A stretch of DNA of 64,000 nucleotides. It comes from Lacinutrix sp. Bg11-31 (GTDB taxonomy: Bacteria > Bacteroidota > Bacteroidia > Flavobacteriales > Flavobacteriaceae). The notes beneath the pieces are model-generated. The model was given only the letters and a program-made list of their open reading frames with translations. It did not search any database and had not been told where the DNA came from. A program made the translations under genes and the position numbers. The stretch covers positions 2,356,001-2,420,000 of the forward strand of contig NZ_CP025118.1 of NCBI RefSeq assembly GCF_002831665.1, in the 5' to 3' direction. Positions 1-64,000 of this stretch are shown here, piece by piece. How positions within the stretch are numbered: the first letter of the stretch is position 1; every line of letters starts with the position of its first letter.

Positions 1-2
1 CC

Positions 3-1139
3 ACTAAGCCTATTACTTTATTAACTACTCAAACAGAGTATGAAGTTGGCACTACTATTGTTTTAAAATTTACCGCTTCAGAAAACGAAAAACCATTACT
101 ATATTGTTCTAATAGTTATGGTTCTACTTTGGTATCTGCTTCATTAGAAGGAGAGATGCTTCTTTATCATATTCCGCAAAATATTACTAAAAAAATTGGA
201 GTTATTAATTGGGAATTGCTTGATAAAGACACATCTATTTCGGGTCAATTCAATATAAATCCAAAAGCAGAGGTTGCAACTATGGAAACCTATATTGGTC
301 CTCCAAGTATTGAAGCAGGAGGAACAGATTATACAATGTTGGTTGTTATTCCAACAGATTCTTTAGACAATCCTGTACCAACAAACACGAAAGTAAATGC
401 AAAGTTTCAATTTTTAGCTTCCGAAGAAAACAATGACATTTTTACTAAAAATCTAATTTGCTTTAAAAATATAAATTCTAAAAAAGAAAGTGGTCGCATG
501 TTAATTTCTTCAGAGAGCTTAGGCATCAACTCTAAAGAATATACTATTAATGTTACTGCTGCAATTCCTACAGATTTTAAAATTTCGGCAAAACGCCCTC
601 ATGATTATGCAGACGGAAATCAAATTACAACTTTTGAGACTACTGTAATAAAAGACAAACAAGATAATGTGGTTAGTGATGGTACATTTGTCACGTTTTT
701 TATCACAAATAAAAACCAAAATATTTTAAAAACTACAGGAACAACCATTGAAGGTGTTGCACAGGCTAGAATGATTCACCCAGATTATGCAGATAATTGG
801 AGCATTAAAGCTTACGTAGATGGCATGTCTGAAAGCAATAGCCTGTTACTTAAATACAAACAAGTTATTAAAGATTTCGATGTTACTTTTCTAGATAAAA
901 ACAGAACTATAACCGTTGGACCACTGCAAAGTTTTATGCAACAAATGATTCCTGATGGTTTGCATGTAAGACTTCAAATTCACAAAGATGGTTTACTTAT
1001 AGATACGCTTACAAAAACATCATTTAATGGTTATGTATACTTCTACTTAAAGCCTGCTATTTATAAAAATGGTGATTATAATTTTAGCATTCAAACTGCT
1101 GGAATAGAAAAAGAATTTAACACAACAAAACTATGGTAG
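3..1139 (+). CDS. Ig-like-domain surface/periplasmic protein, 5' end outside window
   Basis: The frame is open from base 3 with no stop before 1139, so the gene enters from the left edge and its true start is not visible. A TTG at 129 is only an internal codon. The visible 378 residues are rich in beta-strand-like segments typical of bacterial Ig-like modules, for example around PTDFKISAKRPHDYADGN and the following ~85 residues. No transmembrane segment is visible in this part. The last codons overlap the start of the anchored glycoside hydrolase by 7 bp, which implies translational coupling and a shared role, probably in polysaccharide or surface handling. Family assignment rests on fold-like pattern only. 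Function is unknown. Confidence 0.7.
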   Translation, partial: TKPITLLTTQTEYEVGTTIVLKFTASENEKPLLYCSNSYGSTLVSASLEGEMLLYHIPQNITKKIGVINWELLDKDTSISGQFNINPKAEVATMETYIGPPSIEAGGTDYTMLVVIPTDSLDNPVPTNTKVNAKFQFLASEENNDIFTKNLICFKNINSKKESGRMLISSESLGINSKEYTINVTAAIPTDFKISAKRPHDYADGNQITTFETTVIKDKQDNVVSDGTFVTFFITNKNQNILKTTGTTIEGVAQARMIHPDYADNWSIKAYVDGMSESNSLLLKYKQVIKDFDVTFLDKNRTITVGPLQSFMQQMIPDGLHVRLQIHKDGLLIDTLTKTSFNGYVYFYLKPAIYKNGDYNFSIQTAGIEKEFNTTKLW

Positions 1140-2647
1140 GTCTTAATAAAAACATACTACGTACCATATTAATCGCCTCATATCTTTTGATTGTAGTCCT
1201 AATTATTTCTGGTTTTAGTGCATTATTTAGCTATTTAAACACTGGAGCAGACCGAAGCAAAATGCTACATACTGAAATTAAAAAAGTAGAACAATACTTA
1301 CCAAAAATAGTTTGGGAACCTTTAACAAACGAAGGCAGACCAATGGATAACCAAACTTTAAATGCCTTACAAAACGATTATTTAGATGCTTGGTATGTAA
1401 AGCAAATTGCTTACAAAACGAATACCACGAGTGGTATAAAAGATTACTACACAGATAGTGCAAGGAAAAATATATTTGATTTTATTGCATTAAATAAAGC
1501 TAAAAACACAACCATTGAAGCAACAACTTTAAATCACAATCCTACTTTAGAATTTTTTAGCGAAGATGGGCAATTAGCAGTGATTACAGATAGAAATGTT
1601 GTAGAATATAAACGTATTTTTAAAGATAAAAAAGCTGTTTTAGAAACTACCGAAACATCTACATACAAAATGGTCTTTTTGTTAGAAGATGGTTTTTGGC
1701 GCATTAGACATTTAGTAAAAGAAAACAATAAGTCTTTTAAGGCTGAAATAAGTAAAATAGAAACAGATAGCTTAATTATTAAAGGTATTAACTACTATCC
1801 AAAAGCAACACCTTGGAATATGTTTGGTAACGCTTTCGCGAAAGACACCATTGCTAAAGACTTTAAAATTATAAAGAAAGCAGGTTTAAATTCGGTTAGA
1901 GTTTTTGTACAATATGATGACTTTGGAAAAGCAGATGTAAATACTAAAAAGCTAGAAAAATTAAAACAGACTTTAGATGCTGCTGAAGAAAACAATCTAA
2001 AAGTAGTATTGACCTTGTTTGATTTTTATGGCGATTATTCTGTTATGAACTGGACCTTAAACCAACGTCATGCAGAAAAAATAGTATCTACTTTTAAAGA
2101 TCACAATGCTATTATTGCCTGGGACATTAAAAACGAACCCAATTTAGATTTTGAATCTAGAGGGAAAGAAAATGTGATTGCTTGGTTAGATAAAATGATA
2201 GATTTAGTAAAATCTATCGACAATATACATCCTGTAACTATTGGTTGGTCTAACACGCAAAGTGCACCTATTTTAAAAGATAAAGTCGATTTTATTTCCT
2301 TTCATTATTACGAAAATTTAGACAAACTAGATGTTGCTATAAAAACAATGAGAACAGTAATTCCTGATAAGCTATTGGTTTTACAGGAATTTGGAATATC
2401 TTCTTATTCTGGTTTTTGGAAACCTTTTGGCTCTTCTGAAGAAGATCAAGCCAACTACCACAAAAAAATCCAAGACCTAATTGCAGCTAATAATTTGCAA
2501 TTTATGTCTTGGACTTTATATGATTTTGTAGATGTACCAAAGGATGTTGTAGGCAGTAGACCTTGGCGTCGTAACACCCAAAAACGTTTTGGGTTTATTG
2601 ATAAAAATGGAACAAAAAAGGTTTCGTTTAAATATATTACTAACTAA
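1133..2647 (+). CDS. Membrane-anchored cellulase-like glycoside hydrolase (TIM-barrel, GH5-like)
   Basis: The 504-residue protein starts with one uncleaved-looking hydrophobic anchor (about residues 9-33), then an N-terminal region of about 170 residues of unknown fold. From about residue 215 (KGINYYPKATPWNMFG) a TIM-barrel hydrolase follows. The catalytic acid/base is likely the Glu in DIKNEPN and the nucleophile the Glu in LQEFG, the usual strand-4 and strand-7 positions of clan GH-A enzymes. The domain would face the periplasm. It overlaps the upstream Ig-like gene by 7 bp and converges on a glycosyltransferase gene 34 bp away. Such enzymes often accompany exopolysaccharide export and trim or release the chain. 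The substrate cannot be told from sequence. Confidence 0.8.
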   Translation: MVGLNKNILRTILIASYLLIVVLIISGFSALFSYLNTGADRSKMLHTEIKKVEQYLPKIVWEPLTNEGRPMDNQTLNALQNDYLDAWYVKQIAYKTNTTSGIKDYYTDSARKNIFDFIALNKAKNTTIEATTLNHNPTLEFFSEDGQLAVITDRNVVEYKRIFKDKKAVLETTETSTYKMVFLLEDGFWRIRHLVKENNKSFKAEISKIETDSLIIKGINYYPKATPWNMFGNAFAKDTIAKDFKIIKKAGLNSVRVFVQYDDFGKADVNTKKLEKLKQTLDAAEENNLKVVLTLFDFYGDYSVMNWTLNQRHAEKIVSTFKDHNAIIAWDIKNEPNLDFESRGKENVIAWLDKMIDLVKSIDNIHPVTIGWSNTQSAPILKDKVDFISFHYYENLDKLDVAIKTMRTVIPDKLLVLQEFGISSYSGFWKPFGSSEEDQANYHKKIQDLIAANNLQFMSWTLYDFVDVPKDVVGSRPWRRNTQKRFGFIDKNGTKKVSFKYITN

Positions 2648-2681
2648 TTGTTTGGGACCAAAAAGGCAGCGTTTAATATTA

Positions 2682-3905
2682 TTATTCTACGGTTGTAGCT
2701 TGTAATACAACTCTTTGTGTAGGCACTTTTTTAGTAATAATCTTATCAAAATTATTTAAATACATGTTTGTTATTTTTTCCATTGGATAAGCAGTTGCAG
2801 CTTCGTAATTCGCTTTTCCTAAAGCTGTTCTATGTACTGCGTTAGTTACAATAGCTTCAATTGCAGTTGCTAAACTAGCAACAGAAGTTGGCTCGAAAAA
2901 CTCACCTTTATAACCTTCGTCTTTTACTAATAGAGCAAGATCTCCTAAATCTGGCATCACTACTGCTTTACCATAACTTCCAGCTTGGTGCAAAACTCCT
3001 GAGCTTCCAGTTGTTGATGTATATGGAAATACAACTACTGCACTTTCTTTAAATAAGGTTGGCACTTCATATTCTTCAACATAACCAGTAAAACGTACTT
3101 GTGGCACATGCTTATAGTCTTCTTGTACTTTTGCTAAATAACCAGGTACATTTGGGTTGTCTGTTCCTGCAATTACAACCTCAAGATCTAATCCTGTTGA
3201 TGCTCTTACTTTCTCTACAGCTTCAATCATACTTTCAACTTTTTTGTAGGTTCCAAATTTTCCAAAAGTCATAACTTGTAAAGGTCCTTGTTGTAAATCG
3301 TATTGTGGTTTTTCTTCAGAAATTTCAAATGTTCCATGTGGAATTAAAGTCACATTTTTAGCATTGTATTTTGTCTCTAAAACATCAACATATTTTTGCA
3401 TGGTTACTGCAACTGTATCTGCTTGTAATATTAACTTTGTTAAGCTAGTTCCTATAAAACCATATACTTTTTGCATGATTTTGTTAGACGTAAATCCAGC
3501 ATTCCCTAAATCTACTTCTTCTAATATGTTATGTAATAACACGATGTTTGGAATTTTTTTCAATTTGCAAACCAATGGTAACATTAAACCTAAAGCAGCA
3601 GCTACTTTTTTGTCTCCAAATTTCATGAATTGTAAGTTAAACAATACTGCATCTGGCTGTGTGTTGTTAATAGCTTTGGTAACATTTATAATGTTTGTAT
3701 AGCTATTAAACTCCCAACATTCTTTAACTGTAATCTTGCAACCATCTTCTGTAAAAGCGATGTCTTTTGCACCTTCAGTTTTATCTGTTAGTAAAACTAT
3801 TTCAGTAACACTTTCTTTTTGTCTAAAATGCTTTACTAAATGGTAAGCGTACTCGTTTAATGTTACTTTACTTGGCGGATATGCTGTTACGATTGCTAGT
3901 TTCAT
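2682..3905 (-). CDS. Glycosyltransferase, GT4-like (GT-B fold)
   Basis: The 407-residue protein begins MKLAIVTAYPPSK, the typical first strand of GT-B glycosyltransferases. The start was set at 3905 because the frame upstream (to 4046) encodes an improbable leader and contains a promoter and regulatory box. The C-terminal half has the donor-binding signature region (VMTFGKFGTYKKVESMIEA, then FTGYVEEYEVPTLFKESAVV and TGSSGVLHQAGSYGKAVVMP). It probably adds a sugar from a nucleotide-sugar donor during exopolysaccharide assembly at the cytoplasmic membrane. It has its own promoter with a 21-bp-phased regulatory box and is separated from the upstream flippase gene by a terminator. Confidence 0.88.
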   Translation of the reverse strand: MKLAIVTAYPPSKVTLNEYAYHLVKHFRQKESVTEIVLLTDKTEGAKDIAFTEDGCKITVKECWEFNSYTNIINVTKAINNTQPDAVLFNLQFMKFGDKKVAAALGLMLPLVCKLKKIPNIVLLHNILEEVDLGNAGFTSNKIMQKVYGFIGTSLTKLILQADTVAVTMQKYVDVLETKYNAKNVTLIPHGTFEISEEKPQYDLQQGPLQVMTFGKFGTYKKVESMIEAVEKVRASTGLDLEVVIAGTDNPNVPGYLAKVQEDYKHVPQVRFTGYVEEYEVPTLFKESAVVVFPYTSTTGSSGVLHQAGSYGKAVVMPDLGDLALLVKDEGYKGEFFEPTSVASLATAIEAIVTNAVHRTALGKANYEAATAYPMEKITNMYLNNFDKIITKKVPTQRVVLQATTVE

Positions 3906-3954
3906 AATATATAATTTTAAAGTGTTTTTTATTTGTTGTTTCTTAATTACACTA

Positions 3955-4037
3955 CAAATTTGCGTTATAAAAGCCAGTAAAATAGGCGACTTTAGATAGG
4001 TTGCTTGTTGCTGTAGACGAATGGAAAGAAGGTGTAG
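3955..4037 (-). promoter_or_regulatory. Candidate LytTR-type box a and -7 element for the glycosyltransferase
   Basis: Three half-sites (CTTTAG 3990, CTGTAG 4011, GTGTAG 4032) lie exactly 21 bp apart. The middle one is part of the core CTGTAGACGAATGG (4011-4024). A weak -7-like element (CAAATTTG, 3955-3962, one mismatch to TAnnTTTG on the minus strand) lies 28 bp from the proximal half-site. The gene starts at 3905. Confidence 0.6.
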
Positions 4038-4078
4038 ATTTACCATTCATCGATAGATGATTTATGGATATAAAACAG

Positions 4079-4113
4079 AAAAAGCCGTAGTTTAAAACCA
4101 CAGCCTTTTCTTC
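4079..4113 (-). terminator. Intrinsic terminator after the flippase gene
   Basis: On the minus strand GCTGTGG and CTACGGC arms (with G-U pairs) form a hairpin followed by TTTTT. It lies 36 bp past the flippase stop and insulates it from the glycosyltransferase promoter. Confidence 0.6.
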
Positions 4114-4148
4114 TGTTTTAGACTAATAAAATATATTTATTTAAACTT

Positions 4149-5393
4149 TTATTTCTTCAATTTAGAATCAAACATGAAGAAGATTACTTGGATAACTAAC
4201 AATGAAACCATTGCTATAATTTGCATGTGTACTACCTGTTCTAAACTCTCATGAAAAAAGACAACTAATACCATTTGTAACATTCCAAAGATTCCAGAAA
4301 TAACCACAGGCACATACCTATCTAAAGACAAATAGTAGTAAGCAAATATGTTTGATATGGCAAACAAACCAGTTGCTAAAGCGTACTTCCACAACAAAGG
4401 AGCGATTGCTAAATAACTTTCTCCAAATAACATTGTAATTGCTGTTTCTGGGAATAAAGCACAACCAATAACTATTGCTGTTGCAATTGCTGCGATATAA
4501 CCAACATATTTAAATAATATTGGAGCTGTTGCTTTCCCTTCTTTTTTAAGCTGAACTACTGTTGGCAATAACAACATAACAAACATCCAAGCAACGAAGT
4601 ATACTATACGACCAATTAAAGCTAATGAAGCATATAAACCTGCATCGTGCGCCTCGAAGTAATGTTTTACTAATAAAATATCACTATTGTTAATAATAAT
4701 TTGTGTAAACTCGTAAAACGCAGTAATGATAAAAAAGTTTTTAACCTGTTTCGCTTTGGTTGCTTCAATAGCAATTATCTTTTTAAAGTTTAAATTTTTA
4801 AATTTAAATGGCACTAAACCAAATCCGAAAGAGACTAAAATTCCAATGGCAATAACAACCGAAGATTGAATATTAAACAAGAATATTAAACCTAAAGTGA
4901 TAATTAATCGACTTAACATTTCAGCTTGATACGTAATCGATAACGACTTGAATTCTTTTTTACCTTGAAACACACCTCTATTTACACTCATTAAAAAGTA
5001 TAAAGGCACTCCAATTCCAAAAATGGTAAACATAGTAGAAGACGAAGTATTAAAAACTGCTTGCAGTTGCTTTGCAAACACAATTATTAAAGCGCCTAAA
5101 CCAAGACCTACAATAGTTGCATTCTTATAAATTTTTGAAACAAAATTTGTAAAGGTTTCGTTTTCAAAAATGACCGAAAATTTTGCAGTTACTAATTGAA
5201 ACGTCATCGCTACAAAAGACAACACTAATAAAAAGGTAATTAACACAGCTGCATCTGCAAATTGTGCTGGACCTAATACACGACCCAAAATAAGATTGTA
5301 AAAATAATTCCCTCCATTTACTGCTAATACACTTAGCATAAACAATTGTTCTGGAGTTATTTTTTTCGTTTTTAAAAGAGTTAAAGCTTGCAT
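4149..5393 (-). CDS. Polysaccharide flippase, Wzx/MATE-like
   Basis: The 414 residues form about 12 hydrophobic helices throughout, starting after a short cytoplasmic N-terminus (LLKTKKITPEQLFMLSVLAV). The pattern NYFYNLILGRVLGPAQFADA at residues ~30-48 is typical of the oligosaccharide flippase (PST) family, which moves lipid-linked glycans across the inner membrane. It is the last gene of a transcript beginning with two STAS genes (27 bp downstream of the second) and ends at a terminator. The neighbouring glycosyltransferase and glycoside hydrolase fit a role in exopolysaccharide export. The substrate is unknown. Confidence 0.85.
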   Translation of the reverse strand: MQALTLLKTKKITPEQLFMLSVLAVNGGNYFYNLILGRVLGPAQFADAAVLITFLLVLSFVAMTFQLVTAKFSVIFENETFTNFVSKIYKNATIVGLGLGALIIVFAKQLQAVFNTSSSTMFTIFGIGVPLYFLMSVNRGVFQGKKEFKSLSITYQAEMLSRLIITLGLIFLFNIQSSVVIAIGILVSFGFGLVPFKFKNLNFKKIIAIEATKAKQVKNFFIITAFYEFTQIIINNSDILLVKHYFEAHDAGLYASLALIGRIVYFVAWMFVMLLLPTVVQLKKEGKATAPILFKYVGYIAAIATAIVIGCALFPETAITMLFGESYLAIAPLLWKYALATGLFAISNIFAYYYLSLDRYVPVVISGIFGMLQMVLVVFFHESLEQVVHMQIIAMVSLLVIQVIFFMFDSKLKK

Positions 5394-5420
5394 CTTATTT
5401 GGTGTGTTTGGTATTATTAA

Positions 5421-5699
5421 TTAGGCTATGTTCGAAAATTGATAATCTTCGTAGATCTCTTCGCTTCTATAACCAGCAACAAAAAATGGATTGCTTTTTA
5501 ATGCTTCATTTCTATACATTTCTTTTAATGTAAATAGTGCAGAAGCATCCATCTCGGTAACCTTATCAAAATCTACAGTTAAGCTTCTAAAAGGATTTTG
5601 AATATATCCAAAATGCATTTTAAAATTTTTTACTGTTGCTGCATTTAATATGCCTTCTAAAGTAATTGTGTTGTCTTGTTGTGTAATTGTAAGTGCCAT
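5421..5699 (-). CDS. STAS-domain protein (anti-sigma antagonist-like), with DASA phosphosite motif
   Basis: The 92 residues match a single STAS domain: N-terminal strands (ALTITQQDNTITLEG), then VTVDFDKV-like strand and the loop EMDASAL. The Ser in that loop sits where SpoIIAA-type proteins are phosphorylated. No anti-sigma kinase is encoded nearby. It follows a paralogous STAS gene (40 bp gap) and precedes the flippase gene. A role as a switchable regulator of polysaccharide export is inferred from context only. STAS domains also occur in lipid transport proteins, but here the domain stands alone. Confidence 0.75.
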   Translation of the reverse strand: MALTITQQDNTITLEGILNAATVKNFKMHFGYIQNPFRSLTVDFDKVTEMDASALFTLKEMYRNEALKSNPFFVAGYRSEEIYEDYQFSNIA

Positions 5700-5739
5700 A
5701 GTTTTGGGTTTTATATGTTATTGTTTAAGCTGTGTTTGT

Positions 5740-6003
5740 TTAATTAAAATCTTTATAAATATCTTCACAACCATTTCCTGTGATAGAAAATAATTTATTA
5801 TTTCTTAAGGCGTTTGCTAGTAATATTTTAAAAGCTGCTACACCATTTCTATCGATTTCTTTTACTTTTTCGATATTTACTGTTACTTTTTTAAGTCTAC
5901 TAATAATGTGTTCAAAATGAATAATAAATGATCTTGAAGTTGTAGCGTTAAGGTTTCCTTCTAAATGAAATGTTCCGTTGTTTTCTAAAATTTGTAAAGC
6001 CAT
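5740..6003 (-). CDS. STAS-domain protein lacking the phosphorylatable serine
   Basis: The 87-residue protein is a paralog of the next gene downstream, with the same start MAL-I and the same strand order. At the position of DASA it has EIDRNGVAAF, so the usual phospho-acceptor Ser is replaced by Asn. It may therefore be locked in one state or act as a partner for the other STAS protein. It is the first gene of the STAS-STAS-flippase transcript and starts about 80 bp downstream of regulatory box b. Confidence 0.72.
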   Translation of the reverse strand: MALQILENNGTFHLEGNLNATTSRSFIIHFEHIISRLKKVTVNIEKVKEIDRNGVAAFKILLANALRNNKLFSITGNGCEDIYKDFN

Positions 6004-6045
6004 AATTATTGTGTTTTAAATTAGTATTGTGCTTGATTTCTGATA

Positions 6046-6115
6046 CAAAGATGCATTAGACACCTCTCAAAGTCTTTTGAATTTCGACGAGTCGACCATT
6101 GGTGTAGACGAATGA
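6046..6115 (-). promoter_or_regulatory. Candidate LytTR-type box b and -7 element for the STAS-flippase operon
   Basis: Half-sites ATTTCG (6081) and GTGTAG (6102) are 21 bp apart, and the core GTGTAGACGAATGA spans 6102-6115. A -7-like element CATCTTTG (minus strand, 6046-6053, one mismatch to TAnnTTTG) is 28 bp from the box. The box lies between divergent genes, so it could also affect the plus-strand TPR/barrel gene at 6159. Its orientation matches the minus-strand operon. Confidence 0.58.
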
Positions 6116-6158
6116 TTGAAATTGAATGCTTAACTTGCAAATGATTTAAAACAAGCAC

Positions 6159-8204
6159 ATGACATTCAAATCTATTATCCTACTATTACTATTGTTTACT
6201 GGCTTCTTTAGCTTTTCTCAAGACATGCAAGAAGGTTTTACTTATTTAGAAACTGGTAAATACACTGAAGCAGAAACGTTTTTTAATACCATTTTAAAAG
6301 ATTATCCAGATAATAAAACTGCACGATTGTGTTATGGGCGTGCAATTGGGCTAAACGGAAAACCAGAACAAGCCAACACGCTTTTTACAAATTTACTAGC
6401 AGATTTCCCAAACGACTTTGAGGTAAAACTAAACTATGGTGAATCTTTATTATGGAATAAAAATTTCCCAAAAGCTAAAACTTATTTTAAAGGTTTAATA
6501 AATGAAGATGCAAAAAGCTTTCCTGCATTATTAAGTTATGCAAATACATTATCTAACTTAAAAGAATACGAAGACGCTTTAGTTTATGTCAATAAAGCGT
6601 TAGATGTTTTACCAGGAAATCCAAATGCATTAACCTCTAAAAAGTATATGTATTTAGGTTATGCATACCAAAAGCAACAAGCACAAGATTATACTGGAGC
6701 AGAAGTTCTTTTAAAAGAAAACTTAACCCTTTTTAATAACGATAAAGACACGTTGTTAAATCTTGCTAATTTGTATTTAATTTCTAATCAGTTTGAGAAA
6801 GCTAAAGACACCTATAATGTATTATCAGAAAATCCAGAAAACAAATTAACCGCTTTAAATGGTTTAGCATTAGTTTCACATTTAAACGGAAAAGAAAAAG
6901 ATGCACTAAAAACCAGTAAACAAGCTTTTGATGGATTAACGAATACAAACAAGCTACTAACACAGCAAACAACAGAACGCTACATACAAGCCTTAATTTG
7001 GAATAAAAAATACAAAGCTGCCGAAACATTAATTACAGGTTTAGCTGCCACAAACCCAAACGAAAATTGGGTTTTAGCTTTACGTGCTACTTTAAACACA
7101 TACAAAGGTGACTTTAAAAAGAGTCTTAAAGATTACAACAGTATTTTAGTAAACGATAGCATTTCTTTTGATGGGAATTTAGGTAAAGCAAATGCACAAA
7201 AAGCATCTGGCTTATATAATGATGCTTACGATGCAGCAAATAAAACCTTATCCATTTTTAAGAATCAAAAAGATGCGATAAATTTTATAAACATACTAGA
7301 CAAACAGTTTACACCCTTTGTTGAAACCAAAACAGCTTATAGTTTCGATAATGGAGATAATGAAGCTATTACATCTACAACAAACGTAACCGTACCATTA
7401 TCTACAAAATTACAGGTTAATGGTGTGTATAGTTATAGAGATTCTAAAAACACCGTAACCAAAAATGAAGCTAAAGCAAATAATATGCTACTTGGTGTCT
7501 CTTATTTACTACACCCTAAAGTTGGTGTAAGAGCACATGTTGGTATTACAGATATCAATGCAAAAACAACAGCCTACACTCAGTTTTTAACTGATATTGT
7601 TTTTAATTTAAAACCAATAAAATTACAAACTCTAGATCTTGGTTTTAAAAGCCAATGGCAAGATTTTAATGCCGATTTAGTAAGTCGAGAAATTGTACAA
7701 AACACATTATATGCTAACTATAATGTAAACACAAATTTTAAATTGGGTTGGTTTACACAATACAATTACACATGGCAAAATGACAACAACCAAAGCCATT
7801 TATTATTTACCTCTTTATATTATAACCTGTTAAGCAAACCTGTACTTAAAGCAGGTTTAAATTACCAATACATAACTTTTAAAGACCAAGTACCAACAAT
7901 ATATTTTAGTCCAGAAAAATTTAATGTGTACGAAGTGTTTGTTGAACTTGTAAAAAACCAAAAAGGAAAATGGTTTTATAACCTAAATGTTGCAACAGGC
8001 TTACAGTTTATAGAAGACCAACCACAACAAAGCACTTACCGTTTTCAAGGTAAATTAGGCTACAATGTTTCGAATAGGTTTACAGCAAATATTTATGGTT
8101 TACATAGTAATATTGCCTCTGCAACAGCAGCAGGTTTTACGTTTACAGAAGTAGGTTTGAGGTTGAAATGGGATTTATTTAAGAAGACTATTTTTAGAGA
8201 GTAA
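6159..8204 (+). CDS. TPR protein with C-terminal outer-membrane beta-barrel (YaiO-like)
   Basis: The 681-residue protein has a signal peptide (MTFKSIILLLLLFTGFFSFS), then TPR-like helical repeats over about residues 20-380 (YLETGKYTEAETFF, KNFPKAKTYFKGL and others). The C-terminal ~290 residues alternate aromatic and polar residues, as in an outer-membrane barrel, and end with WDLFKKTIFRE. TPR-plus-barrel proteins serve as export pores in polysaccharide systems (PgaA/PelB-type logic). Placed beside a glycosyltransferase, flippase and glycoside hydrolase, it is a good candidate for the outer-membrane exit. It is divergent from the STAS operon. Confidence 0.78.
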   Translation: MTFKSIILLLLLFTGFFSFSQDMQEGFTYLETGKYTEAETFFNTILKDYPDNKTARLCYGRAIGLNGKPEQANTLFTNLLADFPNDFEVKLNYGESLLWNKNFPKAKTYFKGLINEDAKSFPALLSYANTLSNLKEYEDALVYVNKALDVLPGNPNALTSKKYMYLGYAYQKQQAQDYTGAEVLLKENLTLFNNDKDTLLNLANLYLISNQFEKAKDTYNVLSENPENKLTALNGLALVSHLNGKEKDALKTSKQAFDGLTNTNKLLTQQTTERYIQALIWNKKYKAAETLITGLAATNPNENWVLALRATLNTYKGDFKKSLKDYNSILVNDSISFDGNLGKANAQKASGLYNDAYDAANKTLSIFKNQKDAINFINILDKQFTPFVETKTAYSFDNGDNEAITSTTNVTVPLSTKLQVNGVYSYRDSKNTVTKNEAKANNMLLGVSYLLHPKVGVRAHVGITDINAKTTAYTQFLTDIVFNLKPIKLQTLDLGFKSQWQDFNADLVSREIVQNTLYANYNVNTNFKLGWFTQYNYTWQNDNNQSHLLFTSLYYNLLSKPVLKAGLNYQYITFKDQVPTIYFSPEKFNVYEVFVELVKNQKGKWFYNLNVATGLQFIEDQPQQSTYRFQGKLGYNVSNRFTANIYGLHSNIASATAAGFTFTEVGLRLKWDLFKKTIFRE

Positions 8205-8253
8205 ATGTTTTAAGTATCAAAAAAAACATAAAAAAAACATAATTTGCTATTAA

Positions 8254-9048
8254 TTATCCTCTGCTTGCTTTTACTGGACATCCAATGGCTTTTGTTAAGT
8301 TTGGACTTGGTTTCTTGCCAGCTTGTAATGCTTTAATCGCTTCTTCAACGTACTTCACTTTTACATCTTCTGGAGATTTAGAATTATCATCAATAGCTCC
8401 AATGTATTGTACTTTAAGCTCTTTGTCTAATAGAAATACTTGTGGAGTTCTAACAGCTCCATATTGCGGATATATTTTTTGTCCTTCGTCTACTAAATAC
8501 GCAAACGGAAACGCTTTGTCTTTAGCACGAGTTTGCATTGCTGCATAACCTTCTTTTTCATTTTCCGGACTATTTGGGTTTATTGCAATTACAGAATATC
8601 CTTGTGGAGCATATGTGTTATGCAACGCGATTAAACGGTCTTCGTATAATTTTGAAAAAGGACACTCATTACAAGTAAAAGTTACAATATAGCCTTTAGC
8701 ATTCTCAACACCTGCAAGAGACACCATAGAACCATCTATATTTTTAAGATTAAAATCGGTTGCTACATCTCCAATATTATAACCTCCAATTTCCTCTATT
8801 GTTTTTGTTTGCTCTGGACTTCCTCCTTTTGGTGGTCCTTTTCTATCTCCTCCATGTGGTGGACCTTTTCGGTCTCCATCATGATGTTTTCCTTTTCCAT
8901 CTTTTGGATGGTGTTCACTATCTGGACCATGTTCATGTTCCTTATGCTCTAAAGCTGTATCATGTTTATGGTTTTCTTTATTTTTACATGATACCAGTAC
9001 AATTGCTAACATGGCAACCATAGTAAATACTACACTTATTCTTTTCAT
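8254..9048 (-). CDS. Thioredoxin-fold (AhpC/TSA-like redoxin) lipoprotein with His-rich linker
   Basis: The 264-residue protein has a lipobox ending at Cys21 (AIVLVSC). Residues about 27-66 are extremely rich in His, Lys, Asp and Gly and include a near-perfect repeat GDRKGPPHGG/GDRKGPPKGG, suggesting metal binding. From residue ~88 a redoxin domain follows, with the redox pair in FTCNECP (Cys126, Cys129) and the IAINPN strand. It should act in the periplasm, tethered to a membrane, as a thiol oxidoreductase or peroxide-related enzyme. It lies 6 bp after a TlpA-like gene and is probably co-transcribed. The natural substrate is unknown. Confidence 0.82.
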   Translation of the reverse strand: MKRISVVFTMVAMLAIVLVSCKNKENHKHDTALEHKEHEHGPDSEHHPKDGKGKHHDGDRKGPPHGGDRKGPPKGGSPEQTKTIEEIGGYNIGDVATDFNLKNIDGSMVSLAGVENAKGYIVTFTCNECPFSKLYEDRLIALHNTYAPQGYSVIAINPNSPENEKEGYAAMQTRAKDKAFPFAYLVDEGQKIYPQYGAVRTPQVFLLDKELKVQYIGAIDDNSKSPEDVKVKYVEEAIKALQAGKKPSPNLTKAIGCPVKASRG

Positions 9049-9054
9049 CTTAAA

Positions 9055-9612
9055 TTATTTATGTATTGTTTTATTTATTTCGTTTTCTAAGTCTTCTACA
9101 TTTTCAAACGACCGCTCGTAAAAAGCTCGTTTTTTATTATTAAAAATAACTGTAAACGGTATTGCTCCAGACCAATTTGGATCTATTTTATCTATCCAAA
9201 TGTTAGATGCAGGGTCGTCTAACAACACAACTTTAGAAGTAATGTTTTTTTCTTTTAAAAATGGTTTCAGCTTAGTTTCTATATCTTTTGTAAAGTCTAG
9301 ACTCACTAATATTACTTCTGTATCGGGATGCTTTTTTTGATATTCTTGTATATACGGTAACTCTTTAACACAAGGAGCACACCACATTGCCCAAAAATTA
9401 ACAATATATGTTTTGTTACTATCTGTATATAATAGAGGTTCTAGTTGATCAAAATTGTAAACAGGAATACTGTCGTTAATAGTTGTGCTATTACTTGCTG
9501 TTGTAGCAACAATATCTGTTTTAGTCTTGTTGCAGCTTACACAAAAACAGAATACTACTATTACAAATAATAGTAGTTGTGGCTTTTGTTTTAAAAAGAA
9601 TGTCTTCACCAA
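9055..9612 (-). CDS. TlpA/ResA-family thiol-disulfide oxidoreductase lipoprotein
   Basis: The 185 residues begin with a hydrophobic leader and lipobox Cys27 (FCVSC). A thioredoxin fold follows with the active site NFWAMWCAPC (Cys78, Cys81) and a cis-Pro region at GAIPFTV. It should reduce or isomerise disulfides in the periplasm, as TlpA/ResA proteins do in cytochrome maturation or envelope repair. It is the first gene of a two-gene transcript with the His-rich redoxin downstream (6 bp gap). Confidence 0.88.
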   Translation of the reverse strand: MVKTFFLKQKPQLLLFVIVVFCFCVSCNKTKTDIVATTASNSTTINDSIPVYNFDQLEPLLYTDSNKTYIVNFWAMWCAPCVKELPYIQEYQKKHPDTEVILVSLDFTKDIETKLKPFLKEKNITSKVVLLDDPASNIWIDKIDPNWSGAIPFTVIFNNKKRAFYERSFENVEDLENEINKTIHK

Positions 9613-9680
9613 GATAAGAAGGGTTTAAAAACATTAGACTTTTTAAATTACAAAAGGTTTAATTTGGGTTTGTTTTTTTT

Positions 9681-9709
9681 GATTGGGTTTTGATTGGGTT
9701 TTGATTGGT
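9681..9709. repeat. 11-bp tandem repeat GATTGGGTTTT, about 2.6 copies
   Basis: The unit GATTGGGTTTT is repeated head to tail upstream of the TlpA-like gene. No gene is seen in the surrounding 9613-9795 stretch, which otherwise holds only a terminator. Confidence 0.75.
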
Positions 9710-9740
9710 TGTTATTTTAGAATTTTGTTTTTAGGGTATA

Positions 9741-9778
9741 AAAAAACGATTTAAACTTTAGTTCAAATCGTTTTTTTA
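9741..9778. terminator. Bidirectional intrinsic terminator
   Basis: AAAAAACGATTT and AAATCGTTTTTTT arms around a short loop give a hairpin with A- and T-runs on both sides. It lies 18 bp past the stop of the XRE-ImmA/IrrE gene. Confidence 0.8.
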
Positions 9779-9795
9779 TTTTAATTCTATATTTA

Positions 9796-10857
9796 TTATA
9801 AGAGTACTCTTAATTTAGAATTACCTTTAGAAAAGTCACAAAATCTTTTGAGAACATCTAAAGGTAAACCAAAAGCTTCTGCTAATTCTAAATCTGAATA
9901 TTCTAAATCATTTTTATGCATTTTATAAGAAGTCAAAAAAAGCTTCGGTTCATCTATGAAAACATTTACTGGTTCACTTTTTCTTCCCCATTTTCTACTT
10001 AACTCAATATTTAAGTACCTATATCTGTCATAGGAAATACTTCCAACATCTTTTGCTCTTCTAATTAAAGAAGCCATAGAAGTTAGCCAGTAAATTTTAT
10101 GTTCTGCCAATTCTGATAGTTTTAGATTTCTAAGTGATTGCTTAATATGCTCTTCTGGCATTAAAAATTCTGAAGCAAAATCATTAGCTTCATTCTCAAC
10201 ATTACGATATTCTGGTATCAGAAAACCTCCTGCAATATGCATTATTATGTGAGCCAATTCGTGTGATAAAGTAAAACGTTTTCTATCATTACTGAAGTTA
10301 CTATTTATAACAATTACTGGATTCCCTTTATCTGTAAGAAAAGAAACTCCATCAAATTTTTCAGTTGTATCAAATTGAACAACTATAATTCCATTACTTT
10401 CTAATAAATTAAAGATGTTTTTTACAGGCATATCAATATCTAAACCCATTTGTTTTCTAATGTACTTTGCTATCGTTTTTGGAGAAAACCCATCTTCGAT
10501 ATCAATTGGTTTCAATAAAAATTCTGGCCATTCTACAGAGTTTGTCATTTGATCTATAATAAACCCTATTATTTTATTACCATACTCAATATCTAATCTA
10601 GTAGATTTATTTATTGCTGACTTTTTTCTGTAATGAGCATTTTCAACTCTATTTGAAATTCTTCTAACAAAAAACTTCTCTGGGAAATCTAAGAATAATA
10701 TAATCTTTTGAACAATTTCGTCTGAAAGAGTTCCCAAACCCTTTTCAAATTTTGATAAATTTGACTGAGACAATCCATTTATATGAGAAGCTAAGTCTGT
10801 TTGTGAATATTTTCTGTATTCACGTGCAAAAATTAACTGCTTATAATTAAGTTCCAT
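9796..10857 (-). CDS. XRE-family regulator fused to ImmA/IrrE-type Zn metallopeptidase
   Basis: The 353-residue protein has an HTH (about residues 5-60, LSQSNLSKFEKG as recognition helix). Its peptidase domain has HELAH at 199-203 plus ENEANDFASEFLMP, which supplies the third zinc ligand. Proteins of this architecture cleave repressors or act as antitoxin-like partners, as in RosmerTA-type pairs. It follows an unknown 207-residue protein (48 bp gap). Sequence GTTGCATCCAATT at 10889-10901 just before the gene nearly matches half of the palindrome upstream of the partner, suggesting autoregulation. Whether it is antitoxin, stress regulator or defence component is not settled. Confidence 0.85.
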   Translation of the reverse strand: MELNYKQLIFAREYRKYSQTDLASHINGLSQSNLSKFEKGLGTLSDEIVQKIILFLDFPEKFFVRRISNRVENAHYRKKSAINKSTRLDIEYGNKIIGFIIDQMTNSVEWPEFLLKPIDIEDGFSPKTIAKYIRKQMGLDIDMPVKNIFNLLESNGIIVVQFDTTEKFDGVSFLTDKGNPVIVINSNFSNDRKRFTLSHELAHIIMHIAGGFLIPEYRNVENEANDFASEFLMPEEHIKQSLRNLKLSELAEHKIYWLTSMASLIRRAKDVGSISYDRYRYLNIELSRKWGRKSEPVNVFIDEPKLFLTSYKMHKNDLEYSDLELAEAFGLPLDVLKRFCDFSKGNSKLRVLL

Positions 10858-10888
10858 TTTTTTATTTAGTTTATTTAGTTAATAAAAA

Positions 10889-10901
10889 GTTGCATCCAAT
10901 T
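10889..10901. promoter_or_regulatory. Candidate operator half-site between the two pair genes
   Basis: GTTGCATCCAATT matches 12 of 13 bases of the reverse complement of AATCGGATGCAAC at 11560-11572, the left arm and spacer of the palindrome upstream of the pair. A common binding protein, probably the XRE regulator, is inferred. Confidence 0.4.
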
Positions 10902-10905
10902 CTAA

Positions 10906-11529
10906 TTATTTATTCGAAACGTTTTTTCTAACAACTTCAGATCGCAGTTTCGGCATAGCGATTTTTTCTTCTTTTGAAATAGAAATTGTTTTAACAGTTG
11001 AAGCACTATCTCTATTAATTTCCCACTTAACTTGGTCTTCATCTATATAGACAAGTTTCGGGTTAATTATTCTACCAATACTATCTTTACTGTAACCAAA
11101 AAACAATATAGGCTCAGCAACGAATGTAGTATCATCAAACAACGGAATTGATAATTGCTGAGAGATAGCTGTCACAGATTTAGTCTTAATATTCATTGGT
11201 AATCCTTTCTGATTAAACTTCTTAAAAAGAATAATATATCCATTAATACGAAGTGTAAATCGTTTGTATTTACCAAACTTCCAATTTCTTGGAAAATGCT
11301 CTTGAATACTCTGTATCATTTTGGAATTTAAAAGCGAAGCTTCAAACCCTCTAGCTCTAGCCTCAGGAGGCGTTTGAACGACCTCTTCTTTATAATTATT
11401 TAAAGCGCTATAAAACGCTGAAAACATCAATAAAAGTTCGTTCTTCAAATCATTTTGGCAACCTTCTAAGGATGCTAATCGTCTTTTGTATGACGGGTTT
11501 TCCGTTTTTTTTTGTAAATTTGTAATCAT
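10906..11529 (-). CDS. Unknown protein paired with XRE-ImmA/IrrE (possible toxin or effector)
   Basis: I do not recognise this 207-residue soluble protein. It has no signal peptide or transmembrane segment. The N-terminal 90 residues are helical and charged. The middle contains FTLRINGYIILFKKFNQKG and a later VAEPILFFGYSKDSIGRI strand region, and the C-terminus is basic (RSEVVRKNVSNK). It is the first gene of a two-gene unit, with the XRE-ImmA/IrrE gene 48 bp downstream. That order fits toxin-antitoxin pairs in which the effector gene comes first. Its own upstream region holds an 8-bp palindrome and a hairpin. A toxin role is inference from context. Confidence 0.7.
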   Translation of the reverse strand: MITNLQKKTENPSYKRRLASLEGCQNDLKNELLLMFSAFYSALNNYKEEVVQTPPEARARGFEASLLNSKMIQSIQEHFPRNWKFGKYKRFTLRINGYIILFKKFNQKGLPMNIKTKSVTAISQQLSIPLFDDTTFVAEPILFFGYSKDSIGRIINPKLVYIDEDQVKWEINRDSASTVKTISISKEEKIAMPKLRSEVVRKNVSNK

Positions 11530-11557
11530 AAAATTATTTATATTTAAATATTATACA

Positions 11558-11579
11558 ATAATCGGATGCAACCGATTAT
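11558..11579. promoter_or_regulatory. Perfect palindrome, candidate operator of the pair
   Basis: ATAATCGG and CCGATTAT are separated by ATGCAA. The palindrome lies 29 bp upstream of the 207-residue protein gene, where an autoregulating XRE protein would bind. Confidence 0.55.
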
Positions 11580-11580
11580 A

Positions 11581-11611
11581 AATATCTCTGCTGTAACAGA
11601 GATATTTTTTT
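11581..11611. terminator. Hairpin with T-run (plus strand)
   Basis: AATATCTCTG and CAGAGATATT pair around CTGTAA, followed by TTTTTT on the plus strand. No plus-strand gene ends here, so it may instead be a leader hairpin or block spurious transcription near the pair's promoter. Confidence 0.45.
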
Positions 11612-11697
11612 GAATTACAAATATATAATAATCATTTTAAATTGTATGTTTGATTATATAATTTTTATATTAAATTGTAAAAAGTTATAAACAATTT

Positions 11698-11907
11698 CTA
11701 GCCAACCTTTTCAGTATAAATAAAATTCCCGCCCCAACCATAAGGTGTTATTTTATATTTTCCTTTTATTTTAATAACATCTACTTCAATACCACTAGGC
11801 CACATTTTAATTTCAGTTAAAAAAGGTAATTCTACTTTAAAGACACTTACTTTTTCACCATTAATCACCTGTATAATACGACCTTCAATAAGTTTAATTT
11901 TATTCAT
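11698..11907 (-). CDS. Small hypothetical protein, 69 residues
   Basis: I do not recognise this protein. It is a compact beta-rich sequence (EGRIIQVINGEKVSVFKVEL) with a Trp/Gly-rich end (PYGWGGNFIYTEKVG), without signal peptide. Codon use looks normal and the strand agrees with its neighbours. It lies alone between the XRE pair (170 bp away) and a PD40 gene (200 bp). It could be a real accessory gene, but its short length leaves doubt. Confidence 0.5.
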   Translation of the reverse strand: MNKIKLIEGRIIQVINGEKVSVFKVELPFLTEIKMWPSGIEVDVIKIKGKYKITPYGWGGNFIYTEKVG

Positions 11908-12108
11908 TTTCTATATTTTAATATGTTTACTACAAAAATAGAGGCACAAACCTCAGTTATAGAACAAGGCTTATAGCTAAAAAGATTCAGTAATTAATAT
12001 ATTAAAAAAGAAGAAATTCTTCAGTCATTAGCTACGTTATAAACTATCAATTAAAACCATATTCTAGTTTCCTTAGCCTTCTAAATAACAACTCAAGTTA
12101 CAAAAACT

Positions 12109-13086
12109 CTAATTTAAATTCAACGCTTCAAATCCAATTTTATAAATATTCCCTGTTCCATTTTGGGCTCTATTAGCAAATGCTTTTAATTCTTTTACAG
12201 AATTTATTTTAGTAGAATCGTTTACTATTCTTTCGCTTGTAAAATATAAATTGTTTTGGTTAACATCTACAAAAGGACAAAAATCCAATTTTATCGAATT
12301 AATATTTTCTCCCATATTTTTAGAGAGGCTCCAATTGCCTGCTTTATCTTTTACGCTATAATACAAGTCACCTCCTCCAAAGCCATCTGCTCTACCATAA
12401 GAGCTAAAAATTAATAGATTTTCTTCTGGATTTACAAAGGCATTAAACTCGTAATGTTTTGTATTTATAGTACTATCTAAAACGGTTGCTTTTTGGTAAT
12501 CTCCATTAATTTTTTTAGCCATAAAAATATCTTCTTTACCAATACCATTGGCTTTTGTGGCTGTAAAATATAAATTTCCGTTATTGCTTACAGAAGGATA
12601 AAATTCGTCTTGCTCTGTATTTATAGTTTTGTTTAATGGTTTTGGTTGACTCCATTTACCATCTACTTTGTTACTGCACCAAATATTATAATCTTTACGT
12701 TTAGTGTTATTATCCATTGGTCTATTAGATGCAAAAAACAAGGTATTACCTTCGTTTGCATAAAAAGGTTCTATATCTTGGTATGTACCAGAAAAATCTA
12801 CTAGTTCGGGTTCGCTCCACTTACCATCTACTTTGTTTATTTGCACCAAACTTCTTTTTTCTTGTTTGTAGTCTCCTAAAGTGTAGATTAATTGATTTCC
12901 GTCTGGTGCTATTGCAAGATCACGTTCGTACAATCCGGTAGATATGATTCCTTCACCTAATAATTGGACTTTATTTGTGGCTGCCTCTAAGTTTAATGTG
13001 TTTGGCTGTGTGGTCGTGGTATCTTTACAGCCTAAACTAAATAGACTTAAAGACAACACTAGTAAATGTGTGTTTTTTAATATCAC
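12109..13086 (-). CDS. PD40/TolB-like beta-propeller lipoprotein
   Basis: The 325 residues start with a lipobox (LSLFSLGC, Cys20). They then show repeated propeller blades of the PD40 type: LAIAPDGNQLIYT, EGNTLFFASNRP, YPSVSNNGNLYFTA, NPEENLLIFSSYGR and VNQNNLYFTSER. In Bacteroidota such lipoproteins are often surface or periplasmic binding modules, some related to OmpA/TolB-like complexes. It is a single gene with about 270 bp on its upstream side, where no further gene is seen. Binding partner is unknown. Confidence 0.85.
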   Translation of the reverse strand: MILKNTHLLVLSLSLFSLGCKDTTTTQPNTLNLEAATNKVQLLGEGIISTGLYERDLAIAPDGNQLIYTLGDYKQEKRSLVQINKVDGKWSEPELVDFSGTYQDIEPFYANEGNTLFFASNRPMDNNTKRKDYNIWCSNKVDGKWSQPKPLNKTINTEQDEFYPSVSNNGNLYFTATKANGIGKEDIFMAKKINGDYQKATVLDSTINTKHYEFNAFVNPEENLLIFSSYGRADGFGGGDLYYSVKDKAGNWSLSKNMGENINSIKLDFCPFVDVNQNNLYFTSERIVNDSTKINSVKELKAFANRAQNGTGNIYKIGFEALNLN

Positions 13087-13283
13087 GTATTGTTGATTTT
13101 CAGGGATTACTTTTAATAGTATAAATATACTACTTAAAGAAGGATTATAAAATGGAAGTGTTATTTGGTGTTTTTTTTACTTAGCGTTTTTGGATTATAA
13201 TTAGAGTCGAAGAATCTCGATAAATAAGAGAGAATTCTTAGTCGTTTGCTGCACTAAACATCTTAAATTATTAGAAACTATTG

Positions 13284-13319
13284 CAAATAAGAAAAGGACA
13301 AAAGATTTCTCTTTTGCCC
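13284..13319 (-). terminator. Intrinsic terminator of the large T9SS protein gene
   Basis: Minus-strand arms GGGCAAAAGA and TCTTTTGTCC (one G-U pair) with a GAAA loop are followed by TTTTCTTATTT, 40 bp past the gene's stop. Confidence 0.7.
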
Positions 13320-13358
13320 ATTTCTCTCGCTATTAATCAAAAAAACTAAATGTAAGTG

Positions 13359-15959
13359 TTACTTAACTAGTAACTTCAAGGGATTGTAATGTGTTTGCGT
13401 ACTTGATAATTTACAGATGTATAATCCAGTACTTAAATTTTGTTTACTTATTGCAATTTGGTTTTTACCAGGTTGCGCTTTTATTGTTGTTTGATATACT
13501 ATTACTCCTAATTGGTTATAGATTTCTAATTGTACAGTTTCACTTTGGTTTAGCGTAAAATGTATGTTTGCGTTATCTAGCATTGGATTTGGAAACACTG
13601 CAAGTGCATTAGTTACTATTTCTATATTATCTAGAGATAATGTATTGCCATTAGAGAAACGTACATCTTGCAATTGCATTTCTTTTGTTGCGCTTGTACC
13701 ATCTTCGCTTACCATTGTAAATACTATAGTTACAATATCGTTAGCATTTAATGTTGTGCCTAAAGACGATGTAAAGTCTAAAAACGAAATGGCAAACTCT
13801 TGATTAGTATCTGTTAAAGCAATAGTTGTTTTGTATTGCTCATCCCAATTAGTAATACTTTGTTTTACTAGTGTAATTTCTAAGTTCCCAGTACCTTTTG
13901 CTTTTAATTTAAAGTTATTATAATCTGTTAAGTCTACTGCTTTAAAACGTGGTGTTAATGCTCTATAAGCCGCAAAATAAGTGCTTGTTGTTGCATTAAG
14001 CGTTAGATTTCTTTCTATTGGAAAATCTTCTGTTTGAAATGTGTTTGTATTAGCCGCAATAGTATAGTTATTAACAGCTGTAGTGGCTTGAGAATCGTCG
14101 ATTCCCCAAGGACCATCAGACATAAATAAATCGTCTGGTGTATTTACACCATCTCCAATTCTAAAACCTACATCAAACAAATGCCCAGTTGGTACAGTAA
14201 GGTCTGTAATGTAATTTCCGTTTAAATTAAGATTAGATGCTGTGTAGTTAAATGCACTAGTTTCGGTTACTCTAAATCCAGAGTCGAAAGCAACATTATT
14301 AGTTGCATTGGTGTTTATAATTTGAAGATCTAATGCTCCATTATTATATTTTCCTTTTCTAACAAAAACCGTTGGTGGTGGAGATAATTGGTAGCCAGAT
14401 ATTGTTTTTTCTGTATCTAATAAATTTAATACTTCTTGTGCTAAGCTATATAAATCATCTATAGAGTCTGACCAGATTTGGAAGTTGTAAAAGGTTACAT
14501 TTTCTTCATATAAATCTAAATTCCAATGACTTTCTATCGCAAAATTAGCATCGTTATTTTCTACTTTAGCAGATAAGCTTAAAACGTATTCGAAAGAACC
14601 ATCAGCATTTTTTATAATTGCTTTTATAAAAGCTTGGTCATTAATTTCTATAGTAGATACTGTAATTAATTCGGCACCTAATAATCTATCGCAAATGTAT
14701 TTGGTATGCTCATAAACTCCGTTTTCTGTTTTTAAGGCTAATATTGAAGCTATAGAAGCATCGTTTTCCATGTAATCTACAGAATACACTTCGGTAGCAT
14801 TAGTAATATTTACTAAATCTAAAGGAGTAGAGTCTACTACGTAATCTTCATTAATTATTGTTAATGGAATAAAATCTTGCAATTGAAAACCTGTAAACGA
14901 ACTTCTTTGTGCTTGTTTAGATGCTTTGGTTACTCTTTTTGCCGTTAGTTGGTCGAATTTGTAGCTTTTTTTAGCACGATTAAAATTACGTTTATTAATA
15001 GCTTCAGATAATCTTCCGTTACTTTCTAAACCACCATCTTTAGCTGTAGATGGAGCTGCAATTACTGCACAACTTCCAAAACCTGAGCATGAAGGGTCTT
15101 CGCAATCTATTAAACCATCACCATCATCATCTATACCATTATCGCAAATCTCTTGAGCAACAGGAGCTGTTGGACAACGTGCTCCATCGTTACTTGCGCT
15201 TGATGGACCAAAAGCAAACAAGTTAGATTCCATACTTGATGTTGCATCTAAATTTTGCACATTTTGAATAACGTAAATAGTTCCTGTTTGATTTGCCGAC
15301 ACGTAAAAACGCCCAGAAGCATCAAAATAAACAGCACCATAAGTGTAGTTAAGTCCAGATAAAATTGGCACTTCGCCTAAAGCCTCAACAACACTTGTTG
15401 TTGGATTAATACGATATAAAATATTCGTATTTTTTTCTACTGCATATAAATTACCATCTACTGCATTAAAAGCCCAATCGTGAATACTAATGTTTTGAGA
15501 TAATGTCTCTGCAGATAAATATTGTGTGTATGTTGCAGAATTTGGATCTAAATCTATTTTATAATAGGTTGTACCTCCTGCTTTAAAATAATAGACACCT
15601 TGCGTGCTTATATCTCCTACATATTTATTGCCAGTCGTTAATTCTGGGATAGTAAAAGACGTTGTTTGAAAATCGTTACCAATTCTAACAATAGTTTTAG
15701 AAGGTGTACTTAAATAACCCCAAATATAACCGTCTGCTGGATTATAAGCTGTTGCATTTATATTTCCTGGTGTAATATCTGCCGCAGCAAGATAAGAGTT
15801 ACCAGAAGCTAGATCTATTGCATAAACATCGTTATACTGAAATAAATAAGCACTAAAATCACAATTAAAAGGAATGTTTTGTGCTTGACCTGTTAAGCTA
15901 AAAAATAATATTGCAATTACTAATATTTGATTTTTTAATATGTATTTTTTTGTTATCAT
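13359..15959 (-). CDS. Large secreted T9SS type A sorting-domain protein
   Basis: The start was placed at 15959 (MITKKYILKNQILVIAILFF), which gives a clean signal peptide ending near GQAQ; a start 24 bp upstream would add an unlikely leader. The 866 residues have an N-terminal ~240-residue propeller-like region (FNCDFSAYLFQYNDVYAIDL, DUF6923-like) and a calcium-binding-like motif CDNGIDDDGDGLIDCEDPSC. A carbohydrate-binding-like region follows at about 600-760 and the C-terminal type A sorting domain starts at VFPNPMLDN. It should be exported by the type IX system to the surface as an adhesin or matrix protein. Box c lies 61 bp upstream. Confidence 0.87.
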   Translation of the reverse strand: MITKKYILKNQILVIAILFFSLTGQAQNIPFNCDFSAYLFQYNDVYAIDLASGNSYLAAADITPGNINATAYNPADGYIWGYLSTPSKTIVRIGNDFQTTSFTIPELTTGNKYVGDISTQGVYYFKAGGTTYYKIDLDPNSATYTQYLSAETLSQNISIHDWAFNAVDGNLYAVEKNTNILYRINPTTSVVEALGEVPILSGLNYTYGAVYFDASGRFYVSANQTGTIYVIQNVQNLDATSSMESNLFAFGPSSASNDGARCPTAPVAQEICDNGIDDDGDGLIDCEDPSCSGFGSCAVIAAPSTAKDGGLESNGRLSEAINKRNFNRAKKSYKFDQLTAKRVTKASKQAQRSSFTGFQLQDFIPLTIINEDYVVDSTPLDLVNITNATEVYSVDYMENDASIASILALKTENGVYEHTKYICDRLLGAELITVSTIEINDQAFIKAIIKNADGSFEYVLSLSAKVENNDANFAIESHWNLDLYEENVTFYNFQIWSDSIDDLYSLAQEVLNLLDTEKTISGYQLSPPPTVFVRKGKYNNGALDLQIINTNATNNVAFDSGFRVTETSAFNYTASNLNLNGNYITDLTVPTGHLFDVGFRIGDGVNTPDDLFMSDGPWGIDDSQATTAVNNYTIAANTNTFQTEDFPIERNLTLNATTSTYFAAYRALTPRFKAVDLTDYNNFKLKAKGTGNLEITLVKQSITNWDEQYKTTIALTDTNQEFAISFLDFTSSLGTTLNANDIVTIVFTMVSEDGTSATKEMQLQDVRFSNGNTLSLDNIEIVTNALAVFPNPMLDNANIHFTLNQSETVQLEIYNQLGVIVYQTTIKAQPGKNQIAISKQNLSTGLYICKLSSTQTHYNPLKLLVK

Positions 15960-15985
15960 GGTTTGTTTATTTCTTAATTGCAAGT

Positions 15986-16067
15986 CAAATTTACTTTAGA
16001 AACTCGTTTTAAATCATGTTTTTCGTTTAGTGTAATTTTAGTGTAGACGAATGGTTATTATCTGTAG
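15986..16067 (-). promoter_or_regulatory. Candidate LytTR-type box c and -7 element for the T9SS protein
   Basis: Three half-sites (TTTTCG 16020, GTGTAG 16041, CTGTAG 16062) are exactly 21 bp apart, with core GTGTAGACGAATGG at 16041-16054. A perfect -7 element TAAATTTG (minus strand, 15986-15993) lies 27 bp from the box. Confidence 0.68.
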
Positions 16068-16082
16068 ATAAGCGATTTCACT

Positions 16083-16574
16083 TTACAGTTTTACAAAGAT
16101 GTTGGTGAAATAATTTTTACCTTGTTCGTCTTGTTGAGTTGAAATCCCAAAATCTGTAAAGTCTGGATTTTCTATATTCTGTCTATGCCCTTCGCTATTT
16201 ATCCAAGCATCAACTAAAGATTGTGCATTACTAAAACCAAAACCAACATTTTCTGAAACATTTTTAGCATTAACAGACTCTTTTAGGTTTTGCGATCTTA
16301 AATAAAAAAAATCATGGCTTGGCACTCCTTTATTAACCATGTATTGGTTGTGCTTAGTAGCTTCTTTAGATGCTGCATTTAATATATTTAAAGTATTAAG
16401 GCCTTGAGATATTCTGTAGGCATTAATGAGCTCAGCAATTTCATAATCTAATTGTGTATATTCTACACTTATGTTTTCTAATTTGTATTCTTCTGGAGTA
16501 GTATTCTCTTCTTCTACAGAACAAGACATAAAAAAGGCGCTAAATAAAACGGCTACTAAAACTAATTTTTTCAT
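16083..16574 (-). CDS. CAP/SCP-domain lipoprotein
   Basis: The start at 16574 (MKKLVLVAVLF) gives a lipobox Cys18 (FFMSC). The ~140-residue CAP domain carries the usual His and Glu positions: EATKHNQYM, SHDFFYLR, SENVGFGF, then WINSEGHRQNI and GISTQQDEQGKNYFTNIFVKL at the end. CAP proteins are secreted or surface proteins of varied roles, including lipid or peptidoglycan binding and adhesion. It is a single gene, and regulatory box d lies 56 bp upstream. Confidence 0.88.
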   Translation of the reverse strand: MKKLVLVAVLFSAFFMSCSVEEENTTPEEYKLENISVEYTQLDYEIAELINAYRISQGLNTLNILNAASKEATKHNQYMVNKGVPSHDFFYLRSQNLKESVNAKNVSENVGFGFSNAQSLVDAWINSEGHRQNIENPDFTDFGISTQQDEQGKNYFTNIFVKL

Positions 16575-16888
16575 CACGATTGGTTTATTTGATGACAAAA
16601 TTAATTTAAAAGGCAGTTGAATTTTATGTTTTTCGATTAGGTGACTTTTATGTGTAGACGAATGGTTTAAACATTAAGATAAACGCTGGCAATTTTAATT
16701 AGCAGTGTTATGGAATCTTTTTAAAGACAAAAAGACCATTTAAAGTATATACAATCTATCCTTTTTGAAGACAGTTGTAAATGTAAATGTATTTTAAATG
16801 ATTGTGTTGAGATTGTTTTTTTGGTTAACGCACTATTACCAAAACTGAAGTTAAACTAAACGATTTAAATAATAGCTTAAATACTTAA
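16575..16888. other. Intergenic region with regulatory box d
   Basis: No gene is seen in these 314 bp. They hold the promoter and box d of the CAP lipoprotein and, nearer 16889, the AT-rich 3' flank of the LytTR operon. A stem TTTTGG(T)/(A)CCAAAA occurs near 16815-16850 but has no T-run in the operon's direction, so no clear operon terminator is visible. Confidence 0.6.
16596..16665 (-). promoter_or_regulatory. Candidate LytTR-type box d and -7 element for the CAP lipoprotein
   Basis: The core GTGTAGACGAATGG is at 16652-16665 and the second half-site TTTTCG at 16630, spaced 22 bp, one more than the other boxes. A perfect -7 element TAATTTTG (minus strand, 16596-16603) lies 27 bp from the box. 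Confidence 0.6.
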
Positions 16889-17602
16889 TTACAGCAAATT
16901 TAGACGTTTCATTAGTTCTGGCCTGTTAGATCTGCTTACAGGAATAACATCTTTTTTAATTAACACACTGTTATCCTCGATATCAATTATTTTTTTAATA
17001 TTTATAATATAAGAACGATGCACTTTTAAAAATAAACTATCTGGAAGCTTGTCTTCAATTTTCTTTAATGTAGAGTGTACTGTGTAGTTTTTATCTTCAG
17101 TTTTAACTTGAATATAGTCCCCTTTTGCTTCCACTAAATAAATACTTGGGATATCTATTTTAATTAAACGTCTATCTATATTTACATACAAATCGTTACC
17201 AGAAGTGGCTTCTACCTTTTCTCCTTTTGATACGGTTTGACTTGGTTTAATCTGTTTAGATTCTGCTTTTTGTATGGCTTTATCAAAACGCTCTTGCGTA
17301 ATTGGCTTAACTAAATAATCTACAATACAATCGTACTCAAACGCTTGAATAGCAAAATTAGGATCTGATGTTGTTAAGATTATTTTTGGTGGATTTTTAA
17401 GTGTCTCTATAAAATCGAAACCTGTAAAATCTGGCATATGTATATCCAAGAAAATTAAATCAACTTCGTTTTGATTTAAATATTTTATGGCTTGCATTGC
17501 GTTAGGAAATTCTTCTAAAACGTTAAGACTTGGTAGCTTTGAGCATAATTGTGTAATAATCATTCTTGCTGTAGCTTCGTCGTCAATGATAATGCAATTC
17601 AT
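16889..17602 (-). CDS. LytTR-family response regulator
   Basis: The 237 residues have an N-terminal receiver domain with phospho-acceptor Asp53 in FLDIHMP. A C-terminal LytTR DNA-binding domain (about residues 135-235) contains YLVEAKGDYIQVKTEDKNY and FLKVHRSYIIN. It binds direct repeats in promoters in other bacteria (AlgR, AgrA, VirR). It is the last gene of a seven-gene signalling operon, 9 bp after the Hpt gene. The six AlgR-like boxes described in the window are candidate targets. No other LytTR protein is in the window, though one elsewhere in the genome could equally be the binder. Confidence 0.92.
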   Translation of the reverse strand: MNCIIIDDEATARMIITQLCSKLPSLNVLEEFPNAMQAIKYLNQNEVDLIFLDIHMPDFTGFDFIETLKNPPKIILTTSDPNFAIQAFEYDCIVDYLVKPITQERFDKAIQKAESKQIKPSQTVSKGEKVEATSGNDLYVNIDRRLIKIDIPSIYLVEAKGDYIQVKTEDKNYTVHSTLKKIEDKLPDSLFLKVHRSYIINIKKIIDIEDNSVLIKKDVIPVSRSNRPELMKRLNLL

Positions 17603-17611
17603 AGGTTGTAT

Positions 17612-17929
17612 TTAAAGAGTCTCTAGATATTTTGTTATGCTGTTAAGTATCGCTTCAAATTGGTCTTTCCCTTCGGTTTTTCCTTCTTCTAAATTATTCT
17701 CGTACGTTATAGCGCTTTCATATCCTTTTTCGAGGCCTAAAATACTAATTTTATGTTTAAGTTTATGCACATTATCTGCTGCTAACTTATAATTTTTAGC
17801 ATTGTAATTATCAAAATAGATTTGTTTCTCTTCTGGAAACTCTTTTTTAATAACTTCAATTAGTTTTTGTTTAAAGGCTTCATCACCTCCAGACAAGTTG
17901 TTAATATAAGATTGATTAGGTTTTTCCAT
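17612..17929 (-). CDS. Hpt-domain phosphotransfer protein
   Basis: The 105-residue all-helical protein has the Hpt signature NVHKLKHKISILGLEKG, where His55 is the likely phosphorylated histidine. It would relay phosphate from a kinase or hybrid receiver to a response regulator. It lies between a histidine kinase gene (14 bp overlap) and the LytTR regulator gene (9 bp gap), which suggests the relay kinase, Hpt, LytTR. Confidence 0.88.
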   Translation of the reverse strand: MEKPNQSYINNLSGGDEAFKQKLIEVIKKEFPEEKQIYFDNYNAKNYKLAADNVHKLKHKISILGLEKGYESAITYENNLEEGKTEGKDQFEAILNSITKYLETL

Positions 17930-18980
17930 TTGGAGATTTTTTTAAAGTGAAATAAAAAGTGGTTCCAATAGAGACTTGAGATTCAATCCATATTTTTCCA
18001 CCATATAAATCTATAATTTTCTTTACAATAGACAAACCAATACCAGAAGATTCTGGGTTGTTTTCTAATTTCTCAAAGGTTTTAAAAATTTTATCAAAGT
18101 AAATTTCTTCAATACCTTTTCCGTTATCTTTTATATAAAATTGCCAATAATTATCTTTGTCTTCTACACCAATATCAATAGTTCCCTTATCCTTACCGTT
18201 ATACTTTATAGCATTAGCAATTAGGTTTTGAAACAGTTGTTGCAATCTATACTTATCTCCTTGTATAATAGGCATATTGGATTTTGTAATACTAATATGT
18301 TCTGGAACTTGTATACTATTTAATATATCTTCAATTAGATTTTTTATATCTACATCGTAAACCTCTAATTGGTTTTTACCAATAGTCGAATATTCTAAAA
18401 TACCATTGATTAAGGTATCCATTTTCTCTACATTATCCCTAATAAGGTCTAATGTTTTTTTACCATTATCATCAAACACATCTTTATAATCTTCGGTTAA
18501 CCAAGATGTTAATGCATCTATACTACGTAATGGTGATTTTAAATCGTGAGATACCATATGTGCATAATCACTTAGTTCTTGATTTTGATGTGCTAATTCT
18601 GAAAGTAAAGTTTCTCTTTGTTTGTTTATTTGAACAATTTCTTTGGTTTGATTACCAATAAATTCAATCATTTTTAAACCATCTAACTCTAGATTATCCG
18701 CAGATAGATTCTCTGGTAGATTATAAAAATTTAAGGTATCTAAGACATGTTTTAATTTATCTATAACTTCTTGCTGCCCTTTTGCTTCTTGTTGTAATTG
18801 CTGATTAGCTTCAAATAGCTCGTCGGAACTAATTGTCATAGCACGTTGCTGCATTGCAAACTGATCGTCGAACGTTTTATAAGAGCTATTAACAGCAAAT
18901 AAAAACTTTTTTAAATTTTCATTTGTTGCTAAATCTTCAGATAAATATTTACGTATTTGACGTTTTAATAGTGAATTCAT
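17916..18980 (-). CDS. Cytoplasmic histidine kinase (HisKA-HATPase)
   Basis: The 354 residues have no signal peptide or transmembrane segment. An N-terminal coiled-coil-like region (to about 130) is followed by HisKA with the motif HMVSHDLKSPLRS (His145) and an HATPase domain with N, G1 and G2 boxes (NLIANAIKYNG, DNGKGI, GIGLSIVKKI). The kinase sits directly next to a FIST-domain gene (adjacent, no gap), and kinases beside FIST/NosP proteins often receive the FIST signal. It is probably soluble and controlled by the FIST or H-NOX partner. Confidence 0.9.
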   Translation of the reverse strand: MNSLLKRQIRKYLSEDLATNENLKKFLFAVNSSYKTFDDQFAMQQRAMTISSDELFEANQQLQQEAKGQQEVIDKLKHVLDTLNFYNLPENLSADNLELDGLKMIEFIGNQTKEIVQINKQRETLLSELAHQNQELSDYAHMVSHDLKSPLRSIDALTSWLTEDYKDVFDDNGKKTLDLIRDNVEKMDTLINGILEYSTIGKNQLEVYDVDIKNLIEDILNSIQVPEHISITKSNMPIIQGDKYRLQQLFQNLIANAIKYNGKDKGTIDIGVEDKDNYWQFYIKDNGKGIEEIYFDKIFKTFEKLENNPESSGIGLSIVKKIIDLYGGKIWIESQVSIGTTFYFTLKKSPNGKT

Positions 18981-20114
18981 TTATTCGCTTATAAGCGTTA
19001 TAGTCATGGTTTGATTGTGTAATTGGCAATTTGTTTCGCCATGAAAAGGCGCAATTTCTCCATAAGAATAAAACCCACAAATTGTAGTATCCTTTCCAAC
19101 CACGTTTACTACTTCTTCAATCTCTTCTTCTACACGTTGATCTAGCACTAGCTTTCTACCAATACAACTTACAAGCAATGCTAGTTGCGGTTTTGTTTCT
19201 CTTAACTCCAATGCTTGTCTTGCAGCACGTTCTGATGCATTTGCAATATTATCCACATTAGTCATCATGAGTTGTACTTTAGAATTCTCTGGAATATCTC
19301 CAGCCAAAATCATGGTGTTATTATCTTCGTTTATGTTTAAGATAGTACGTACAAACGATTGTTTTTCGCCTTCAGACTTTACGTTTAATGGATATAATAA
19401 TGCTGCTCCAGGCAATTCTTTAGATTTGTCTCCTAAATACTTTTTATACAAATCTAAAGCTGGCTTTCCGTCTAGTTCAAACAACACATTAGATTCCGAT
19501 TTTGTTACAATACGTTCTGGTCCAAAAGGTGTCCATCCACCATGAATAGAAAAAGTAGATTCAAACGTATCTCCATAAAAACCAATGGCAACAATTTCGC
19601 CTGGTTTTGGGTTTTCGTTATATGCTGCTACTGTTTTTTCAAAACGTGCTGCATCACCACAAAGTCCTCCTGTAATTAAAGTATTATTTTGTGTTGCTGC
19701 ATTCATTCCTTTTGTAAGCTGGCTTCCATTAATAAAACTACCTTCTGAAATTACAAAAATATGTTTTAAATTATCTGTTGGAAACTCGCTTACTAAATAT
19801 TTACCTGTTTTAAAACTGTCTAAATCTGCATTTAAAACGTTACTTGTTTTTATTTGAAAGGTGCTTTTTTCAAACTCTATTGCTGTAATAGTTATACTTT
19901 CATCATCTACCACATCTGCAGTAATATCTCCACTTGTAGATCCAAATACTAAATGACCATCTGGAAACAAATCTCTAACTTGTTTATATATAGTAGTATC
20001 TTCAAGCATATATCTATTTCCTAGAATTAAAACTAGTGGCTTTTTTAATTCTAGTTTAGGAGATAAATAATCCCAATCTTGATCTTTCTTCTTTTTTATC
20101 TGGAGCGTTTTCAT
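18981..20114 (-). CDS. FIST-domain sensor protein (NosP-like)
   Basis: The 377-residue protein has FIST_N and FIST_C regions, the latter with the hallmark GFYSYGEIAPF near the C-terminus and LLVSCIGRKL before it. FIST proteins include NosP, a haem-binding nitric oxide sensor that controls neighbouring kinases in other bacteria, although some FIST proteins may bind small molecules or act without haem. I cannot identify a haem ligand with certainty here. It lies between two histidine kinase genes with gaps of 0 and 2 bp, a typical NosP-like setting. Confidence 0.85.
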   Translation of the reverse strand: MKTLQIKKKKDQDWDYLSPKLELKKPLVLILGNRYMLEDTTIYKQVRDLFPDGHLVFGSTSGDITADVVDDESITITAIEFEKSTFQIKTSNVLNADLDSFKTGKYLVSEFPTDNLKHIFVISEGSFINGSQLTKGMNAATQNNTLITGGLCGDAARFEKTVAAYNENPKPGEIVAIGFYGDTFESTFSIHGGWTPFGPERIVTKSESNVLFELDGKPALDLYKKYLGDKSKELPGAALLYPLNVKSEGEKQSFVRTILNINEDNNTMILAGDIPENSKVQLMMTNVDNIANASERAARQALELRETKPQLALLVSCIGRKLVLDQRVEEEIEEVVNVVGKDTTICGFYSYGEIAPFHGETNCQLHNQTMTITLISE

Positions 20115-20116
20115 TT

Positions 20117-22075
20117 TTATTTTTTTAAAGTGAAATAAAATGTAGTTCCTACATTTGGCTCACTATCTAACCATATTTCTCCTTCATGTAAATTGACAAT
20201 TTTTTTAACGATAGATAAGCCTATTCCTGAAGAGTTTTTACTTTTCTTTAATGAATGGAATATCTTAAATATTTTATCGTGATATTTTTTATCAATACCT
20301 ATACCATTATCTTGTATTGAAAATTTATAGTGACTTTTAAAATCCTCTACATTAATAATAATACTACCTACTTCTTTATCTATAAACTTAACCGAGTTGC
20401 TAATTAGGTTTTGAAACACTTGTTGCAACCTCGTTCTATCTCCTTTTATTGTAGGTAAAACATTAAGGCTTTTAATTGTAATATGCTCTGGTATATATAA
20501 AATAGTAACCAACTCACTTACTAAACTGTTTAAATCGACATCAGTTTTTTCTGAAATATCCGATCCAACACTAGAGTAGTTTAAAACATCTGTAATAAGT
20601 TGTTCCATTTTCTCTAAAGTGGTTTCTATAAGATCAAAATTTTGAAGACTCACCTCATCTAATTTGCCTTGATTATCTTCTTTTATCCAACTCACCAAGG
20701 CATCTATACTGCGTAATGGCGATTTTAAATCGTGAGAAACTATATGCGCATACTCTTGTAACTCGTCGTTACTTTTTCCTAATTCCTCAAGTAGTTTTTC
20801 TTTTTGAAGCTCTAAATTTTTAGTTTCAGTAATATCTAAATGAATTCCAATAGATCCAATTACGTCTCCATCAATATTATAATTTGGCGCACCACTTACT
20901 AACCAACATCTAGTCTTACCAGTTTTACAAATGGCTTTAAACTCATAAGAGTTTGATTCCCCTTTTTTACGTTTGTTCCTTTCCTCTTTTAATAAGTCTG
21001 CTTCTTCTTTAGACGAAAAAAGTTCTATTGCATTCTTCCCTATAACTTCTGCTTCAGTATAGCCAGACATTTCCTCAAAACTCTGGTTTACCATTAGGAT
21101 TTCGTCGTTATTATTTAACTCAACCATTCCTAAATTCATATTCGCAATAATATTATAATATTTTTGCTTCTGCGCTTCAAGACTTTTACTATAAGTACGT
21201 TTTAAAGTAACATCTGTAAAGGTCCATAAAAACCCTTTAGACTCCTCTCCTATTGTTATTGGCATGTAATTGCGTTCTAGAATTTTACCATCTAACATTT
21301 CTAATTCATCACTAATTACTGCTTTTTCATCTACATCAATAGCTCGCATTCTTTGTATAAATCCTTCAGGATCTTTAAACAATACTTTATTTTGTTCTGA
21401 TGCCGCAACGCAATCCATACCTATTAAATCTTTAGGATTTGCATCTATACCAAAAAGTTCACAAAACTTATTATTTGTGAGTACTATATTTCTATTTTCG
21501 TCTTCTAAAACAATACCGCTATCAAGGTTTACAACAAGAGAGGCTAATCTATTTTCTGATTCTATTAATTTGTCTTCAGAAGCTTTTTGGTCTGTAACAT
21601 CTCTAACAATACCTTGTGCTGCAACTGGTTTTTTATCTTTATCAAAAATAAGACTAGCATTAATGTGTACCCATTTTACTTCTTTATATTTGGTATACAC
21701 TCTGGCTTCGTAATTTTTAAAAAGGCCTTTAGTTTGTAAATCTATAAAAGACGACATCGCGTATTTATAATCTTCTTTATAAATAAGATTAACAACATTT
21801 ACGTTGTCTACTGCTATATCGTACCCAAATAATTTGGTAGCAGCTTCATTAAATTTTATAAAATTACCTTCTAGATCCATAACAACGTATGCATCTACAA
21901 TGTTTTCAAAAACACCTTGAAGTTGAGATGATTTCTCGTCTAGTAATGATTCTAGTTTTTGGGAAGTAAAGTATAGGTCTCTTGATTTTTCTTCAAGAAT
22001 TTTTTCAGCTGCTTTTCTAGCAGCCTTTTCTCTTTTTAAAGCACGTTGTAATATTTCTACTTTATCCTGACTCAT
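20117..22075 (-). CDS. Multi-PAS cytoplasmic histidine kinase
   Basis: The 652 residues have no membrane segment. An N-terminal coiled coil is followed by three PAS domains (about 50-165, 175-290 and 305-420), the third with an ITETKN-type PAC end. Then comes HisKA with YAHIVSHDLKSPLRS and an HATPase domain with NLISNSVKF and GIGLSIVKKI. PAS domains often hold redox or haem/flavin signals. The stop codon's last base overlaps the H-NOX start side, so the gene is tightly coupled to the H-NOX gene upstream, whose product is a likely regulator of this kinase. Confidence 0.9.
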   Translation of the reverse strand: MSQDKVEILQRALKREKAARKAAEKILEEKSRDLYFTSQKLESLLDEKSSQLQGVFENIVDAYVVMDLEGNFIKFNEAATKLFGYDIAVDNVNVVNLIYKEDYKYAMSSFIDLQTKGLFKNYEARVYTKYKEVKWVHINASLIFDKDKKPVAAQGIVRDVTDQKASEDKLIESENRLASLVVNLDSGIVLEDENRNIVLTNNKFCELFGIDANPKDLIGMDCVAASEQNKVLFKDPEGFIQRMRAIDVDEKAVISDELEMLDGKILERNYMPITIGEESKGFLWTFTDVTLKRTYSKSLEAQKQKYYNIIANMNLGMVELNNNDEILMVNQSFEEMSGYTEAEVIGKNAIELFSSKEEADLLKEERNKRKKGESNSYEFKAICKTGKTRCWLVSGAPNYNIDGDVIGSIGIHLDITETKNLELQKEKLLEELGKSNDELQEYAHIVSHDLKSPLRSIDALVSWIKEDNQGKLDEVSLQNFDLIETTLEKMEQLITDVLNYSSVGSDISEKTDVDLNSLVSELVTILYIPEHITIKSLNVLPTIKGDRTRLQQVFQNLISNSVKFIDKEVGSIIINVEDFKSHYKFSIQDNGIGIDKKYHDKIFKIFHSLKKSKNSSGIGLSIVKKIVNLHEGEIWLDSEPNVGTTFYFTLKK

Positions 22076-22614
22076 TAATTTTTATGAATAATAAACCTTA
22101 CTTCAGTTCCGTCTTCTTTTATTTTTTCTAATGCGATTGTAGCTGATGAATTAAAGTGCTCAAATGTTTTATTCATTAAACCTAAGCCAAAGTGATGCAT
22201 TGCTCTACTTGATGTATAAATCATTACTAAAGAGTTTTTAGTTTTCTCTACAACCTCAAAAGTTGGTAACTCTGCATCTGGATAAATTTTTCTAACCTCT
22301 ACATGGATATGATTTTCTATTGAAGAAATCATTTCTATAGGATCTTTATAAGTTGCTAAAAGCCCTGGATAACTTTTCTCTATAACACTAAAAAAGTGTT
22401 CTGCATAAACCAATAATAAATTATCAATTGAGATACCTGTATTTTCGCTTAAATGTTCTAATAATTGTAACATTTCTGAAAAACTATAAGTTCCTACTGC
22501 TGTATAAACACCTTCAGACTCTAGCTTAGAACTAGTTATAATATTATCAACCATTTCTAGGCCAAATTTTCTCTCTACTAACTCTAAAAATTCTGTAAAA
22601 ACTATACCTTTCAT
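22075..22614 (-). CDS. H-NOX haem nitric oxide/oxygen-binding domain protein
   Basis: The 179 residues match the H-NOX family start to end: MKGIVFTEFLELVERKFG, then SIENHIHVEVRKIYPDAELP. The proximal haem ligand is probably His104, which has the spacing to the IYP motif seen in guanylate cyclase; His102 is an alternative. The propionate-binding YxSxR motif is intact (YTSSR, Tyr133, Ser135, Arg137). Bacterial H-NOX proteins sense NO and inhibit or activate partner kinases. It is second in the operon, 3 bp after the receiver gene, and directly before the PAS kinase. Confidence 0.94.
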   Translation of the reverse strand: MKGIVFTEFLELVERKFGLEMVDNIITSSKLESEGVYTAVGTYSFSEMLQLLEHLSENTGISIDNLLLVYAEHFFSVIEKSYPGLLATYKDPIEMISSIENHIHVEVRKIYPDAELPTFEVVEKTKNSLVMIYTSSRAMHHFGLGLMNKTFEHFNSSATIALEKIKEDGTEVRFIIHKN

Positions 22615-22617
22615 TTT

Positions 22618-23031
22618 TTAAACTACTATTAATTCATTGATACTCCAATATGCTAATAATTTTTCAATTTTACTAACATAATCCTCATATTTTAATGGTT
22701 TAATAACATAACCTGCAACTCCTGTTTTATAACACTCTAATAAATCTTTTTGGTTATTAGAAGTTGACAAAATTATTGTAGGTATGTACTTTAATACATC
22801 ATCCTTTTTTAAAATATTTAAAAACTCAATACCATTAATTTTCGGCATATTTAAATCTAACAAAATAATATCTGGTAGATTATCTTTTTTTTCTAAAATT
22901 TCTAGAGCTTCTTCGCCATTATTGGCTTCAATAATTTTATGATCTAATTTTAAAGTAGAAATTGTTCTGTTCAATTTCATAATTTCGATCATGTCATCTT
23001 CTATTAGAAGAATTTTAAGTTTTTTTACCAT
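22618..23031 (-). CDS. Single-domain response regulator (receiver only)
   Basis: The 137 residues form one receiver domain: acidic pair EDD at 11-13, phospho-acceptor Asp59 in LLDLNMP, Thr/Ser and Lys in STSNNQ and YVIKPLKY. There is no output domain, so it probably works as a phosphorelay intermediate or phosphate sink for the kinases of the operon. It is the first gene of the seven-gene operon and its promoter carries box e. Confidence 0.9.
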   Translation of the reverse strand: MVKKLKILLIEDDMIEIMKLNRTISTLKLDHKIIEANNGEEALEILEKKDNLPDIILLDLNMPKINGIEFLNILKKDDVLKYIPTIILSTSNNQKDLLECYKTGVAGYVIKPLKYEDYVSKIEKLLAYWSINELIVV

Positions 23032-23057
23032 TAAGAGGGCTTTAATTTGAATAACTG

Positions 23058-23148
23058 TAAAGTTAACGTAATTAAAAAATCTTTAATTTTAAAACTCGTT
23101 TAGAGTTATTTAAGTATCGCCGAATAACGCTTAAGTGTCGACGAGTGG
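23058..23148 (-). promoter_or_regulatory. Candidate LytTR-type box e and -7-like element before the H-NOX operon
   Basis: Half-sites GTATCG (23114) and GTGTCG (23135) are 21 bp apart, with core GTGTCGACGAGTGG at 23135-23148. A further TCG lies in phase at 23096-23098. The nearest -7-like element is TAACTTTA (23058-23065), 49 bp from the box, so the spacing differs from boxes a-d by one 21-bp step. Confidence 0.5.
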
Positions 23149-23162
23149 TAATGTTTTTGTTT

Positions 23163-23438
23163 TTAACCTTTACAGTATTCTATAGATTTTAAAGTATTTA
23201 CCTCTGCGTAATATCTAATATTTTCAAGTTCTTGAATAAAGCTTAAAGAGTAACTATCCTCATTTTTCTTATCTAAATACATTTCAAAGAAAGAAATAAA
23301 CTCTAATTGCTTTAAACTATCGTGTAAGTTTTTACAATTTTTTGTATTTAGTTTTTTTTTTATGTTGCTCTTTTTTACCGAGGAAATTTTATTAATTGTA
23401 AATACTTTTGAGAGAATGTTATTACTAAAAAAAATCAT
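23163..23438 (-). CDS. Hypothetical protein, 91 residues, putative regulon member
   Basis: I do not recognise this protein. It has a basic N-terminal half (SSVKKSNIKKKLNTKN) and an acidic, helical C-terminal half (SFIQELENIRYYAEVNTLKS), with no clear signal peptide. It lies alone, about 130 bp before the H-NOX operon and on the same strand, and has its own promoter with box f. The shared box suggests it belongs to the same regulatory circuit, perhaps as an adaptor. Short length leaves some doubt that it is coding. Confidence 0.55.
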   Translation of the reverse strand: MIFFSNNILSKVFTINKISSVKKSNIKKKLNTKNCKNLHDSLKQLEFISFFEMYLDKKNEDSYSLSFIQELENIRYYAEVNTLKSIEYCKG

Positions 23439-23467
23439 ATTATGGAGGCCCTTAATTAATTATAGTT

Positions 23468-23557
23468 CAAAATTAAGATGATATACTCTCTAATTTTTTA
23501 TTATTCTTTCTACGTAGATTTTGTGTCGTTAAATAGCAATAAAGTGTCGATGAGTTA
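23468..23557 (-). promoter_or_regulatory. Candidate LytTR-type box f and -7 element for the 91-residue gene
   Basis: GTGTCG occurs at 23523 and 23544, exactly 21 bp apart, with core GTGTCGATGAGTTA from 23544. A perfect -7 element TAATTTTG (minus strand, 23468-23475) is 48 bp from the box, one 21-bp step more than in boxes a-d. Confidence 0.52.
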
Positions 23558-23923
23558 TTTTTTATCTAGTTGCTGACGCATTTTTTTAGTCATCCCTTTT
23601 ATAACCATGTCGTAGGAATGGTCTATTAATTCCATTATAAATTTTAGATGTAATTCGCCTTTATAGATATAAACAGAATTCCAGTGCTTTTTACTCATGT
23701 GCCAACCTGACTCTATGCTTTGGTAATCTGCTCTAAGTTCTATAGCATAGTCTGGATCTGCTTTTAGGTTTAATGAAGCCAAACCGCTTTCCCATTTATC
23801 TAAAGGAGCTAAGGCAAACATTTTTCCGGCTACTTTAAAAACTAATGTGTTTTGATCGAACGGAAAAGTTTCCTCTGTATGCGGTTTACTAAGACAATAT
23901 TCTCTAACCTGCTCTATATTCAT
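23555..23923 (-). CDS. MmcQ/YjbR-family DNA-binding-fold protein
   Basis: The 122 residues match the MmcQ/YjbR family: an N-terminal helix IEQVREYCLSKPHTEETFPF, then LVFKVAGKMFALAPL and the WHMSKKHWNSVYI signature. The fold resembles CyaY-like DNA-binding proteins, but its molecular role is unclear. It is a single-gene unit; box f lies just past its stop. Confidence 0.88.
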   Translation of the reverse strand: MNIEQVREYCLSKPHTEETFPFDQNTLVFKVAGKMFALAPLDKWESGLASLNLKADPDYAIELRADYQSIESGWHMSKKHWNSVYIYKGELHLKFIMELIDHSYDMVIKGMTKKMRQQLDKK

Positions 23924-23946
23924 GCAATGAATTTACAAGAAAAAAA

Positions 23947-24081
23947 TTAATTTTCTTCTAAACGATTATTTTTGGAACGTGTATTAGTTGAAGATTTGCT
24001 GGAATTGAAATTGGAACTTATACTTGTGTGTATGTCTAAACTTTCTAAAACTTGGTTAATGTATTGTAAAAATTTGTTCAT
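23947..24081 (-). CDS. Possible 44-residue small ORF
   Basis: An ATG at 24081 opens a 44-codon frame starting MNKFLQYINQVLESLDIHTS and then rich in Ser, Asn and Thr. It occupies the 300-bp gap between the MmcQ and DUF4230 genes on the same strand. There is no family match that I know and no conserved signal; it may be chance. No other gene is seen in the gap. Confidence 0.25.
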   Translation of the reverse strand: MNKFLQYINQVLESLDIHTSISSNFNSSKSSTNTRSKNNRLEEN

Positions 24082-24223
24082 AATAGCTGGGTTTATTATT
24101 ATAATCATAAAACTATATTAATAACAACTAACTATAACAATTACATAGCATTACAAAAAAATATTATGCTAAGTGTTATTAATAACGATAAGATACGCAT
24201 AAAATTACTTAACACGGTATTAC

Positions 24224-24835
24224 CTATTTATTTATTTCTTTAATTTCATTATTTGCAACCTCTAATGCTGTGTAATCTAGCTCCCAACCAATAGTTTGAA
24301 CAATGCCTTCAATAATTAATATTGAATCTAAGGCTTCTTTTTGAGCTATTTGGAATAAGCCACTTTGTGGTACTTTTTCTCTAATATGAAGCTTAGCTTC
24401 GTTATGCAAGTCTGTTAAATCGTTGGCCTGGAATTTATTAAACATTCCATCTTGTTTATCGTAATACTTTAAATTTGTTTCTATAGAAAGTATTTCCGCT
24501 TGCGGAAAATGTTTTAAAGTCACCATTTTAGTTTGCGGATTGGCATCCATAATTATTTTAGATAAATCGAATCCAACATGCGCTTTAGCATCAATAATTA
24601 CTAATGCTTTTTTAGTGCTTGACACCAGTTTTAAAAACCGCTCCTTTACATCTTCGTAATGATAAATCTCGGCGAAATCACCTTCTACACTAATAATTTT
24701 ACATACTTTTTTAATCTTATCTAAAAGAATTACAGATTGTGTTTGTGCTAATTTCTTACCTTGAATGTGTTTAATATAAGTAGATACTCCTAAAGCGGAT
24801 AAACCACCAAATATGATTCCAAAAATTATTTCCAT
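24224..24835 (-). CDS. DUF4230-domain membrane-anchored protein
   Basis: The 203 residues start with a hydrophobic N-terminal anchor (EIIFGIIFGGLSALGVSTYI) followed by a DUF4230 domain (QSVILLDKIKKVCKIISVEGDFAEIYHYED). The family is of unknown function and is common in Bacteroidota. It is the last gene of a long minus-strand operon that includes ruvC and hemW; the gap to the upstream gene is 1 bp. Confidence 0.82.
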   Translation of the reverse strand: MEIIFGIIFGGLSALGVSTYIKHIQGKKLAQTQSVILLDKIKKVCKIISVEGDFAEIYHYEDVKERFLKLVSSTKKALVIIDAKAHVGFDLSKIIMDANPQTKMVTLKHFPQAEILSIETNLKYYDKQDGMFNKFQANDLTDLHNEAKLHIREKVPQSGLFQIAQKEALDSILIIEGIVQTIGWELDYTALEVANNEIKEINK

Positions 24836-24836
24836 A

Positions 24837-25583
24837 TTATTCTATCTTGTATAAAATAGGCTTACTTGGTGTAGCATCGTTTTCGAAAGGAGCAATTTGA
24901 AGATTTAAAATATAACTTCCATCATCCACTTTATTTGGCACATAAATAAACTCTGTAATTGTAGCTTCTTTTCTTATTTCTCCATTAACATCCCAAAAGG
25001 CTTTGTGTGCTAATAATTGTCCTTCGTCTTTTTCTTTATCAATACTTGGCAAATCTATTAATAAATGTAGGATACCTTTTTCTCTTATGTAGTGCGCTGC
25101 TTCCTCTGTTAAATAAGGCCAATTGGTATGTGAGTGCTGTCTAGATTTTTTATCTTTAGTATTTGGCATTGTTCTTATAACCAATGCTTCTGGCAATTTT
25201 CGTTTTAACAAATACTGAATTTGCTTTTTAGAGATCACCTTATCTTCTCCAACCATTTCTGGAGCAACCGTAATTACTTCGGCAGTAAACATAAAGCGTT
25301 TTAAGCATTTATTTATGCTGTAAAATTTTTCTGTAATATGTCCAACACTTTCTGTATGCGTACCATGAGCATGTGGATTGAATGAGATATTATTAAAATT
25401 AATAGCTGCACCTTCTTTTACACTAGCAACCCATTCGTCAATCTTTACAGGTTCAATTTTTGGTTCGTCTATATACCATGCGTTTACGTTTTTAATAGAA
25501 GCGCGCAAAGGCATAGAAATGTCTAATGGTTTAGATAAGTCTATTTTAATTCTTTTTGAATTTATTTGTATTGTTGCTAGCAT
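24837..25583 (-). CDS. Cyclase-family protein (kynurenine formamidase-like metal hydrolase)
   Basis: The 248 residues match the cyclase/formamidase family. The metal-binding motif appears as HAHGTHTESVGH at about 90-101, a variant of HxGTHxDxPxH, and LRASIKNVNAWYIDEP precedes it. The metal ligands are largely kept. Members hydrolyse formyl-kynurenine or related cyclic or amide substrates; the actual substrate is not clear here. It lies between a lipocalin-like lipoprotein gene and DUF4230. Confidence 0.82.
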   Translation of the reverse strand: MLATIQINSKRIKIDLSKPLDISMPLRASIKNVNAWYIDEPKIEPVKIDEWVASVKEGAAINFNNISFNPHAHGTHTESVGHITEKFYSINKCLKRFMFTAEVITVAPEMVGEDKVISKKQIQYLLKRKLPEALVIRTMPNTKDKKSRQHSHTNWPYLTEEAAHYIREKGILHLLIDLPSIDKEKDEGQLLAHKAFWDVNGEIRKEATITEFIYVPNKVDDGSYILNLQIAPFENDATPSKPILYKIE

Positions 25584-25593
25584 TTAATCTTTT

Positions 25594-26067
25594 TTATCTT
25601 TCAAAACTATTACTATAGGTTCTAATACCTGAATCTGAAGTTATAGTTGTTTTTATTATTAAATTCGTATCGTTTAAAGTTTCTATTGTATATTTTGTTG
25701 AAGAATTTGCTTCAAAATCTTGAGTTGTTAGAGTTGTACCTTGTGTAATAATTTCATCTGTTTCTTGGTTAAAAAACAACTCGCTATTAATAATATTATA
25801 AATTCCTGTAAACTTATAAGTGGTAAACTCATTAGTATTACAATCTATATTTCCAGAATCTAAAAGCTCGTAATTAAGGTCTGTATTAAACGTGTAAATG
25901 TTCTGTTCTTGGCATTTATCTGTTTCATACCAAACACCAATTATTTTTGCTTTATTAGAAATGGTTACATCGCTACCATTACCTCCATCGTCTGAAGAAC
26001 CGCAATTAAAGGTTACAAAAGAGATGAAAATTATAATTAAAAACCTTGAAAACTTAGTGCTATTCAT
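25594..26067 (-). CDS. Lipocalin-like lipoprotein
   Basis: The 157 residues have a signal peptide with lipobox Cys22 (FVTFNCGSSDDGG), then a lipocalin-like beta-barrel pattern (KIIGVWYETDKCQEQN, YTFNTDLNYELL, TTYKFTGIYNI). It is probably an envelope lipoprotein that binds small hydrophobic molecules, function unknown. It ends 11 bp before the cyclase gene and starts 3 bp after hemW. Confidence 0.75.
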   Translation of the reverse strand: MNSTKFSRFLIIIFISFVTFNCGSSDDGGNGSDVTISNKAKIIGVWYETDKCQEQNIYTFNTDLNYELLDSGNIDCNTNEFTTYKFTGIYNIINSELFFNQETDEIITQGTTLTTQDFEANSSTKYTIETLNDTNLIIKTTITSDSGIRTYSNSFER

Positions 26068-26069
26068 TC

Positions 26070-27200
26070 TTATAAATTAATTTTAAACAAATCACTAGCA
26101 ATACCATCGCTTAGAAATTTGCCTTTTTTTGAGACTTTTAGTTTTTTATCCTCAATATACAATAAATGTTCTTTAATATGTTTTTGTGCTTGTTGTAGCA
26201 TGTAGGTTTCAAAAGTAGTGCCAAAATCTGTTTTTACCTTTTCTATCGAAACTCCCCAAACTGTCCTTAAACCTGTCATTACATACTCGTTATATTGGTC
26301 TGTTTTTGTTAAGATTTCTGTCTCTATTGGTAACTCGTTATTTTCTATTGCTTTAATGTATTTTGTATTGTTTTTCACGTTCCAACCACGTTCTTTTCCG
26401 TTAAACGAATGTGCCGATGGACCAATACCTATATAATGTTTGCCTTGCCAATAAGCAGAGTTGTTTTTACTGAAAAATCCTTCTTTTCCAAAGTTAGACA
26501 ATTCGTAATGCACAAAATTATTCGCCTCTAATGTATTAACTAGAATATGAAATTGCTCTTCTGCTAAAGCATCGTCTACATTATCAATTACACCTTTTTC
26601 TATAAATGAAGCTAAAGCGGTTTTTGGCTCTACAGTTAGTGCATAACTTGAAATATGGTTGACACCAAAACCTAAAGCAATGTCTATATTCTCTTGCCAT
26701 TCTTTATTTGTAGTATTTGGAATACCATAAATTAAATCGAGAGAAATATTATTAAAATACTTTGTTGCTTCTTCTAAACATTGTTTTGCTTCTTGAGTAT
26801 TATGCGCACGATTCATGAGTTTTAAATCTTTTTCATGAAAGGATTGAATACCTATCGATAATCGATTTACTAGACTTTTAGATAGTTCTATTATTCGATT
26901 GTTTGATAGATCGTCCGGATTTGCTTCTAAAGTAATTTCTGGATCTTCTGAAACTTTATAATGCTTGTAAACGGAATCTATTATTCTTTTTATTTCTTCT
27001 GAAGTTAACAACGATGGTGTTCCTCCTCCAAAATAAATAGTTTCTACAGTTGTGTTTTTAAACTCGCTTTTTCTGAGTTCTATTTCTGAAATTAATGCAT
27101 TAATAAGTTCGTCTTTCTTTTTCAACGAAGTCGAAAAATGAAAGTCGCAGTAATGGCAAGCTTGCTTGCAAAAGGGAATATGAATATAAATACCACTCAT
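26070..27200 (-). CDS. hemW: HemW-like radical SAM haem chaperone
   Basis: The 376 residues start MSGIYIHIPFCKQACHYC, the HemW signature, with the radical SAM cysteines Cys11, Cys15 and Cys18 and the Phe-rich FHFS that follows. ETIYFGGGTPSLLT and LSIGIQSFHEKDL are also typical. HemW is a haem-binding chaperone, not coproporphyrinogen oxidase. It follows ruvC in many flavobacterial genomes; here a lipoprotein gene is inserted between them. Confidence 0.93.
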   Translation of the reverse strand: MSGIYIHIPFCKQACHYCDFHFSTSLKKKDELINALISEIELRKSEFKNTTVETIYFGGGTPSLLTSEEIKRIIDSVYKHYKVSEDPEITLEANPDDLSNNRIIELSKSLVNRLSIGIQSFHEKDLKLMNRAHNTQEAKQCLEEATKYFNNISLDLIYGIPNTTNKEWQENIDIALGFGVNHISSYALTVEPKTALASFIEKGVIDNVDDALAEEQFHILVNTLEANNFVHYELSNFGKEGFFSKNNSAYWQGKHYIGIGPSAHSFNGKERGWNVKNNTKYIKAIENNELPIETEILTKTDQYNEYVMTGLRTVWGVSIEKVKTDFGTTFETYMLQQAQKHIKEHLLYIEDKKLKVSKKGKFLSDGIASDLFKINL

Positions 27201-27737
27201 TTAATTTTTAATCTCTTGTTTCATGTTAAAACTTGACTTGAATTTATCTTCATTTAATTTGATGAAATCTTGAATAGATTCATACTCGTTTGGGTTATAG
27301 TAATATTTAATGTTCCATGCCATATTTTGCGAAAAGACAATTCCTAATTCATCTACGAAATAATAGTCTGTTCTATCATCAGATATATTTATTTCATCAA
27401 AAAGGTATTTGTAAATCTTAATATTCTTATTGTTGAATCTACAAACGATTGAATCTACAACTGGGCAAACCACCTCAAAAATCTTAATGTATTTACTATT
27501 ATTAATTTCTTTTTCAACATGAAAATAATGACTTAAAAGAGAATCATTTACTCTATATTGATAATCATAAACACGTTTTTGTTTATCCGTATATTTCTTT
27601 AAATAAGTAGAATCCAATCTTTCCTTCCTCTCTTTATTATAGGCATCTTCAGTTACAATATAGATTTTTTTAGAATTTTCCGTTTTACAACTGATAAAGA
27701 ATATTAAGATAAATAATATAAGTATTGAATATTTCAT
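27201..27737 (-). CDS. Hypothetical lipoprotein
   Basis: The start was placed at 27737 (MKYSILILFILIFFISC) because the longer upstream reading frame overlaps ruvC and its product has no sense. The 178-residue product has a lipobox Cys17 and a Lys/Tyr/Asn-rich body (YKKYTDKQKRVYDYQYRVND) without known domain. A dispersed repeat lies between its start and ruvC. It separates ruvC and hemW, which are usually adjacent, so it may be a recent insertion. Confidence 0.7.
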   Translation of the reverse strand: MKYSILILFILIFFISCKTENSKKIYIVTEDAYNKERKERLDSTYLKKYTDKQKRVYDYQYRVNDSLLSHYFHVEKEINNSKYIKIFEVVCPVVDSIVCRFNNKNIKIYKYLFDEINISDDRTDYYFVDELGIVFSQNMAWNIKYYYNPNEYESIQDFIKLNEDKFKSSFNMKQEIKN

Positions 27738-27746
27738 ATATAAATT

Positions 27747-27801
27747 AAAATAGATTCCAGCCTTTACTTCGACAGCGCTCAGCATAAACTCCGGAATGAC
27801 A
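27747..27801 (-). repeat. REP-like dispersed repeat, copy A
   Basis: Minus strand GTCATTCCGGAGTTTATG, then GCTGAGCGCTGTCGAAG and a GGAATCTATTTT end, form an imperfect hairpin. It shares AGTTTATGCTGA (27779-27790) with copy B at 50257-50312. Confidence 0.6.
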
Positions 27802-27804
27802 AGG

Positions 27805-28359
27805 CTATTTCTTAACGCGTTTCTCATTCTGCTTAACAAAAGCAGACCAACCAGAATAGCTTTTACCAATCTCAACACGACCTTGATTATAAAAATGGCA
27901 AACTGCAGCAGCCAAACCATCCATAGAATCTAAATTTTTAGGTAACGTTTTTAGCCCAAGCATGCTTTGCAACATTTTAGCTACTTGCTCTTTACTAGCA
28001 TTCCCATTTCCGGTAATTGCCATTTTAATTTTTTTTGGAGCATATTCGGTAATTGTAACTTCACGAGATAAACCTGCTGCCATAGCAACACCTTGTGCAC
28101 GACCAAGTTTTAACATACTCTGCACGTTTTTACCAAAAAATGGTGCTTCAATAGCAATCTCGTCTGGATGATGTGTATCTATTAACTCGATGGTACGTTC
28201 GAAAATGAGTTTAAGTTTAAGATAATGGTCGTCGTACTTTTTTAAATCGAGCTCGTTAAGTTGCAAAAAATGCATCTTTTTATTCACCACTTTTATAAGG
28301 CCGAAACCCATAATTGTAGTTCCTGGATCGATACCTAAAATTATTTTTTCTTCTGCCAT
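27805..28359 (-). CDS. ruvC: Holliday junction resolvase RuvC
   Basis: The 184 residues match RuvC: IILGIDPGTTIMGFGL (Asp11, first metal ligand), IAIEAPFFGKNVQSMLKLGRA (Glu), and DSMDGLAAAVCHFY (Asp pair). It resolves Holliday junctions during recombination and repair in the cytoplasm. It starts 1 bp after the upstream outer-membrane protein gene's stop. Confidence 0.95.
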   Translation of the reverse strand: MAEEKIILGIDPGTTIMGFGLIKVVNKKMHFLQLNELDLKKYDDHYLKLKLIFERTIELIDTHHPDEIAIEAPFFGKNVQSMLKLGRAQGVAMAAGLSREVTITEYAPKKIKMAITGNGNASKEQVAKMLQSMLGLKTLPKNLDSMDGLAAAVCHFYNQGRVEIGKSYSGWSAFVKQNEKRVKK

Positions 28360-28986
28360 TTAATTACACGTTCTGCAATTAATTAATGAAATTGAAGCAC
28401 CAACCGTTACAGTTAATAAATCGCCATTAAAACTTCCTGCGCCTTCTATTACTGGATCGAAACCCTTAGCAAAACCTTTTATATAAGATCCATCTATTAA
28501 TAAAGAAACTGTTTTAGAAATGCTATAATTTAGCTCTATTCCTGCCATTGCATTTAAATAAGAGTTCTTATTTTCTCTGTAAATATCTAAAGGTTTTATC
28601 ATGGTATAACCTGGTCCTGCATGTAACACCAAGCCCATTTCTAAAGGTAAAAACGCTAGGTTTTTAGTAGCATCATAAACAAACTGAGCGTTTATTCTTG
28701 TGTAATTAACTTTAAAATCTAAAGTATTATCTGCGTTCGAAAAACGATTATATGCAAAATCTAATTTGACTCCTAATTGCGGTTTAAATAGGTGTTGAAT
28801 TCCTAAATTAATAGTTGGGAAATTAGTGCTTTTAGCTTCAAAAGGCTCTACTAATCCACTTTGCGACGGACTATTTAAGCCAACAGCAAATATGGCTCTC
28901 CACTTACTAGTTTCTTGTTGAGAGAAACCTAAAGTACTCACTAAAAACAAGACTAAAAGACAATAGAAATTAAATTTGGACTTCAT
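28360..28986 (-). CDS. Outer-membrane beta-barrel protein
   Basis: The 208 residues have a signal peptide (LLVLFLVSTLGFSQQ) and then an 8-strand-like pattern of alternating aromatic/polar residues (GIQHLFKPQLGVKLDFAYNRF, TNLAFLPLEMGLVLHAGPGY-like). No OmpA C-terminal domain is seen. It is the first gene of the operon ruvC-hemW. Function is unknown. Confidence 0.75.
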   Translation of the reverse strand: MKSKFNFYCLLVLFLVSTLGFSQQETSKWRAIFAVGLNSPSQSGLVEPFEAKSTNFPTINLGIQHLFKPQLGVKLDFAYNRFSNADNTLDFKVNYTRINAQFVYDATKNLAFLPLEMGLVLHAGPGYTMIKPLDIYRENKNSYLNAMAGIELNYSISKTVSLLIDGSYIKGFAKGFDPVIEGAGSFNGDLLTVTVGASISLINCRTCN

Positions 28987-29084
28987 TCTGTAATATTTGG
29001 TTTATTTTGCAAACACTATTCAATAACGCTTTGCACAACGCATTGAATTCGTTTTAACTTTTTAAATTTAAGCGAAAATTAGGA

Positions 29085-29165
29085 GCTTTAAAGTTTAATG
29101 AAGACTTTTTCTAATTGCATAGCATCGTTCTGGAATTAGAAAAAGACGAAATTTAACTTTAAAAC
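29085..29165. repeat. 81-bp imperfect palindrome between divergent genes
   Basis: Two 32-base arms match at 26 of 32 positions, including a perfect 12-bp stretch CTTTTTCTAATT/AATTAGAAAAAG, around a 17-base centre. It sits between the outer-membrane protein gene and the plus-strand gene at 29197. It has no terminator role because both genes leave it; a MITE remnant or a leader/operator structure is possible. Confidence 0.7.
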
Positions 29166-29196
29166 AACAATTTTTTAGCAAATTAAAAAGGTTAAA

Positions 29197-30168
29197 ATGA
29201 GTTCACCATCATACAAAACTAAACAATTCTTTTTTGTACTTATTAAATTAAGCATAGTTGTTGGTGCTTTTTATTTTATTTACAACAAATTGGTAAATAA
29301 TAACACTTTAGACTTTTCTGAATTCACGACTTACTTAACTGAAAATAACATTTTTTCAACTAAAAACATTCTTTTGCTACTGTTTTTAAGCAGTTTTAAC
29401 TGGTTTTTGGAAACCTTAAAATGGAAAACATTAGTTTCTTCTATTAAAAAAACGACATTCTTAGAAGCTTTACAACAAAGTTTAGGCTCGCTTACAGCAT
29501 CACTTTTTACACCTAATCGTATTGGTGAATATGGCGCAAAAGCCATCTATTATGCAAAACACTACAGAAAGCGTATTGTACTTTTAAACCTAATTGGTAA
29601 TATAATGCAAATGGCAGTTACTGTCGTTTTTGGAGTTATAGGCTTCTTTTTCTTTGCGCAACACTATCCTATTGAAATTAGTACGCATAGAGTGTCTCGA
29701 TTCTTAATTATTATTTTAGTTATTTTCGGTTTATCGCTCTTCGGAATAAAACAGAAAAAGTATAAAATAAAAGGATTCTCTATTGAAAAAGTAAAGCAAT
29801 TTATAAAAGACTTACCTTTTAAAATTAGTGCGCTTACTTTTTTAGTTTCAATAGTACGTTACTTGGTATTTTCGTTTCAGTTTTATTTTTTACTACAGCT
29901 TTTTGGCGTAAAACTAAACTATATAGAAGCCATGGTAATTATAACATCTATGTATTTATTAGCTTCTGTAATTCCATCAATATTTATTTTCGATGTGGTT
30001 GTAAAAGGTAGTATTGCAGTCTATTTATTTTCATTTGCAGGTGTGAATGAGTTTACCATTCTATGTATTATTACTATAATGTGGCTGCTAAATTTTGTGC
30101 TTCCAAGTGTTTTTGGAAGCTATTATGTGCTTAATTTTAACTTCGACAAACAAAACAATTCATTATGA
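29197..30168 (+). CDS. Flippase-like integral membrane protein (UPF0104/LPG synthase TM-like)
   Basis: The 323 residues form about eight transmembrane helices, with the family motif LGSLTASLFTPNRIGEYGAK at about 90-110, typical of the UPF0104 group (AglD, MprF N-terminal domain). Such proteins are often linked to glycosyltransferases and polar lipid or glycan transfer. The next gene, a GT2 glycosyltransferase, overlaps it by 4 bp and probably works with it. Confidence 0.85.
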   Translation: MSSPSYKTKQFFFVLIKLSIVVGAFYFIYNKLVNNNTLDFSEFTTYLTENNIFSTKNILLLLFLSSFNWFLETLKWKTLVSSIKKTTFLEALQQSLGSLTASLFTPNRIGEYGAKAIYYAKHYRKRIVLLNLIGNIMQMAVTVVFGVIGFFFFAQHYPIEISTHRVSRFLIIILVIFGLSLFGIKQKKYKIKGFSIEKVKQFIKDLPFKISALTFLVSIVRYLVFSFQFYFLLQLFGVKLNYIEAMVIITSMYLLASVIPSIFIFDVVVKGSIAVYLFSFAGVNEFTILCIITIMWLLNFVLPSVFGSYYVLNFNFDKQNNSL

Positions 30169-31310
30169 TTTTACTATTTACAGTAATAACCATTTTGTAT
30201 TTGCTACTAATTTTAGTGCTCGCTTTTGGTTTCGATAAAGTTGATTATTTTAAAGCTGAAGACCTAAAGGCTGAAACTAAATTATCGGTTATTATTCCGT
30301 TTAGAAATGAAGCTAAAAATTTACCAGAATTGCTTGCTTCAATTGAAGTATTAAATTATCCAAAATCGCATTACGAACTTATTTTTGTAGATGATGAATC
30401 TAGTGATGATTCGGTTGAGATTATTTCAAAGGTTAACGATATAATACCTAGTCTATTCGGAATCACTCTAACAGATATTAAAATAATTAATAACGTAAGA
30501 ACTTCAAAGTCACCAAAGAAAGACGCTATTACTTTAGCTATAAAAATAGCAAAATACGATTGGATTGTAACCACAGATGCGGACTGTGTACTGCCAAAAT
30601 TCTGGCTCGACACTCTGGATTGTTTTATACAGAAAAAACAATGCAAAATGGTTGTTGCTCCAGTTACTTACCACCAAACAGATTCGCTATTAAAACGCTT
30701 TCAATTATTAGATTTCTTAAGTTTAATTGGTGCTACAATTGGTGGTTTTGGTATTGGTAAACCATTTTTGTGTAATGGTGCAAATTTGGCTTACAAAAAG
30801 GAATTATTTTTAGACCTTAATGGTTTCAATGGTAATAACGAAATTGCCAGTGGAGACGATATTTTTCTGCTTCAAAAAACAATTAAAAATAATAAAAGCG
30901 ATGTTAAGTTTCTAAAATCTGAATCTGCAATTGTAAAAACGAAAGCACAACCAACACTTAAAACATTAATATCTCAACGCAAGCGTTGGGCTGCAAAAAC
31001 ATCAAGCTACAACTCTACTTTTGGAAAAGTGGTTGGCTTAATTGTTCTATTAATGAATGCTGTTTTAGTTTGTGGCTTAACGTTTGTTCTGCTTGGGTTG
31101 CTTCATTTTAAACTAATTCTTTATATTTTTATAATAAAAAGCCTTGTTGATTTCTTATTACTTTTTAAAACTGCTAGATTTTTTGATCAAGAAAATCAGT
31201 TATCTAGTTTTATATTTTCAATTTTTTTATATCCTTTCTTTAGCGTTTATATTGCCTTTATTTCTTTGTTTACAAAATACAAATGGAAAGACAGAAGTTT
31301 TAGTAAGTAA
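30165..31310 (+). CDS. GT2-family glycosyltransferase (membrane)
   Basis: The 381 residues start with a transmembrane helix and have a GT-A domain: LSVIIPFRNEAKNLPELLAS, VDDESSDDSVE, TTDADCVLPKFW (DxD), GDDIFLLQK (acidic), and QRKRWAAK (QxxRW). Two to three helices follow at the C-terminus. It transfers a sugar to a lipid or glycan at the inner membrane. Overlap of 4 bp with the upstream flippase-like gene suggests coupled expression. Confidence 0.9.
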   Translation: MILLFTVITILYLLLILVLAFGFDKVDYFKAEDLKAETKLSVIIPFRNEAKNLPELLASIEVLNYPKSHYELIFVDDESSDDSVEIISKVNDIIPSLFGITLTDIKIINNVRTSKSPKKDAITLAIKIAKYDWIVTTDADCVLPKFWLDTLDCFIQKKQCKMVVAPVTYHQTDSLLKRFQLLDFLSLIGATIGGFGIGKPFLCNGANLAYKKELFLDLNGFNGNNEIASGDDIFLLQKTIKNNKSDVKFLKSESAIVKTKAQPTLKTLISQRKRWAAKTSSYNSTFGKVVGLIVLLMNAVLVCGLTFVLLGLLHFKLILYIFIIKSLVDFLLLFKTARFFDQENQLSSFIFSIFLYPFFSVYIAFISLFTKYKWKDRSFSK

Positions 31311-31364
31311 TATATAAGTCAGTTAAAATATTTACTTTTACAAAGAATCCAATCTACTTACATT

Positions 31365-32240
31365 ATGAAAAAATTCATCTTATTATTTAGCTTACTTGCT
31401 TTTAGCAATTTTACTTTCTCTCAACAAACTTACACTGTTGGAAATGAAACTTTAGAACTTAAAACTGAAACAGAAGGTGCTTTAGATCTACTTTGGAACA
31501 CTATAAACGAGCAATATCGCTACTTTATTAAAACCGAAGACGGGAAAATTATTGAGCTTAAAAACACTAAAGGCACAAACAATAAATACCAAGAAGAATA
31601 TAGGCCTACACTAACAAAATTAACGTCTATGGATGTTTCTAAAGTAAATTTAACGACTTACAGTCTTAAATCGTTTATAGATAAATATAATAGCTCTAAA
31701 GACTCTAATTACGTTGCAAGCAAACCAAGATCTAAAGTAAAACTAAGATTAGGCGTTTTTGGAGGCGTTACTAATAATCCATTTAACAAAAACACTAAAA
31801 ACCAAAAAGCTGCACTTTTTGGAACAGAACTAGAAGTAGCATCAGACAATGCAGACTCAGCACATTCTGGTTTTTTAAATGTAAGACATACTACAGATAG
31901 TGATGAATTTCAATATTCTGCAACTCAAATTGCTTTAGGCTATCGTTATCGTTTTATTAATAAAGCTAATTTTAATATTTATGCGCAAACAAAGTTTGCC
32001 ACTTTTACTAGTTCTAAAATAACATATACAATTGTAGATCCTAATGATGCTAGTGCTTTAATAACAGTAGAAGATAATGCTACAGGTTTCGATGCTCCTT
32101 TTATATTTGGTTTAGGTGCAGATATTAAATTAGGAAATGGGTATTTAACTTTAGTTTACGATTCTATTTTCGCAGCTGCTTTAGACGCTCAAGGCAACTT
32201 TTCAATTGATTTTGCTATTGGATATAAATTTAATTTATAA
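31365..32240 (+). CDS. Predicted outer-membrane or secreted protein
   Basis: The 291 residues have a signal peptide (FILLFSLLAFSNFTFSQ). The N-terminal ~100 residues are globular; the C-terminal part alternates like a small outer-membrane barrel (QIALGYRYRFINKANFNIYAQ, FDAPFIFGLGADIKLGNG). It ends with SIDFAIGYKFNL, a typical barrel end. Function unknown. The next gene starts at its stop codon. Confidence 0.75.
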   Translation: MKKFILLFSLLAFSNFTFSQQTYTVGNETLELKTETEGALDLLWNTINEQYRYFIKTEDGKIIELKNTKGTNNKYQEEYRPTLTKLTSMDVSKVNLTTYSLKSFIDKYNSSKDSNYVASKPRSKVKLRLGVFGGVTNNPFNKNTKNQKAALFGTELEVASDNADSAHSGFLNVRHTTDSDEFQYSATQIALGYRYRFINKANFNIYAQTKFATFTSSKITYTIVDPNDASALITVEDNATGFDAPFIFGLGADIKLGNGYLTLVYDSIFAAALDAQGNFSIDFAIGYKFNL

Positions 32241-32971
32241 TGTCTCTTTTAAAAACTTCTAATCCAGTTTTTACACCATATTTCTGGCAAGACAACCAAG
32301 TTTCATCAAGTAAAATGACGGTTTCTGGTATTGTAATAAAAACATTAGCTATGCTTTTTATTACCACAACAATTACTATTCTTATTTGGAAATTATATGC
32401 TAATGGCACAAATATAAAATGGTATGGAACTGGTGGAATGCTTGCTGCTATTGTAATTAGCATTGTACTTTCTATTAGGCAACAATGGGCTCATATTTTA
32501 GTACCTTTATACGCTATAGCTAAAGGATTTTTTCTAGGCGGTTTTACAAGTTATATAAAAGCGCAATTTCCAGAAATGCCTTATCAAGCAATTGGCGTAA
32601 CTCTTATTACTTTTTTCACCATATTAATACTTTACCAAACACGAATTATGGTGGTAACAAAAAAGGTTAAAAGTGTTATTATAACGGTTTGTTCTGCCAT
32701 ATTTCTAGTGTATATTATTTCTTGGATTTTAAGTTTTTTTGGTATTCGTTCATTTATTTCGGGAACAAGTTGGCTTGCAATAGGTTTTAATGTTGTCGCT
32801 GCTACTTTTGCGGCCTTATCTTTTTTATTAGATTTCGATTTTATAGAACGCTATAAAAACAAAGCTCCAAAATATAAAGAATGGATGGCTTGTTATGGCT
32901 TATTGGTAACTATAGTTTGGTTGTATGTGGAGATTTTGAGGTTGATGAAAAAGTTAGCTATTAGGTTTTAA
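32240..32971 (+). CDS. Bax inhibitor-1/YccA-family membrane protein
   Basis: The 243 residues have about seven transmembrane helices and begin TSNPVFTPYFWQDNQVSS, the usual N-terminus of the Bacteroidota subgroup of the BI-1/YccA family. In bacteria these proteins may bind calcium or modulate FtsH. It starts at the last base of the preceding gene's stop. Confidence 0.88.
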   Translation: MSLLKTSNPVFTPYFWQDNQVSSSKMTVSGIVIKTLAMLFITTTITILIWKLYANGTNIKWYGTGGMLAAIVISIVLSIRQQWAHILVPLYAIAKGFFLGGFTSYIKAQFPEMPYQAIGVTLITFFTILILYQTRIMVVTKKVKSVIITVCSAIFLVYIISWILSFFGIRSFISGTSWLAIGFNVVAATFAALSFLLDFDFIERYKNKAPKYKEWMACYGLLVTIVWLYVEILRLMKKLAIRF

Positions 32972-33030
32972 ATTCTTCATACAAACTCTTATTTAAGAGT
33001 TTTACTAAAATGGATAATGAGCAGATTAAC

Positions 33031-33507
33031 CTAATTAACAATAATAACTATAGGTAATTTAAATTCCGTTTTTACTGGTTGATTACGTTTAATAGCAGGA
33101 AAAACCTGAGGCAAAGTGTTTAGACTATTTGCAATCATGTTTTTAATTTCGGGAATTTCTGTTTCGGTAGTTTCGTTTAAATCGATATGCTTAATTGTAA
33201 TTTCTCCTAGTTCGGAAATTTGAAACTCTAACACCACAGTGTCTTCTATATCTTGAGAAACAACAATCGTTTCATTTTGTAAACGCGACGTTATGTGTTG
33301 TGATAATGTGTTTTCAAAACAAGTTTTCTTCTCTTCCTTTGTTTCAAAAGTATCACAAGCAGAAAACGCTGGATAAGTATCTACAGCATTCCAGTTGACC
33401 ATTTTTATTTCTTCGTTGTAAATAGATTCTGAAGTTATTTTTTTCGCATTAAAGTACTCGCAAGATGTTGCGCAAATAATTAATAAAAAAATGAAGGTTT
33501 TTTGCAT
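33031..33507 (-). CDS. Lipoprotein with TonB C-terminal-like domain
   Basis: The start at 33507 (MQKTFIFLLIICATSC) gives a lipobox Cys16. The 158-residue product has a C-terminal region resembling the TonB C-domain found in the BlaR1-like protein of this window: PAFSACDTFETKEEKKTCFE, then VVLEFQISELGEITIKHID. It lacks a membrane anchor other than lipid. Convergent with the BI-1 gene. Confidence 0.72.
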   Translation of the reverse strand: MQKTFIFLLIICATSCEYFNAKKITSESIYNEEIKMVNWNAVDTYPAFSACDTFETKEEKKTCFENTLSQHITSRLQNETIVVSQDIEDTVVLEFQISELGEITIKHIDLNETTETEIPEIKNMIANSLNTLPQVFPAIKRNQPVKTEFKLPIVIIVN

Positions 33508-33571
33508 GGCTTTAACTAACACCAATTTAGATTGGTATAAAACTGAAAAGTACAATATATTATCTTAAAAT

Positions 33572-33602
33572 AAAAAAACCGAAGCTCATGCTTCGGTTTT
33601 TA
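33572..33602. terminator. Bidirectional terminator
   Basis: AAACCGAAGC and GCTTCGGTTT arms around TCAT, flanked by A- and T-runs, lie 19 bp past the PDZ/T9SS gene's stop. Confidence 0.85.
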
Positions 33603-33620
33603 AAATATATAATAAAATTA

Positions 33621-34319
33621 CTATTCTCTATTTACAGCAAAAAGCTTTGAGAATGTAGCATCTATATTTGTTATTCTTATAATATAAATACCATCTTGAA
33701 GCTTATTTACGGGTATTATTTCTTTTAATTTTCCAGAATCTAGTCTTTTAGAATACTCTTTTACCAACACTCCATTTGCCATATAAATACCAAACTTATA
33801 ATTGCCTTGGATTAAAGTCTTAAACGAAATGCTTAAATTCTCTGCTGCTGGACTTGGGAAAACGCTAATATTATTCTCGTTTAATAAAGACACTGTTTCT
33901 TCGCAACATACTTCTTCTTGTACAACCCTAGTTGTTTTAGCACCTAAAGTTACTATTTTTGTAATGGTTTTTCCTTTTCTTAAAATAGTAAAATCTACAG
34001 CATCGAAAGGCGTGTAAGATTTTATTAATTTCATTACATCACCTCTTCTATTAACTTCTATATTATTAACTTTTAATACAATATCATAGATTTTAAAATC
34101 GTTACCTGCCGCTGCTGTTTTTGTTACCACTCTTAAGATAACAACGCCTTTATCTGTTTTAGTATCTTTATCACATGGACTTACAAATTGCACACCCAAA
34201 AAAGCACCTTCATGAACTATTTTATCTATTACACATGTCTTTTTACAATCTAAATATTGTGCAAACGACAGCGTCATGAAACTTAAAAAGGTGGCAAAAA
34301 ACAGTAATTGTTTTTTCAT
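33621..34319 (-). CDS. Secreted PDZ-domain protein with T9SS type A sorting domain
   Basis: The 232 residues have a signal peptide (FFATFLSFMTLSFAQ), a PDZ-like domain around residues 30-125 (HEGAFLGVQFVSPCDKDTKTD, DIVLKVNNIEVNRRGDVMKL), two Cys clusters and a type A sorting domain starting at VFPSPAAENLSISF. It should be exported by the type IX system. Function unknown. Confidence 0.83.
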   Translation of the reverse strand: MKKQLLFFATFLSFMTLSFAQYLDCKKTCVIDKIVHEGAFLGVQFVSPCDKDTKTDKGVVILRVVTKTAAAGNDFKIYDIVLKVNNIEVNRRGDVMKLIKSYTPFDAVDFTILRKGKTITKIVTLGAKTTRVVQEEVCCEETVSLLNENNISVFPSPAAENLSISFKTLIQGNYKFGIYMANGVLVKEYSKRLDSGKLKEIIPVNKLQDGIYIIRITNIDATFSKLFAVNRE

Positions 34320-34623
34320 TTAATCTAATTTGAAATCTAATATATTTTATATTTATCGATCAAGCTACAATCTAATAAAAATTTAAATCTATAAAGACTA
34401 AAAGTGTTTTTATCGACAAATAACAATGCTTGTTTTAATTTTTATTCTCTTCAGTTTTAAGACTGCGCTTTGCTAATTTATAGATTGCTTTTTGATGTTA
34501 CAATTTTTAAGTAATATTATGATTTTAAAAAACTCCTGTTAGTTATAAAACTATTTAAAACATATAAAACCGAAGACTGTGCTTCGGTTTTAATAGATAT
34601 TAATGCTACTATATTTATTCTAA
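34320..34623. other. Intergenic region, no gene
   Basis: No ORF with coding signs is seen in these 304 bp between two minus-strand genes. The only structure is a terminator at 34564-34592. Confidence 0.6.
34564..34592 (-). terminator. Terminator of the BlaI-BlaR1-like operon
   Basis: AAACCGAAG and CTTCGGTTT around ACTGTG, with flanking A-run, 32 bp past the M56-peptidase gene. The stem is nearly identical to the terminator at 33572-33602. Confidence 0.75.
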
Positions 34624-36084
34624 TCATTCTTTAACGTTGAACATTATTGGTAGATCGAACGTTATATTAGCAAGTTTTCCATCATGCTTTCCTGGTTGCA
34701 CTTGTGGAATAAGTTTAACTACTCTTCTTGCTTCTTTTTCTAGTTCTGGATGTGGTGCTCTAGTTTTAACATCTACAACGTTTCCTTCTTTATCAATAGT
34801 AAATCTTGCATATATTCTCTGTTTCCCTTTTAAACCTAGTGATTTACCAAGATCTAAATTAAAATTGTTGGCTACTATTTTATTAATTTTATCACTAAAA
34901 CATTTTCTTTGATCATCGTTTGAAGCTGAAGTATCACAACCTGGAAAAACAGGAACTTGACCAATTATGGCGAAAGAGATATTTTCTTCGATTTCTATTA
35001 CTTGGTTAGCTGTTTGTGTTGTTAATGTGCCGCTACTAGTTTCATTATCTTCAAGATTAGCTTTAAGTTCATCAATAATAAATTCTGCAAGTTCTAAACG
35101 TTCTTCTTTAGAAAAATTACTATTTTGAGTATTCAATTGATTTCTAAATTCTTCAACAGCCTGTTCAAGTTCTGCATCTAGTTCTATAGCGATAGCTTTG
35201 TCAATTTTTTCATCACTTGAACAAGATGTATAAAACAGCATCCCAATTACCATTGGAAATACTAATAAATACTTTACTAAATGAATTTGTTTTGATTTTG
35301 ATTTGCTTAACATAATGATTCGTTTTTTGATTAATGATTGTTTAAAAAATGGATTGATGAATGACACCTTTTCGGTATCGAAAACTTGTGATAATAAATT
35401 TTGATAATAATGGACTTTACTACTCGATTTTACTGCTTTAAAATCTGCTATAAACTCATGTAAATTAGCTATTCTTTTTTGATACATATAAATTAATGGA
35501 TTAAACCAAAAAAGGATTTTTAAAACTTCGAAAAACAGTAAGTCCACACTGTGTTTTTCTTTAATGTGTTGTAACTCGTGCGTTAAAATAGTCTGCCTAT
35601 CTTCCGGGTTTATGTCTTTTCCTAAAAAAATATAATTAAAAAACGAAAAGGCATGTTTACTATTTGCCAACTCAACTAAAAAGGCTGTTTCAAATTTAAT
35701 TTTTGGGTTTTTATAAGCCATTGCTATTAACTTATAAAACTTAAAAATAAATAAGACTAATGATATTGCACAACCTAAGTATATAAGATAGTACCAACTA
35801 AAAACAAAACTAGAAGCGCTTTCTGCACTCAAGCCTTCTATACTACTATTTAGGGTAGTATTAGCTTTGCCTATAATAATTTCGGGCAAACTATAAATGT
35901 ATTCTTTAGGAATTACTGTTTTAAAACTATCTACTTTTACAAATGGCAACACTATAGATAATACTGCCGAAGCCAGTAAATAAAACCTATTCCAATTAAA
36001 GAATGTCTCTTTCTTTAAAAATACATCGTAAACCATTAAAAACAATAATTGAAAAACGATCGTTTGTAAAATATAATGTAGCAT
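34624..36084 (-). CDS. BlaR1/M56-family membrane peptidase with TonB C-terminal domain
   Basis: The 486 residues have four predicted transmembrane helices, a zinc motif LTHELQHIKEKHSVD (HExxH) and, after a further membrane helix and the lipobox-like CSSDEKIDKAIA region, a C-terminal TonB-type domain (VPVFPGCDTS, RIYARFTIDKEGNVVDV, FDLPIMFNVKE). In such proteins the peptidase can inactivate the BlaI repressor after envelope stress. It lies 4 bp after the BlaI-type gene. Confidence 0.88.
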   Translation of the reverse strand: MLHYILQTIVFQLLFLMVYDVFLKKETFFNWNRFYLLASAVLSIVLPFVKVDSFKTVIPKEYIYSLPEIIIGKANTTLNSSIEGLSAESASSFVFSWYYLIYLGCAISLVLFIFKFYKLIAMAYKNPKIKFETAFLVELANSKHAFSFFNYIFLGKDINPEDRQTILTHELQHIKEKHSVDLLFFEVLKILFWFNPLIYMYQKRIANLHEFIADFKAVKSSSKVHYYQNLLSQVFDTEKVSFINPFFKQSLIKKRIIMLSKSKSKQIHLVKYLLVFPMVIGMLFYTSCSSDEKIDKAIAIELDAELEQAVEEFRNQLNTQNSNFSKEERLELAEFIIDELKANLEDNETSSGTLTTQTANQVIEIEENISFAIIGQVPVFPGCDTSASNDDQRKCFSDKINKIVANNFNLDLGKSLGLKGKQRIYARFTIDKEGNVVDVKTRAPHPELEKEARRVVKLIPQVQPGKHDGKLANITFDLPIMFNVKE

Positions 36085-36088
36085 AATA

Positions 36089-36457
36089 TTATTTTTTAGT
36101 TGTGTCTTTATCTATTTCCTTTAAAACAGATTCTAGATCGTTTAAATTGATATCGTTTTTCTTCATAAAAAAAGATACCATGCTTTTAAAAGAGCCTTGA
36201 AAGTAATTATCTACTAGTTTATTTATAGATTGGTTACTGTAGTCTTGTTTCTCTAATAACGGAAAATAAATATGCCCTTTCCCTTTCTTTTCATAATCTA
36301 CAAAACCTTTATTTTCTAAAATTCTAACAATAGTAGAAACAGTATTGTATGCTGGTTTTGGCTCAGGAAACTCTTCTATTATTTGCTTTACATTGGCTTT
36401 TTTTAATTGCCAGAGTACTTGCATGATATCTTCTTCTGCTTTTGTAAGTTGTTTCAT
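36089..36457 (-). CDS. BlaI/MecI/CopY-family transcriptional repressor
   Basis: The 122 residues form a winged helix-turn-helix: EEDIMQVLWQLKKANVKQII, AYNTVSTIVRILENKGFVDYEKKG. A C-terminal dimerisation part follows. It probably represses its own operon, with palindromes upstream at 36585-36631, until the downstream M56 peptidase inactivates it. Signal unknown; not necessarily beta-lactams. Confidence 0.9.
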   Translation of the reverse strand: MKQLTKAEEDIMQVLWQLKKANVKQIIEEFPEPKPAYNTVSTIVRILENKGFVDYEKKGKGHIYFPLLEKQDYSNQSINKLVDNYFQGSFKSMVSFFMKKNDINLNDLESVLKEIDKDTTKK

Positions 36458-36584
36458 GTGCCTATATTATTTGTTTTTTTGTTACATGCTGTTCGCTTTT
36501 AGTCATTCTCTTAAATGGTAAAATTTTTAACATGCTCGTTTCACCTTAAATTGGTGTATTTTTAATTCGATTTCTACAGTTTTA

Positions 36585-36631
36585 AACTAAATACTTAGTT
36601 CAAATATAACTATTTTTTTAGTTTAAACTAA
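36585..36631. promoter_or_regulatory. Candidate operators for the BlaI-type repressor
   Basis: A perfect 14-bp palindrome TTAGTTTAAACTAA (36618-36631) and an inverted repeat AACTAA-ATAC-TTAGTT (36585-36600) lie 128-174 bp before the repressor start, and the TTTAAACTAA motif occurs twice. The plus-strand DUF456 gene at 36691 is also adjacent. Confidence 0.5.
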
Positions 36632-36690
36632 TTTTTTAGTTATAAATGTAACTTTTATTCTTTTAAAGCGTCATATAATAAAATACTACT

Positions 36691-37188
36691 ATGGATATCT
36701 TTTTAACCATTCTTGGCTTCCTTTTCATGATTATTGGACTTATTGGAAGTTTTCTTCCAATATTACCTGGACCTCCTTTAAGTTGGGTTGGTTTACTATT
36801 GCTTTATCTTACTGATGCTATACCAGATAACTGGACGTTTTTAGGGATTACATTAGTTATTGCATTACTAGTTTTTGCATTAGATTATGTTATTCCTGCA
36901 ATAGGTGCGAAAAGGTTTGGAGGAACTAGAGCTGGAATGATTGGTACAACTATTGGGCTTATTGTTGGGATTTTAGCTCCAATTCCTGGAGGTATAATTA
37001 TTGGGCCTTTTGTTGGTGCTCTTATAGGTGAATTATCTAACAAAGCAGATTCTCAAACGGCATTAAAAGCAGCTTTTGGATCTTTTCTAGGTTTTATTAC
37101 AGGAACTTTTATAAAGTTTATTGTAGCAATAATATACTTTGGAATGTTTATTAATCTAGTTTGGGATTATAAAAACGTAATCTTTTAA
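36691..37188 (+). CDS. DUF456-domain membrane protein
   Basis: The 165 residues are hydrophobic with about four to five helices and glycine-rich loops typical of DUF456 (GSFLPILPGPPLSWVGLLLL, GGTRAGMIGTTIGLIVGI). Function unknown. It is divergent from the BlaI operon, and no partner is seen. Confidence 0.85.
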   Translation: MDIFLTILGFLFMIIGLIGSFLPILPGPPLSWVGLLLLYLTDAIPDNWTFLGITLVIALLVFALDYVIPAIGAKRFGGTRAGMIGTTIGLIVGILAPIPGGIIIGPFVGALIGELSNKADSQTALKAAFGSFLGFITGTFIKFIVAIIYFGMFINLVWDYKNVIF

Positions 37189-37457
37189 AATAAAAAAAAC
37201 CTTGTAATTCCTGAGAAGAAAATACAAGGTTTGTGTAAATGTGCTATTACCAACTAAATCCTAATTGAATATTGAATTCAGTTACCTATGATTGTTGATA
37301 AGACAAATTTAGATAATATAAAACTACGCAATTACGGTTTTTACCGTAACTAAAAAACACAAATCTTTAAAAACATCAATAAAACCAGTACGTTTGATGA
37401 TTACAAAATAATCGTGTTTTTTAAAAAAATTAACATTTAAGTAAGAAAAATCCGTAA
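37189..37457. other. Intergenic region with hairpin and palindrome
   Basis: No gene is seen. It holds the hairpin at 37197-37232 and the palindrome TTACGGT-TTTT-ACCGTAA at 37332-37349. Confidence 0.55.
37191..37232 (-). terminator. Candidate terminator of the LuxR-type regulator transcript
   Basis: AAACCTTGTA and TACAAGGTTT with a 16-base loop, followed on the minus strand by a long T-run. Confidence 0.55.
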
Positions 37458-38138
37458 TTAATCAATAAAACCATAGCCTTTGGCTTTTTCAATTAGTGTT
37501 TTTTCGTCACCTTCTTCAATTTTAAATATTTCTTTTAAAAGTTTCTTTTTCTTTTCTATACTACTTAAAGAAAGTCCCATTTCTTTAGCAATATCTTTAT
37601 TTTTAATACCTCTAGAAATAAGATATAAAATACGATGGTTAACCTCGTCTACTTCTAGATTACTAAATCGTGTTTTTTTTATTGATTGGTTTACAGTACC
37701 ACTATAAAAAGGTGGATTATTTAAAACTGCCTGGAAACCACTTGCTAATTCTCTTGAAGTTAAATCACTTTTTATTAAAAATCCTTCTGGATTAATTTTA
37801 TTTATTACGTGATGAATACGATAAGACTCATTGAACATCGTTAGCATTACAATTTTAGATCTAGGCGATTTTTCTCTAACATACATTGCCAAATCTTCAC
37901 CAGACTTAAATTTACCATCTTTAGATGGAGGCATACTAATATCAAAAAAGTAAACAGTATAGAACTCACCAAGCGAAATAGACTTATTAATTAATTCTAA
38001 AGATTCGTCGCAGTTTGTAGCAAAATCTATAATAAGATTCTGTGATTCTTTTTTTGTTGCTAACAGAGTATTTTGATAACCCTCAATAATCATTGGGTGA
38101 TCGTCTGTCATTAATATTTTAATGGTTGTTTCTGCCAT
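37458..38138 (-). CDS. NarL/LuxR-type response regulator
   Basis: The 226 residues contain a receiver domain with Asp66 (YFFDISMPPSKDG) and a LuxR-type HTH at about 165-226 (SRGIKNKDIAKEMGLSLSSI). It pairs with the TPR histidine kinase upstream (18 bp gap). It should activate transcription of nearby or remote targets when phosphorylated. The small tandem peptide genes beyond the kinase are candidate inputs or targets. Confidence 0.9.
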   Translation of the reverse strand: MAETTIKILMTDDHPMIIEGYQNTLLATKKESQNLIIDFATNCDESLELINKSISLGEFYTVYFFDISMPPSKDGKFKSGEDLAMYVREKSPRSKIVMLTMFNESYRIHHVINKINPEGFLIKSDLTSRELASGFQAVLNNPPFYSGTVNQSIKKTRFSNLEVDEVNHRILYLISRGIKNKDIAKEMGLSLSSIEKKKKLLKEIFKIEEGDEKTLIEKAKGYGFID

Positions 38139-38156
38139 TGCAAAGTGTTTTCTGTA

Positions 38157-40172
38157 TTAAATTGGAATTTTTATTTTTATTGTCGTGCCTTCATTAATTT
38201 GGCTTGCTATTTCTAGTATTCCAGAAATGGCTTCGACTCTAGATTTAATATTTTTTAAACCTATACCTTCTTTTTGTTTCGATTTATCATACCCAACGCC
38301 ATCATCTATTATGCATAAAGATATTAAATTATCCTCTTGTTGCAATGTTAAATTTACAAGTTTAGCTTTTGCGTGTTTGTATATATTTTGAAGTGACTCT
38401 TGTACAATTCTATAAATATGAATTTTAGTTTTATTGGTTAAATTATCCCATTTTATTTCAGGAGCAATTTTAGTTTTATAATTTAAATTGTAAGCTGTGC
38501 ATTGTGTTTCGACCAATGTGCTTATCATATCAGAAAAACTAGCATGCGAAATAAAATCGGTATTCAAATCGTGAGATACTTTCCGAATATCTTTTTCAAT
38601 CTCCATTAAGTCTTTAATATAATTTTCTCGACTAACAATAGCTTCCTCTGTATTCAACATGTTAAGACTATCCAAACTTAATCTAGTACCAAACAATCTA
38701 CCTAAAATACCATCGTGTATTTCTTGAGAAATTCGTTTTTTCTCTAAAGCCCTAGCTTCATCCATTTTATCTTGCTGAGATAGCATAAGGTTATAGATTT
38801 CCTCATTAGCTTCTTGTTGTTGTTGCGCAAGTTGGAGCTCTTTATTCTTCTCACGCTGTGTCTTAATAACATATAAAAACACTATAGAAAGTAAGAGCCC
38901 TATAGAAATGATTAATAACCAAAGGTTTTGTTTAGAAATTGCTTCTTTCTCTTGTATTATTACATCTGTTTCGTAATCTATTCTAGCGAATTTATTTCTT
39001 ATGGAGCGTTCGGCAGTTATCAAACTGTCGTTAAACTTTATGTATTCATTTAAAAATATACTAGAAGAGTCTTTTTCAAGTTCCGATTTTATTTTTAATG
39101 TCTGAAATATAAAGTCGTTTGTATTTGTATTCTTAGCTATTTTATAAGCCAAATTAGCATATTTTTTAGCTGAATCTTTTTGGTTCTCCTTTTGTAAAAA
39201 TTCCGAATAATAAGCACTAGTAGCCATTATTGCTATTTTATCATTTAATACATTTGTTAGCTCAAACGATTCTTTAAATAATGCACTAATAGTTTCTTTA
39301 TTATAATTTCCACTTAAAAATAGAGAGTATCCCAAATTAGCTGTAATGTTAGCATAACTTGAAGAATCTCGAGTTTTCAAACTTTTATCTTCTAATATTT
39401 CATTAAATAATTTTACTGCTTGTTTATAATCTCCTGATCTTCTGTAAATAGAAGCTATATTATTCTTAGAGTAAACTCTATAAAAGTATTCATTTGGATG
39501 TCCTTTTATAGCGATAAAAGCTAACTCGTGATATTCTAGTGCTTTCTCAAAATTTTTAAGCTCCCCAGAAATTATACCAATTAAATTATACCTAGACCAT
39601 TGTAATTCAATATTTTCATCTGTTTTAGGAAGATTCTTTAATGTTTTTAAAGCACTTACTGCATTTATTTCCGCTCCAATATAATCACGCTCAGAATGTT
39701 GAATATCACTCATATTAATCAACACGTCTAAATAACTTTTAGTATTCTCTAAAGTCTTAAATTGCTTAACAGCTTTTGAATAATAAAAATATGCACTATC
39801 CAATCTTAATTCGTCGTGATAAGCAAAACCTAAAATATAATTTGCATTTGCAGACGCTATAGTATCTCTACTCTTATCTGCTAATTTTAAAATTTTAAAA
39901 TTAACCGATTTAAGTGCCTCTATATCCCATTGATTCAAATAAACAGAAGATAATGCTTTATAACTTTTAATTTCTGTTGAGTCTTGAGCATAAAAGCTAG
40001 AAAAATCTATTGCTTTTTTTGCATAAACAATTCGTTCTTCAAAAGTGAAATCAATGTTTTTAGAATTGTTCCTAAAAATTAAAATAGAATCAAGAGTACT
40101 ATTCGATGAGCTTTCTTGTCCAAAACAAAAAAAAACAGAGAAAAAAGGAATAAAAAAAATTGAGTATCTCAA
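38157..40172 (-). CDS. TPR-containing sensor histidine kinase (HisKA_3)
   Basis: The 671 residues have a signal peptide (SIFFIPFFSVFFCFGQE), about 400 residues of TPR-like repeats predicted to be periplasmic (KALEYHELAFIAIKGHPNEY, DYKQAVKLFNEIL), a transmembrane helix (LLIISIGLLLSIVFLYVI), a coiled coil, HisKA_3 with SQEIHDGILGRLFG and an HATPase domain (DGVGYD, GIGLKNIKSR). TPR domains bind peptides, so an extracytoplasmic peptide ligand is plausible. A perfect -7 element TAAATTTG is at 40193-40200. The five tandem peptide genes are immediately upstream. Confidence 0.9.
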   Translation of the reverse strand: MRYSIFFIPFFSVFFCFGQESSSNSTLDSILIFRNNSKNIDFTFEERIVYAKKAIDFSSFYAQDSTEIKSYKALSSVYLNQWDIEALKSVNFKILKLADKSRDTIASANANYILGFAYHDELRLDSAYFYYSKAVKQFKTLENTKSYLDVLINMSDIQHSERDYIGAEINAVSALKTLKNLPKTDENIELQWSRYNLIGIISGELKNFEKALEYHELAFIAIKGHPNEYFYRVYSKNNIASIYRRSGDYKQAVKLFNEILEDKSLKTRDSSSYANITANLGYSLFLSGNYNKETISALFKESFELTNVLNDKIAIMATSAYYSEFLQKENQKDSAKKYANLAYKIAKNTNTNDFIFQTLKIKSELEKDSSSIFLNEYIKFNDSLITAERSIRNKFARIDYETDVIIQEKEAISKQNLWLLIISIGLLLSIVFLYVIKTQREKNKELQLAQQQQEANEEIYNLMLSQQDKMDEARALEKKRISQEIHDGILGRLFGTRLSLDSLNMLNTEEAIVSRENYIKDLMEIEKDIRKVSHDLNTDFISHASFSDMISTLVETQCTAYNLNYKTKIAPEIKWDNLTNKTKIHIYRIVQESLQNIYKHAKAKLVNLTLQQEDNLISLCIIDDGVGYDKSKQKEGIGLKNIKSRVEAISGILEIASQINEGTTIKIKIPI

Positions 40173-40192
40173 GGTTGGCGCTTTGGTTTTAT

Positions 40193-40200
40193 CAAATTTA
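40193..40200 (-). promoter_or_regulatory. Promoter -7 element of the TPR kinase gene
   Basis: TAAATTTG on the minus strand, 20 bp before the start codon. Confidence 0.5.
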
Positions 40201-40262
40201 AACTAAATAAAATAAAAAAACAGCCATAAAAAAGTTACAATTGCAAAGGCTCCAAAAGTATT

Positions 40263-40445
40263 TTATCCTTCTGTAGGAACTCTCTTTTTAGCTTTTATCT
40301 CAATAAAGGCTGTTAAATCTATATTTGGCTTAGATAATTCGTGGTTTATTGTTTCAGCCGTTGGCTCAGTTTCGTTAGATGGTAAAACGGCAGTTAATAA
40401 TGAGATAGAAAAGATTGCTACTAATGTTAGTTTAAGGAATTTCAT
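40263..40445 (-). CDS. Tandem secreted small peptide, copy 1 (kinase-proximal)
   Basis: The 60-residue product has a signal peptide (MKFLKLTLVAIFSISLLTAV), then an acidic segment and the invariant end KAKKRVPTEG. It is the member nearest the TPR kinase. Its SISLL and KPNID features are shared only with copy 5 among the five. A dibasic KKR sits before the last five residues VPTEG, so processing to a short peptide is conceivable. No known family. Confidence 0.72.
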   Translation of the reverse strand: MKFLKLTLVAIFSISLLTAVLPSNETEPTAETINHELSKPNIDLTAFIEIKAKKRVPTEG

Positions 40446-40499
40446 ATTGTACTATTAAGGGAATTAATTTTAGTGTTGTACTACGTAAATTGTAAAAGT

Positions 40500-40682
40500 C
40501 TATCCTTCAGTAGGAACTCTCTTTTTAGCTTTTATCTCAATAAAGGCTGTTAAATCGATACTTGGCTTAGACAATTCGTGGTTTACTGTTTCAACTTTTG
40601 GCTCTGTTTCGTTAGATGGTAAAACGGCAGTTAATAATGTGATAGAAAAGATTGCTACTAATGTTAGTTTAAGGAATTTCAT
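40500..40682 (-). CDS. Tandem secreted small peptide, copy 2
   Basis: A 60-residue paralog, one exact 237-bp period from copy 1. It has the SITLL and KPSID variants of the inner copies and uniquely EPKVET instead of EPTVET. Same end KAKKRVPTEG. Confidence 0.72.
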   Translation of the reverse strand: MKFLKLTLVAIFSITLLTAVLPSNETEPKVETVNHELSKPSIDLTAFIEIKAKKRVPTEG

Positions 40683-40736
40683 AATGTGCTATTAAGGGAA
40701 TTAATTTTAGTGTTGTACTACGTAAATTGTAAAAGT

Positions 40737-40919
40737 CTATCCTTCTGTAGGAACTCTCTTTTTAGCTTTTATCTCAATAAAGGCTGTTAAATCGATACTT
40801 GGCTTAGACAATTCGTGGTTTACTGTTTCAACTGTTGGATCTGTTTCGTTAGATGGTAAAACGGCAGTTAATAATGTGATAGAAAAGATTGCTACTAATG
40901 TTATTTTAAGGAATTTCAT
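40737..40919 (-). CDS. Tandem secreted small peptide, copy 3
   Basis: A 60-residue paralog, 237 bp from copy 2. It differs by MKFLKI instead of MKFLKL and NETDP instead of NETEP; the last 19 residues are identical to those of the other copies. Confidence 0.72.
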   Translation of the reverse strand: MKFLKITLVAIFSITLLTAVLPSNETDPTVETVNHELSKPSIDLTAFIEIKAKKRVPTEG

Positions 40920-40973
40920 AATGTGCTATTAAAGGAATTAATTTTAGTTTTGTACTGTGTAAATTGTAAAAGT

Positions 40974-41156
40974 CTATCCTTCTGTAGGAACTCTCTTTTT
41001 AGCTTTTATCTCAATAAAGGCTGTTAAATCGATACTTGGCTTAGACAATTCGTGGTTTACTGTTTCAACTGTTGGCTCTGTTTCGTTAGATGGTAAAACG
41101 GCAGTTAATAATGTGATAGAAAAGATTGCTACTAATGTTAGTTTAAGGAATTTCAT
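40974..41156 (-). CDS. Tandem secreted small peptide, copy 4
   Basis: A 60-residue paralog, 237 bp from copy 3, with the inner-copy features SITLL and KPSID. The 54-bp spacer upstream is nearly the same as at the other copies. Confidence 0.72.
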   Translation of the reverse strand: MKFLKLTLVAIFSITLLTAVLPSNETEPTVETVNHELSKPSIDLTAFIEIKAKKRVPTEG

Positions 41157-41210
41157 AATGTGCTATTAAGGGTATTAATTTTAGTTTTGTACTGTGTAAA
41201 TTGTAAAAGT

Positions 41211-41393
41211 CTATCCTTCAGTAGGAACTCTCTTTTTAGCTTTTATTTCAATAAAGGCTGTTAAATCTATATTTGGCTTAGATAATTCGTGGTTTGTTGT
41301 TTCAGCCGTTGGCTCAGTTTCGTTAGATGGTAAAACTGCTGTTAATAATGAGATAGAAAAGATTGCTACTAATGTTAATTTAAGGAATTTCAT
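41211..41393 (-). CDS. Tandem secreted small peptide, copy 5 (promoter-proximal)
   Basis: The first transcribed copy of the array, 60 residues, 237 bp from copy 4. It shares SISLL, PTAET and KPNID with copy 1, but not with the middle copies. The upstream sequence differs from the spacers between copies and carries the leader hairpins described below, so this copy probably holds the array's main promoter. Confidence 0.74.
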   Translation of the reverse strand: MKFLKLTLVAIFSISLLTAVLPSNETEPTAETTNHELSKPNIDLTAFIEIKAKKRVPTEG

Positions 41394-41436
41394 AATTATA
41401 TATTTTATATTTGCTATTAATTTTAATTTAATAAAA

Positions 41437-41460
41437 TGGCAGATGCTACCACTTTTGTAG
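41437..41460. repeat. Inverted repeat in the array leader
   Basis: TGCTAC and GTAGCA around CACTTTT, about 45 bp upstream of the first array gene's start. Confidence 0.5.
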
Positions 41461-41485
41461 CACTAAAAAATAAATAATTAGTAAA

Positions 41486-41502
41486 ATAGACTATAAGTCT
41501 AT
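41486..41502. promoter_or_regulatory. 17-bp palindrome, candidate operator
   Basis: ATAGACT-ATA-AGTCTAT is a perfect inverted repeat about 95 bp upstream of copy 5. Confidence 0.45.
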
Positions 41503-41511
41503 ACAATGGAT

Positions 41512-41552
41512 TTCTTATTGATGCGTTTTATCGCAAAGGGATTCAATAAGAA
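41512..41552. repeat. Long hairpin in the array leader
   Basis: Outer stem TTCTTATTGA/TCAATAAGAA (10 bp) and inner stem TGCG/CGCA with a small bulge between. Confidence 0.6.
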
Positions 41553-41683
41553 GTGCTAATATATTATTAACAAGCAGATTAGGTGAACATAATCGATTAA
41601 ATGCAACAATATTAAGACGAAAGGATAAATTTACTTTTTTATTATTAAAAATTACGTTAAACAGTAAATAAAACACTGTAAAA

Positions 41684-41797
41684 CAAAAAAGCATCCCGAT
41701 CTTCTTTTCCGTAAACGGAAGAAAAAAGGAAAGCTTCTCATCGGCTCAAGCTATTTAACTAGCTCTATACCAGCATGATGGACTACTACACCCATCA
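41684..41797 (-). ncRNA. Candidate structured small RNA of unknown family
   Basis: Three hairpins in 107 bases: CCATCA/TGATGG-type arm pair (41776-41797), AGCTA/TAGCT (41749-41764) and CCGAT/ATCGG enclosing TTCCGT/ACGGAA (41696-41744). On the minus strand the 3' end runs into GATGC and six T. It lies downstream of tRNA-Asp. It fits none of the riboswitch or RNA families I could check by motif. Confidence 0.28.
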
Positions 41798-41821
41798 AAC
41801 AACACAACTAATTTTATTGCT

Positions 41822-41854
41822 AAAAAAAAGCTCCAACTAGGTTGAAGCTTTTAG
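41822..41854 (-). terminator. tRNA-Asp transcript terminator
   Basis: Minus strand AAAGCTTCAAC and GTTGGAGCTTT arms with a CTA loop, followed by eight T. Confidence 0.75.
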
Positions 41855-41862
41855 CAATCTTG

Positions 41863-41936
41863 CGGTCTGGACGGGACTCGAACCCGCGACCTTCGCCGTG
41901 ACAGGGCGACATTCTAACCAACTGAACTACCAGACC
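41863..41936 (-). tRNA. tRNA-Asp (anticodon GTC)
   Basis: Minus strand: acceptor GGTCTGG pairs with CCAGACC, D-arm TTCAGTTGGTTAGAA, anticodon loop CTGTCAC with GTC, T-arm GGGTTCGAGTCCC, discriminator G. CCA is not encoded. A promoter with TATATTTG (41954-41961) and TTG at 41981-41983 (N19 spacing) precedes it. Confidence 0.95.
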
Positions 41937-41953
41937 GTTGCATATTGCGAGTG

Positions 41954-41983
41954 CAAATATAAACCGCTTTATTAATATTGCAA
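41954..41983 (-). promoter_or_regulatory. Bacteroidota promoter of tRNA-Asp
   Basis: Minus strand TTG (41981-41983), 19 bp, then TATATTTG (41954-41961), a full-consensus match. Confidence 0.8.
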
Positions 41984-42013
41984 ACCTTTTTGTGCTTTTT
42001 TTTTAAAAAAAAA

Positions 42014-42943
42014 TCAAATAAATTTTTGACGCTCTAACATATAACTAGTTAGGATCGCATCAAAATTTTTATTTATATCTGCTTCTACATATTTAATACG
42101 GTTTTGACCACATTTTATACGCAATTCATTAAAATAACCACTAACTAAAGCTTCGTAATTAGCTTTTACCTGATCGCTATGCAAATTAATATGCTCTCCG
42201 GTTTCAACATCAACAAAACGCCTTGGCTTATTATCAAAATCAAAAGCAAGTTCTTTACTTCTATCAAAAACATGAAAAAGCACCACTTCATGCTTATTAT
42301 GTTTTAAATGCCTTAGCGCTTCAAATAACTTAACCTCATCGGTAGAGGTCTGAAACATATCTGTAAACACAAAAATTAGAGAGCGTCTGTGTATTTTCTC
42401 AGCTATTTGGTGTAAGTATTGGTATGTTTCCGTTTGCTTGTTCTTAGACTTGCTTAAAGCGGCATTACTCAACTGCGCTAAAAGCATTTGATGATGACGC
42501 TCACTTCCTTTTTCGCTAGAATAAAAATCGTAAGCATCACTATAAATACTTAAACCAACAGCATCACGTTGTTTCTTAAGAATATGCATTAACGAAGCTG
42601 CTGCTAATGCAGAAAATGCAATTTTATTTAAATTATCTATTGCGAAATTTTTTATTTCAGGATAATGCATCGAACTACTATTATCTAAAATAATATGACA
42701 ACGCAAATTTGTTTCGTCATCATAACGTTTAGTGTATAGCTTATCTGTTTTTGCAAAGAGTTTCCAATCTATATGACGCGTACTTTCTCCTTGATTGTAA
42801 ATTTTATGTTCAGCAAATTCTGCCGAAAAACCATGAAACGGGCTTTTATGCATACCAGAAATAAAACCTTCAACAACTTGTTTTGCCAAGTGTTCAAGAT
42901 TTTTAAATCCGCCTGCTTTATTTAATTCGTCTTGTAAATTCAT
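42014..42943 (-). CDS. DUF58-domain protein (vWA-like)
   Basis: The 309 residues carry GFSAEFAEHKIYNQGESTRHIDWKLFAKTDKL, the DUF58 signature, then a vWA-like MIDAS-type segment CHIILDNSSSMHYP (DxSxS). Such proteins usually partner MoxR ATPases; no MoxR gene is in the window. Function: probably a chaperone-like adaptor. Confidence 0.88.
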   Translation of the reverse strand: MNLQDELNKAGGFKNLEHLAKQVVEGFISGMHKSPFHGFSAEFAEHKIYNQGESTRHIDWKLFAKTDKLYTKRYDDETNLRCHIILDNSSSMHYPEIKNFAIDNLNKIAFSALAAASLMHILKKQRDAVGLSIYSDAYDFYSSEKGSERHHQMLLAQLSNAALSKSKNKQTETYQYLHQIAEKIHRRSLIFVFTDMFQTSTDEVKLFEALRHLKHNKHEVVLFHVFDRSKELAFDFDNKPRRFVDVETGEHINLHSDQVKANYEALVSGYFNELRIKCGQNRIKYVEADINKNFDAILTSYMLERQKFI

Positions 42944-42980
42944 CTTTTTTAGACACTAGACCGTTTCACATTTATAATAA

Positions 42981-43036
42981 AGAAAAAAGATAAGAGATAA
43001 ACGCAAAACTTACACGCTACAATCTCTTATCTTTCT
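42981..43036 (-). terminator. Long-stem terminator after clpP
   Basis: AAAGATAAGAGAT and ATCTCTTATCTTT (13 bp) with a 23-base loop, followed on the minus strand by T-rich sequence. Confidence 0.7.
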
Positions 43037-43060
43037 CCAATACCTTAGTTTCTATTTTTC

Positions 43061-43606
43061 TTATTCTATAATACCATCTACAATTCCATAATCTAAAGAC
43101 TCATCTGCTCCCATCCAATGGTCACGATTAAAATCTTTCATTACTTCCTCATACGTTTTCCCACAATTATCTGCTAAAATCTTAGCACTTAATTCTTTTG
43201 TTTTTACAATCTCTTTAGCAGTAATTTCAATATCACTTGCTTGTCCACGAGCTCCACCACTTGGCTGATGAATCATCACACGTGCATGAGGTTGGATAAA
43301 ACGTTTTCCTTTAGTTCCAACCGACAATAAAATCGATCCCATAGAAGCCGCCAAACCTGTACATACAGTAGACACATCACTTTTTAAAGATTTAATAGTA
43401 TCGTACATTGCAAATCCAGACGTTACATAACCTCCTGGACTATTAATATATAAAGTAATGTCTTTAGTTTCTAAACTATCTAAATACATTAATCTATCGA
43501 TAACGTGCTTTGCACTCTTATCATCTACCATTCCCCAAAGAAACACTTTTCTTTCGTCTAGTAATTTACTATCTATTGCGTCTTGCGCTTTTGTTATTTT
43601 GCTCAT
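43061..43606 (-). CDS. clpP: ClpP-family serine protease subunit
   Basis: The 181 residues have the catalytic Ser88 (GLAASMGS), His113 (VMIHQPSGG) and Asp162 (FNRDHWMGADES), all in the right contexts. It acts with a Clp ATPase. The N-terminus (MSKITKAQDAIDSKLL) lacks the usual axial-loop sequence, so it may be a second ClpP paralog; no clpX follows here. Confidence 0.88.
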   Translation of the reverse strand: MSKITKAQDAIDSKLLDERKVFLWGMVDDKSAKHVIDRLMYLDSLETKDITLYINSPGGYVTSGFAMYDTIKSLKSDVSTVCTGLAASMGSILLSVGTKGKRFIQPHARVMIHQPSGGARGQASDIEITAKEIVKTKELSAKILADNCGKTYEEVMKDFNRDHWMGADESLDYGIVDGIIE

Positions 43607-43629
43607 TTATTATTTACTTTTTTACTAAA

Positions 43630-43663
43630 ATAAAAAAAGGTTTGCTATTACAGCAAACCTTTA
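43630..43663 (-). terminator. Terminator after trxA
   Basis: AAAGGTTTGCT and AGCAAACCTTT arms around ATTAC, with A-run before (T-run on the minus strand). Confidence 0.85.
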
Positions 43664-43687
43664 TCAATTCTTTATGAAAATATATTT

Positions 43688-44005
43688 CTATAGTAAAGCG
43701 TCGATAGCTTCAGCATATGCAGTTTTAGGTGCAACACCTACTTGTCTTCCAACAACTTCTCCGTTTTGGAATACTAATACTGTAGGTATGTTTCTTACAC
43801 CGTATTTTGCTGCAAATTCTTGATTTGCATCTACGTCTAATTTACCTACAATAGCTTTACCTTCGTACTCATCGCTAATTTGATCAATAATTGGCCCAAC
43901 CATTCTACAAGGTCCACACCAAGCTGCCCAAAAGTCAACTACTACTGGCTTATCGCTCTTTAATACTGTTTCTTCAAAATTTGCATCTGTGATTTCTAAT
44001 GCCAT
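43688..44005 (-). CDS. trxA: Thioredoxin
   Basis: The 105 residues contain VVDFWAAWCGPCRM with Cys30 and Cys33, and the cis-Pro in RNIPTVLVF. It is the cytoplasmic disulfide reductase. A -7 element TAAGTTTG is at 44048-44055. Confidence 0.96.
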   Translation of the reverse strand: MALEITDANFEETVLKSDKPVVVDFWAAWCGPCRMVGPIIDQISDEYEGKAIVGKLDVDANQEFAAKYGVRNIPTVLVFQNGEVVGRQVGVAPKTAYAEAIDALL

Positions 44006-44047
44006 AATTATATAAATTTAATTGTGTGTTTATTCACTTCTAATATA

Positions 44048-44055
44048 CAAACTTA
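44048..44055 (-). promoter_or_regulatory. -7 element of trxA
   Basis: TAAGTTTG on the minus strand, 43 bp upstream of the start. Confidence 0.55.
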
Positions 44056-44131
44056 GTCAAAAAATATTCCAAAGCTTACAAACTTATTATTTGTTTAACT
44101 TATAGCTGCATTGATAGGGCTTATTTTAATT

Positions 44132-44208
44132 TGAGCGCATAAACCAGGCTTTCACTACTCGCTCTTTGCAAGGAGCTCAAACATGCCGTTCAATCCTTTG
44201 CGCGAGCA
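44132..44208. repeat. GC-richer intergenic segment, possible dispersed repeat
   Basis: In contrast to its AT-rich flanks, this stretch holds TGAGCGCATAAA, GGAGCTC and TTTGCGCGAGCA, with weak inverted symmetry at the ends. It resembles short intergenic repeats, but only one copy is visible here. Confidence 0.35.
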
Positions 44209-44245
44209 CTTACAATTGCTAAATTAGTTAAAATAATTATCCTAA

Positions 44246-47200
44246 TTAAGAATTCAACTTATAAAGCACTTGGTCTTCATCCAAAGCACTCAATAATTCT
44301 TGAGATACTTTTACTTTCTGCCTTCTACTTGGCATTTCTAATTTTATTTGTTCTCTATTATCATAGACCACAAAATCAAGTAAATGATTGCCTGGATGCA
44401 TCGATATTAAGTCTTTTAAATTTCTAATTTTATCAGAATCCAATTCTTTAATATTTAACTGTATAGATAGTTTTCTAACATACTTATCCATAACATCATG
44501 CAACAACTGAAAACTATTAAACTGCAATCTAGGATCGCTCTTTTTACCAGTATCTCTATTTACCCAACCGTCTCGCACAAAACTCTTAACGTGCACAAAA
44601 GTGTTTTGTAATAAAAATGGACGGTGTTTTAAATAGTCTTCTCCAAAAATTCTAAATTCAAACGTATCTGTATAATCTTCAATCGTAAATAACGCCCAAC
44701 CTTTTCCTTGTTTACTTACACGATGCTGCACATCTGTAACCACACCTCCAAAAGTGATATCTTTATTTACATGTTCTGCTAAATTATTAAAATAAGCAAT
44801 CGTCCCAGTACAAAAACTCTTCATTTCGGTTTTAAAATCATCTAAAGGATGCCCTGAAATATAGACACCAACAACTTCTCGTTCTTGTGCTAATTTCTCC
44901 ATAGTCCCCCAAGTTTCACATGGCGGAACTAGCGGTTCGTCTATTTGCACATCACTTGCGCCTCCAAATAAACTAACCTGAGAGGAATTTTCGTTTTCTT
45001 GATGCTTTGCACCATATTTAATAGCTTTTTCCAAGAAGGTTAAATCGCTACCTTCTTTTTGAAAGTATTGTGCGCGATGTACATCTTCAAAACAATCGAA
45101 TCCGCCTGCCAAAGCAAGGTTTTCAAACGCTTTTTTATTTGCGGCCCTTAAATCTATTCGTTTAGAAATATCAAAAATAGATAGATACGGTCCATCTTCT
45201 TTTCTATTATTTACAATCGTCATTACTGCACCATGACCAACACCTTTTATTGCTCCCATTCCAAAACGTACAGCATTATCTTTATTTACTGAGAACTTAT
45301 AGTAACTCTCGTTTACATCTGGTCCAAGCACAGGTAATTTCATACGTTTACACTCTTCCATAAAGAAAGTTACCTGCTTAATATCGTTCATATTATTAGA
45401 CAATACAGCAGCCATATATTCTGCAGGATAGTGCGCTTTTAAATACGCAGTTTGGTATGCAATCCAAGCATAGCAAGTAGAGTGAGACTTGTTAAACGCA
45501 TAACTCGCAAAGGCTTCCCAATCCTTCCAAATTTTCTCAAGTTTTTTAGGGTCATGACCTTTAGCACTTGCTTGCTCGATAAATTTTGGTTTCATTTTAT
45601 CAAGTACTGCAATCTGCTTTTTACCCATGGCCTTACGCAAAACATCGGCTTCACCTTTGGTAAAATCTGCTAGTTTTTGCGACAGTAGCATTACTTGCTC
45701 TTGGTAAACGGTAATTCCATAGGTTTCTTTTAAGTACTCTTCCATTGCTGGTAAATCGTACTCAATATCTTCATCTCCATGTTTCCTTTTTACGAAACTT
45801 GGAATATATTCCATTGGTCCTGGACGATACAATGCATTCATGGCAATTAAATCGTCGAAAACCGTAGGCTTTAAATCTTTAAGATGCTTCTGCATTCCGG
45901 GAGATTCATACTGGAATACTCCAACAGTTTCTCCTCTTTGAAATAACGCATAAGTCTCTTCATCATCCAACGGAAAGGTATCTGGATCTAATAAAATATC
46001 GTGTTTTGCTTTTACAATTTTTACGGTATCTTTAATTAAAGTCAGTGTTTTTAATCCCAAGAAATCCATCTTCAACAAACCTGCATCTTCAACTACGGAG
46101 TTATCAAATTGGGTAACATATAAATCGGAATCTTTTGCCAATGCTACTGGCACGAACTTAGTAATATCGTCTGGTGTAATAATTACACCACAAGCATGAA
46201 TTCCTGTGTTTCTTACCGAACCTTCAAGTGATCTTGCGAGGTTTACGGTTTCGGCTTGCAAATCATTCCCTTCAGAAATATTTATAAGCTCGTTTATTTT
46301 TTCTAAATCTTCAGCTCTAAATTTACTTCCTAATTCCTTTTCAGATAAACCAAAAATCTTACCCAACTTTGACATTGTTGGAATTAACTTCGCAATCCTA
46401 TCTGCATCAAAAAGTGGTAAATCTAGAACACGAGCAGTATCTCTAATCGATGACTTTGCAGCCATTGTTCCATAAGTAATAATCTGTGCTACCTGGCTAC
46501 TTCCGTACTTATCGATTACATAATCCATAACACGACTTCTACCTTCATCATCAAAATCGATATCAATATCTGGCATACTTACACGATCCGGATTCAAGAA
46601 ACGCTCAAAAAGCAAATTGTATAATAAAGGATCAATATTGGTAATCCACAAGCAATAAGCAACTACGGATCCAGCTGCAGATCCACGACCTGGTCCAACC
46701 GAAACATCCATTTTTCGTGCTTCGCGAATAAAATCTTCAACAATTAAAAAGTAACCTGGATATCCCGTTTTTTCAATAACACTTAACTCGAAATCAAGTC
46801 GTTCTACAACTTCTTCAGAGAGCTCCTCACCATAACGCTTTTTAGCACCTACATAAGTTAAGTGTCTTAAAAATGCGTTCTCTCCACGTTTTCCACCATC
46901 AGTTGTATCCTCTACGTGAACAAACTGTTCAGGAATATCGAAAGCAGGTAATAAAACATCTCTAGCTAGTTGATAACCTTCAATTTTATCTACTACTTCT
47001 TGAATATTACTTATTGCTTCTGGCACATCTTTAAAGATGTTTTTCATGGCTTCACCAGACTTGAAATAGTATTCTTGGTTTGGCAAACCGTAACGATAAC
47101 CACGACCACGACCAATTGGTGTTGCTTGTTTTTCACCTTCTTTTACACACAATAAAATATCGTGCGCATTCGCATCGCTTTGCTTTGCGTAGTATGTATT

Positions 47201-48637
47201 ATTAGATGCTACAAGTTTTATATTATGTTTTCTAGCGAGTTTTATTAATACTGGATTAACACGGTTTTCATCTTCCTGATCATGGCGCATTAACTCAACA
47301 TACAAATCGTCTTTAAAAGTGTCTCTCCACCAAATTAAAGCTTCTTCTGCTTGGTTTTCTCCTACATTTAAAACTTTACTTGGCACTTCTCCATACAAGT
47401 TTCCTGTTAAACAGATTAAGTCCTCTTTGTATTCTTCAATAAGTTTTTTATCAATTCTTGGTAAATAATAAAATCCACTTACATAAGCGTGCGATGATAA
47501 TTTTGCTAGATTATGATAACCATTTTTATTTTTGGCCATTAAAACAATCTGATAACCATTATCTTTTCGGCTTTTATCTAGATGGTCTTCACAAACAAAA
47601 AACTCACAACCAATAATTGGCTTTATTTTTTTAGCCGAAGTTGTATTTCCCAACAACTCAGCTTCTTTTATTTTTGCTTCAACACCTTTATTATGTTTAT
47701 TTGCTGCATTAACAAAGTGAAAAGCGCCCATCATGTTTGCATGATCTGTTAAGGCAACTGCAGGCATTCCATGTTGCGCAGCAACAGTAATTAAATCTGC
47801 AACACTCATTGTTGATTGCAATACCGAAAACTGCGAATGATTGTGCAAATGCACAAAGTCTACAGATTGTAAGTCTGCTATATTCTCTTTTATCTCATCG
47901 GAAGACAGATCGACCGCTTGAGCTTTTTGTAATCTCTCATTAATTTTAGCACTTTCCTTTTTAAGGTTAATGTGCTTTAAACCTATTAATTTTATAGGTT
48001 GTGGATTCGCTTCAGAGAAATTCTTGAAATAATCTAACTCAACATCAAGTTGCTCTTTCGTGTATTGTTGTCTTCTAATTAACTCTAAAAAACAACGTGT
48101 TGTTGCCTCGACATCTGCTGTTGCATTATGCGCTTCTCCAAATGGTTGATTAAATAAATATTGATGTAACTCTGTTAATGTTGGTAATTTAAATTTACCA
48201 TAGCGTCCTCCAGGAAGTTCACATAATTTTGCTGTATGCTCTGTACAGGTATCTAAAACCGGTAATTCTTGAAGCTGATTTGCAACGTCTCCACGCACAA
48301 ACTCAGCACCCATAATATTTAAATCGAACTTTACATTTTGTCCAACTACAAATTTGGTTTTCCCTAATGCTATATTAAATTTCTCTAAAACTTCAGACAA
48401 AGCAACACCTTGTTCTTGGGCTAATTCCGTAGAAATACCATGAATTTTCTCAGCATCATAAGGAATATTAAAACCTTCTGGTTTCACTAAATAATCCTCA
48501 CTCTCGACACAGTTTCCCATCTCGTCATGCAATTGCCATGCAATTTGTATACATCTAGGCCAATTATCTGTATCTGTATATGGTGCGTCCCAACGTTTAG
48601 GTAAACCTGTTGTTTCAGTATCGAATATTAAATACAT
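44246..48637 (-). CDS. dnaE: DNA polymerase III alpha subunit with N-terminal proofreading exonuclease
   Basis: The 1463 residues have an N-terminal DEDDh exonuclease with all motifs: FDTETTG at 5-11, VVGQNVKFDLN and HNATADVEAT. From about 260 the PHP domain follows (FVHLHNHSQFSVLQ), then the polymerase core GRGSAAGSVVAYCL and PDIDIDFDD (about 685-695), then fingers, HhH and OB domains (FGGVVTDVQHRVSKQGKGW). It is the replicative polymerase. The extra exonuclease accounts for its length over the ~1160-residue E. coli form. Confidence 0.95.
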   Translation of the reverse strand: MYLIFDTETTGLPKRWDAPYTDTDNWPRCIQIAWQLHDEMGNCVESEDYLVKPEGFNIPYDAEKIHGISTELAQEQGVALSEVLEKFNIALGKTKFVVGQNVKFDLNIMGAEFVRGDVANQLQELPVLDTCTEHTAKLCELPGGRYGKFKLPTLTELHQYLFNQPFGEAHNATADVEATTRCFLELIRRQQYTKEQLDVELDYFKNFSEANPQPIKLIGLKHINLKKESAKINERLQKAQAVDLSSDEIKENIADLQSVDFVHLHNHSQFSVLQSTMSVADLITVAAQHGMPAVALTDHANMMGAFHFVNAANKHNKGVEAKIKEAELLGNTTSAKKIKPIIGCEFFVCEDHLDKSRKDNGYQIVLMAKNKNGYHNLAKLSSHAYVSGFYYLPRIDKKLIEEYKEDLICLTGNLYGEVPSKVLNVGENQAEEALIWWRDTFKDDLYVELMRHDQEDENRVNPVLIKLARKHNIKLVASNNTYYAKQSDANAHDILLCVKEGEKQATPIGRGRGYRYGLPNQEYYFKSGEAMKNIFKDVPEAISNIQEVVDKIEGYQLARDVLLPAFDIPEQFVHVEDTTDGGKRGENAFLRHLTYVGAKKRYGEELSEEVVERLDFELSVIEKTGYPGYFLIVEDFIREARKMDVSVGPGRGSAAGSVVAYCLWITNIDPLLYNLLFERFLNPDRVSMPDIDIDFDDEGRSRVMDYVIDKYGSSQVAQIITYGTMAAKSSIRDTARVLDLPLFDADRIAKLIPTMSKLGKIFGLSEKELGSKFRAEDLEKINELINISEGNDLQAETVNLARSLEGSVRNTGIHACGVIITPDDITKFVPVALAKDSDLYVTQFDNSVVEDAGLLKMDFLGLKTLTLIKDTVKIVKAKHDILLDPDTFPLDDEETYALFQRGETVGVFQYESPGMQKHLKDLKPTVFDDLIAMNALYRPGPMEYIPSFVKRKHGDEDIEYDLPAMEEYLKETYGITVYQEQVMLLSQKLADFTKGEADVLRKAMGKKQIAVLDKMKPKFIEQASAKGHDPKKLEKIWKDWEAFASYAFNKSHSTCYAWIAYQTAYLKAHYPAEYMAAVLSNNMNDIKQVTFFMEECKRMKLPVLGPDVNESYYKFSVNKDNAVRFGMGAIKGVGHGAVMTIVNNRKEDGPYLSIFDISKRIDLRAANKKAFENLALAGGFDCFEDVHRAQYFQKEGSDLTFLEKAIKYGAKHQENENSSQVSLFGGASDVQIDEPLVPPCETWGTMEKLAQEREVVGVYISGHPLDDFKTEMKSFCTGTIAYFNNLAEHVNKDITFGGVVTDVQHRVSKQGKGWALFTIEDYTDTFEFRIFGEDYLKHRPFLLQNTFVHVKSFVRDGWVNRDTGKKSDPRLQFNSFQLLHDVMDKYVRKLSIQLNIKELDSDKIRNLKDLISMHPGNHLLDFVVYDNREQIKLEMPSRRQKVKVSQELLSALDEDQVLYKLNS

Positions 48638-48744
48638 GTATTGTTTTTTAGAGAATTTTGAAGCTGTTTAGTCATGCAAAACAGAGCTTATAAAATTACA
48701 AAAAAATGCACCTTTTTAAGCCGAAAGTTATAAACAGTTTTAAA

Positions 48745-48783
48745 CAAAAAAAAAGCGCAGACTAAAATTTAGTCTGCGCTTTA
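48745..48783 (-). terminator. Strong terminator after the DUF6252-like gene
   Basis: AAAGCGCAGACTAAA and TTTAGTCTGCGCTTT form a perfect 15-bp stem; the A-run before it gives the T-run on the minus strand. Confidence 0.9.
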
Positions 48784-48801
48784 AAATATTTTATAATATA
48801 A

Positions 48802-49485
48802 TTATATACAACTTAAACCGTCAATACTTGCTTGTATAGAACCATCATCATCACCACAAGCTGTTTTTTGTGTTGTAAGCGCTGTTTTGTACGCATTACA
48901 CACATCAACAAAGTTAGCATCTCCAGGAGAAACACTATTGTAGTTAATTAAAGTTGCAGCTACTACTGCTGACGCTGTAGCACAAGGCACATCAATTCCT
49001 CCTGAACCAATAGCTACTCCAACTAAAGGTACTTTATGAAAAAATCCTTTATTTATATTTACTGAAGTTAATCCTGAACTATTAAATGCATTGAAATAAA
49101 ATTCTCCAGAAACATAACCACCTTCAACACTCACTTCTTTTAAATCTATCACTCCAGCTGCTGGGTATAATTGAACGCTTGGATCTGGAAAATTGTTTGA
49201 AGAATATAAAACCTCATCAATATCCACTATAGAACCTGATGAAACTGCTTCTGTTACATCATGTGCTCCTAAAGTTAACGAATTAACTTCCAAAGTAATA
49301 GTTTCAAAATTATCTGAAGCTACAATTGTTAATTCGCCTAAACTATTAACATTAGCTTTATATGTTACAGCTTCCCATAAGTTGCCGTCTTTTTCTCCTT
49401 GAAAGGATGGTGTATTAAATTCTATATCTTCTGCGCAGCCAAAAAAGGTAAAAGTTACTAGAATTAAAACAATAATTTTTTTCAT
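48802..49485 (-). CDS. DUF6252-like lipoprotein
   Basis: The start at 49485 (MKKIIVLILVTFTFFGC) gives lipobox Cys17. The 227-residue product has a beta-rich N-terminal region (SFQGEKDGNLWEAVTYKA, TLEVNSLTLGAHDV) like DUF6252 proteins and an Ala/Cys-rich C-terminal ~60 residues (VPCATASAVVAATL, ACGDDDGS). Function unknown. A -7 element TATTTTTG is at 49507-49514. Confidence 0.7.
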   Translation of the reverse strand: MKKIIVLILVTFTFFGCAEDIEFNTPSFQGEKDGNLWEAVTYKANVNSLGELTIVASDNFETITLEVNSLTLGAHDVTEAVSSGSIVDIDEVLYSSNNFPDPSVQLYPAAGVIDLKEVSVEGGYVSGEFYFNAFNSSGLTSVNINKGFFHKVPLVGVAIGSGGIDVPCATASAVVAATLINYNSVSPGDANFVDVCNAYKTALTTQKTACGDDDGSIQASIDGLSCI

Positions 49486-49574
49486 AGTTTTTTTGTTTCG
49501 AGAACTCAAAAATAAAATAAAAAATCACAATGAGATGCAATTACATTAAAAACTTAGTATTTAAATAAAAATTG

Positions 49575-49582
49575 TATCTTTG
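49575..49582 (+). promoter_or_regulatory. -7 element of rpsP
   Basis: TATCTTTG, consensus TAnnTTTG, 47 bp before the start codon. Confidence 0.75.
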
Positions 49583-49628
49583 CAGACTTATTAATAATAG
49601 AGGTCGCGAACCTCATAAATTAATTTTT

Positions 49629-50132
49629 ATGCCTGTAAAAATAAGATTACAAAGACATGGTAAGAAAGGGAAACCTTATTACTGGATCGTAGCAGCAGAT
49701 GCTCGCGCGAAAAGAGATGGTAAATACCTAGAGAAATTAGGTGCTTACAATCCAAACACTAATCCTGCAACTATCGAATTAGATATTGATGGAGCAGTAA
49801 AATGGCTACAGAATGGTGCACAACCAACTGATACAGCCAAAGCATTATTATCTTACAAAGGTGCTTTATTGAAAAATCACCTTGCTGGTGGTGTTCGTAA
49901 AGGTGCTTTAACTGAAGAGCAAGCTGAGAAGAAATTCGCTACTTGGTTAGAAGAAAAAGGTGGTAAAGTAGATGCTAAAAAAGATGGTTTATCTAAAGCG
50001 GAAGCTGATGTTAAAGCAAAAGCATTTGCAGCTGAAAAAGCAGCTAACGAAGCAAGAATCGCAGCAGCTGCTCCAGTTGTTGAAGAGGAAGCTCCAGCTG
50101 AAGAAGCAGCAACAAACGAAGAAGAAGAATAG
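49629..50132 (+). CDS. rpsP: Ribosomal protein S16
   Basis: The start at 49629 gives MPVKIRLQRHGKKGKPYYWI, the standard S16 N-terminus; the longer frame would begin before the promoter's transcript start. The 167 residues end with an Ala/Glu/Lys-rich tail (about residues 95-167), typical of Bacteroidota S16. It is part of the small subunit. Confidence 0.96.
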   Translation: MPVKIRLQRHGKKGKPYYWIVAADARAKRDGKYLEKLGAYNPNTNPATIELDIDGAVKWLQNGAQPTDTAKALLSYKGALLKNHLAGGVRKGALTEEQAEKKFATWLEEKGGKVDAKKDGLSKAEADVKAKAFAAEKAANEARIAAAAPVVEEEAPAEEAATNEEEE

Positions 50133-50154
50133 AAAATTATTTTTTTATACTTTT

Positions 50155-50187
50155 AAACTCCGATAATTCTTTATCGGAGTTTTTTTA
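50155..50187 (+). terminator. rpsP terminator
   Basis: AAACTCCGATAA and TTATCGGAGTTT arms around TTCT, followed by TTTTT. Confidence 0.88.
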
Positions 50188-50256
50188 TGTGAAATAGTAT
50201 TCTGAAATTGCGAAAAATACAATTGAACATATCCTATTAAAAAATGGGATTTATAC

Positions 50257-50312
50257 ATTAATGAGATTTCCGTTTTACTGAAGCTAATTCAGCATAAACT
50301 GCGGAAACGATA
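50257..50312 (-). repeat. REP-like dispersed repeat, copy B
   Basis: Minus strand CGTTTCCGCAGTTTATGC and following AATTAGCTTCAGTAAAA resemble copy A (27747-27801) and share AGTTTATGCTGA. Confidence 0.55.
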
Positions 50313-50325
50313 AATAATACTTTCG

Positions 50326-50856
50326 ATGACTAAAGAAGAGTGTTTTTTTTTAGGTAAAATTGTTAAAAAATATAGTTTTAAAGGCGAGTTGTTAATAAAA
50401 CTAGATACAGACGAACCTAATTTATACGACAATCTAGATGCTATTTTTATAGATTTACGTGGTAATTTGATTCCGTTTTTTATTGAGCGCTCTCAATTAC
50501 ATAAAAGCGAATTGCTTCGTGTAAAATTTGAAGATGTCGATGTTGAAGCAGATGCTGATGCGTTAATGAAATGCGAATGTTATCTACCTTTAACTTTTCT
50601 ACCAGAATTAGAGGACGATAAATTTTACTTTCATGAAATTATTGGCTTTAAAGTAGAAGATAAAAACTTTGGAAACGTTGGTATTATAAAAGGCGTTAAC
50701 GATTCTACTTCTCAGTCTCTTTTTGAAATAGATAGAGATGGTATTGAAATTTTAATACCAATGAATGATGAATTTATTTCGAAAGTAGATAAAGTGAATA
50801 AAATTATTTTTGTTGACACTCCAGAAGGTTTGATCGACTTGTATCTTGAGGAATAA
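50326..50856 (+). CDS. rimM: Ribosome maturation factor RimM
   Basis: The 176 residues match RimM: FLGKIVKKYSFKGELLIKL at the N-terminus, then a PRC barrel (DDKFYFHEIIGFKV, SLFEIDRDGIEILIPM, FVDTPEGLIDLYLEE). It aids 30S maturation. In most bacteria it is beside rpsP, as here. Confidence 0.94.
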   Translation: MTKEECFFLGKIVKKYSFKGELLIKLDTDEPNLYDNLDAIFIDLRGNLIPFFIERSQLHKSELLRVKFEDVDVEADADALMKCECYLPLTFLPELEDDKFYFHEIIGFKVEDKNFGNVGIIKGVNDSTSQSLFEIDRDGIEILIPMNDEFISKVDKVNKIIFVDTPEGLIDLYLEE

Positions 50857-50868
50857 TTGTTATTCCTT

Positions 50869-50935
50869 TAAAAGGCAGGAATCTACAATACAAAACATAA
50901 TTTAAAATGGATTTCTGCCTTCGCAGAAATGACAA
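50869..50935. repeat. REP-like inverted repeat with TTTCTGCCTTCGCAGAAATGAC
   Basis: AGGCAGGAATCTAC on the left and GATTTCTGCCTTCGCAGAAATGAC-like sequence on the right. The right part is itself a hairpin (TTTCTGCCTTCGCAGAAA) of the common flavobacterial intergenic repeat type. A fragment also occurs at 53970-53999. Confidence 0.6.
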
Positions 50936-50939
50936 AAAC

Positions 50940-51653
50940 ATGAATAAACCTTTTAAATTTAAACAATTCGCAGTCAACCAAGACCAATGCGCTTTGAAAA
51001 TTGGCACAGATGGTGTTTTGCTTGGCGCTTGGGCTTCAATAGAAAAACAGCCTTTTGCAACTTTAGATATTGGAGCAGGAACAGGCATCCTTTCTTTAAT
51101 GTTAGCACAACGCTGTGACGCAGAAGTTATTGATGCTTTAGAAATAGACGAACTGGCTTACGAGCAATGTGTTGACAATTTTGAAGGCTCGCCTTGGAGC
51201 GACAGATTGTTTTGTTACCATGCAGATTTAGCAGAATTCACAGAAGAGATTGAGGACAAATACGATCTTATTATTTGCAATCCACCTTTCTATGCTGAAG
51301 ATTACAAAACCGAAAATAAACAACGTGATTTAGCACGCTTTCAAGATGCGATGCCTTTTGAACATTTGGTAGATAGCGTTTCGAAATTACTAATCGAGGA
51401 TGGTACGTTTTGTACTATTATTCCGTTTAATGAAGAAGCTAAATTTATTGCATTAGCTTCAGTTGTAAATATAAAAGCTAATAAAATCACTCGTGTTCGA
51501 GGCACTAATGACTCAGGAATAAAACGTTCTTTAATCGCAATGTCTTTCCGCGAAAGCGATATAAAAATTAACGAACTCGTTATTGAAAACGCACGACACG
51601 ACTACACTGAAGACTATATGAATTTGACCAAAGATTTTTATCTTAAAATGTGA
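50940..51653 (+). CDS. trmN6: tRNA1(Val) A37 N6-methyltransferase-like (TrmN6/YfiC)
   Basis: The start at 50940 (MNKPFKFKQFAVNQDQCALK) follows the repeat. The 237 residues contain KIGTDGVLLGAWA, GAGTGILSLMLAQR (SAM site) and the catalytic IICNPPFYAED (NPPF). It methylates a tRNA adenine. Another N6-methyltransferase target cannot be excluded. Confidence 0.9.
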   Translation: MNKPFKFKQFAVNQDQCALKIGTDGVLLGAWASIEKQPFATLDIGAGTGILSLMLAQRCDAEVIDALEIDELAYEQCVDNFEGSPWSDRLFCYHADLAEFTEEIEDKYDLIICNPPFYAEDYKTENKQRDLARFQDAMPFEHLVDSVSKLLIEDGTFCTIIPFNEEAKFIALASVVNIKANKITRVRGTNDSGIKRSLIAMSFRESDIKINELVIENARHDYTEDYMNLTKDFYLKM

Positions 51654-51661
51654 TATTTATA

Positions 51662-51692
51662 TTGGGCAATGAAAGCATTTTAGTTATTTTTG
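51662..51692 (+). promoter_or_regulatory. Promoter of the acyl-CoA dehydrogenase gene
   Basis: TTG (51662-51664), N20, TATTTTTG (51685-51692), a full-consensus Bacteroidota promoter. Confidence 0.75.
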
Positions 51693-51758
51693 TGAAACTA
51701 ATAAAATAACACCTTCATTTTTGAGAATCCTCTAACGATGAAGATATAAAATACATTT

Positions 51759-52937
51759 ATGAAGCCAGATTTATTTGAAGCACCAGATTATTACAATCTT
51801 GACGAACTTTTAACAGAAGAGCATAAACTAGTACGTGACGCAGCCAGAGAATGGGTTAAGCGTGACGTTTCACCTATTATTGAAGAAGCTGCTCAAAAAG
51901 CTGAATTTCCAAAATCTATTATTAGTGGATTGGCAGAAATTGGTGCTTTTGGACCTTATATACCTGAAGAATATGGTGGAGCAGGATTAGACCAGATTTC
52001 TTATGGTTTAATTATGCAAGAAATTGAGCGTGGAGATAGTGGTGTAAGAAGTACTGCGTCTGTACAATCGTCTTTAGTTATGTACCCAATCTGGAAATAC
52101 GGAAACGAAGCACAACGCCAAAAATACCTTCCAAAATTAGCTAGTGGTGAATGGATTGGAAGTTTTGGCTTAACAGAACCAGATCATGGATCTAACCCAA
52201 GCGGAATGGTAACAAACTTTAAGGACATGGGTGACCATTATCTTTTAAATGGTGCAAAAATGTGGATCTCGAATTCACCATTTTGTAACATCGCTGTTGT
52301 TTGGGCAAAAGACGAAAGTGGACGTATTCATGGTTTAGTGGTGGAACGTGGCATGGAAGGCTTTACAACACCCGAAACACATAACAAATGGTCTCTTAGA
52401 GCAAGTGCTACTGGAGAACTTATTTTTGATAATGTAAAAGTGCCTAAGGAAAATTTATTACCTAACAAATCTGGATTAGGAGCACCTTTAGGATGCTTAG
52501 ATTCTGCTCGTTTTGGTATTGCTTGGGGAGCTATTGGTGCTGCTATGGATTGTTACGATACTGCGCTACGTTATAGTAAAGAACGTATTCAATTTGGTAA
52601 GCCAATTGGACAGTTTCAGTTGCAACAAAAGAAATTAGCCGAAATGATTACCGAAATCACAAAAGCACAATTATTAGCTTGGAGATTGGGTGTAATGCGT
52701 GAGAATGGAACTGCAACTTCTGCACAAATTTCTATGGCAAAACGTAATAATGTAGATATGGCTTTAACTATTGCTCGTGATGCTAGACAAATGCTAGGTG
52801 GCATGGGTATTAGTGGAGAATATTCTATTATGAGGCACATGATGAACCTAGAAAGCGTAGTAACTTATGAAGGTACACACGATATTCATTTACTTATTAC
52901 TGGACTAGACGTTACTGGCTTAAACGCCTTCAAATAG
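51759..52937 (+). CDS. Acyl-CoA dehydrogenase, glutaryl-CoA dehydrogenase-like
   Basis: The 392 residues have the three domains of the family: SFGLTEPDHGSNPSGM, WISNSPFCNIAVVWAKDE (FAD site) and QMLGGMGISGEYSIMRH, then TYEGTHDIHLLITGLDVTG with the catalytic Glu (about 370). The C-terminal motif fits glutaryl-CoA dehydrogenase, which is in lysine and tryptophan breakdown. The precise substrate is not certain. Confidence 0.88.
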   Translation: MKPDLFEAPDYYNLDELLTEEHKLVRDAAREWVKRDVSPIIEEAAQKAEFPKSIISGLAEIGAFGPYIPEEYGGAGLDQISYGLIMQEIERGDSGVRSTASVQSSLVMYPIWKYGNEAQRQKYLPKLASGEWIGSFGLTEPDHGSNPSGMVTNFKDMGDHYLLNGAKMWISNSPFCNIAVVWAKDESGRIHGLVVERGMEGFTTPETHNKWSLRASATGELIFDNVKVPKENLLPNKSGLGAPLGCLDSARFGIAWGAIGAAMDCYDTALRYSKERIQFGKPIGQFQLQQKKLAEMITEITKAQLLAWRLGVMRENGTATSAQISMAKRNNVDMALTIARDARQMLGGMGISGEYSIMRHMMNLESVVTYEGTHDIHLLITGLDVTGLNAFK

Positions 52938-53011
52938 TCGCTAAACGACATTTAACAATTCACTCAATAGCAAAATATTTTTTTTGTGTTTTGCTGAAAG
53001 ATTAAAACTAT

Positions 53012-53046
53012 AAAAAATGTGCTTTATTACTAAAGCGCATTTTTTA
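53012..53046 (+). terminator. Terminator of the acyl-CoA dehydrogenase gene
   Basis: AATGTGCTTT and AAAGCGCATT arms (one G-U) with ATTACT loop and T-run TTTTTT. Confidence 0.8.
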
Positions 53047-53071
53047 TTGAAATTTGTTTACATTTACCTCT

Positions 53072-53971
53072 ATGTTTTCATCTAAAAAAAGATTAGATCG
53101 TGCTTATAAAGAAGCTAAAATTGTCGAGTTTGACAATAATTCTAAAATTATATTATTCAGCGATTGCCATCGTGGAGATAATAGTTTTGCAGACGATTTT
53201 GCTAACAACCGAAACATCTACTTTCATGCTTTAAAACATTATTTTGCTGAAGGCTTTAACTATTGCGAAATTGGTGATGGCGATGAGCTTTGGGAAAACC
53301 TCTCATTCGAATCTATTTTAAATGCACATAAAAATATCTATATGCTTATGAAGCTATTTCATAAGGACAATAGACTACACATGATTTGGGGAAACCATGA
53401 TATGGTTTACCGAAACCCAGAATATGTAAAAAAGCATTTATCGACTTATTTTGATGCTAAAACTGGTGAAGATGTCGAATTATTTAAAGACATTAAATAC
53501 CATGAAGGTATTGTTTTAAAACACTGCAAAACAGACCAAGAAGTGTTTTTAACACATGGTCATCAAGCGGATTGGTGGAACTATACGTTTTGGAAATGGA
53601 GTAGGTTTATGGTTCGCTTACTATGGAAACCTCTAAATGTTATGGGAGTTGCAGATCCTACTAGTCCTGCAAAAAACTACAAAGAGCTTATTAAAGTAGA
53701 ACGTAGAACTAAAAAGTGGATTACAGAGAATAACAATTTAATTACTATTGTTGGTCATACGCACAGACCTCGTTTTCCTGAACCTGGAGATATTCCCTTT
53801 TTTAACGATGGTAGTTGTGTGCATCCAAGAAGTATAACTGGTATTGAAATAGAAAATGGCGAAATCTCACTTATTAAATGGCAAATATCCACAAGCGATG
53901 ATGGTGCTTTAAAAATTGTTCGCGTGTTGCTAGAAGGACCTATTGCTTTGGAGAATTATAGGGCTGATTAA
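53072..53971 (+). CDS. Metallophosphoesterase (calcineurin-like)
   Basis: The start at 53072 (MFSSKKRLD) was chosen over a TTG 18 bp upstream. The 299 residues have all metal motifs: FSDCHRGD, GDGDELWE, WGNHDM, THGHQADWW and VGHTHRPRF. It may be a UDP-diacylglucosamine-type hydrolase (LpxH-like), but the identity is not certain. Confidence 0.88.
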   Translation: MFSSKKRLDRAYKEAKIVEFDNNSKIILFSDCHRGDNSFADDFANNRNIYFHALKHYFAEGFNYCEIGDGDELWENLSFESILNAHKNIYMLMKLFHKDNRLHMIWGNHDMVYRNPEYVKKHLSTYFDAKTGEDVELFKDIKYHEGIVLKHCKTDQEVFLTHGHQADWWNYTFWKWSRFMVRLLWKPLNVMGVADPTSPAKNYKELIKVERRTKKWITENNNLITIVGHTHRPRFPEPGDIPFFNDGSCVHPRSITGIEIENGEISLIKWQISTSDDGALKIVRVLLEGPIALENYRAD

Positions 53972-53999
53972 TATAAGATTCCTCTATTCGCAGGAATTT
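53970..53999. repeat. Fragment of a REP-like repeat
   Basis: ATTCCTCTATTCGCAGGAAT resembles the TTTCTGCCTTCGCAGAAA hairpin at 50869-50935. Confidence 0.4.
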
Positions 54000-54330
54000 A
54001 AGACTCTGGAGCTAACTCGACAACTAAACCTTCCATTTCTGGAGTCATTTGTATTTGGCAACCTAAACGCGAATTCTCTTTAACGTGAAAAGCCTCGCTA
54101 AGCATAGCCTCTTCATCGTCTTGCATTTCTGGAAGCTTCGTATCACTTGTTACATAACATTGGCAAGAAGCACACATTGCCATGCCTCCACAAATACCTA
54201 TGGTACCTTCTGGAGCGATCTCGTAAGAACGTACAACTTCCATTAAATTCATTGCCATATCTGTTGGTGCAAGAATTTTATGAACCTCTCCTTCTCTATC
54301 TGTAACTGTAATGTTTATGTCTTGTTCCAA
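53998..54330 (-). CDS. 2Fe-2S ferredoxin (adrenodoxin-type)
   Basis: The 110 residues have cysteines Cys47, Cys53, Cys56 and Cys91 in ICGGMAMCASC and RLGCQ, the C-X5-C-X2-C...C pattern of adrenodoxin-like ferredoxins. It lies 47 bp after the ferredoxin reductase gene, its likely partner. Confidence 0.93.
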   Translation of the reverse strand: MEQDINITVTDREGEVHKILAPTDMAMNLMEVVRSYEIAPEGTIGICGGMAMCASCQCYVTSDTKLPEMQDDEEAMLSEAFHVKENSRLGCQIQMTPEMEGLVVELAPES

Positions 54331-54377
54331 ACGTTTTCTTTTTAATACACTAAAACTATAGCAAGTGTAATGCCTTT

Positions 54378-55439
54378 TTACTCTATTTTCTTTACAACTG
54401 CCTTTGGCGCTTCTTTTCTTGAACCATCAAAACCATCGATACCAGAAACTGTTGTGTATTTTAATACATAGCGTTTTCCTGGGTTAATTATTTGGTAAGC
54501 AGATTGACACATTAATGTTGCCTCATGAAATCCGCATAAAATTAGTTTTAATTTCCCTGGATAAGTATTACCATCTCCTATTGCATAAATTCCTGGGATA
54601 TTTGTTTGATAATCTAATGCATTATTTACTTTAATAGCGTTTTTTTCTATCTCTAATCCCCAATTTGCAATTGGTCCTAATTTAGGAGACAATCCAAATA
54701 ATGGAATAAAGTGATCGCATTCTAACTCGAACTCTTTTTCTATATGTGCGGCTTGTTTTACAACAACACCTTTAACTTTATCAGTTCCTAAAATTCCAAC
54801 TATTTCGGCTGGAGTGACTAAGTTAATTTTACCTTGATCTTTTAATTCTTGTACTTTATCTACAGAATCTAAATGTCCACGAAACTCATTTCTTCTGTGT
54901 ATTAATGTAACTTCTGAAGCGATATCACTTAAAAAAATACTCCAATCTAAAGCAGAATCTCCACCACCAGCAATAACAACTTTCTTGTTGCGATACATTT
55001 CTGGTTCTTTAATCATATACTCTACACCTTTATCTTCAAAGTCTGCAATATTATGAATAAGTGGTTTACGAGGTTCAAAACTTCCTAATCCGCTAGCAAT
55101 TGCCACAACTGGAGCTTGGTGTTTTGTTCCTTTATTTGTTGTAACAATAAAAGAACCATCTTCTTGCTTATCTATAGTTTCTGCACGTTCTCCTAATGTA
55201 AAACCAGGTTCGAACTGTTTGCATTGCTCTAGTAACTTGTGGGTTAAATCTCCTGCAAGAATTTCGGGATAAGCTGGAATATCGTAAATGGGTTTTTTAG
55301 GATAAATCTCTGAACATTGTCCTCCTGCTTGAGGTAATGCATCTATTAAATGGCATTTTAGTTTTAGCAAACCTGCTTCGAAAACTGTGAATAAGCCTGT
55401 TGGTCCAGCACCAATTATAAGTATATCTGTTTTAATCAT
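54378..55439 (-). CDS. Ferredoxin-NADP reductase (TrxR-like FNR type)
   Basis: The 353 residues have an FAD site IIGAGPTGLFTVFEAGL, an NADP site VVIAGGGDSALDW and YAIGDGNTYPGKLKL. It lacks the CxxC of thioredoxin reductases, which fits the FNR-like group. It probably reduces the adjacent ferredoxin. Confidence 0.92.
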   Translation of the reverse strand: MIKTDILIIGAGPTGLFTVFEAGLLKLKCHLIDALPQAGGQCSEIYPKKPIYDIPAYPEILAGDLTHKLLEQCKQFEPGFTLGERAETIDKQEDGSFIVTTNKGTKHQAPVVAIASGLGSFEPRKPLIHNIADFEDKGVEYMIKEPEMYRNKKVVIAGGGDSALDWSIFLSDIASEVTLIHRRNEFRGHLDSVDKVQELKDQGKINLVTPAEIVGILGTDKVKGVVVKQAAHIEKEFELECDHFIPLFGLSPKLGPIANWGLEIEKNAIKVNNALDYQTNIPGIYAIGDGNTYPGKLKLILCGFHEATLMCQSAYQIINPGKRYVLKYTTVSGIDGFDGSRKEAPKAVVKKIE

Positions 55440-55513
55440 GAATTGTAAATTTCAAAAAGACAAAGTTATAGTTTCGATTTTTAAATAAATGTGACATAAG
55501 TCACATTCAAGCT

Positions 55514-55756
55514 TTAAGCTTCAACATTAATAACTGCTTCGATTTGAGGCGCGTATTTTTTAATAGTCATTTCTACACCAGATTTTAGTGTCATTTGGTT
55601 TACACTACAACCAACGCAAGCGCCTTCTAATTGTACTTTTACTATTTTATCGTCCTCAATAGACAATAATGAAATATCACCACCATCGCTTTGTAAAAAC
55701 GGACGAATTTCGTCGAGGGCTTTCTCTACATTCAATCTTAGTTCTTCTCCGCTCAT
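55514..55756 (-). CDS. NifU C-terminal-domain Fe-S scaffold protein
   Basis: The start at 55756 (MSGEELRLNV) follows the mrp stop by 2 bp. The 80 residues have the scaffold CxxC (Cys47, Cys50 in ACVGCSVNQMT). It assembles or carries Fe-S clusters. Co-transcribed with the Mrp protein. Confidence 0.92.
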   Translation of the reverse strand: MSGEELRLNVEKALDEIRPFLQSDGGDISLLSIEDDKIVKVQLEGACVGCSVNQMTLKSGVEMTIKKYAPQIEAVINVEA

Positions 55757-55758
55757 AA

Positions 55759-56895
55759 TTATTTTTTTACTGCTGAACAACCAGCCATTGTTGTGATTTT
55801 TATTGCTTCGGTCTCAGGTAAATTTTCGTTTCTATTTACTACTTCTTGTACTACGTTTTGAGTAATTGTTTCGAACGCTTTTTCTAAAGGTGTTCCAGTT
55901 TGTAAAGCTGCTGGTCTTCCAACATCTCCTGCTTCACGAATGCTCTGCACTAAAGGTATTTCGCCTAAAAGTGGTACATTTAAATCTTCGGCTAAATGCT
56001 TAGCACCTTCTTTTCCGAAGATATAATATTTATTATTTGGCAACTCCTCTGGTGTAAAGTATGCCATGTTTTCTATAATTCCTAAAACTGGAACATTAAT
56101 GCTTTCTTGTTGAAACATTGCGACTCCTTTTTTGGCATCTGCTAATGCTACATTTTGAGGTGTACTAACAACAACTGCTCCTGTAATTGGAAGCGATTGC
56201 ATAATGCTTAAATGGATGTCTCCAGTTCCTGGAGGCAAGTCTAATAGTAAGAAATCTAATGCTCCCCAAGCAGCATCGAAAATCATTTGGTTTAATGCTT
56301 TTGATGCCATTGGTCCTCTCCAAACTACTGCTTGATCTGGTTTAGTAAAGAAACCAATTGATAGTATTTTTACACCGTAATTTTCTACAGGTTTCATTTT
56401 AGATTTCCCGTCGATTGTTACAGACAATGGTTTTTCTAGTTCCACATCGAACATAATTGGCATAGATGGTCCATAAATATCTGCATCTAAAACACCTACT
56501 TTAAAACCCATTTTTGCTAATGTTACAGCTAAATTTGCTGTAACGGTAGATTTCCCAACACCTCCTTTTCCAGAAGCTATTGCTACAATATTTTGAATTC
56601 CAGGAATAGACTTTCCTTTTATTTCGTTAGTAGCAGCTTTTTCTGGAGCTTCTACTTTTATGTTTATTTTTACCTGCGCTTTTGCATACACTTTTTCGTG
56701 AATAACTTTAAGTATTTCTACTTCAGTTTTTTTACGTGCTTGTAAAGCTGGATTTTTTATTGTGATGTCTACTATTACCTCATCGGCAAAAGTAACTACA
56801 TTTTTAACTGCTCCACTTTCTACCATATTTTGTCCTTCGCCAGGAACTGTTATAGTTTTAAGTGCGTTTAATATATCTTGTTTTGTGATTTTCAT
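55759..56895 (-). CDS. Mrp/ApbC-family Fe-S carrier P-loop ATPase
   Basis: The 378 residues have an N-terminal MIP18-like domain (about 1-90), then the deviant Walker A IASGKGGVGKST (about 106-117) and DADIYGPSMP. It carries Fe-S clusters to targets. Directly before the NifU gene. The usual C-terminal CxxC is reduced to a single Cys (MAGCSAVKK). Confidence 0.93.
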   Translation of the reverse strand: MKITKQDILNALKTITVPGEGQNMVESGAVKNVVTFADEVIVDITIKNPALQARKKTEVEILKVIHEKVYAKAQVKINIKVEAPEKAATNEIKGKSIPGIQNIVAIASGKGGVGKSTVTANLAVTLAKMGFKVGVLDADIYGPSMPIMFDVELEKPLSVTIDGKSKMKPVENYGVKILSIGFFTKPDQAVVWRGPMASKALNQMIFDAAWGALDFLLLDLPPGTGDIHLSIMQSLPITGAVVVSTPQNVALADAKKGVAMFQQESINVPVLGIIENMAYFTPEELPNNKYYIFGKEGAKHLAEDLNVPLLGEIPLVQSIREAGDVGRPAALQTGTPLEKAFETITQNVVQEVVNRNENLPETEAIKITTMAGCSAVKK

Positions 56896-57137
56896 ATTTT
56901 ATTATAGACAATAGAGAAGAGAAAAAAGAAGAAATACTTCCTTATCTCAATCTAAAATTCGTTTTTTAATTATCTTCTTATTAAGATTGATTCTAAAGGC
57001 AAAGATACTATTTAAAGCTTGAAGAATAAAGTGGTTGGTTTGAAGATTTTTATATGATGCAATAATCAAAAACAATTGTTGAAATTGTTGTTATTTTTGA
57101 ATTTTTGAAAAATTAGAAAACAATAGTTAATCCTGCT

Positions 57138-57470
57138 CTACAACAACTCTTTTGAGGGATCCCAATACACCGTTTTTAAATCTTGAATTTGGTTTTCGAT
57201 AACAACAATACCTTCACTTTCTAACAGTTGTTGCATTAAGTTTGTGCCATCGAAATGATGCTTTCCTGTAAGCAATCCTTTTCTATTGACAACGCGATGT
57301 GCTGGCACGTCTTTTTCGTGAGAACCATTCATTGCATAACCAACCATTCTTGCACTTCTTGGTGCTCCAAGATAATTACCAATGGCTCCATAACTTGTTA
57401 CTCTTCCGTAAGGAATTAGTTTTGCGACTTGATACACTTTCTGGAAGAAATTGAGAGTTTCAGGCTTCAT
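57138..57470 (-). CDS. Alkyltransferase-like protein (ATL, catalytic Cys replaced)
   Basis: The 110 residues match the MGMT DNA-binding domain (GRVTSYGAIGNYLGAPRSAR, GYAMNGS). In the active-site motif PCHRV the Cys is Ala57 (PAHRVV). Such ATL proteins cannot transfer the alkyl group but bind O6-alkylguanine and hand it to nucleotide excision repair. Confidence 0.92.
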   Translation of the reverse strand: MKPETLNFFQKVYQVAKLIPYGRVTSYGAIGNYLGAPRSARMVGYAMNGSHEKDVPAHRVVNRKGLLTGKHHFDGTNLMQQLLESEGIVVIENQIQDLKTVYWDPSKELL

Positions 57471-57565
57471 TTGGTAATTGCTATTGTTTTTAAATTGTCA
57501 GGTAATGTATTCTTTTAAATATTCCTTTTTTTGTTTAAATTTACTTTAAAAAATCGCTAAATCGA

Positions 57566-58195
57566 TTACATCTCTTTAATAATATTTACTAAAGTAATTA
57601 TTGAAATTACTCCAGTAATAATACCAATAGTATAGTTCATGCCTTTTTGAGATTTTATTTTTTTACTATTTATTTTTTCAAAAAAGAAAACATAAATATA
57701 AAGCATTACAAAAGTTCCGGTTGCAGCTCCAGCTACATAAGTTGTTATGCCTAGTGGATCTAACTTAATCCAATTAAAAGACACAAAATTGATTGCCATA
57801 TATGCTTGATATGGAATTGGAAATACATTTAAAGCAGATAATAATACACCTTGAAAAAATCGACTCTTTTTACTTCTAACATTAGACTCGACATTGGGCT
57901 TATCTGTTTTTTTAGCGACAACTAAAAAGTAAACTGTGATGAGTACAAACAACACAAAAGCGACACGTTGCATAATATCTACAACATTTGAATGGTTGCT
58001 TAAATATCGTGCAAAAATGAGCGCTATTAATGTTTGTAAAATAACAATTACACAAACACCAACAGAGAATACTAAACCTCTAGTGTGCCCTTCTTTTATA
58101 CTAACTTTTGCAGCTGTCATGTTTAGCAATCCTGGCGGAATTACACCTACCAAAGCTACTATTAACGCAATACCAAAAGTTATTGTTATCTCCAA
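57566..58195 (-). CDS. LysE-family transporter
   Basis: The 209 residues have about six helices, starting TITFGIALIVALVGVIPPGL, the LysE family N-terminus, with the PxGP-like GVIPPGLLNM. It probably exports amino acids or a related metabolite. It starts 3 bp after trmB ends. Confidence 0.85.
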   Translation of the reverse strand: MEITITFGIALIVALVGVIPPGLLNMTAAKVSIKEGHTRGLVFSVGVCVIVILQTLIALIFARYLSNHSNVVDIMQRVAFVLFVLITVYFLVVAKKTDKPNVESNVRSKKSRFFQGVLLSALNVFPIPYQAYMAINFVSFNWIKLDPLGITTYVAGAATGTFVMLYIYVFFFEKINSKKIKSQKGMNYTIGIITGVISIITLVNIIKEM

Positions 58196-58197
58196 GT

Positions 58198-58872
58198 TTA
58201 TTTAATTTTGAATCTAATATACGTAATTGGTTTGTTTTGTTCCAAATAGATGCTTTCGTAGTGTGTTTGAATGCTTGTTACTTCTTCTGGACTTCCTTCT
58301 TGTTTGTATACATTATGGTTTGCATATAAGACTTCGTGTCCTGCACCATGTAATAACCCAAGTGTATAACCGTGCATAAACTCGCTATCGGTTTTTAGGT
58401 TCATTATACCATCTTCTTTTAAAATCTTTTTATAGCGTTCTAAGAACTCAGAATTTGTCATTCTGTGTTTTGTACGCTTATATTTTATTTGTGGGTCTGG
58501 GAAGGTAATCCAGATTTCATCGACTTCATTTTCTGCAAATGCATGATCGATAAGTTCTATTTGTGTTCTTAAAAAAGCAACATTTGGAATATTTTCTTCG
58601 ATTCCTGTTTTTGCTCCTCTCCAAAAACGTGCACCTTTAATATCTACACCTATAAAGTTTTTGTTTGGATATTTTTTGGCAAGATTTACAGAGTATTCTC
58701 CTTTTCCACAGCCTAATTCTAAAATTAACGGATTGTTATTTTTAAAATGTTTCTCGTTCCAATGGCCTTTCATTTCGTAATCTGTACCAACTAAATCGTC
58801 TCGTTTAGGTTGGTATACGTTAGAGAACGTTTCGTTTTCGTTAAATCGCTTAAGCTTATTTTTACTTCCCAC
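58198..58872 (-). CDS. trmB: tRNA (guanine-N7)-methyltransferase TrmB
   Basis: The 224 residues have LELGCGKGEYSVNLA (SAM motif) and ITFPDPQIKYKRTKHRM, the TrmB signature. It methylates G46 of tRNA. Confidence 0.94.
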   Translation of the reverse strand: MGSKNKLKRFNENETFSNVYQPKRDDLVGTDYEMKGHWNEKHFKNNNPLILELGCGKGEYSVNLAKKYPNKNFIGVDIKGARFWRGAKTGIEENIPNVAFLRTQIELIDHAFAENEVDEIWITFPDPQIKYKRTKHRMTNSEFLERYKKILKEDGIMNLKTDSEFMHGYTLGLLHGAGHEVLYANHNVYKQEGSPEEVTSIQTHYESIYLEQNKPITYIRFKIK

Positions 58873-59031
58873 TGCTTTAAATTAATTTTTGGTAAAAATA
58901 AAGAATTTTTTGAAACCTACTACCTTAGAGATAGAGCAATAAAAGTATTGCTTCGCTTCCTGTTTCGTGCAGGTTAAAAGCTGAAATTTTGTGTTTTTAG
59001 ATTCTTAATTTTCCAAGCGCATGATAATGAT

Positions 59032-59039
59032 TACCTTTG
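59032..59039 (+). promoter_or_regulatory. -7 element before the MurG-like gene
   Basis: TACCTTTG, only 10 bp before the start codon at 59049, which suggests a very short leader. Confidence 0.5.
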
Positions 59040-59048
59040 TTTTTTAAT

Positions 59049-60098
59049 ATGAAGAAAAAAATTCTAGTCGCTCCACTAAATTGGGGAATTGGGCATGCTA
59101 CAAGATGTATCCCTATAATTAACTGGCTTTTAGATTGTAATTTCACTCCAATTATTGCGAGTGATGGTGATGCTTTGTTGCTACTTCAAAAAGAATTTCC
59201 AAACCTAGAATCTATAACATTACCTGCTTTTAATATCCAATATCAAAAAAAGGGAAAGAACTTAGATTTAAAACTATTTACGCAATTACCACATATTTTA
59301 AAAACGCTTAAAGCCGAAAGACAAATTATTAAACGCATTATTAACCATCATAAAATTGATGGTATAATATCTGATTGTCGTTTTGGTATTTATAGTAAAA
59401 GTGTTCCGTCTGTAATTATTACACACCAATTAAATGTATTAAGTGGTAGCACTACTTATTTTAGTTCGAAATTAAATCAGCTTCAGCTTAAAAAATTTAA
59501 AGAAATTTGGGTTCCCGATTTTAAAAATGAAGCTAATTTAAGTGGACGACTTGGGCATATTTCAAAAAAAACAAAACTAAACATTAAGTATTTAGGACCT
59601 TTAAGCCGGCTTAATAAAACGGAAGCTAAAACGGAGTACGATCTCATGGTACTATTGTCCGGTCCAGAACCACAACGCTCTTTATTAGAGAATAAACTAA
59701 TAAAGGAGTTACACTATTATAAAGGTTCTGTTTTATTTGTAAAAGGAAAAATTGAAACTGAGCAAACTAAAAATATAACGAAAAAGTTTACTGTTTATAA
59801 TTTTATGACTTCTGAAGCTTTAGAGAAAGCAATAAACAGCAGCAATATTGTAATCTGTCGTTCTGGTTATACTACAGTTATGGATTTAGCAAAATTAGGA
59901 AAGCACGCTTTTTTTATACCAACACCAGGACAATTTGAACAAGAATATTTGGCAAAACGTTTTAACACTTTAAAACTTACACCTACTTGCTCTCAAAAAG
60001 ATTTTAATTTAAATGAATTAAAGAAAGTAGAAACTTTTAATGGATTAAATATGGAATACAGCACTCCAAATCTTGATGTATTATTTAGTCTTTTCTAG
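59049..60098 (+). CDS. MurG-like glycosyltransferase
   Basis: The start at 59049 (MKKKILVAPLNWGIGHATRC) gives the usual N-terminus of this family. The 349 residues are GT-B-like, with the donor-site region ICRSGYTTVMDLAKLGKHAFFIP. Substrate unknown. Its 3' end overlaps the convergent kinase gene by 18 bp. Confidence 0.85.
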   Translation: MKKKILVAPLNWGIGHATRCIPIINWLLDCNFTPIIASDGDALLLLQKEFPNLESITLPAFNIQYQKKGKNLDLKLFTQLPHILKTLKAERQIIKRIINHHKIDGIISDCRFGIYSKSVPSVIITHQLNVLSGSTTYFSSKLNQLQLKKFKEIWVPDFKNEANLSGRLGHISKKTKLNIKYLGPLSRLNKTEAKTEYDLMVLLSGPEPQRSLLENKLIKELHYYKGSVLFVKGKIETEQTKNITKKFTVYNFMTSEALEKAINSSNIVICRSGYTTVMDLAKLGKHAFFIPTPGQFEQEYLAKRFNTLKLTPTCSQKDFNLNELKKVETFNGLNMEYSTPNLDVLFSLF

Positions 60099-61118
60099 TG
60101 TAAAAGAAAACTCGCTACCAACACCAAATTCGCTTTCAATGTAGATTTTTTCGTCGTGTGCTTCGATTATATGTTTTACGATAGCTAAGCCTAAACCAGA
60201 ACCACCTTCTTTTCTAGAGCCACTTTTATCTACTCTAAAAAAACGTTCGAACAATCTTGGAATATTCTCCTTTATTACACCTTCTCCATTATCTGTAACA
60301 CGAACAATAACTTTATTTTTAATAAGATTGTCTACACTAATCTCTGTAGTCCCTTTTTCTTTACCGTATTTAATAGAGTTTACCACTAAATTTGTGAGTA
60401 CTTGTTGTATTTTATCTTTGTCTGCTTTTACTAGAATAGGCTTTAAATAACTCCTATCCAAAGTGAGCGTTATTTTCTTTTTTGCTGCTTTCATTTCAAA
60501 CAAATCGAAAACACTTTCTATTAACTCAATAATATTAAAAGATTCTGTTTGAATACGAACATCTCCAGCCTCAAGTTTAGTAATCATATCTAAATCTTTT
60601 ACAATATAGACTAGTCTTTCTACGCCTTTGCTTGCCCTATCGAGGTATTTTTCTCTTATTTTTTCATCTTCTGCAGCACCATCAATTAGTGTTTCAAGAT
60701 AACCTTGCACTGTAAATAGTGGTGTTTTTAATTCGTGAGATACATTTCCTAAAAACTCTTTTCGGTATTCTTCTCGAATTTTAAGCGTTTCAATTTCAAT
60801 TTTTTTATCTCTAGCAAACCTATCTATCTCGGCAGTAAGTGTTGCCATATCTGTAGTAACAGGTCTTTTTCTATAAGTTGTAGACTCTAAAAGTGTAAGG
60901 TCTTCGTATATTTTATTAATACGCTTATAAATAAAATTTTGAGCGCGATATTGAATTACAGAAAAGGCTAAACCGTAACAAACACAAGCAAATAATAAAA
61001 GATGAAACCAATTTATAGTATAAAAAGCATATAAAAAGATACTCATAGCTAACGTTAATACAGCAGTAATGTGCAACGACGTTTTAAAAGCAAATTTATA
61101 GGTCTTTTTCATTTCCAT
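60081..61118 (-). CDS. PhoR-like sensor histidine kinase
   Basis: The 345 residues have two transmembrane helices (about 15-35 and 40-55) with almost no periplasmic loop, then HisKA with NVSHELKTPLFTV and an HATPase domain (NLVVNSIKYG, GLGLAIVKH). It pairs with the adjacent OmpR-type regulator. A phosphate or envelope signal is likely. Confidence 0.9.
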   Translation of the reverse strand: MEMKKTYKFAFKTSLHITAVLTLAMSIFLYAFYTINWFHLLLFACVCYGLAFSVIQYRAQNFIYKRINKIYEDLTLLESTTYRKRPVTTDMATLTAEIDRFARDKKIEIETLKIREEYRKEFLGNVSHELKTPLFTVQGYLETLIDGAAEDEKIREKYLDRASKGVERLVYIVKDLDMITKLEAGDVRIQTESFNIIELIESVFDLFEMKAAKKKITLTLDRSYLKPILVKADKDKIQQVLTNLVVNSIKYGKEKGTTEISVDNLIKNKVIVRVTDNGEGVIKENIPRLFERFFRVDKSGSRKEGGSGLGLAIVKHIIEAHDEKIYIESEFGVGSEFSFTLEKTK

Positions 61119-61802
61119 TTATTCTACAAACTTATACCCAACACCTTTTACGGTTTTAAAAGAGGCATCTCCAATTTTTTCTCTAAGTTTTCTAATGTGT
61201 ACATCTATAGTTCTACCTCCAACAACAACATCGTTTCCCCAAACTTTATTAAGTATATCTTCTCTTTTATAAACCTTTCCTGGTTTAGATGCTAATAAAG
61301 ATAGTAATTCGAACTCTTTTCTTGGTAAAATAATATCTCTTCCTTTAATAGATACTTTATACTCTTCTCTATTAATTATAATATCTCCAATTTTTAAAAC
61401 AGGAATACTTGCATCTTCTGTTTTTAAACGTCTTAATAAAGCTTTTACTTTACTAACTAACACTTTTGGTTTAATTGGTTTGGTAATATAATCGTCTGCT
61501 CCAGCATCGAAACCTGCTACTTGCGAATAATCTTCTCCTCTAGCTGTTAAGAAAGTAATAATCGTATTTTTTAACTCTGGTACTTTTCTAATAAGTTCGC
61601 AAGCTTCAATACCATCCATTTCTGGCATCATAACATCTAACACTATAAGTTGTGGTTTTTCGGCTTTAGCCTTAGCAACACCTTCTAATCCATTACTTGC
61701 TGTAAAAACTTGGTAGCCTTCTTGCGATAAATTATAACCAACAATTTCTAGAATATCTGGCTCATCGTCTACAAGTAGTATTTTAATGTCTTCTTTATTC
61801 AT
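61119..61802 (-). CDS. OmpR/PhoB-like response regulator
   Basis: The 227 residues have a receiver (VLDVMMPEMDGIEA, Asp in LIVLDVMMP) and an OmpR-type winged helix (GRTIDVHIRKLREKIG). It is next to its kinase (no gap). A perfect -7 element TATCTTTG is at 61832-61839. Confidence 0.93.
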   Translation of the reverse strand: MNKEDIKILLVDDEPDILEIVGYNLSQEGYQVFTASNGLEGVAKAKAEKPQLIVLDVMMPEMDGIEACELIRKVPELKNTIITFLTARGEDYSQVAGFDAGADDYITKPIKPKVLVSKVKALLRRLKTEDASIPVLKIGDIIINREEYKVSIKGRDIILPRKEFELLSLLASKPGKVYKREDILNKVWGNDVVVGGRTIDVHIRKLREKIGDASFKTVKGVGYKFVE

Positions 61803-61831
61803 CGAAGTATTTAATTAAATATTATTAGTGT

Positions 61832-61839
61832 CAAAGATA
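61832..61839 (-). promoter_or_regulatory. -7 element of the PhoB-like operon
   Basis: TATCTTTG on the minus strand, 30 bp before the start codon. Confidence 0.6.
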
Positions 61840-62003
61840 AAACTATTAGAATACTTCTTAAAAAATTACAAATTAGTAACATTATAATAACATTGAAAAT
61901 CTTTAGGCTTCAATTTCAACAAGTTATCTTGTTTTTATGTTATTTAATCGTTAATTACAAACTATAACCACCTATAGACTAGCGCTAAGCGAGAAATTAT
62001 ATT

Positions 62004-62011
62004 TATATTTG
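62004..62011 (+). promoter_or_regulatory. -7 element of the T9SS protein gene
   Basis: TATATTTG, 25 bp before the start codon; it is the same element as before the next gene. Confidence 0.6.
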
Positions 62012-62035
62012 TAGCATAAATATAAATATTCAATT

Positions 62036-63874
62036 ATGAAAAAAATTTACTTTTTATTATTATCGATTTTACTAAGTTCAGCATCTTTTGCTCAAATTTT
62101 GGCAGAAGATTTTGATTATGGAACAACTGCCGGAGATTTAACTACTATGAGTGGTGGTGCTTGGGTTCTGCATTCTGGATCTGCAGATCCAGTTGCTTAT
62201 GTTGCAGCGCCAACAAGTTTAACAATGACTGGTTATCCCTCTTCAGGAATTGGTGGACATGCTACTTTTTCAGGAGCTTCACAAGATATAAACAGAGCTT
62301 TCCCAGAAATCTCAACTGGAACCGTATACGCAAGTGCATTAATAAATTTAAGTGCAGTTGGTAGTGGAAACTATTTCATCCACTTTAACTCTGGTGGATT
62401 TAGAGCAAGAGTTGGAGCAAAAGATGATGGTAATGGAGACATTCTTTTTGGAATAGGAACAAGTAGTTCTACATTAACCTACGGCACTACACCTTACTCC
62501 TTAAACACAACATACTTATTAGTTTTCTCTTACGAGATTGCTACTGGAGTTTCTAATTTACACGTATTATCTGCTGCTGCAGTAACTGAGCCAGCAGCTC
62601 CAGAAGCTACAAACACAGGAAACACAGGAACCGCTATTAACGCAATTGCATTTCGTCAATCAAGTAATATTCCTAGCGTAGCTATAGATGGTGTTCGTGT
62701 TGCCGAGAACTGGAATGACATCATGAATAACTCTACAACGCCTTCTCTTAGTATTACCGCGCCAGTAAATGGAACTGAGTATGCACCTGGAACTACATCT
62801 GTAGATGTAACTACAACTGTGCAAAACTTTATGGTAGCTAACGGAACAGGTGATGGACACATACACCAAATATTAACAACACCAGGTGGTACTTTTGACG
62901 AGTTTAAATATGACACAGCAGACCAAGCTATAATGGTTGCAGATGGTGAGTCTTACACTATTTTTATGGAATTAGTAGATAATAGTAATACACCTATTAC
63001 TCCTGCAGTTAATGTTACTGTAAATTTCTCTGTAGGTTCTTTAACAACTGTTGCAGATATTGCTGCATTAAGAGCAGATGTTGATTTAAACGGAACTGGA
63101 GGAACATACTTATTACAAAGTGTACCTGTAGTAACTTACACAAGAACAAGTAGAAACCAAAAGTACATTCAAGATGCCTCTGCAGGTGTTTTAATTGACG
63201 ATGTTCCTGGTAATATTGCAACTACATTTGCTGAAGCAGATGGAATGAGCGGTCTTACAGGTGGAGTATCTATATTTAATGGTGTTTTACAATTTAATCC
63301 TTCTGCAGATGCTACTTTAGTAGCTAGTACAGCAGTTACTCCAGAAGTAGTTACTATTGCAACTTTATTAACAGACTATGCAGATTACCAATCTGAATTA
63401 GTAAAAATAGTAGGTGCTACATTTACAGAAACAGGAAGTTTTGTTAACGCTACAGATTACACAATTAACGATGGTGCTTCTATGGTATTTAGAACTAACT
63501 TTAGTGAAGCAGATTACATTGGGCAAGCAATACCAACAGCATCTGGAGACATCGTTGTTTTAGTTGGTGAATTTAGTGGTGCGCCACAAGTTACAGCACG
63601 TACGCTTACAGATTTAACGTTAAGTACAACTTCTTTTGAAGCTAAAGCAAACTTCGCAGTATACCCAAACCCTACAAATACAGGTTTTGTAAACATTACT
63701 ACAACGGCTAACGAAGCTATTAAGGTAACTGTTTTTAATATTTTAGGAAAAACAGTATTATCACAAACAGTAAACAACACTGTTTTAAATGTTTCTAGTT
63801 TAAACGCTGGTGTATATATTTTAAAACTAAACCAAAATGGAGCTACAACTACTAAGAAATTAGTAATTAAATAA
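62036..63874 (+). CDS. T9SS type A sorting-domain secreted protein
   Basis: The 612 residues have a signal peptide (MKKIYFLLLSILLSSASFAQ), beta-rich domains (a jelly-roll-like N-terminal part, an Ig-like domain at about 235-330 and a DUF5689/OB-like region at about 335-530) and a type A sorting domain from VYPNPTNTGFVNI to KKLVIK. It should be exported by the type IX system. Function unknown. Confidence 0.88.
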   Translation: MKKIYFLLLSILLSSASFAQILAEDFDYGTTAGDLTTMSGGAWVLHSGSADPVAYVAAPTSLTMTGYPSSGIGGHATFSGASQDINRAFPEISTGTVYASALINLSAVGSGNYFIHFNSGGFRARVGAKDDGNGDILFGIGTSSSTLTYGTTPYSLNTTYLLVFSYEIATGVSNLHVLSAAAVTEPAAPEATNTGNTGTAINAIAFRQSSNIPSVAIDGVRVAENWNDIMNNSTTPSLSITAPVNGTEYAPGTTSVDVTTTVQNFMVANGTGDGHIHQILTTPGGTFDEFKYDTADQAIMVADGESYTIFMELVDNSNTPITPAVNVTVNFSVGSLTTVADIAALRADVDLNGTGGTYLLQSVPVVTYTRTSRNQKYIQDASAGVLIDDVPGNIATTFAEADGMSGLTGGVSIFNGVLQFNPSADATLVASTAVTPEVVTIATLLTDYADYQSELVKIVGATFTETGSFVNATDYTINDGASMVFRTNFSEADYIGQAIPTASGDIVVLVGEFSGAPQVTARTLTDLTLSTTSFEAKANFAVYPNPTNTGFVNITTTANEAIKVTVFNILGKTVLSQTVNNTVLNVSSLNAGVYILKLNQNGATTTKKLVIK

Positions 63875-63895
63875 CTCCAATATTAAGTAATTGTT

Positions 63896-63930
63896 AAAAG
63901 GCTGATAATTTTTTTATCAGCCTTTTTTTA
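63896..63930 (+). terminator. T9SS gene terminator
   Basis: AAAGGCTGATAA and TTATCAGCCTTT arms with T-run, 23 bp past the stop. Confidence 0.9.
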
Positions 63931-63934
63931 TACA

Positions 63935-63942
63935 TATATTTG
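63935..63942 (+). promoter_or_regulatory. -7 element of the gene cut by the right edge
   Basis: TATATTTG, 30 bp before the start codon. Confidence 0.6.
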
Positions 63943-63971
63943 TGGGACACAACTAAAAAAAAACAATTACT

Positions 63972-64000
63972 ATGAAAAAAATTTACTTTTTATTATTTAC
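63972..64000 (+). CDS. Start of a further secreted protein (cut by window edge)
   Basis: ATG at 63972 starts MKKIYFLLF, which matches the first eight residues of the preceding T9SS protein (MKKIYFLLL). The gene is probably a paralog with the same signal peptide, but only nine codons are visible. Confidence 0.6.

Follow-up and report, generated by a model that had tools for sequence, protein, structure and literature searches.

Direct-repeat operators in a fixed promoter register around an H-NOX/FIST operon of Lacinutrix, a probable LytTR regulon

What does an H-NOX operon control in a flavobacterium? H-NOX-type gas sensors, recognized by a proximal histidine and a YxSxR motif, are frequent in the Flavobacteriaceae sampled here and one member, from Kordia algicida, was structurally studied. 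No described H-NOX output in Bacteroidota was found in a literature search. The question is raised by 64,000 nucleotides of the marine flavobacterium Lacinutrix sp. Bg11-31 (hereafter the window), in which an H-NOX operon lies among genes preceded by similar direct repeats (Table 1). The H-NOX sequence possesses the histidine (position 102) and the motif, as YTSSR. The operon also codes for a response regulator with the Pfam domains LytTR (76.7 bits, cut-off 22.6) and Response_reg (68.7 bits, cut-off 30.2), LytTR being the only DNA-binding domain that Pfam detects in the operon. The FIST protein scores 62.3 bits against the NosP equivalog NF041558, under the cut-off of 450, and is therefore named NosP-like only. 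The putative Hpt protein matches PF01627 weakly and below cut-off (15.6 bits, E 0.019, cut-off 24.6); its HKLKHK stretch and its position intermediate between kinase and regulator both fit an Hpt protein.

Boxes in the window and in the genome

The first-pass annotation had described six AlgR-like boxes with cores at 4011, 6102, 16041, 16652, 23135 and 23544, each with a second half-site, and all six are present. A search of the window with the 14-mer GTGTAGACGAATGG and up to three mismatches returned nine matches, compared with a mean of 2.39 and a maximum of 8 in shuffled windows. Five are boxes (no mismatch at 16041 and 16652, one at 4011 and 6102, two at 23135); the matches at 6096, 12881, 19122 and 45340 are not. 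The core at 23544 carries five mismatches and was identified by direct reading. As had been claimed, the second half-site is a direct repeat at 21 bp, and the box at 16652 has a spacing of 22 bp; in the 4011 box this half is weak (CTATCTAAA). Also as described, all six boxes share one orientation with minus-strand genes downstream; they lie 78-106 bp before the start codons. Two features had been overlooked: boxes 23135 and 23544 comprise three half-sites each, and a seventh box (G000:C1:2352752, minus strand) stands in promoter register 3.2 kb left of the window. The consensus is two or three direct-repeat half-sites in a 21-bp, at times 22-bp, phase, CCATTCGTC[GT]ACAC ... TAAnCGAA. The AlgR-like label holds for the core only, CCATTCGTC being identical at 8 of 9 positions to the AlgR core CCGTTCGTC given in PMC4064291.

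Table 1. Boxes, promoter elements and genes of the locus (window coordinates).
Feature	Coordinates	Strand	Remarks
Box a	3991..4024	-	half-site 1 is CCATTCGTCTACAG, half-site 2 at +21 is weak; before GT4 glycosyltransferase
-7 element, box a	3955..3962	-	CAAATTTG, 1 mismatch to TAnnTTTG, 62 bp from box start
Box b	6082..6115	-	before STAS-STAS-flippase genes
-7 element, box b	6046..6053	-	CATCTTTG, 1 mismatch, 62 bp from box start
Box c	16021..16054	-	CCATTCGTCTACAC ... CTAAACGAA, 21 bp; before T9SS protein
-7 element, box c	15986..15993	-	TAAATTTG, exact, 61 bp from box start
Box d	16631..16665	-	22-bp spacing; before CAP lipoprotein
-7 element, box d	16596..16603	-	TAATTTTG, exact, 62 bp from box start
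Box e	23094..23148	-	three half-sites CACTCGTCGACAC / TTCGGCGATAC / TAAACGAG; before H-NOX operon
-7 element, box e	23058..23065	-	TAACTTTA, 1 mismatch, 83 bp from box start
Box f	23503..23557	-	three half-sites CTCATCGACAC / TTAACGACAC / TACGTAGAA; before small gene
-7 element, box f	23468..23475	-	TAATTTTG, exact, 82 bp from box start
Single-domain response regulator (REC)	22618..23031	-	operon gene 1, after box e
H-NOX (HNOB) haem gas-sensor protein	22075..22614	-	HNOB 133.7 bits, cut-off 25.5
PAS-histidine kinase HK1	20117..22075	-	Pfam
FIST_N/FIST_C protein, NosP-like	18981..20114	-	both FIST domains found; under NosP cut-off
Histidine kinase HK2	17916..18980	-	Pfam
Probable Hpt phosphotransfer protein	17612..17929	-	weak PF01627 match
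REC-LytTR response regulator	16889..17602	-	proposed box binder
GT4 glycosyltransferase, 407 aa	2682..3905	-	putative target of box a
STAS-domain protein 1	5740..6003	-	putative target of box b; Pfam match slightly under cut-off
STAS-domain protein 2	5421..5699	-	downstream of box b
Polysaccharide flippase-like membrane protein	4149..5393	-	downstream of box b
Secreted protein, 866 aa, DUF6923 + T9SS sorting domain	13359..15959	-	putative target of box c
CAP-domain lipoprotein	16083..16574	-	putative target of box d
Small protein, 91 aa	23163..23438	-	follows box f; no family above cut-off

The exact copies of the box are confined to one part of the genome. The single 3.665-Mb contig was searched with the 13-mer CAYTCGTCNACAC, allowing one mismatch, which gave 12 sites (6 in the reversed control). 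The five exact sites all lie between 2352739 and 2379147 (26.4 kb), four in the window and one 3.2 kb before it. Among the seven one-mismatch sites, one is the 4011 box and six lie elsewhere; none of the latter is accompanied by a promoter element in register, even at one mismatch. A looser pattern of two half-sites plus promoter element found three sites, all known boxes (control 2), while three half-sites with a loose promoter element gave 10 matches, two of them known boxes, against 11 in the control, and this pattern is thus too loose. With the patterns searched, the whole genome contains no credible copy outside the cluster. Many copies unrelated to promoters had been named in advance as an argument against the regulon; the exact genomic copies are instead all in the cluster and all in promoter register.

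Promoter register and recurrence in relatives

A TAnnTTTG element with at most one mismatch accompanies all six window boxes; counted from where the box begins, it lies at 61, 62, 82 or 83 bp. The distance is 61-62 bp for two half-sites and 82-83 bp for three, a rule obeyed by all seven boxes, and the last half-site core begins 32 bp upstream of the element. Over Lacinutrix and related genomes, 201 of 247 sites have the element in register (up to one mismatch); when the register was shifted, in seven ways, 3-8 of the 247 did. Exact TAnnTTTG occurs 101 times at 61/62/82/83 among 209 sites and at most once at any other position. The half-site core C[GT]A is repeated at +21 in 72%, at +22 in 12% and at +42 in 35% of 229 sites. 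The collected sites display the direct repeats, the period of about 21 bp and the adjoining promoter of the LytTR-type architecture that had been proposed.

Chance or low complexity as the origin of the boxes is ruled out by reversed-sequence controls. Sites of at least 17 bits numbered 57 in 41 sequences (792,839 bases) and 209 distinct in 121 sequences (2,335,625 bases), compared with 0 and 2, respectively, after reversal. Of 79 eligible named loci, 68 carry such a site in the 800 bp preceding H-NOX, whereas 800-bp stretches drawn at random from these loci contain one in 53 of 1321 cases; the enrichment is partly by construction, since 57 of 80 loci trained the matrix. Eleven of the 79 scored below 15, several with a drifted CTACAC repeat visible by eye, and at the Kordia algicida locus (L145) a half-site lies 558 bp upstream of H-NOX. 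Sites also recur before orthologues of genes outside the training set: the T9SS protein (43 sites), CAP lipoprotein (17), GT4 (13), a response-regulator-GT2 fusion encoded directly outside the window (RR-GT2, 12), the small protein (5) and STAS/flippase (4). Relatives also encode small proteins under the same promoter as the 91-aa gene.

A LytTR orthologue is encoded in 99 of 249 sampled genomes and H-NOX in 94. The 13-mer occurs in 47 of the 99 genomes with the orthologue and in 5 of the 150 without it (11 exact matches in the reversed control of all 249). Its union with a double-motif search raises these counts to 63 of 99 and 11 of 150, with no match by either in 36 of the 99; the double motif, allowing two mismatches, gave 71 matches against 17 reversed and missed box e of Lacinutrix. 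Two half-sites plus promoter element were found in 43 genomes, 33 with LytTR and 10 without, a pattern noisy on its own because it gave 67 matches against 49 in the reversed control. Sorted by H-NOX, the 13-mer is present in 46 of 94 genomes with it and 6 of 155 without; co-occurrence does not separate LytTR from H-NOX. An RR-GT2/GT2 homologue is accompanied by the LytTR orthologue in 67 of the 68 genomes carrying one.

In five genomes LytTR and H-NOX lie apart. The box is at the REC-LytTR locus in three, where none was found at the separate H-NOX locus (G172, G227 and G011, the last a two-mismatch match). G179 is the contrary case, with a box at H-NOX and none of at least 17 bits at LytTR, and in G197 no box was found at either locus. 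Boxes are present in the H-NOX-less genomes G005, G115, G147 and G238. Among nine LytTR genomes lacking H-NOX that were examined, no site was found in three (G062, G082, G123), one has a site out of register (G129) and one a site about 8 kb from LytTR (G047). In G049 the H-NOX box is present and no LytTR orthologue was found; its H-NOX has an in-frame stop and its FIST match is partial.

A gas-sensing relay and its alternatives

The locus probably encodes a gas-sensing phosphorelay, H-NOX/FIST-kinase-Hpt, that drives the LytTR regulator to activate its own operon and a local exopolysaccharide and surface regulon. We infer the binder, the sign of control, the signal and the flow of phosphate. 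HK1 and HK2 would be adjusted by H-NOX and the NosP-like FIST protein and, judging from the protein families, phosphate would pass from the kinases to the Hpt protein and on to the REC-LytTR regulator. Phosphorylated LytTR dimers or oligomers would bind the half-sites, whose 21-22 bp phase is proposed to place the bound domains on one face of the DNA, and from there, upstream of TAnnTTTG, may activate transcription. The predicted targets are the operon itself (positive feedback), the genes of the small protein, the CAP lipoprotein and the large T9SS surface protein and, for exopolysaccharide, GT4, STAS/STAS/flippase and RR-GT2. NO or a related diatomic gas would thereby switch the state of matrix and surface.

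The boxes could alternatively be a repeated element or a sigma-factor promoter motif, since the same sequence recurs at a constant distance from the -7 element. This is highly improbable: each box is a single ordered operator before a different gene and recurs before orthologues in other genera, the array varies by whole 21-bp steps while the -7 element stays TAnnTTTG, and the motif is near background in genomes without the LytTR orthologue. It is quite unlikely that another regulator, a LytTR paralogue or an unrelated factor, binds the boxes and that the operon LytTR is a mere neighbour or a further target. The assignment of the binder is drawn from sequence, other LytTR-REC proteins are encoded in the Lacinutrix genome (one listed at 41% identity), and in G179 the box is away from LytTR. 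Against this, LytTR-REC matches occur in 172 of 249 genomes, far more than hold the orthologue whose absence leaves the exact motif near background; the box accompanies the REC-LytTR pair in three split genomes; and Pfam detects no other DNA-binding domain in the operon.

It is unlikely, too, that LytTR binds but represses until phosphorylation or gas lifts repression, as with CO and CoxC, a CO-responsive LytTR regulator that represses via three direct repeats overlapping the -35 (PMC11347149). Here the array is upstream of the -7 element and extends outward by 21-bp steps; most LytTR regulators are described as activating from upstream of the -35 (PMC11347149), and HdrR activates itself from sites upstream of its promoter (PMC6193735). 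A real regulon with a main signal other than NO, H-NOX and FIST being optional inputs on a kinase-Hpt-LytTR core, is doubtful but the strongest of these competitors. H-NOX is absent from 10 of the 99 LytTR genomes, some of them with boxes, so NO via H-NOX cannot be the sole input, and the FIST protein scores far under the NosP cut-off. H-NOX is nonetheless present in the other 89, and the nearest solved relative of the Lacinutrix H-NOX, from Kordia algicida (PDB 6BDD, 322 bits), was modelled as a gas sensor (PMC7356049).

If the gas-sensing relay acts through LytTR, the regulon would suggest a function for H-NOX-type sensors in flavobacteria. With operator, target list and promoter geometry now defined, what these sensors control becomes testable, and the 21-bp steps form a natural test series for the contact of a LytTR array with the Bacteroidota polymerase. 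A wider reading can be offered tentatively: the Flavobacteriaceae H-NOX/FIST pathway may end in a dedicated, local LytTR regulon with two-level exopolysaccharide control, over transcription by 21-bp-stepped operators and possibly over enzyme activity via the receiver-glycosyltransferase fusion, itself a target, and the same operators may drive a terminator-ended small RNA of 65-77 nt in Winogradskyella and Psychroserpens. Small-RNA units were retained only with a box in register upstream; the weaker matches of RNA model R1 are mostly ordinary terminators, because the model paired the terminator stem alone. No such unit was seen in the 64-kb window, and when the boxes and the small-RNA unit of five sources (L087, L093, L120, window, L191) were compared with Rfam at gathering thresholds, no family matched.

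Relation to known systems

No description of this LytTR regulon was found in the literature search, nor any regulon description in the consulted text on the structure and dynamics of K. algicida H-NOX (PMC7356049). The response regulators AgrA, VirR and HdrR are alike in combining a REC-LytTR protein with direct repeats. LytTR regulators are reported to use 9-bp direct repeats spaced by 10-13 bp (PMC11347149), mostly by 12 bp, and in HdrR these lie upstream of the promoter and serve self-activation (PMC6193735). Contrary to these systems, the Lacinutrix sites have two to three half-sites in whole 21-bp steps at Bacteroidota TAnnTTTG promoters, and the LytTR gene belongs to an H-NOX/FIST operon. 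RcoM and CoxC also couple a diatomic gas to LytTR, and the three CoxC direct repeats, 18-21 bp apart, resemble the present triplets with their spacing of about two turns (PMC11347149). In RcoM and CoxC a single protein carries both the sensor and the LytTR domain, whereas a multi-gene phosphorelay is predicted here.

In Shewanella oneidensis, H-NOX, a kinase and a response-regulator transcription factor similarly form a feedback loop (PMC8738867). Its HnoC is described as a repressor that phosphorylation relieves; the present locus differs from the Hno network in its LytTR protein, in FIST as a further sensor, in the probable Hpt and in the predicted exopolysaccharide targets. The predicted order sensor, kinase, phosphotransfer protein is shared with Vibrio, where H-NOX or NosP acts on a kinase feeding the phosphotransfer protein LuxU of the quorum relay (PMC6769237, PMC8738867). 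The Vibrio relay ends in Qrr RNAs and the present one in predicted LytTR operators; the putative 65-77-nt small RNA of Winogradskyella and Psychroserpens would be a parallel to the Qrr RNAs that close the Vibrio H-NOX relay.

Distribution of the boxes

The six half-site cores that the first-pass annotation had placed at 4011, 6102, 16041, 16652, 23135 and 23544 of the window are all present, in a single orientation, each preceding a minus-strand gene. Searched with a 14-mer at up to three mismatches, the 64-kb window gave nine matches, five of which are boxes (shuffle mean 2.39). The window spans G000:C1:2356001-2420000 in a genome consisting of one contig. The genome-wide motif search recommended by the annotation located the exact 13-mer CAYTCGTCNACAC five times in 3.665 Mb, all within 2352739-2379147; the computed chance of five random sites falling inside 26.4 kb of such a genome is ~1e-8. 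One of the five, in a seventh box starting at 2352752, sits 3.2 kb before the window's left edge. Allowing one mismatch added seven genome sites, namely the box at 4011 and six elsewhere, and the reversed pattern gave six at the same setting. None of the six background matches outside the cluster has the Bacteroidota -7 element TAnnTTTG (up to one mismatch) in register. The six window boxes and the 2352752 box are in register, and the multitude of promoter-unrelated copies that the annotation had considered was not encountered. The genome search covered the patterns used; weaker copies fitting none of them may have escaped.

Operator and promoter geometry

The promoters of 57 H-NOX operons, out of 80 named loci, were used to build a matrix whose consensus is CCATTCGTC[GT]ACACTTAA, followed at +21 bp by TTC[AG]TC[GT]ACACTTAA and 21 bp further by TTAAnCGAAT. 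At 17 bits or more it matched 57 sites in 792,839 bases covering the window and relatives, with no match once the sequence was reversed; over 121 sequences, 209 distinct sites compare with 2 in the reversed control. In these 121 sequences exact TAnnTTTG lies 61 (n=33), 62 (n=30), 82 (n=34) or 83 bp (n=4) from the box start, any other position occurring at most once. An extra half-site thus shifts the first half-site outward by 21 bp, and the last one, usually weak, still has its core (TAAnCGAA) begin at 32 bp from the -7 element. In 141 sequences scanned at threshold 15, the element (up to one mismatch) is in register at 201/247 sites and in seven shifted registers at 3-8/247, these sites being de-duplicated by 80-bp sequence only, with loci overlapping between collections and relatives not independent. 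CAP promoters have a 22-bp spacer and the -7 element at 62 in 17/17, and T9SS promoters mostly a 21-bp spacer with 61 (29/43); since GT4 promoters mostly combine 21 bp with 62, the spacer does not strictly fix the register.

Most relatives carry a three-half-site array at the operon's own promoter, and in G205 and G024 two perfect 13-mers exactly 21 bp apart precede the operon. The array sits upstream of the -7 element and is extended outward in complete helical steps, which favours activation, and self-activation of the operon would be expected from the three-half-site array.

LytTR or H-NOX as the partner of the boxes

LytTR is the only DNA-binding domain that Pfam detects in the H-NOX operon. 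Orthologues (at least 55% identity; the next matches are a single tandem copy at 50% and, at no more than 44%, paralogues) occur in 99/249 family genomes. The exact 13-mer is found in 47/99 genomes with the orthologue versus 5/150 without, and in 46/94 with H-NOX versus 6/155 without; because these associations are nearly equal, co-occurrence alone cannot separate the two. Of the 85 exact sites in the 249 genomes, 40 stand no more than 2 kb upstream of H-NOX and another 28 at distances of up to 60 kb, all of them on the H-NOX strand; the reversed 13-mer has 11 matches. The double motif (up to two mismatches) occurs in 53/99 genomes with LytTR and 8/150 without, with 71 matches in total versus 17 for the reversed control by our own count.

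The separation rests on rearranged genomes, five of which, with LytTR and H-NOX apart, were examined. In three (G172, G227 and, through a 2-mismatch match, G011) a box accompanies the REC-LytTR pair, and the H-NOX-HK-FIST-HK-Hpt operon yielded none. G179 is the opposite case, with a box at the H-NOX locus and none of at least 17 bits at LytTR; G197 has no such site at either locus. Among nine LytTR genomes lacking H-NOX, G005, G115 and G147 retain in-register boxes at the module or targets, G238 carries a one-mismatch double motif adjoining REC, the sites of G129 and G047 are questionable, and none was found in G062, G082 and G123. G049, in which no LytTR orthologue was found, keeps an H-NOX operon with a box (locus L222), an in-frame stop in H-NOX and a partial FIST match; it looks like a decaying module.

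Targets, proposed signalling and known systems

Genes downstream of the 247 sites were assigned by tblastn with the Lacinutrix proteins; non-REC target promoters took no part in matrix training.

Features of the region and genes downstream of the sites
Feature	Position	Sites (of 247)	Remark
REC of H-NOX operon		115	some are second half-sites counted as further sites; count partly by construction, because REC promoters trained the matrix
T9SS protein		43	
CAP		17	
GT4		13	
RR-GT2	L191:15468-16652 = G000:C1:2351468-2352652	12	follows the seventh box
Small protein		5	
STAS1		2	
Flippase		2	
Gene not assigned by tblastn		38	
TPR + probable beta-barrel protein	window 6159-8204		divergent from box b
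tRNA	window 41863-41936		Rfam
S16-Flavobacteria leader	window 49590-49624		Rfam
Flavo-1 RNA	L191 11283-11362		Rfam

RR-GT2 (394 aa) fuses a receiver domain (3-113) to a GT2 glycosyltransferase (140-306). Homologues, full or GT2-only (E up to 1e-60), occur in 68/249 genomes, and the LytTR orthologue is present in 67 of those; in some relatives (G019, G076, G138, G195) the box precedes the GT2 part alone. The TPR/beta-barrel protein has weak PgaA similarity and could be a polysaccharide export porin. Together with GT4, the flippase, the STAS pair and GT2, it looks like part of an exopolysaccharide system.

At locus L108 (18206) an in-register box lies 147 bp ahead of a 728-aa protein that, judged by eye, looks like a chain-length/Wzc-type polysaccharide protein. 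Locus L167 (G205:C1:2024001-2044000), ~2 Mb from the H-NOX operon, has three similar boxes at 5396, 7142 and 13317, preceding a receiver-domain protein and, by eye, a secreted-looking and a phosphoribosyltransferase-like protein; they are possibly a relocated regulon branch.

In eight loci (L087, L089, L091-L095, L120), nine units located at about 15.7-16.3 kb of the locus, 100-310 bp downstream of LytTR, have a box with the -7 element in register (82-83). They have no ATG frame above 31 aa and, with the start assumed, run for 65-77 nt up to an intrinsic terminator, as in AAGGCAAAAGAGAAATCTTTTGCCTTTTTT; we regard them as candidates for a small RNA under LytTR control in Winogradskyella/Psychroserpens. 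Seven further loci (L081, L090, L097, L100, L105, L116, L125) have a weaker in-register box (3.5-12.6 bits) at the same place, and no such unit was seen in the window.

The H-NOX of the window scores 133.7 bits against Pfam HNOB, its nearest solved structure being 6bdd from K. algicida. By sequence it most resembles the H-NOX of Lacinutrix and neighbouring genera. Judging from family knowledge and gene anatomy, H-NOX and the FIST protein would adjust the kinases, and the probable Hpt would hand phosphate to LytTR.

In the literature searched, mostly papers outside subscription, no description was found that combines H-NOX-linked LytTR feedback, this operator and a regulon of exopolysaccharide and surface genes. 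In one paper that names both H-NOX and LytTR, the latter concerns AgrA. LytTR sites made of short direct repeats ~12 bp apart, with self-activation, are already known (PMC6193735, PMC11347149), as are triplet sites for the CO-linked LytTR proteins RcoM and CoxC (PMC11347149) and transcriptional feedback linked to H-NOX, through HnoC (PMC8738867).
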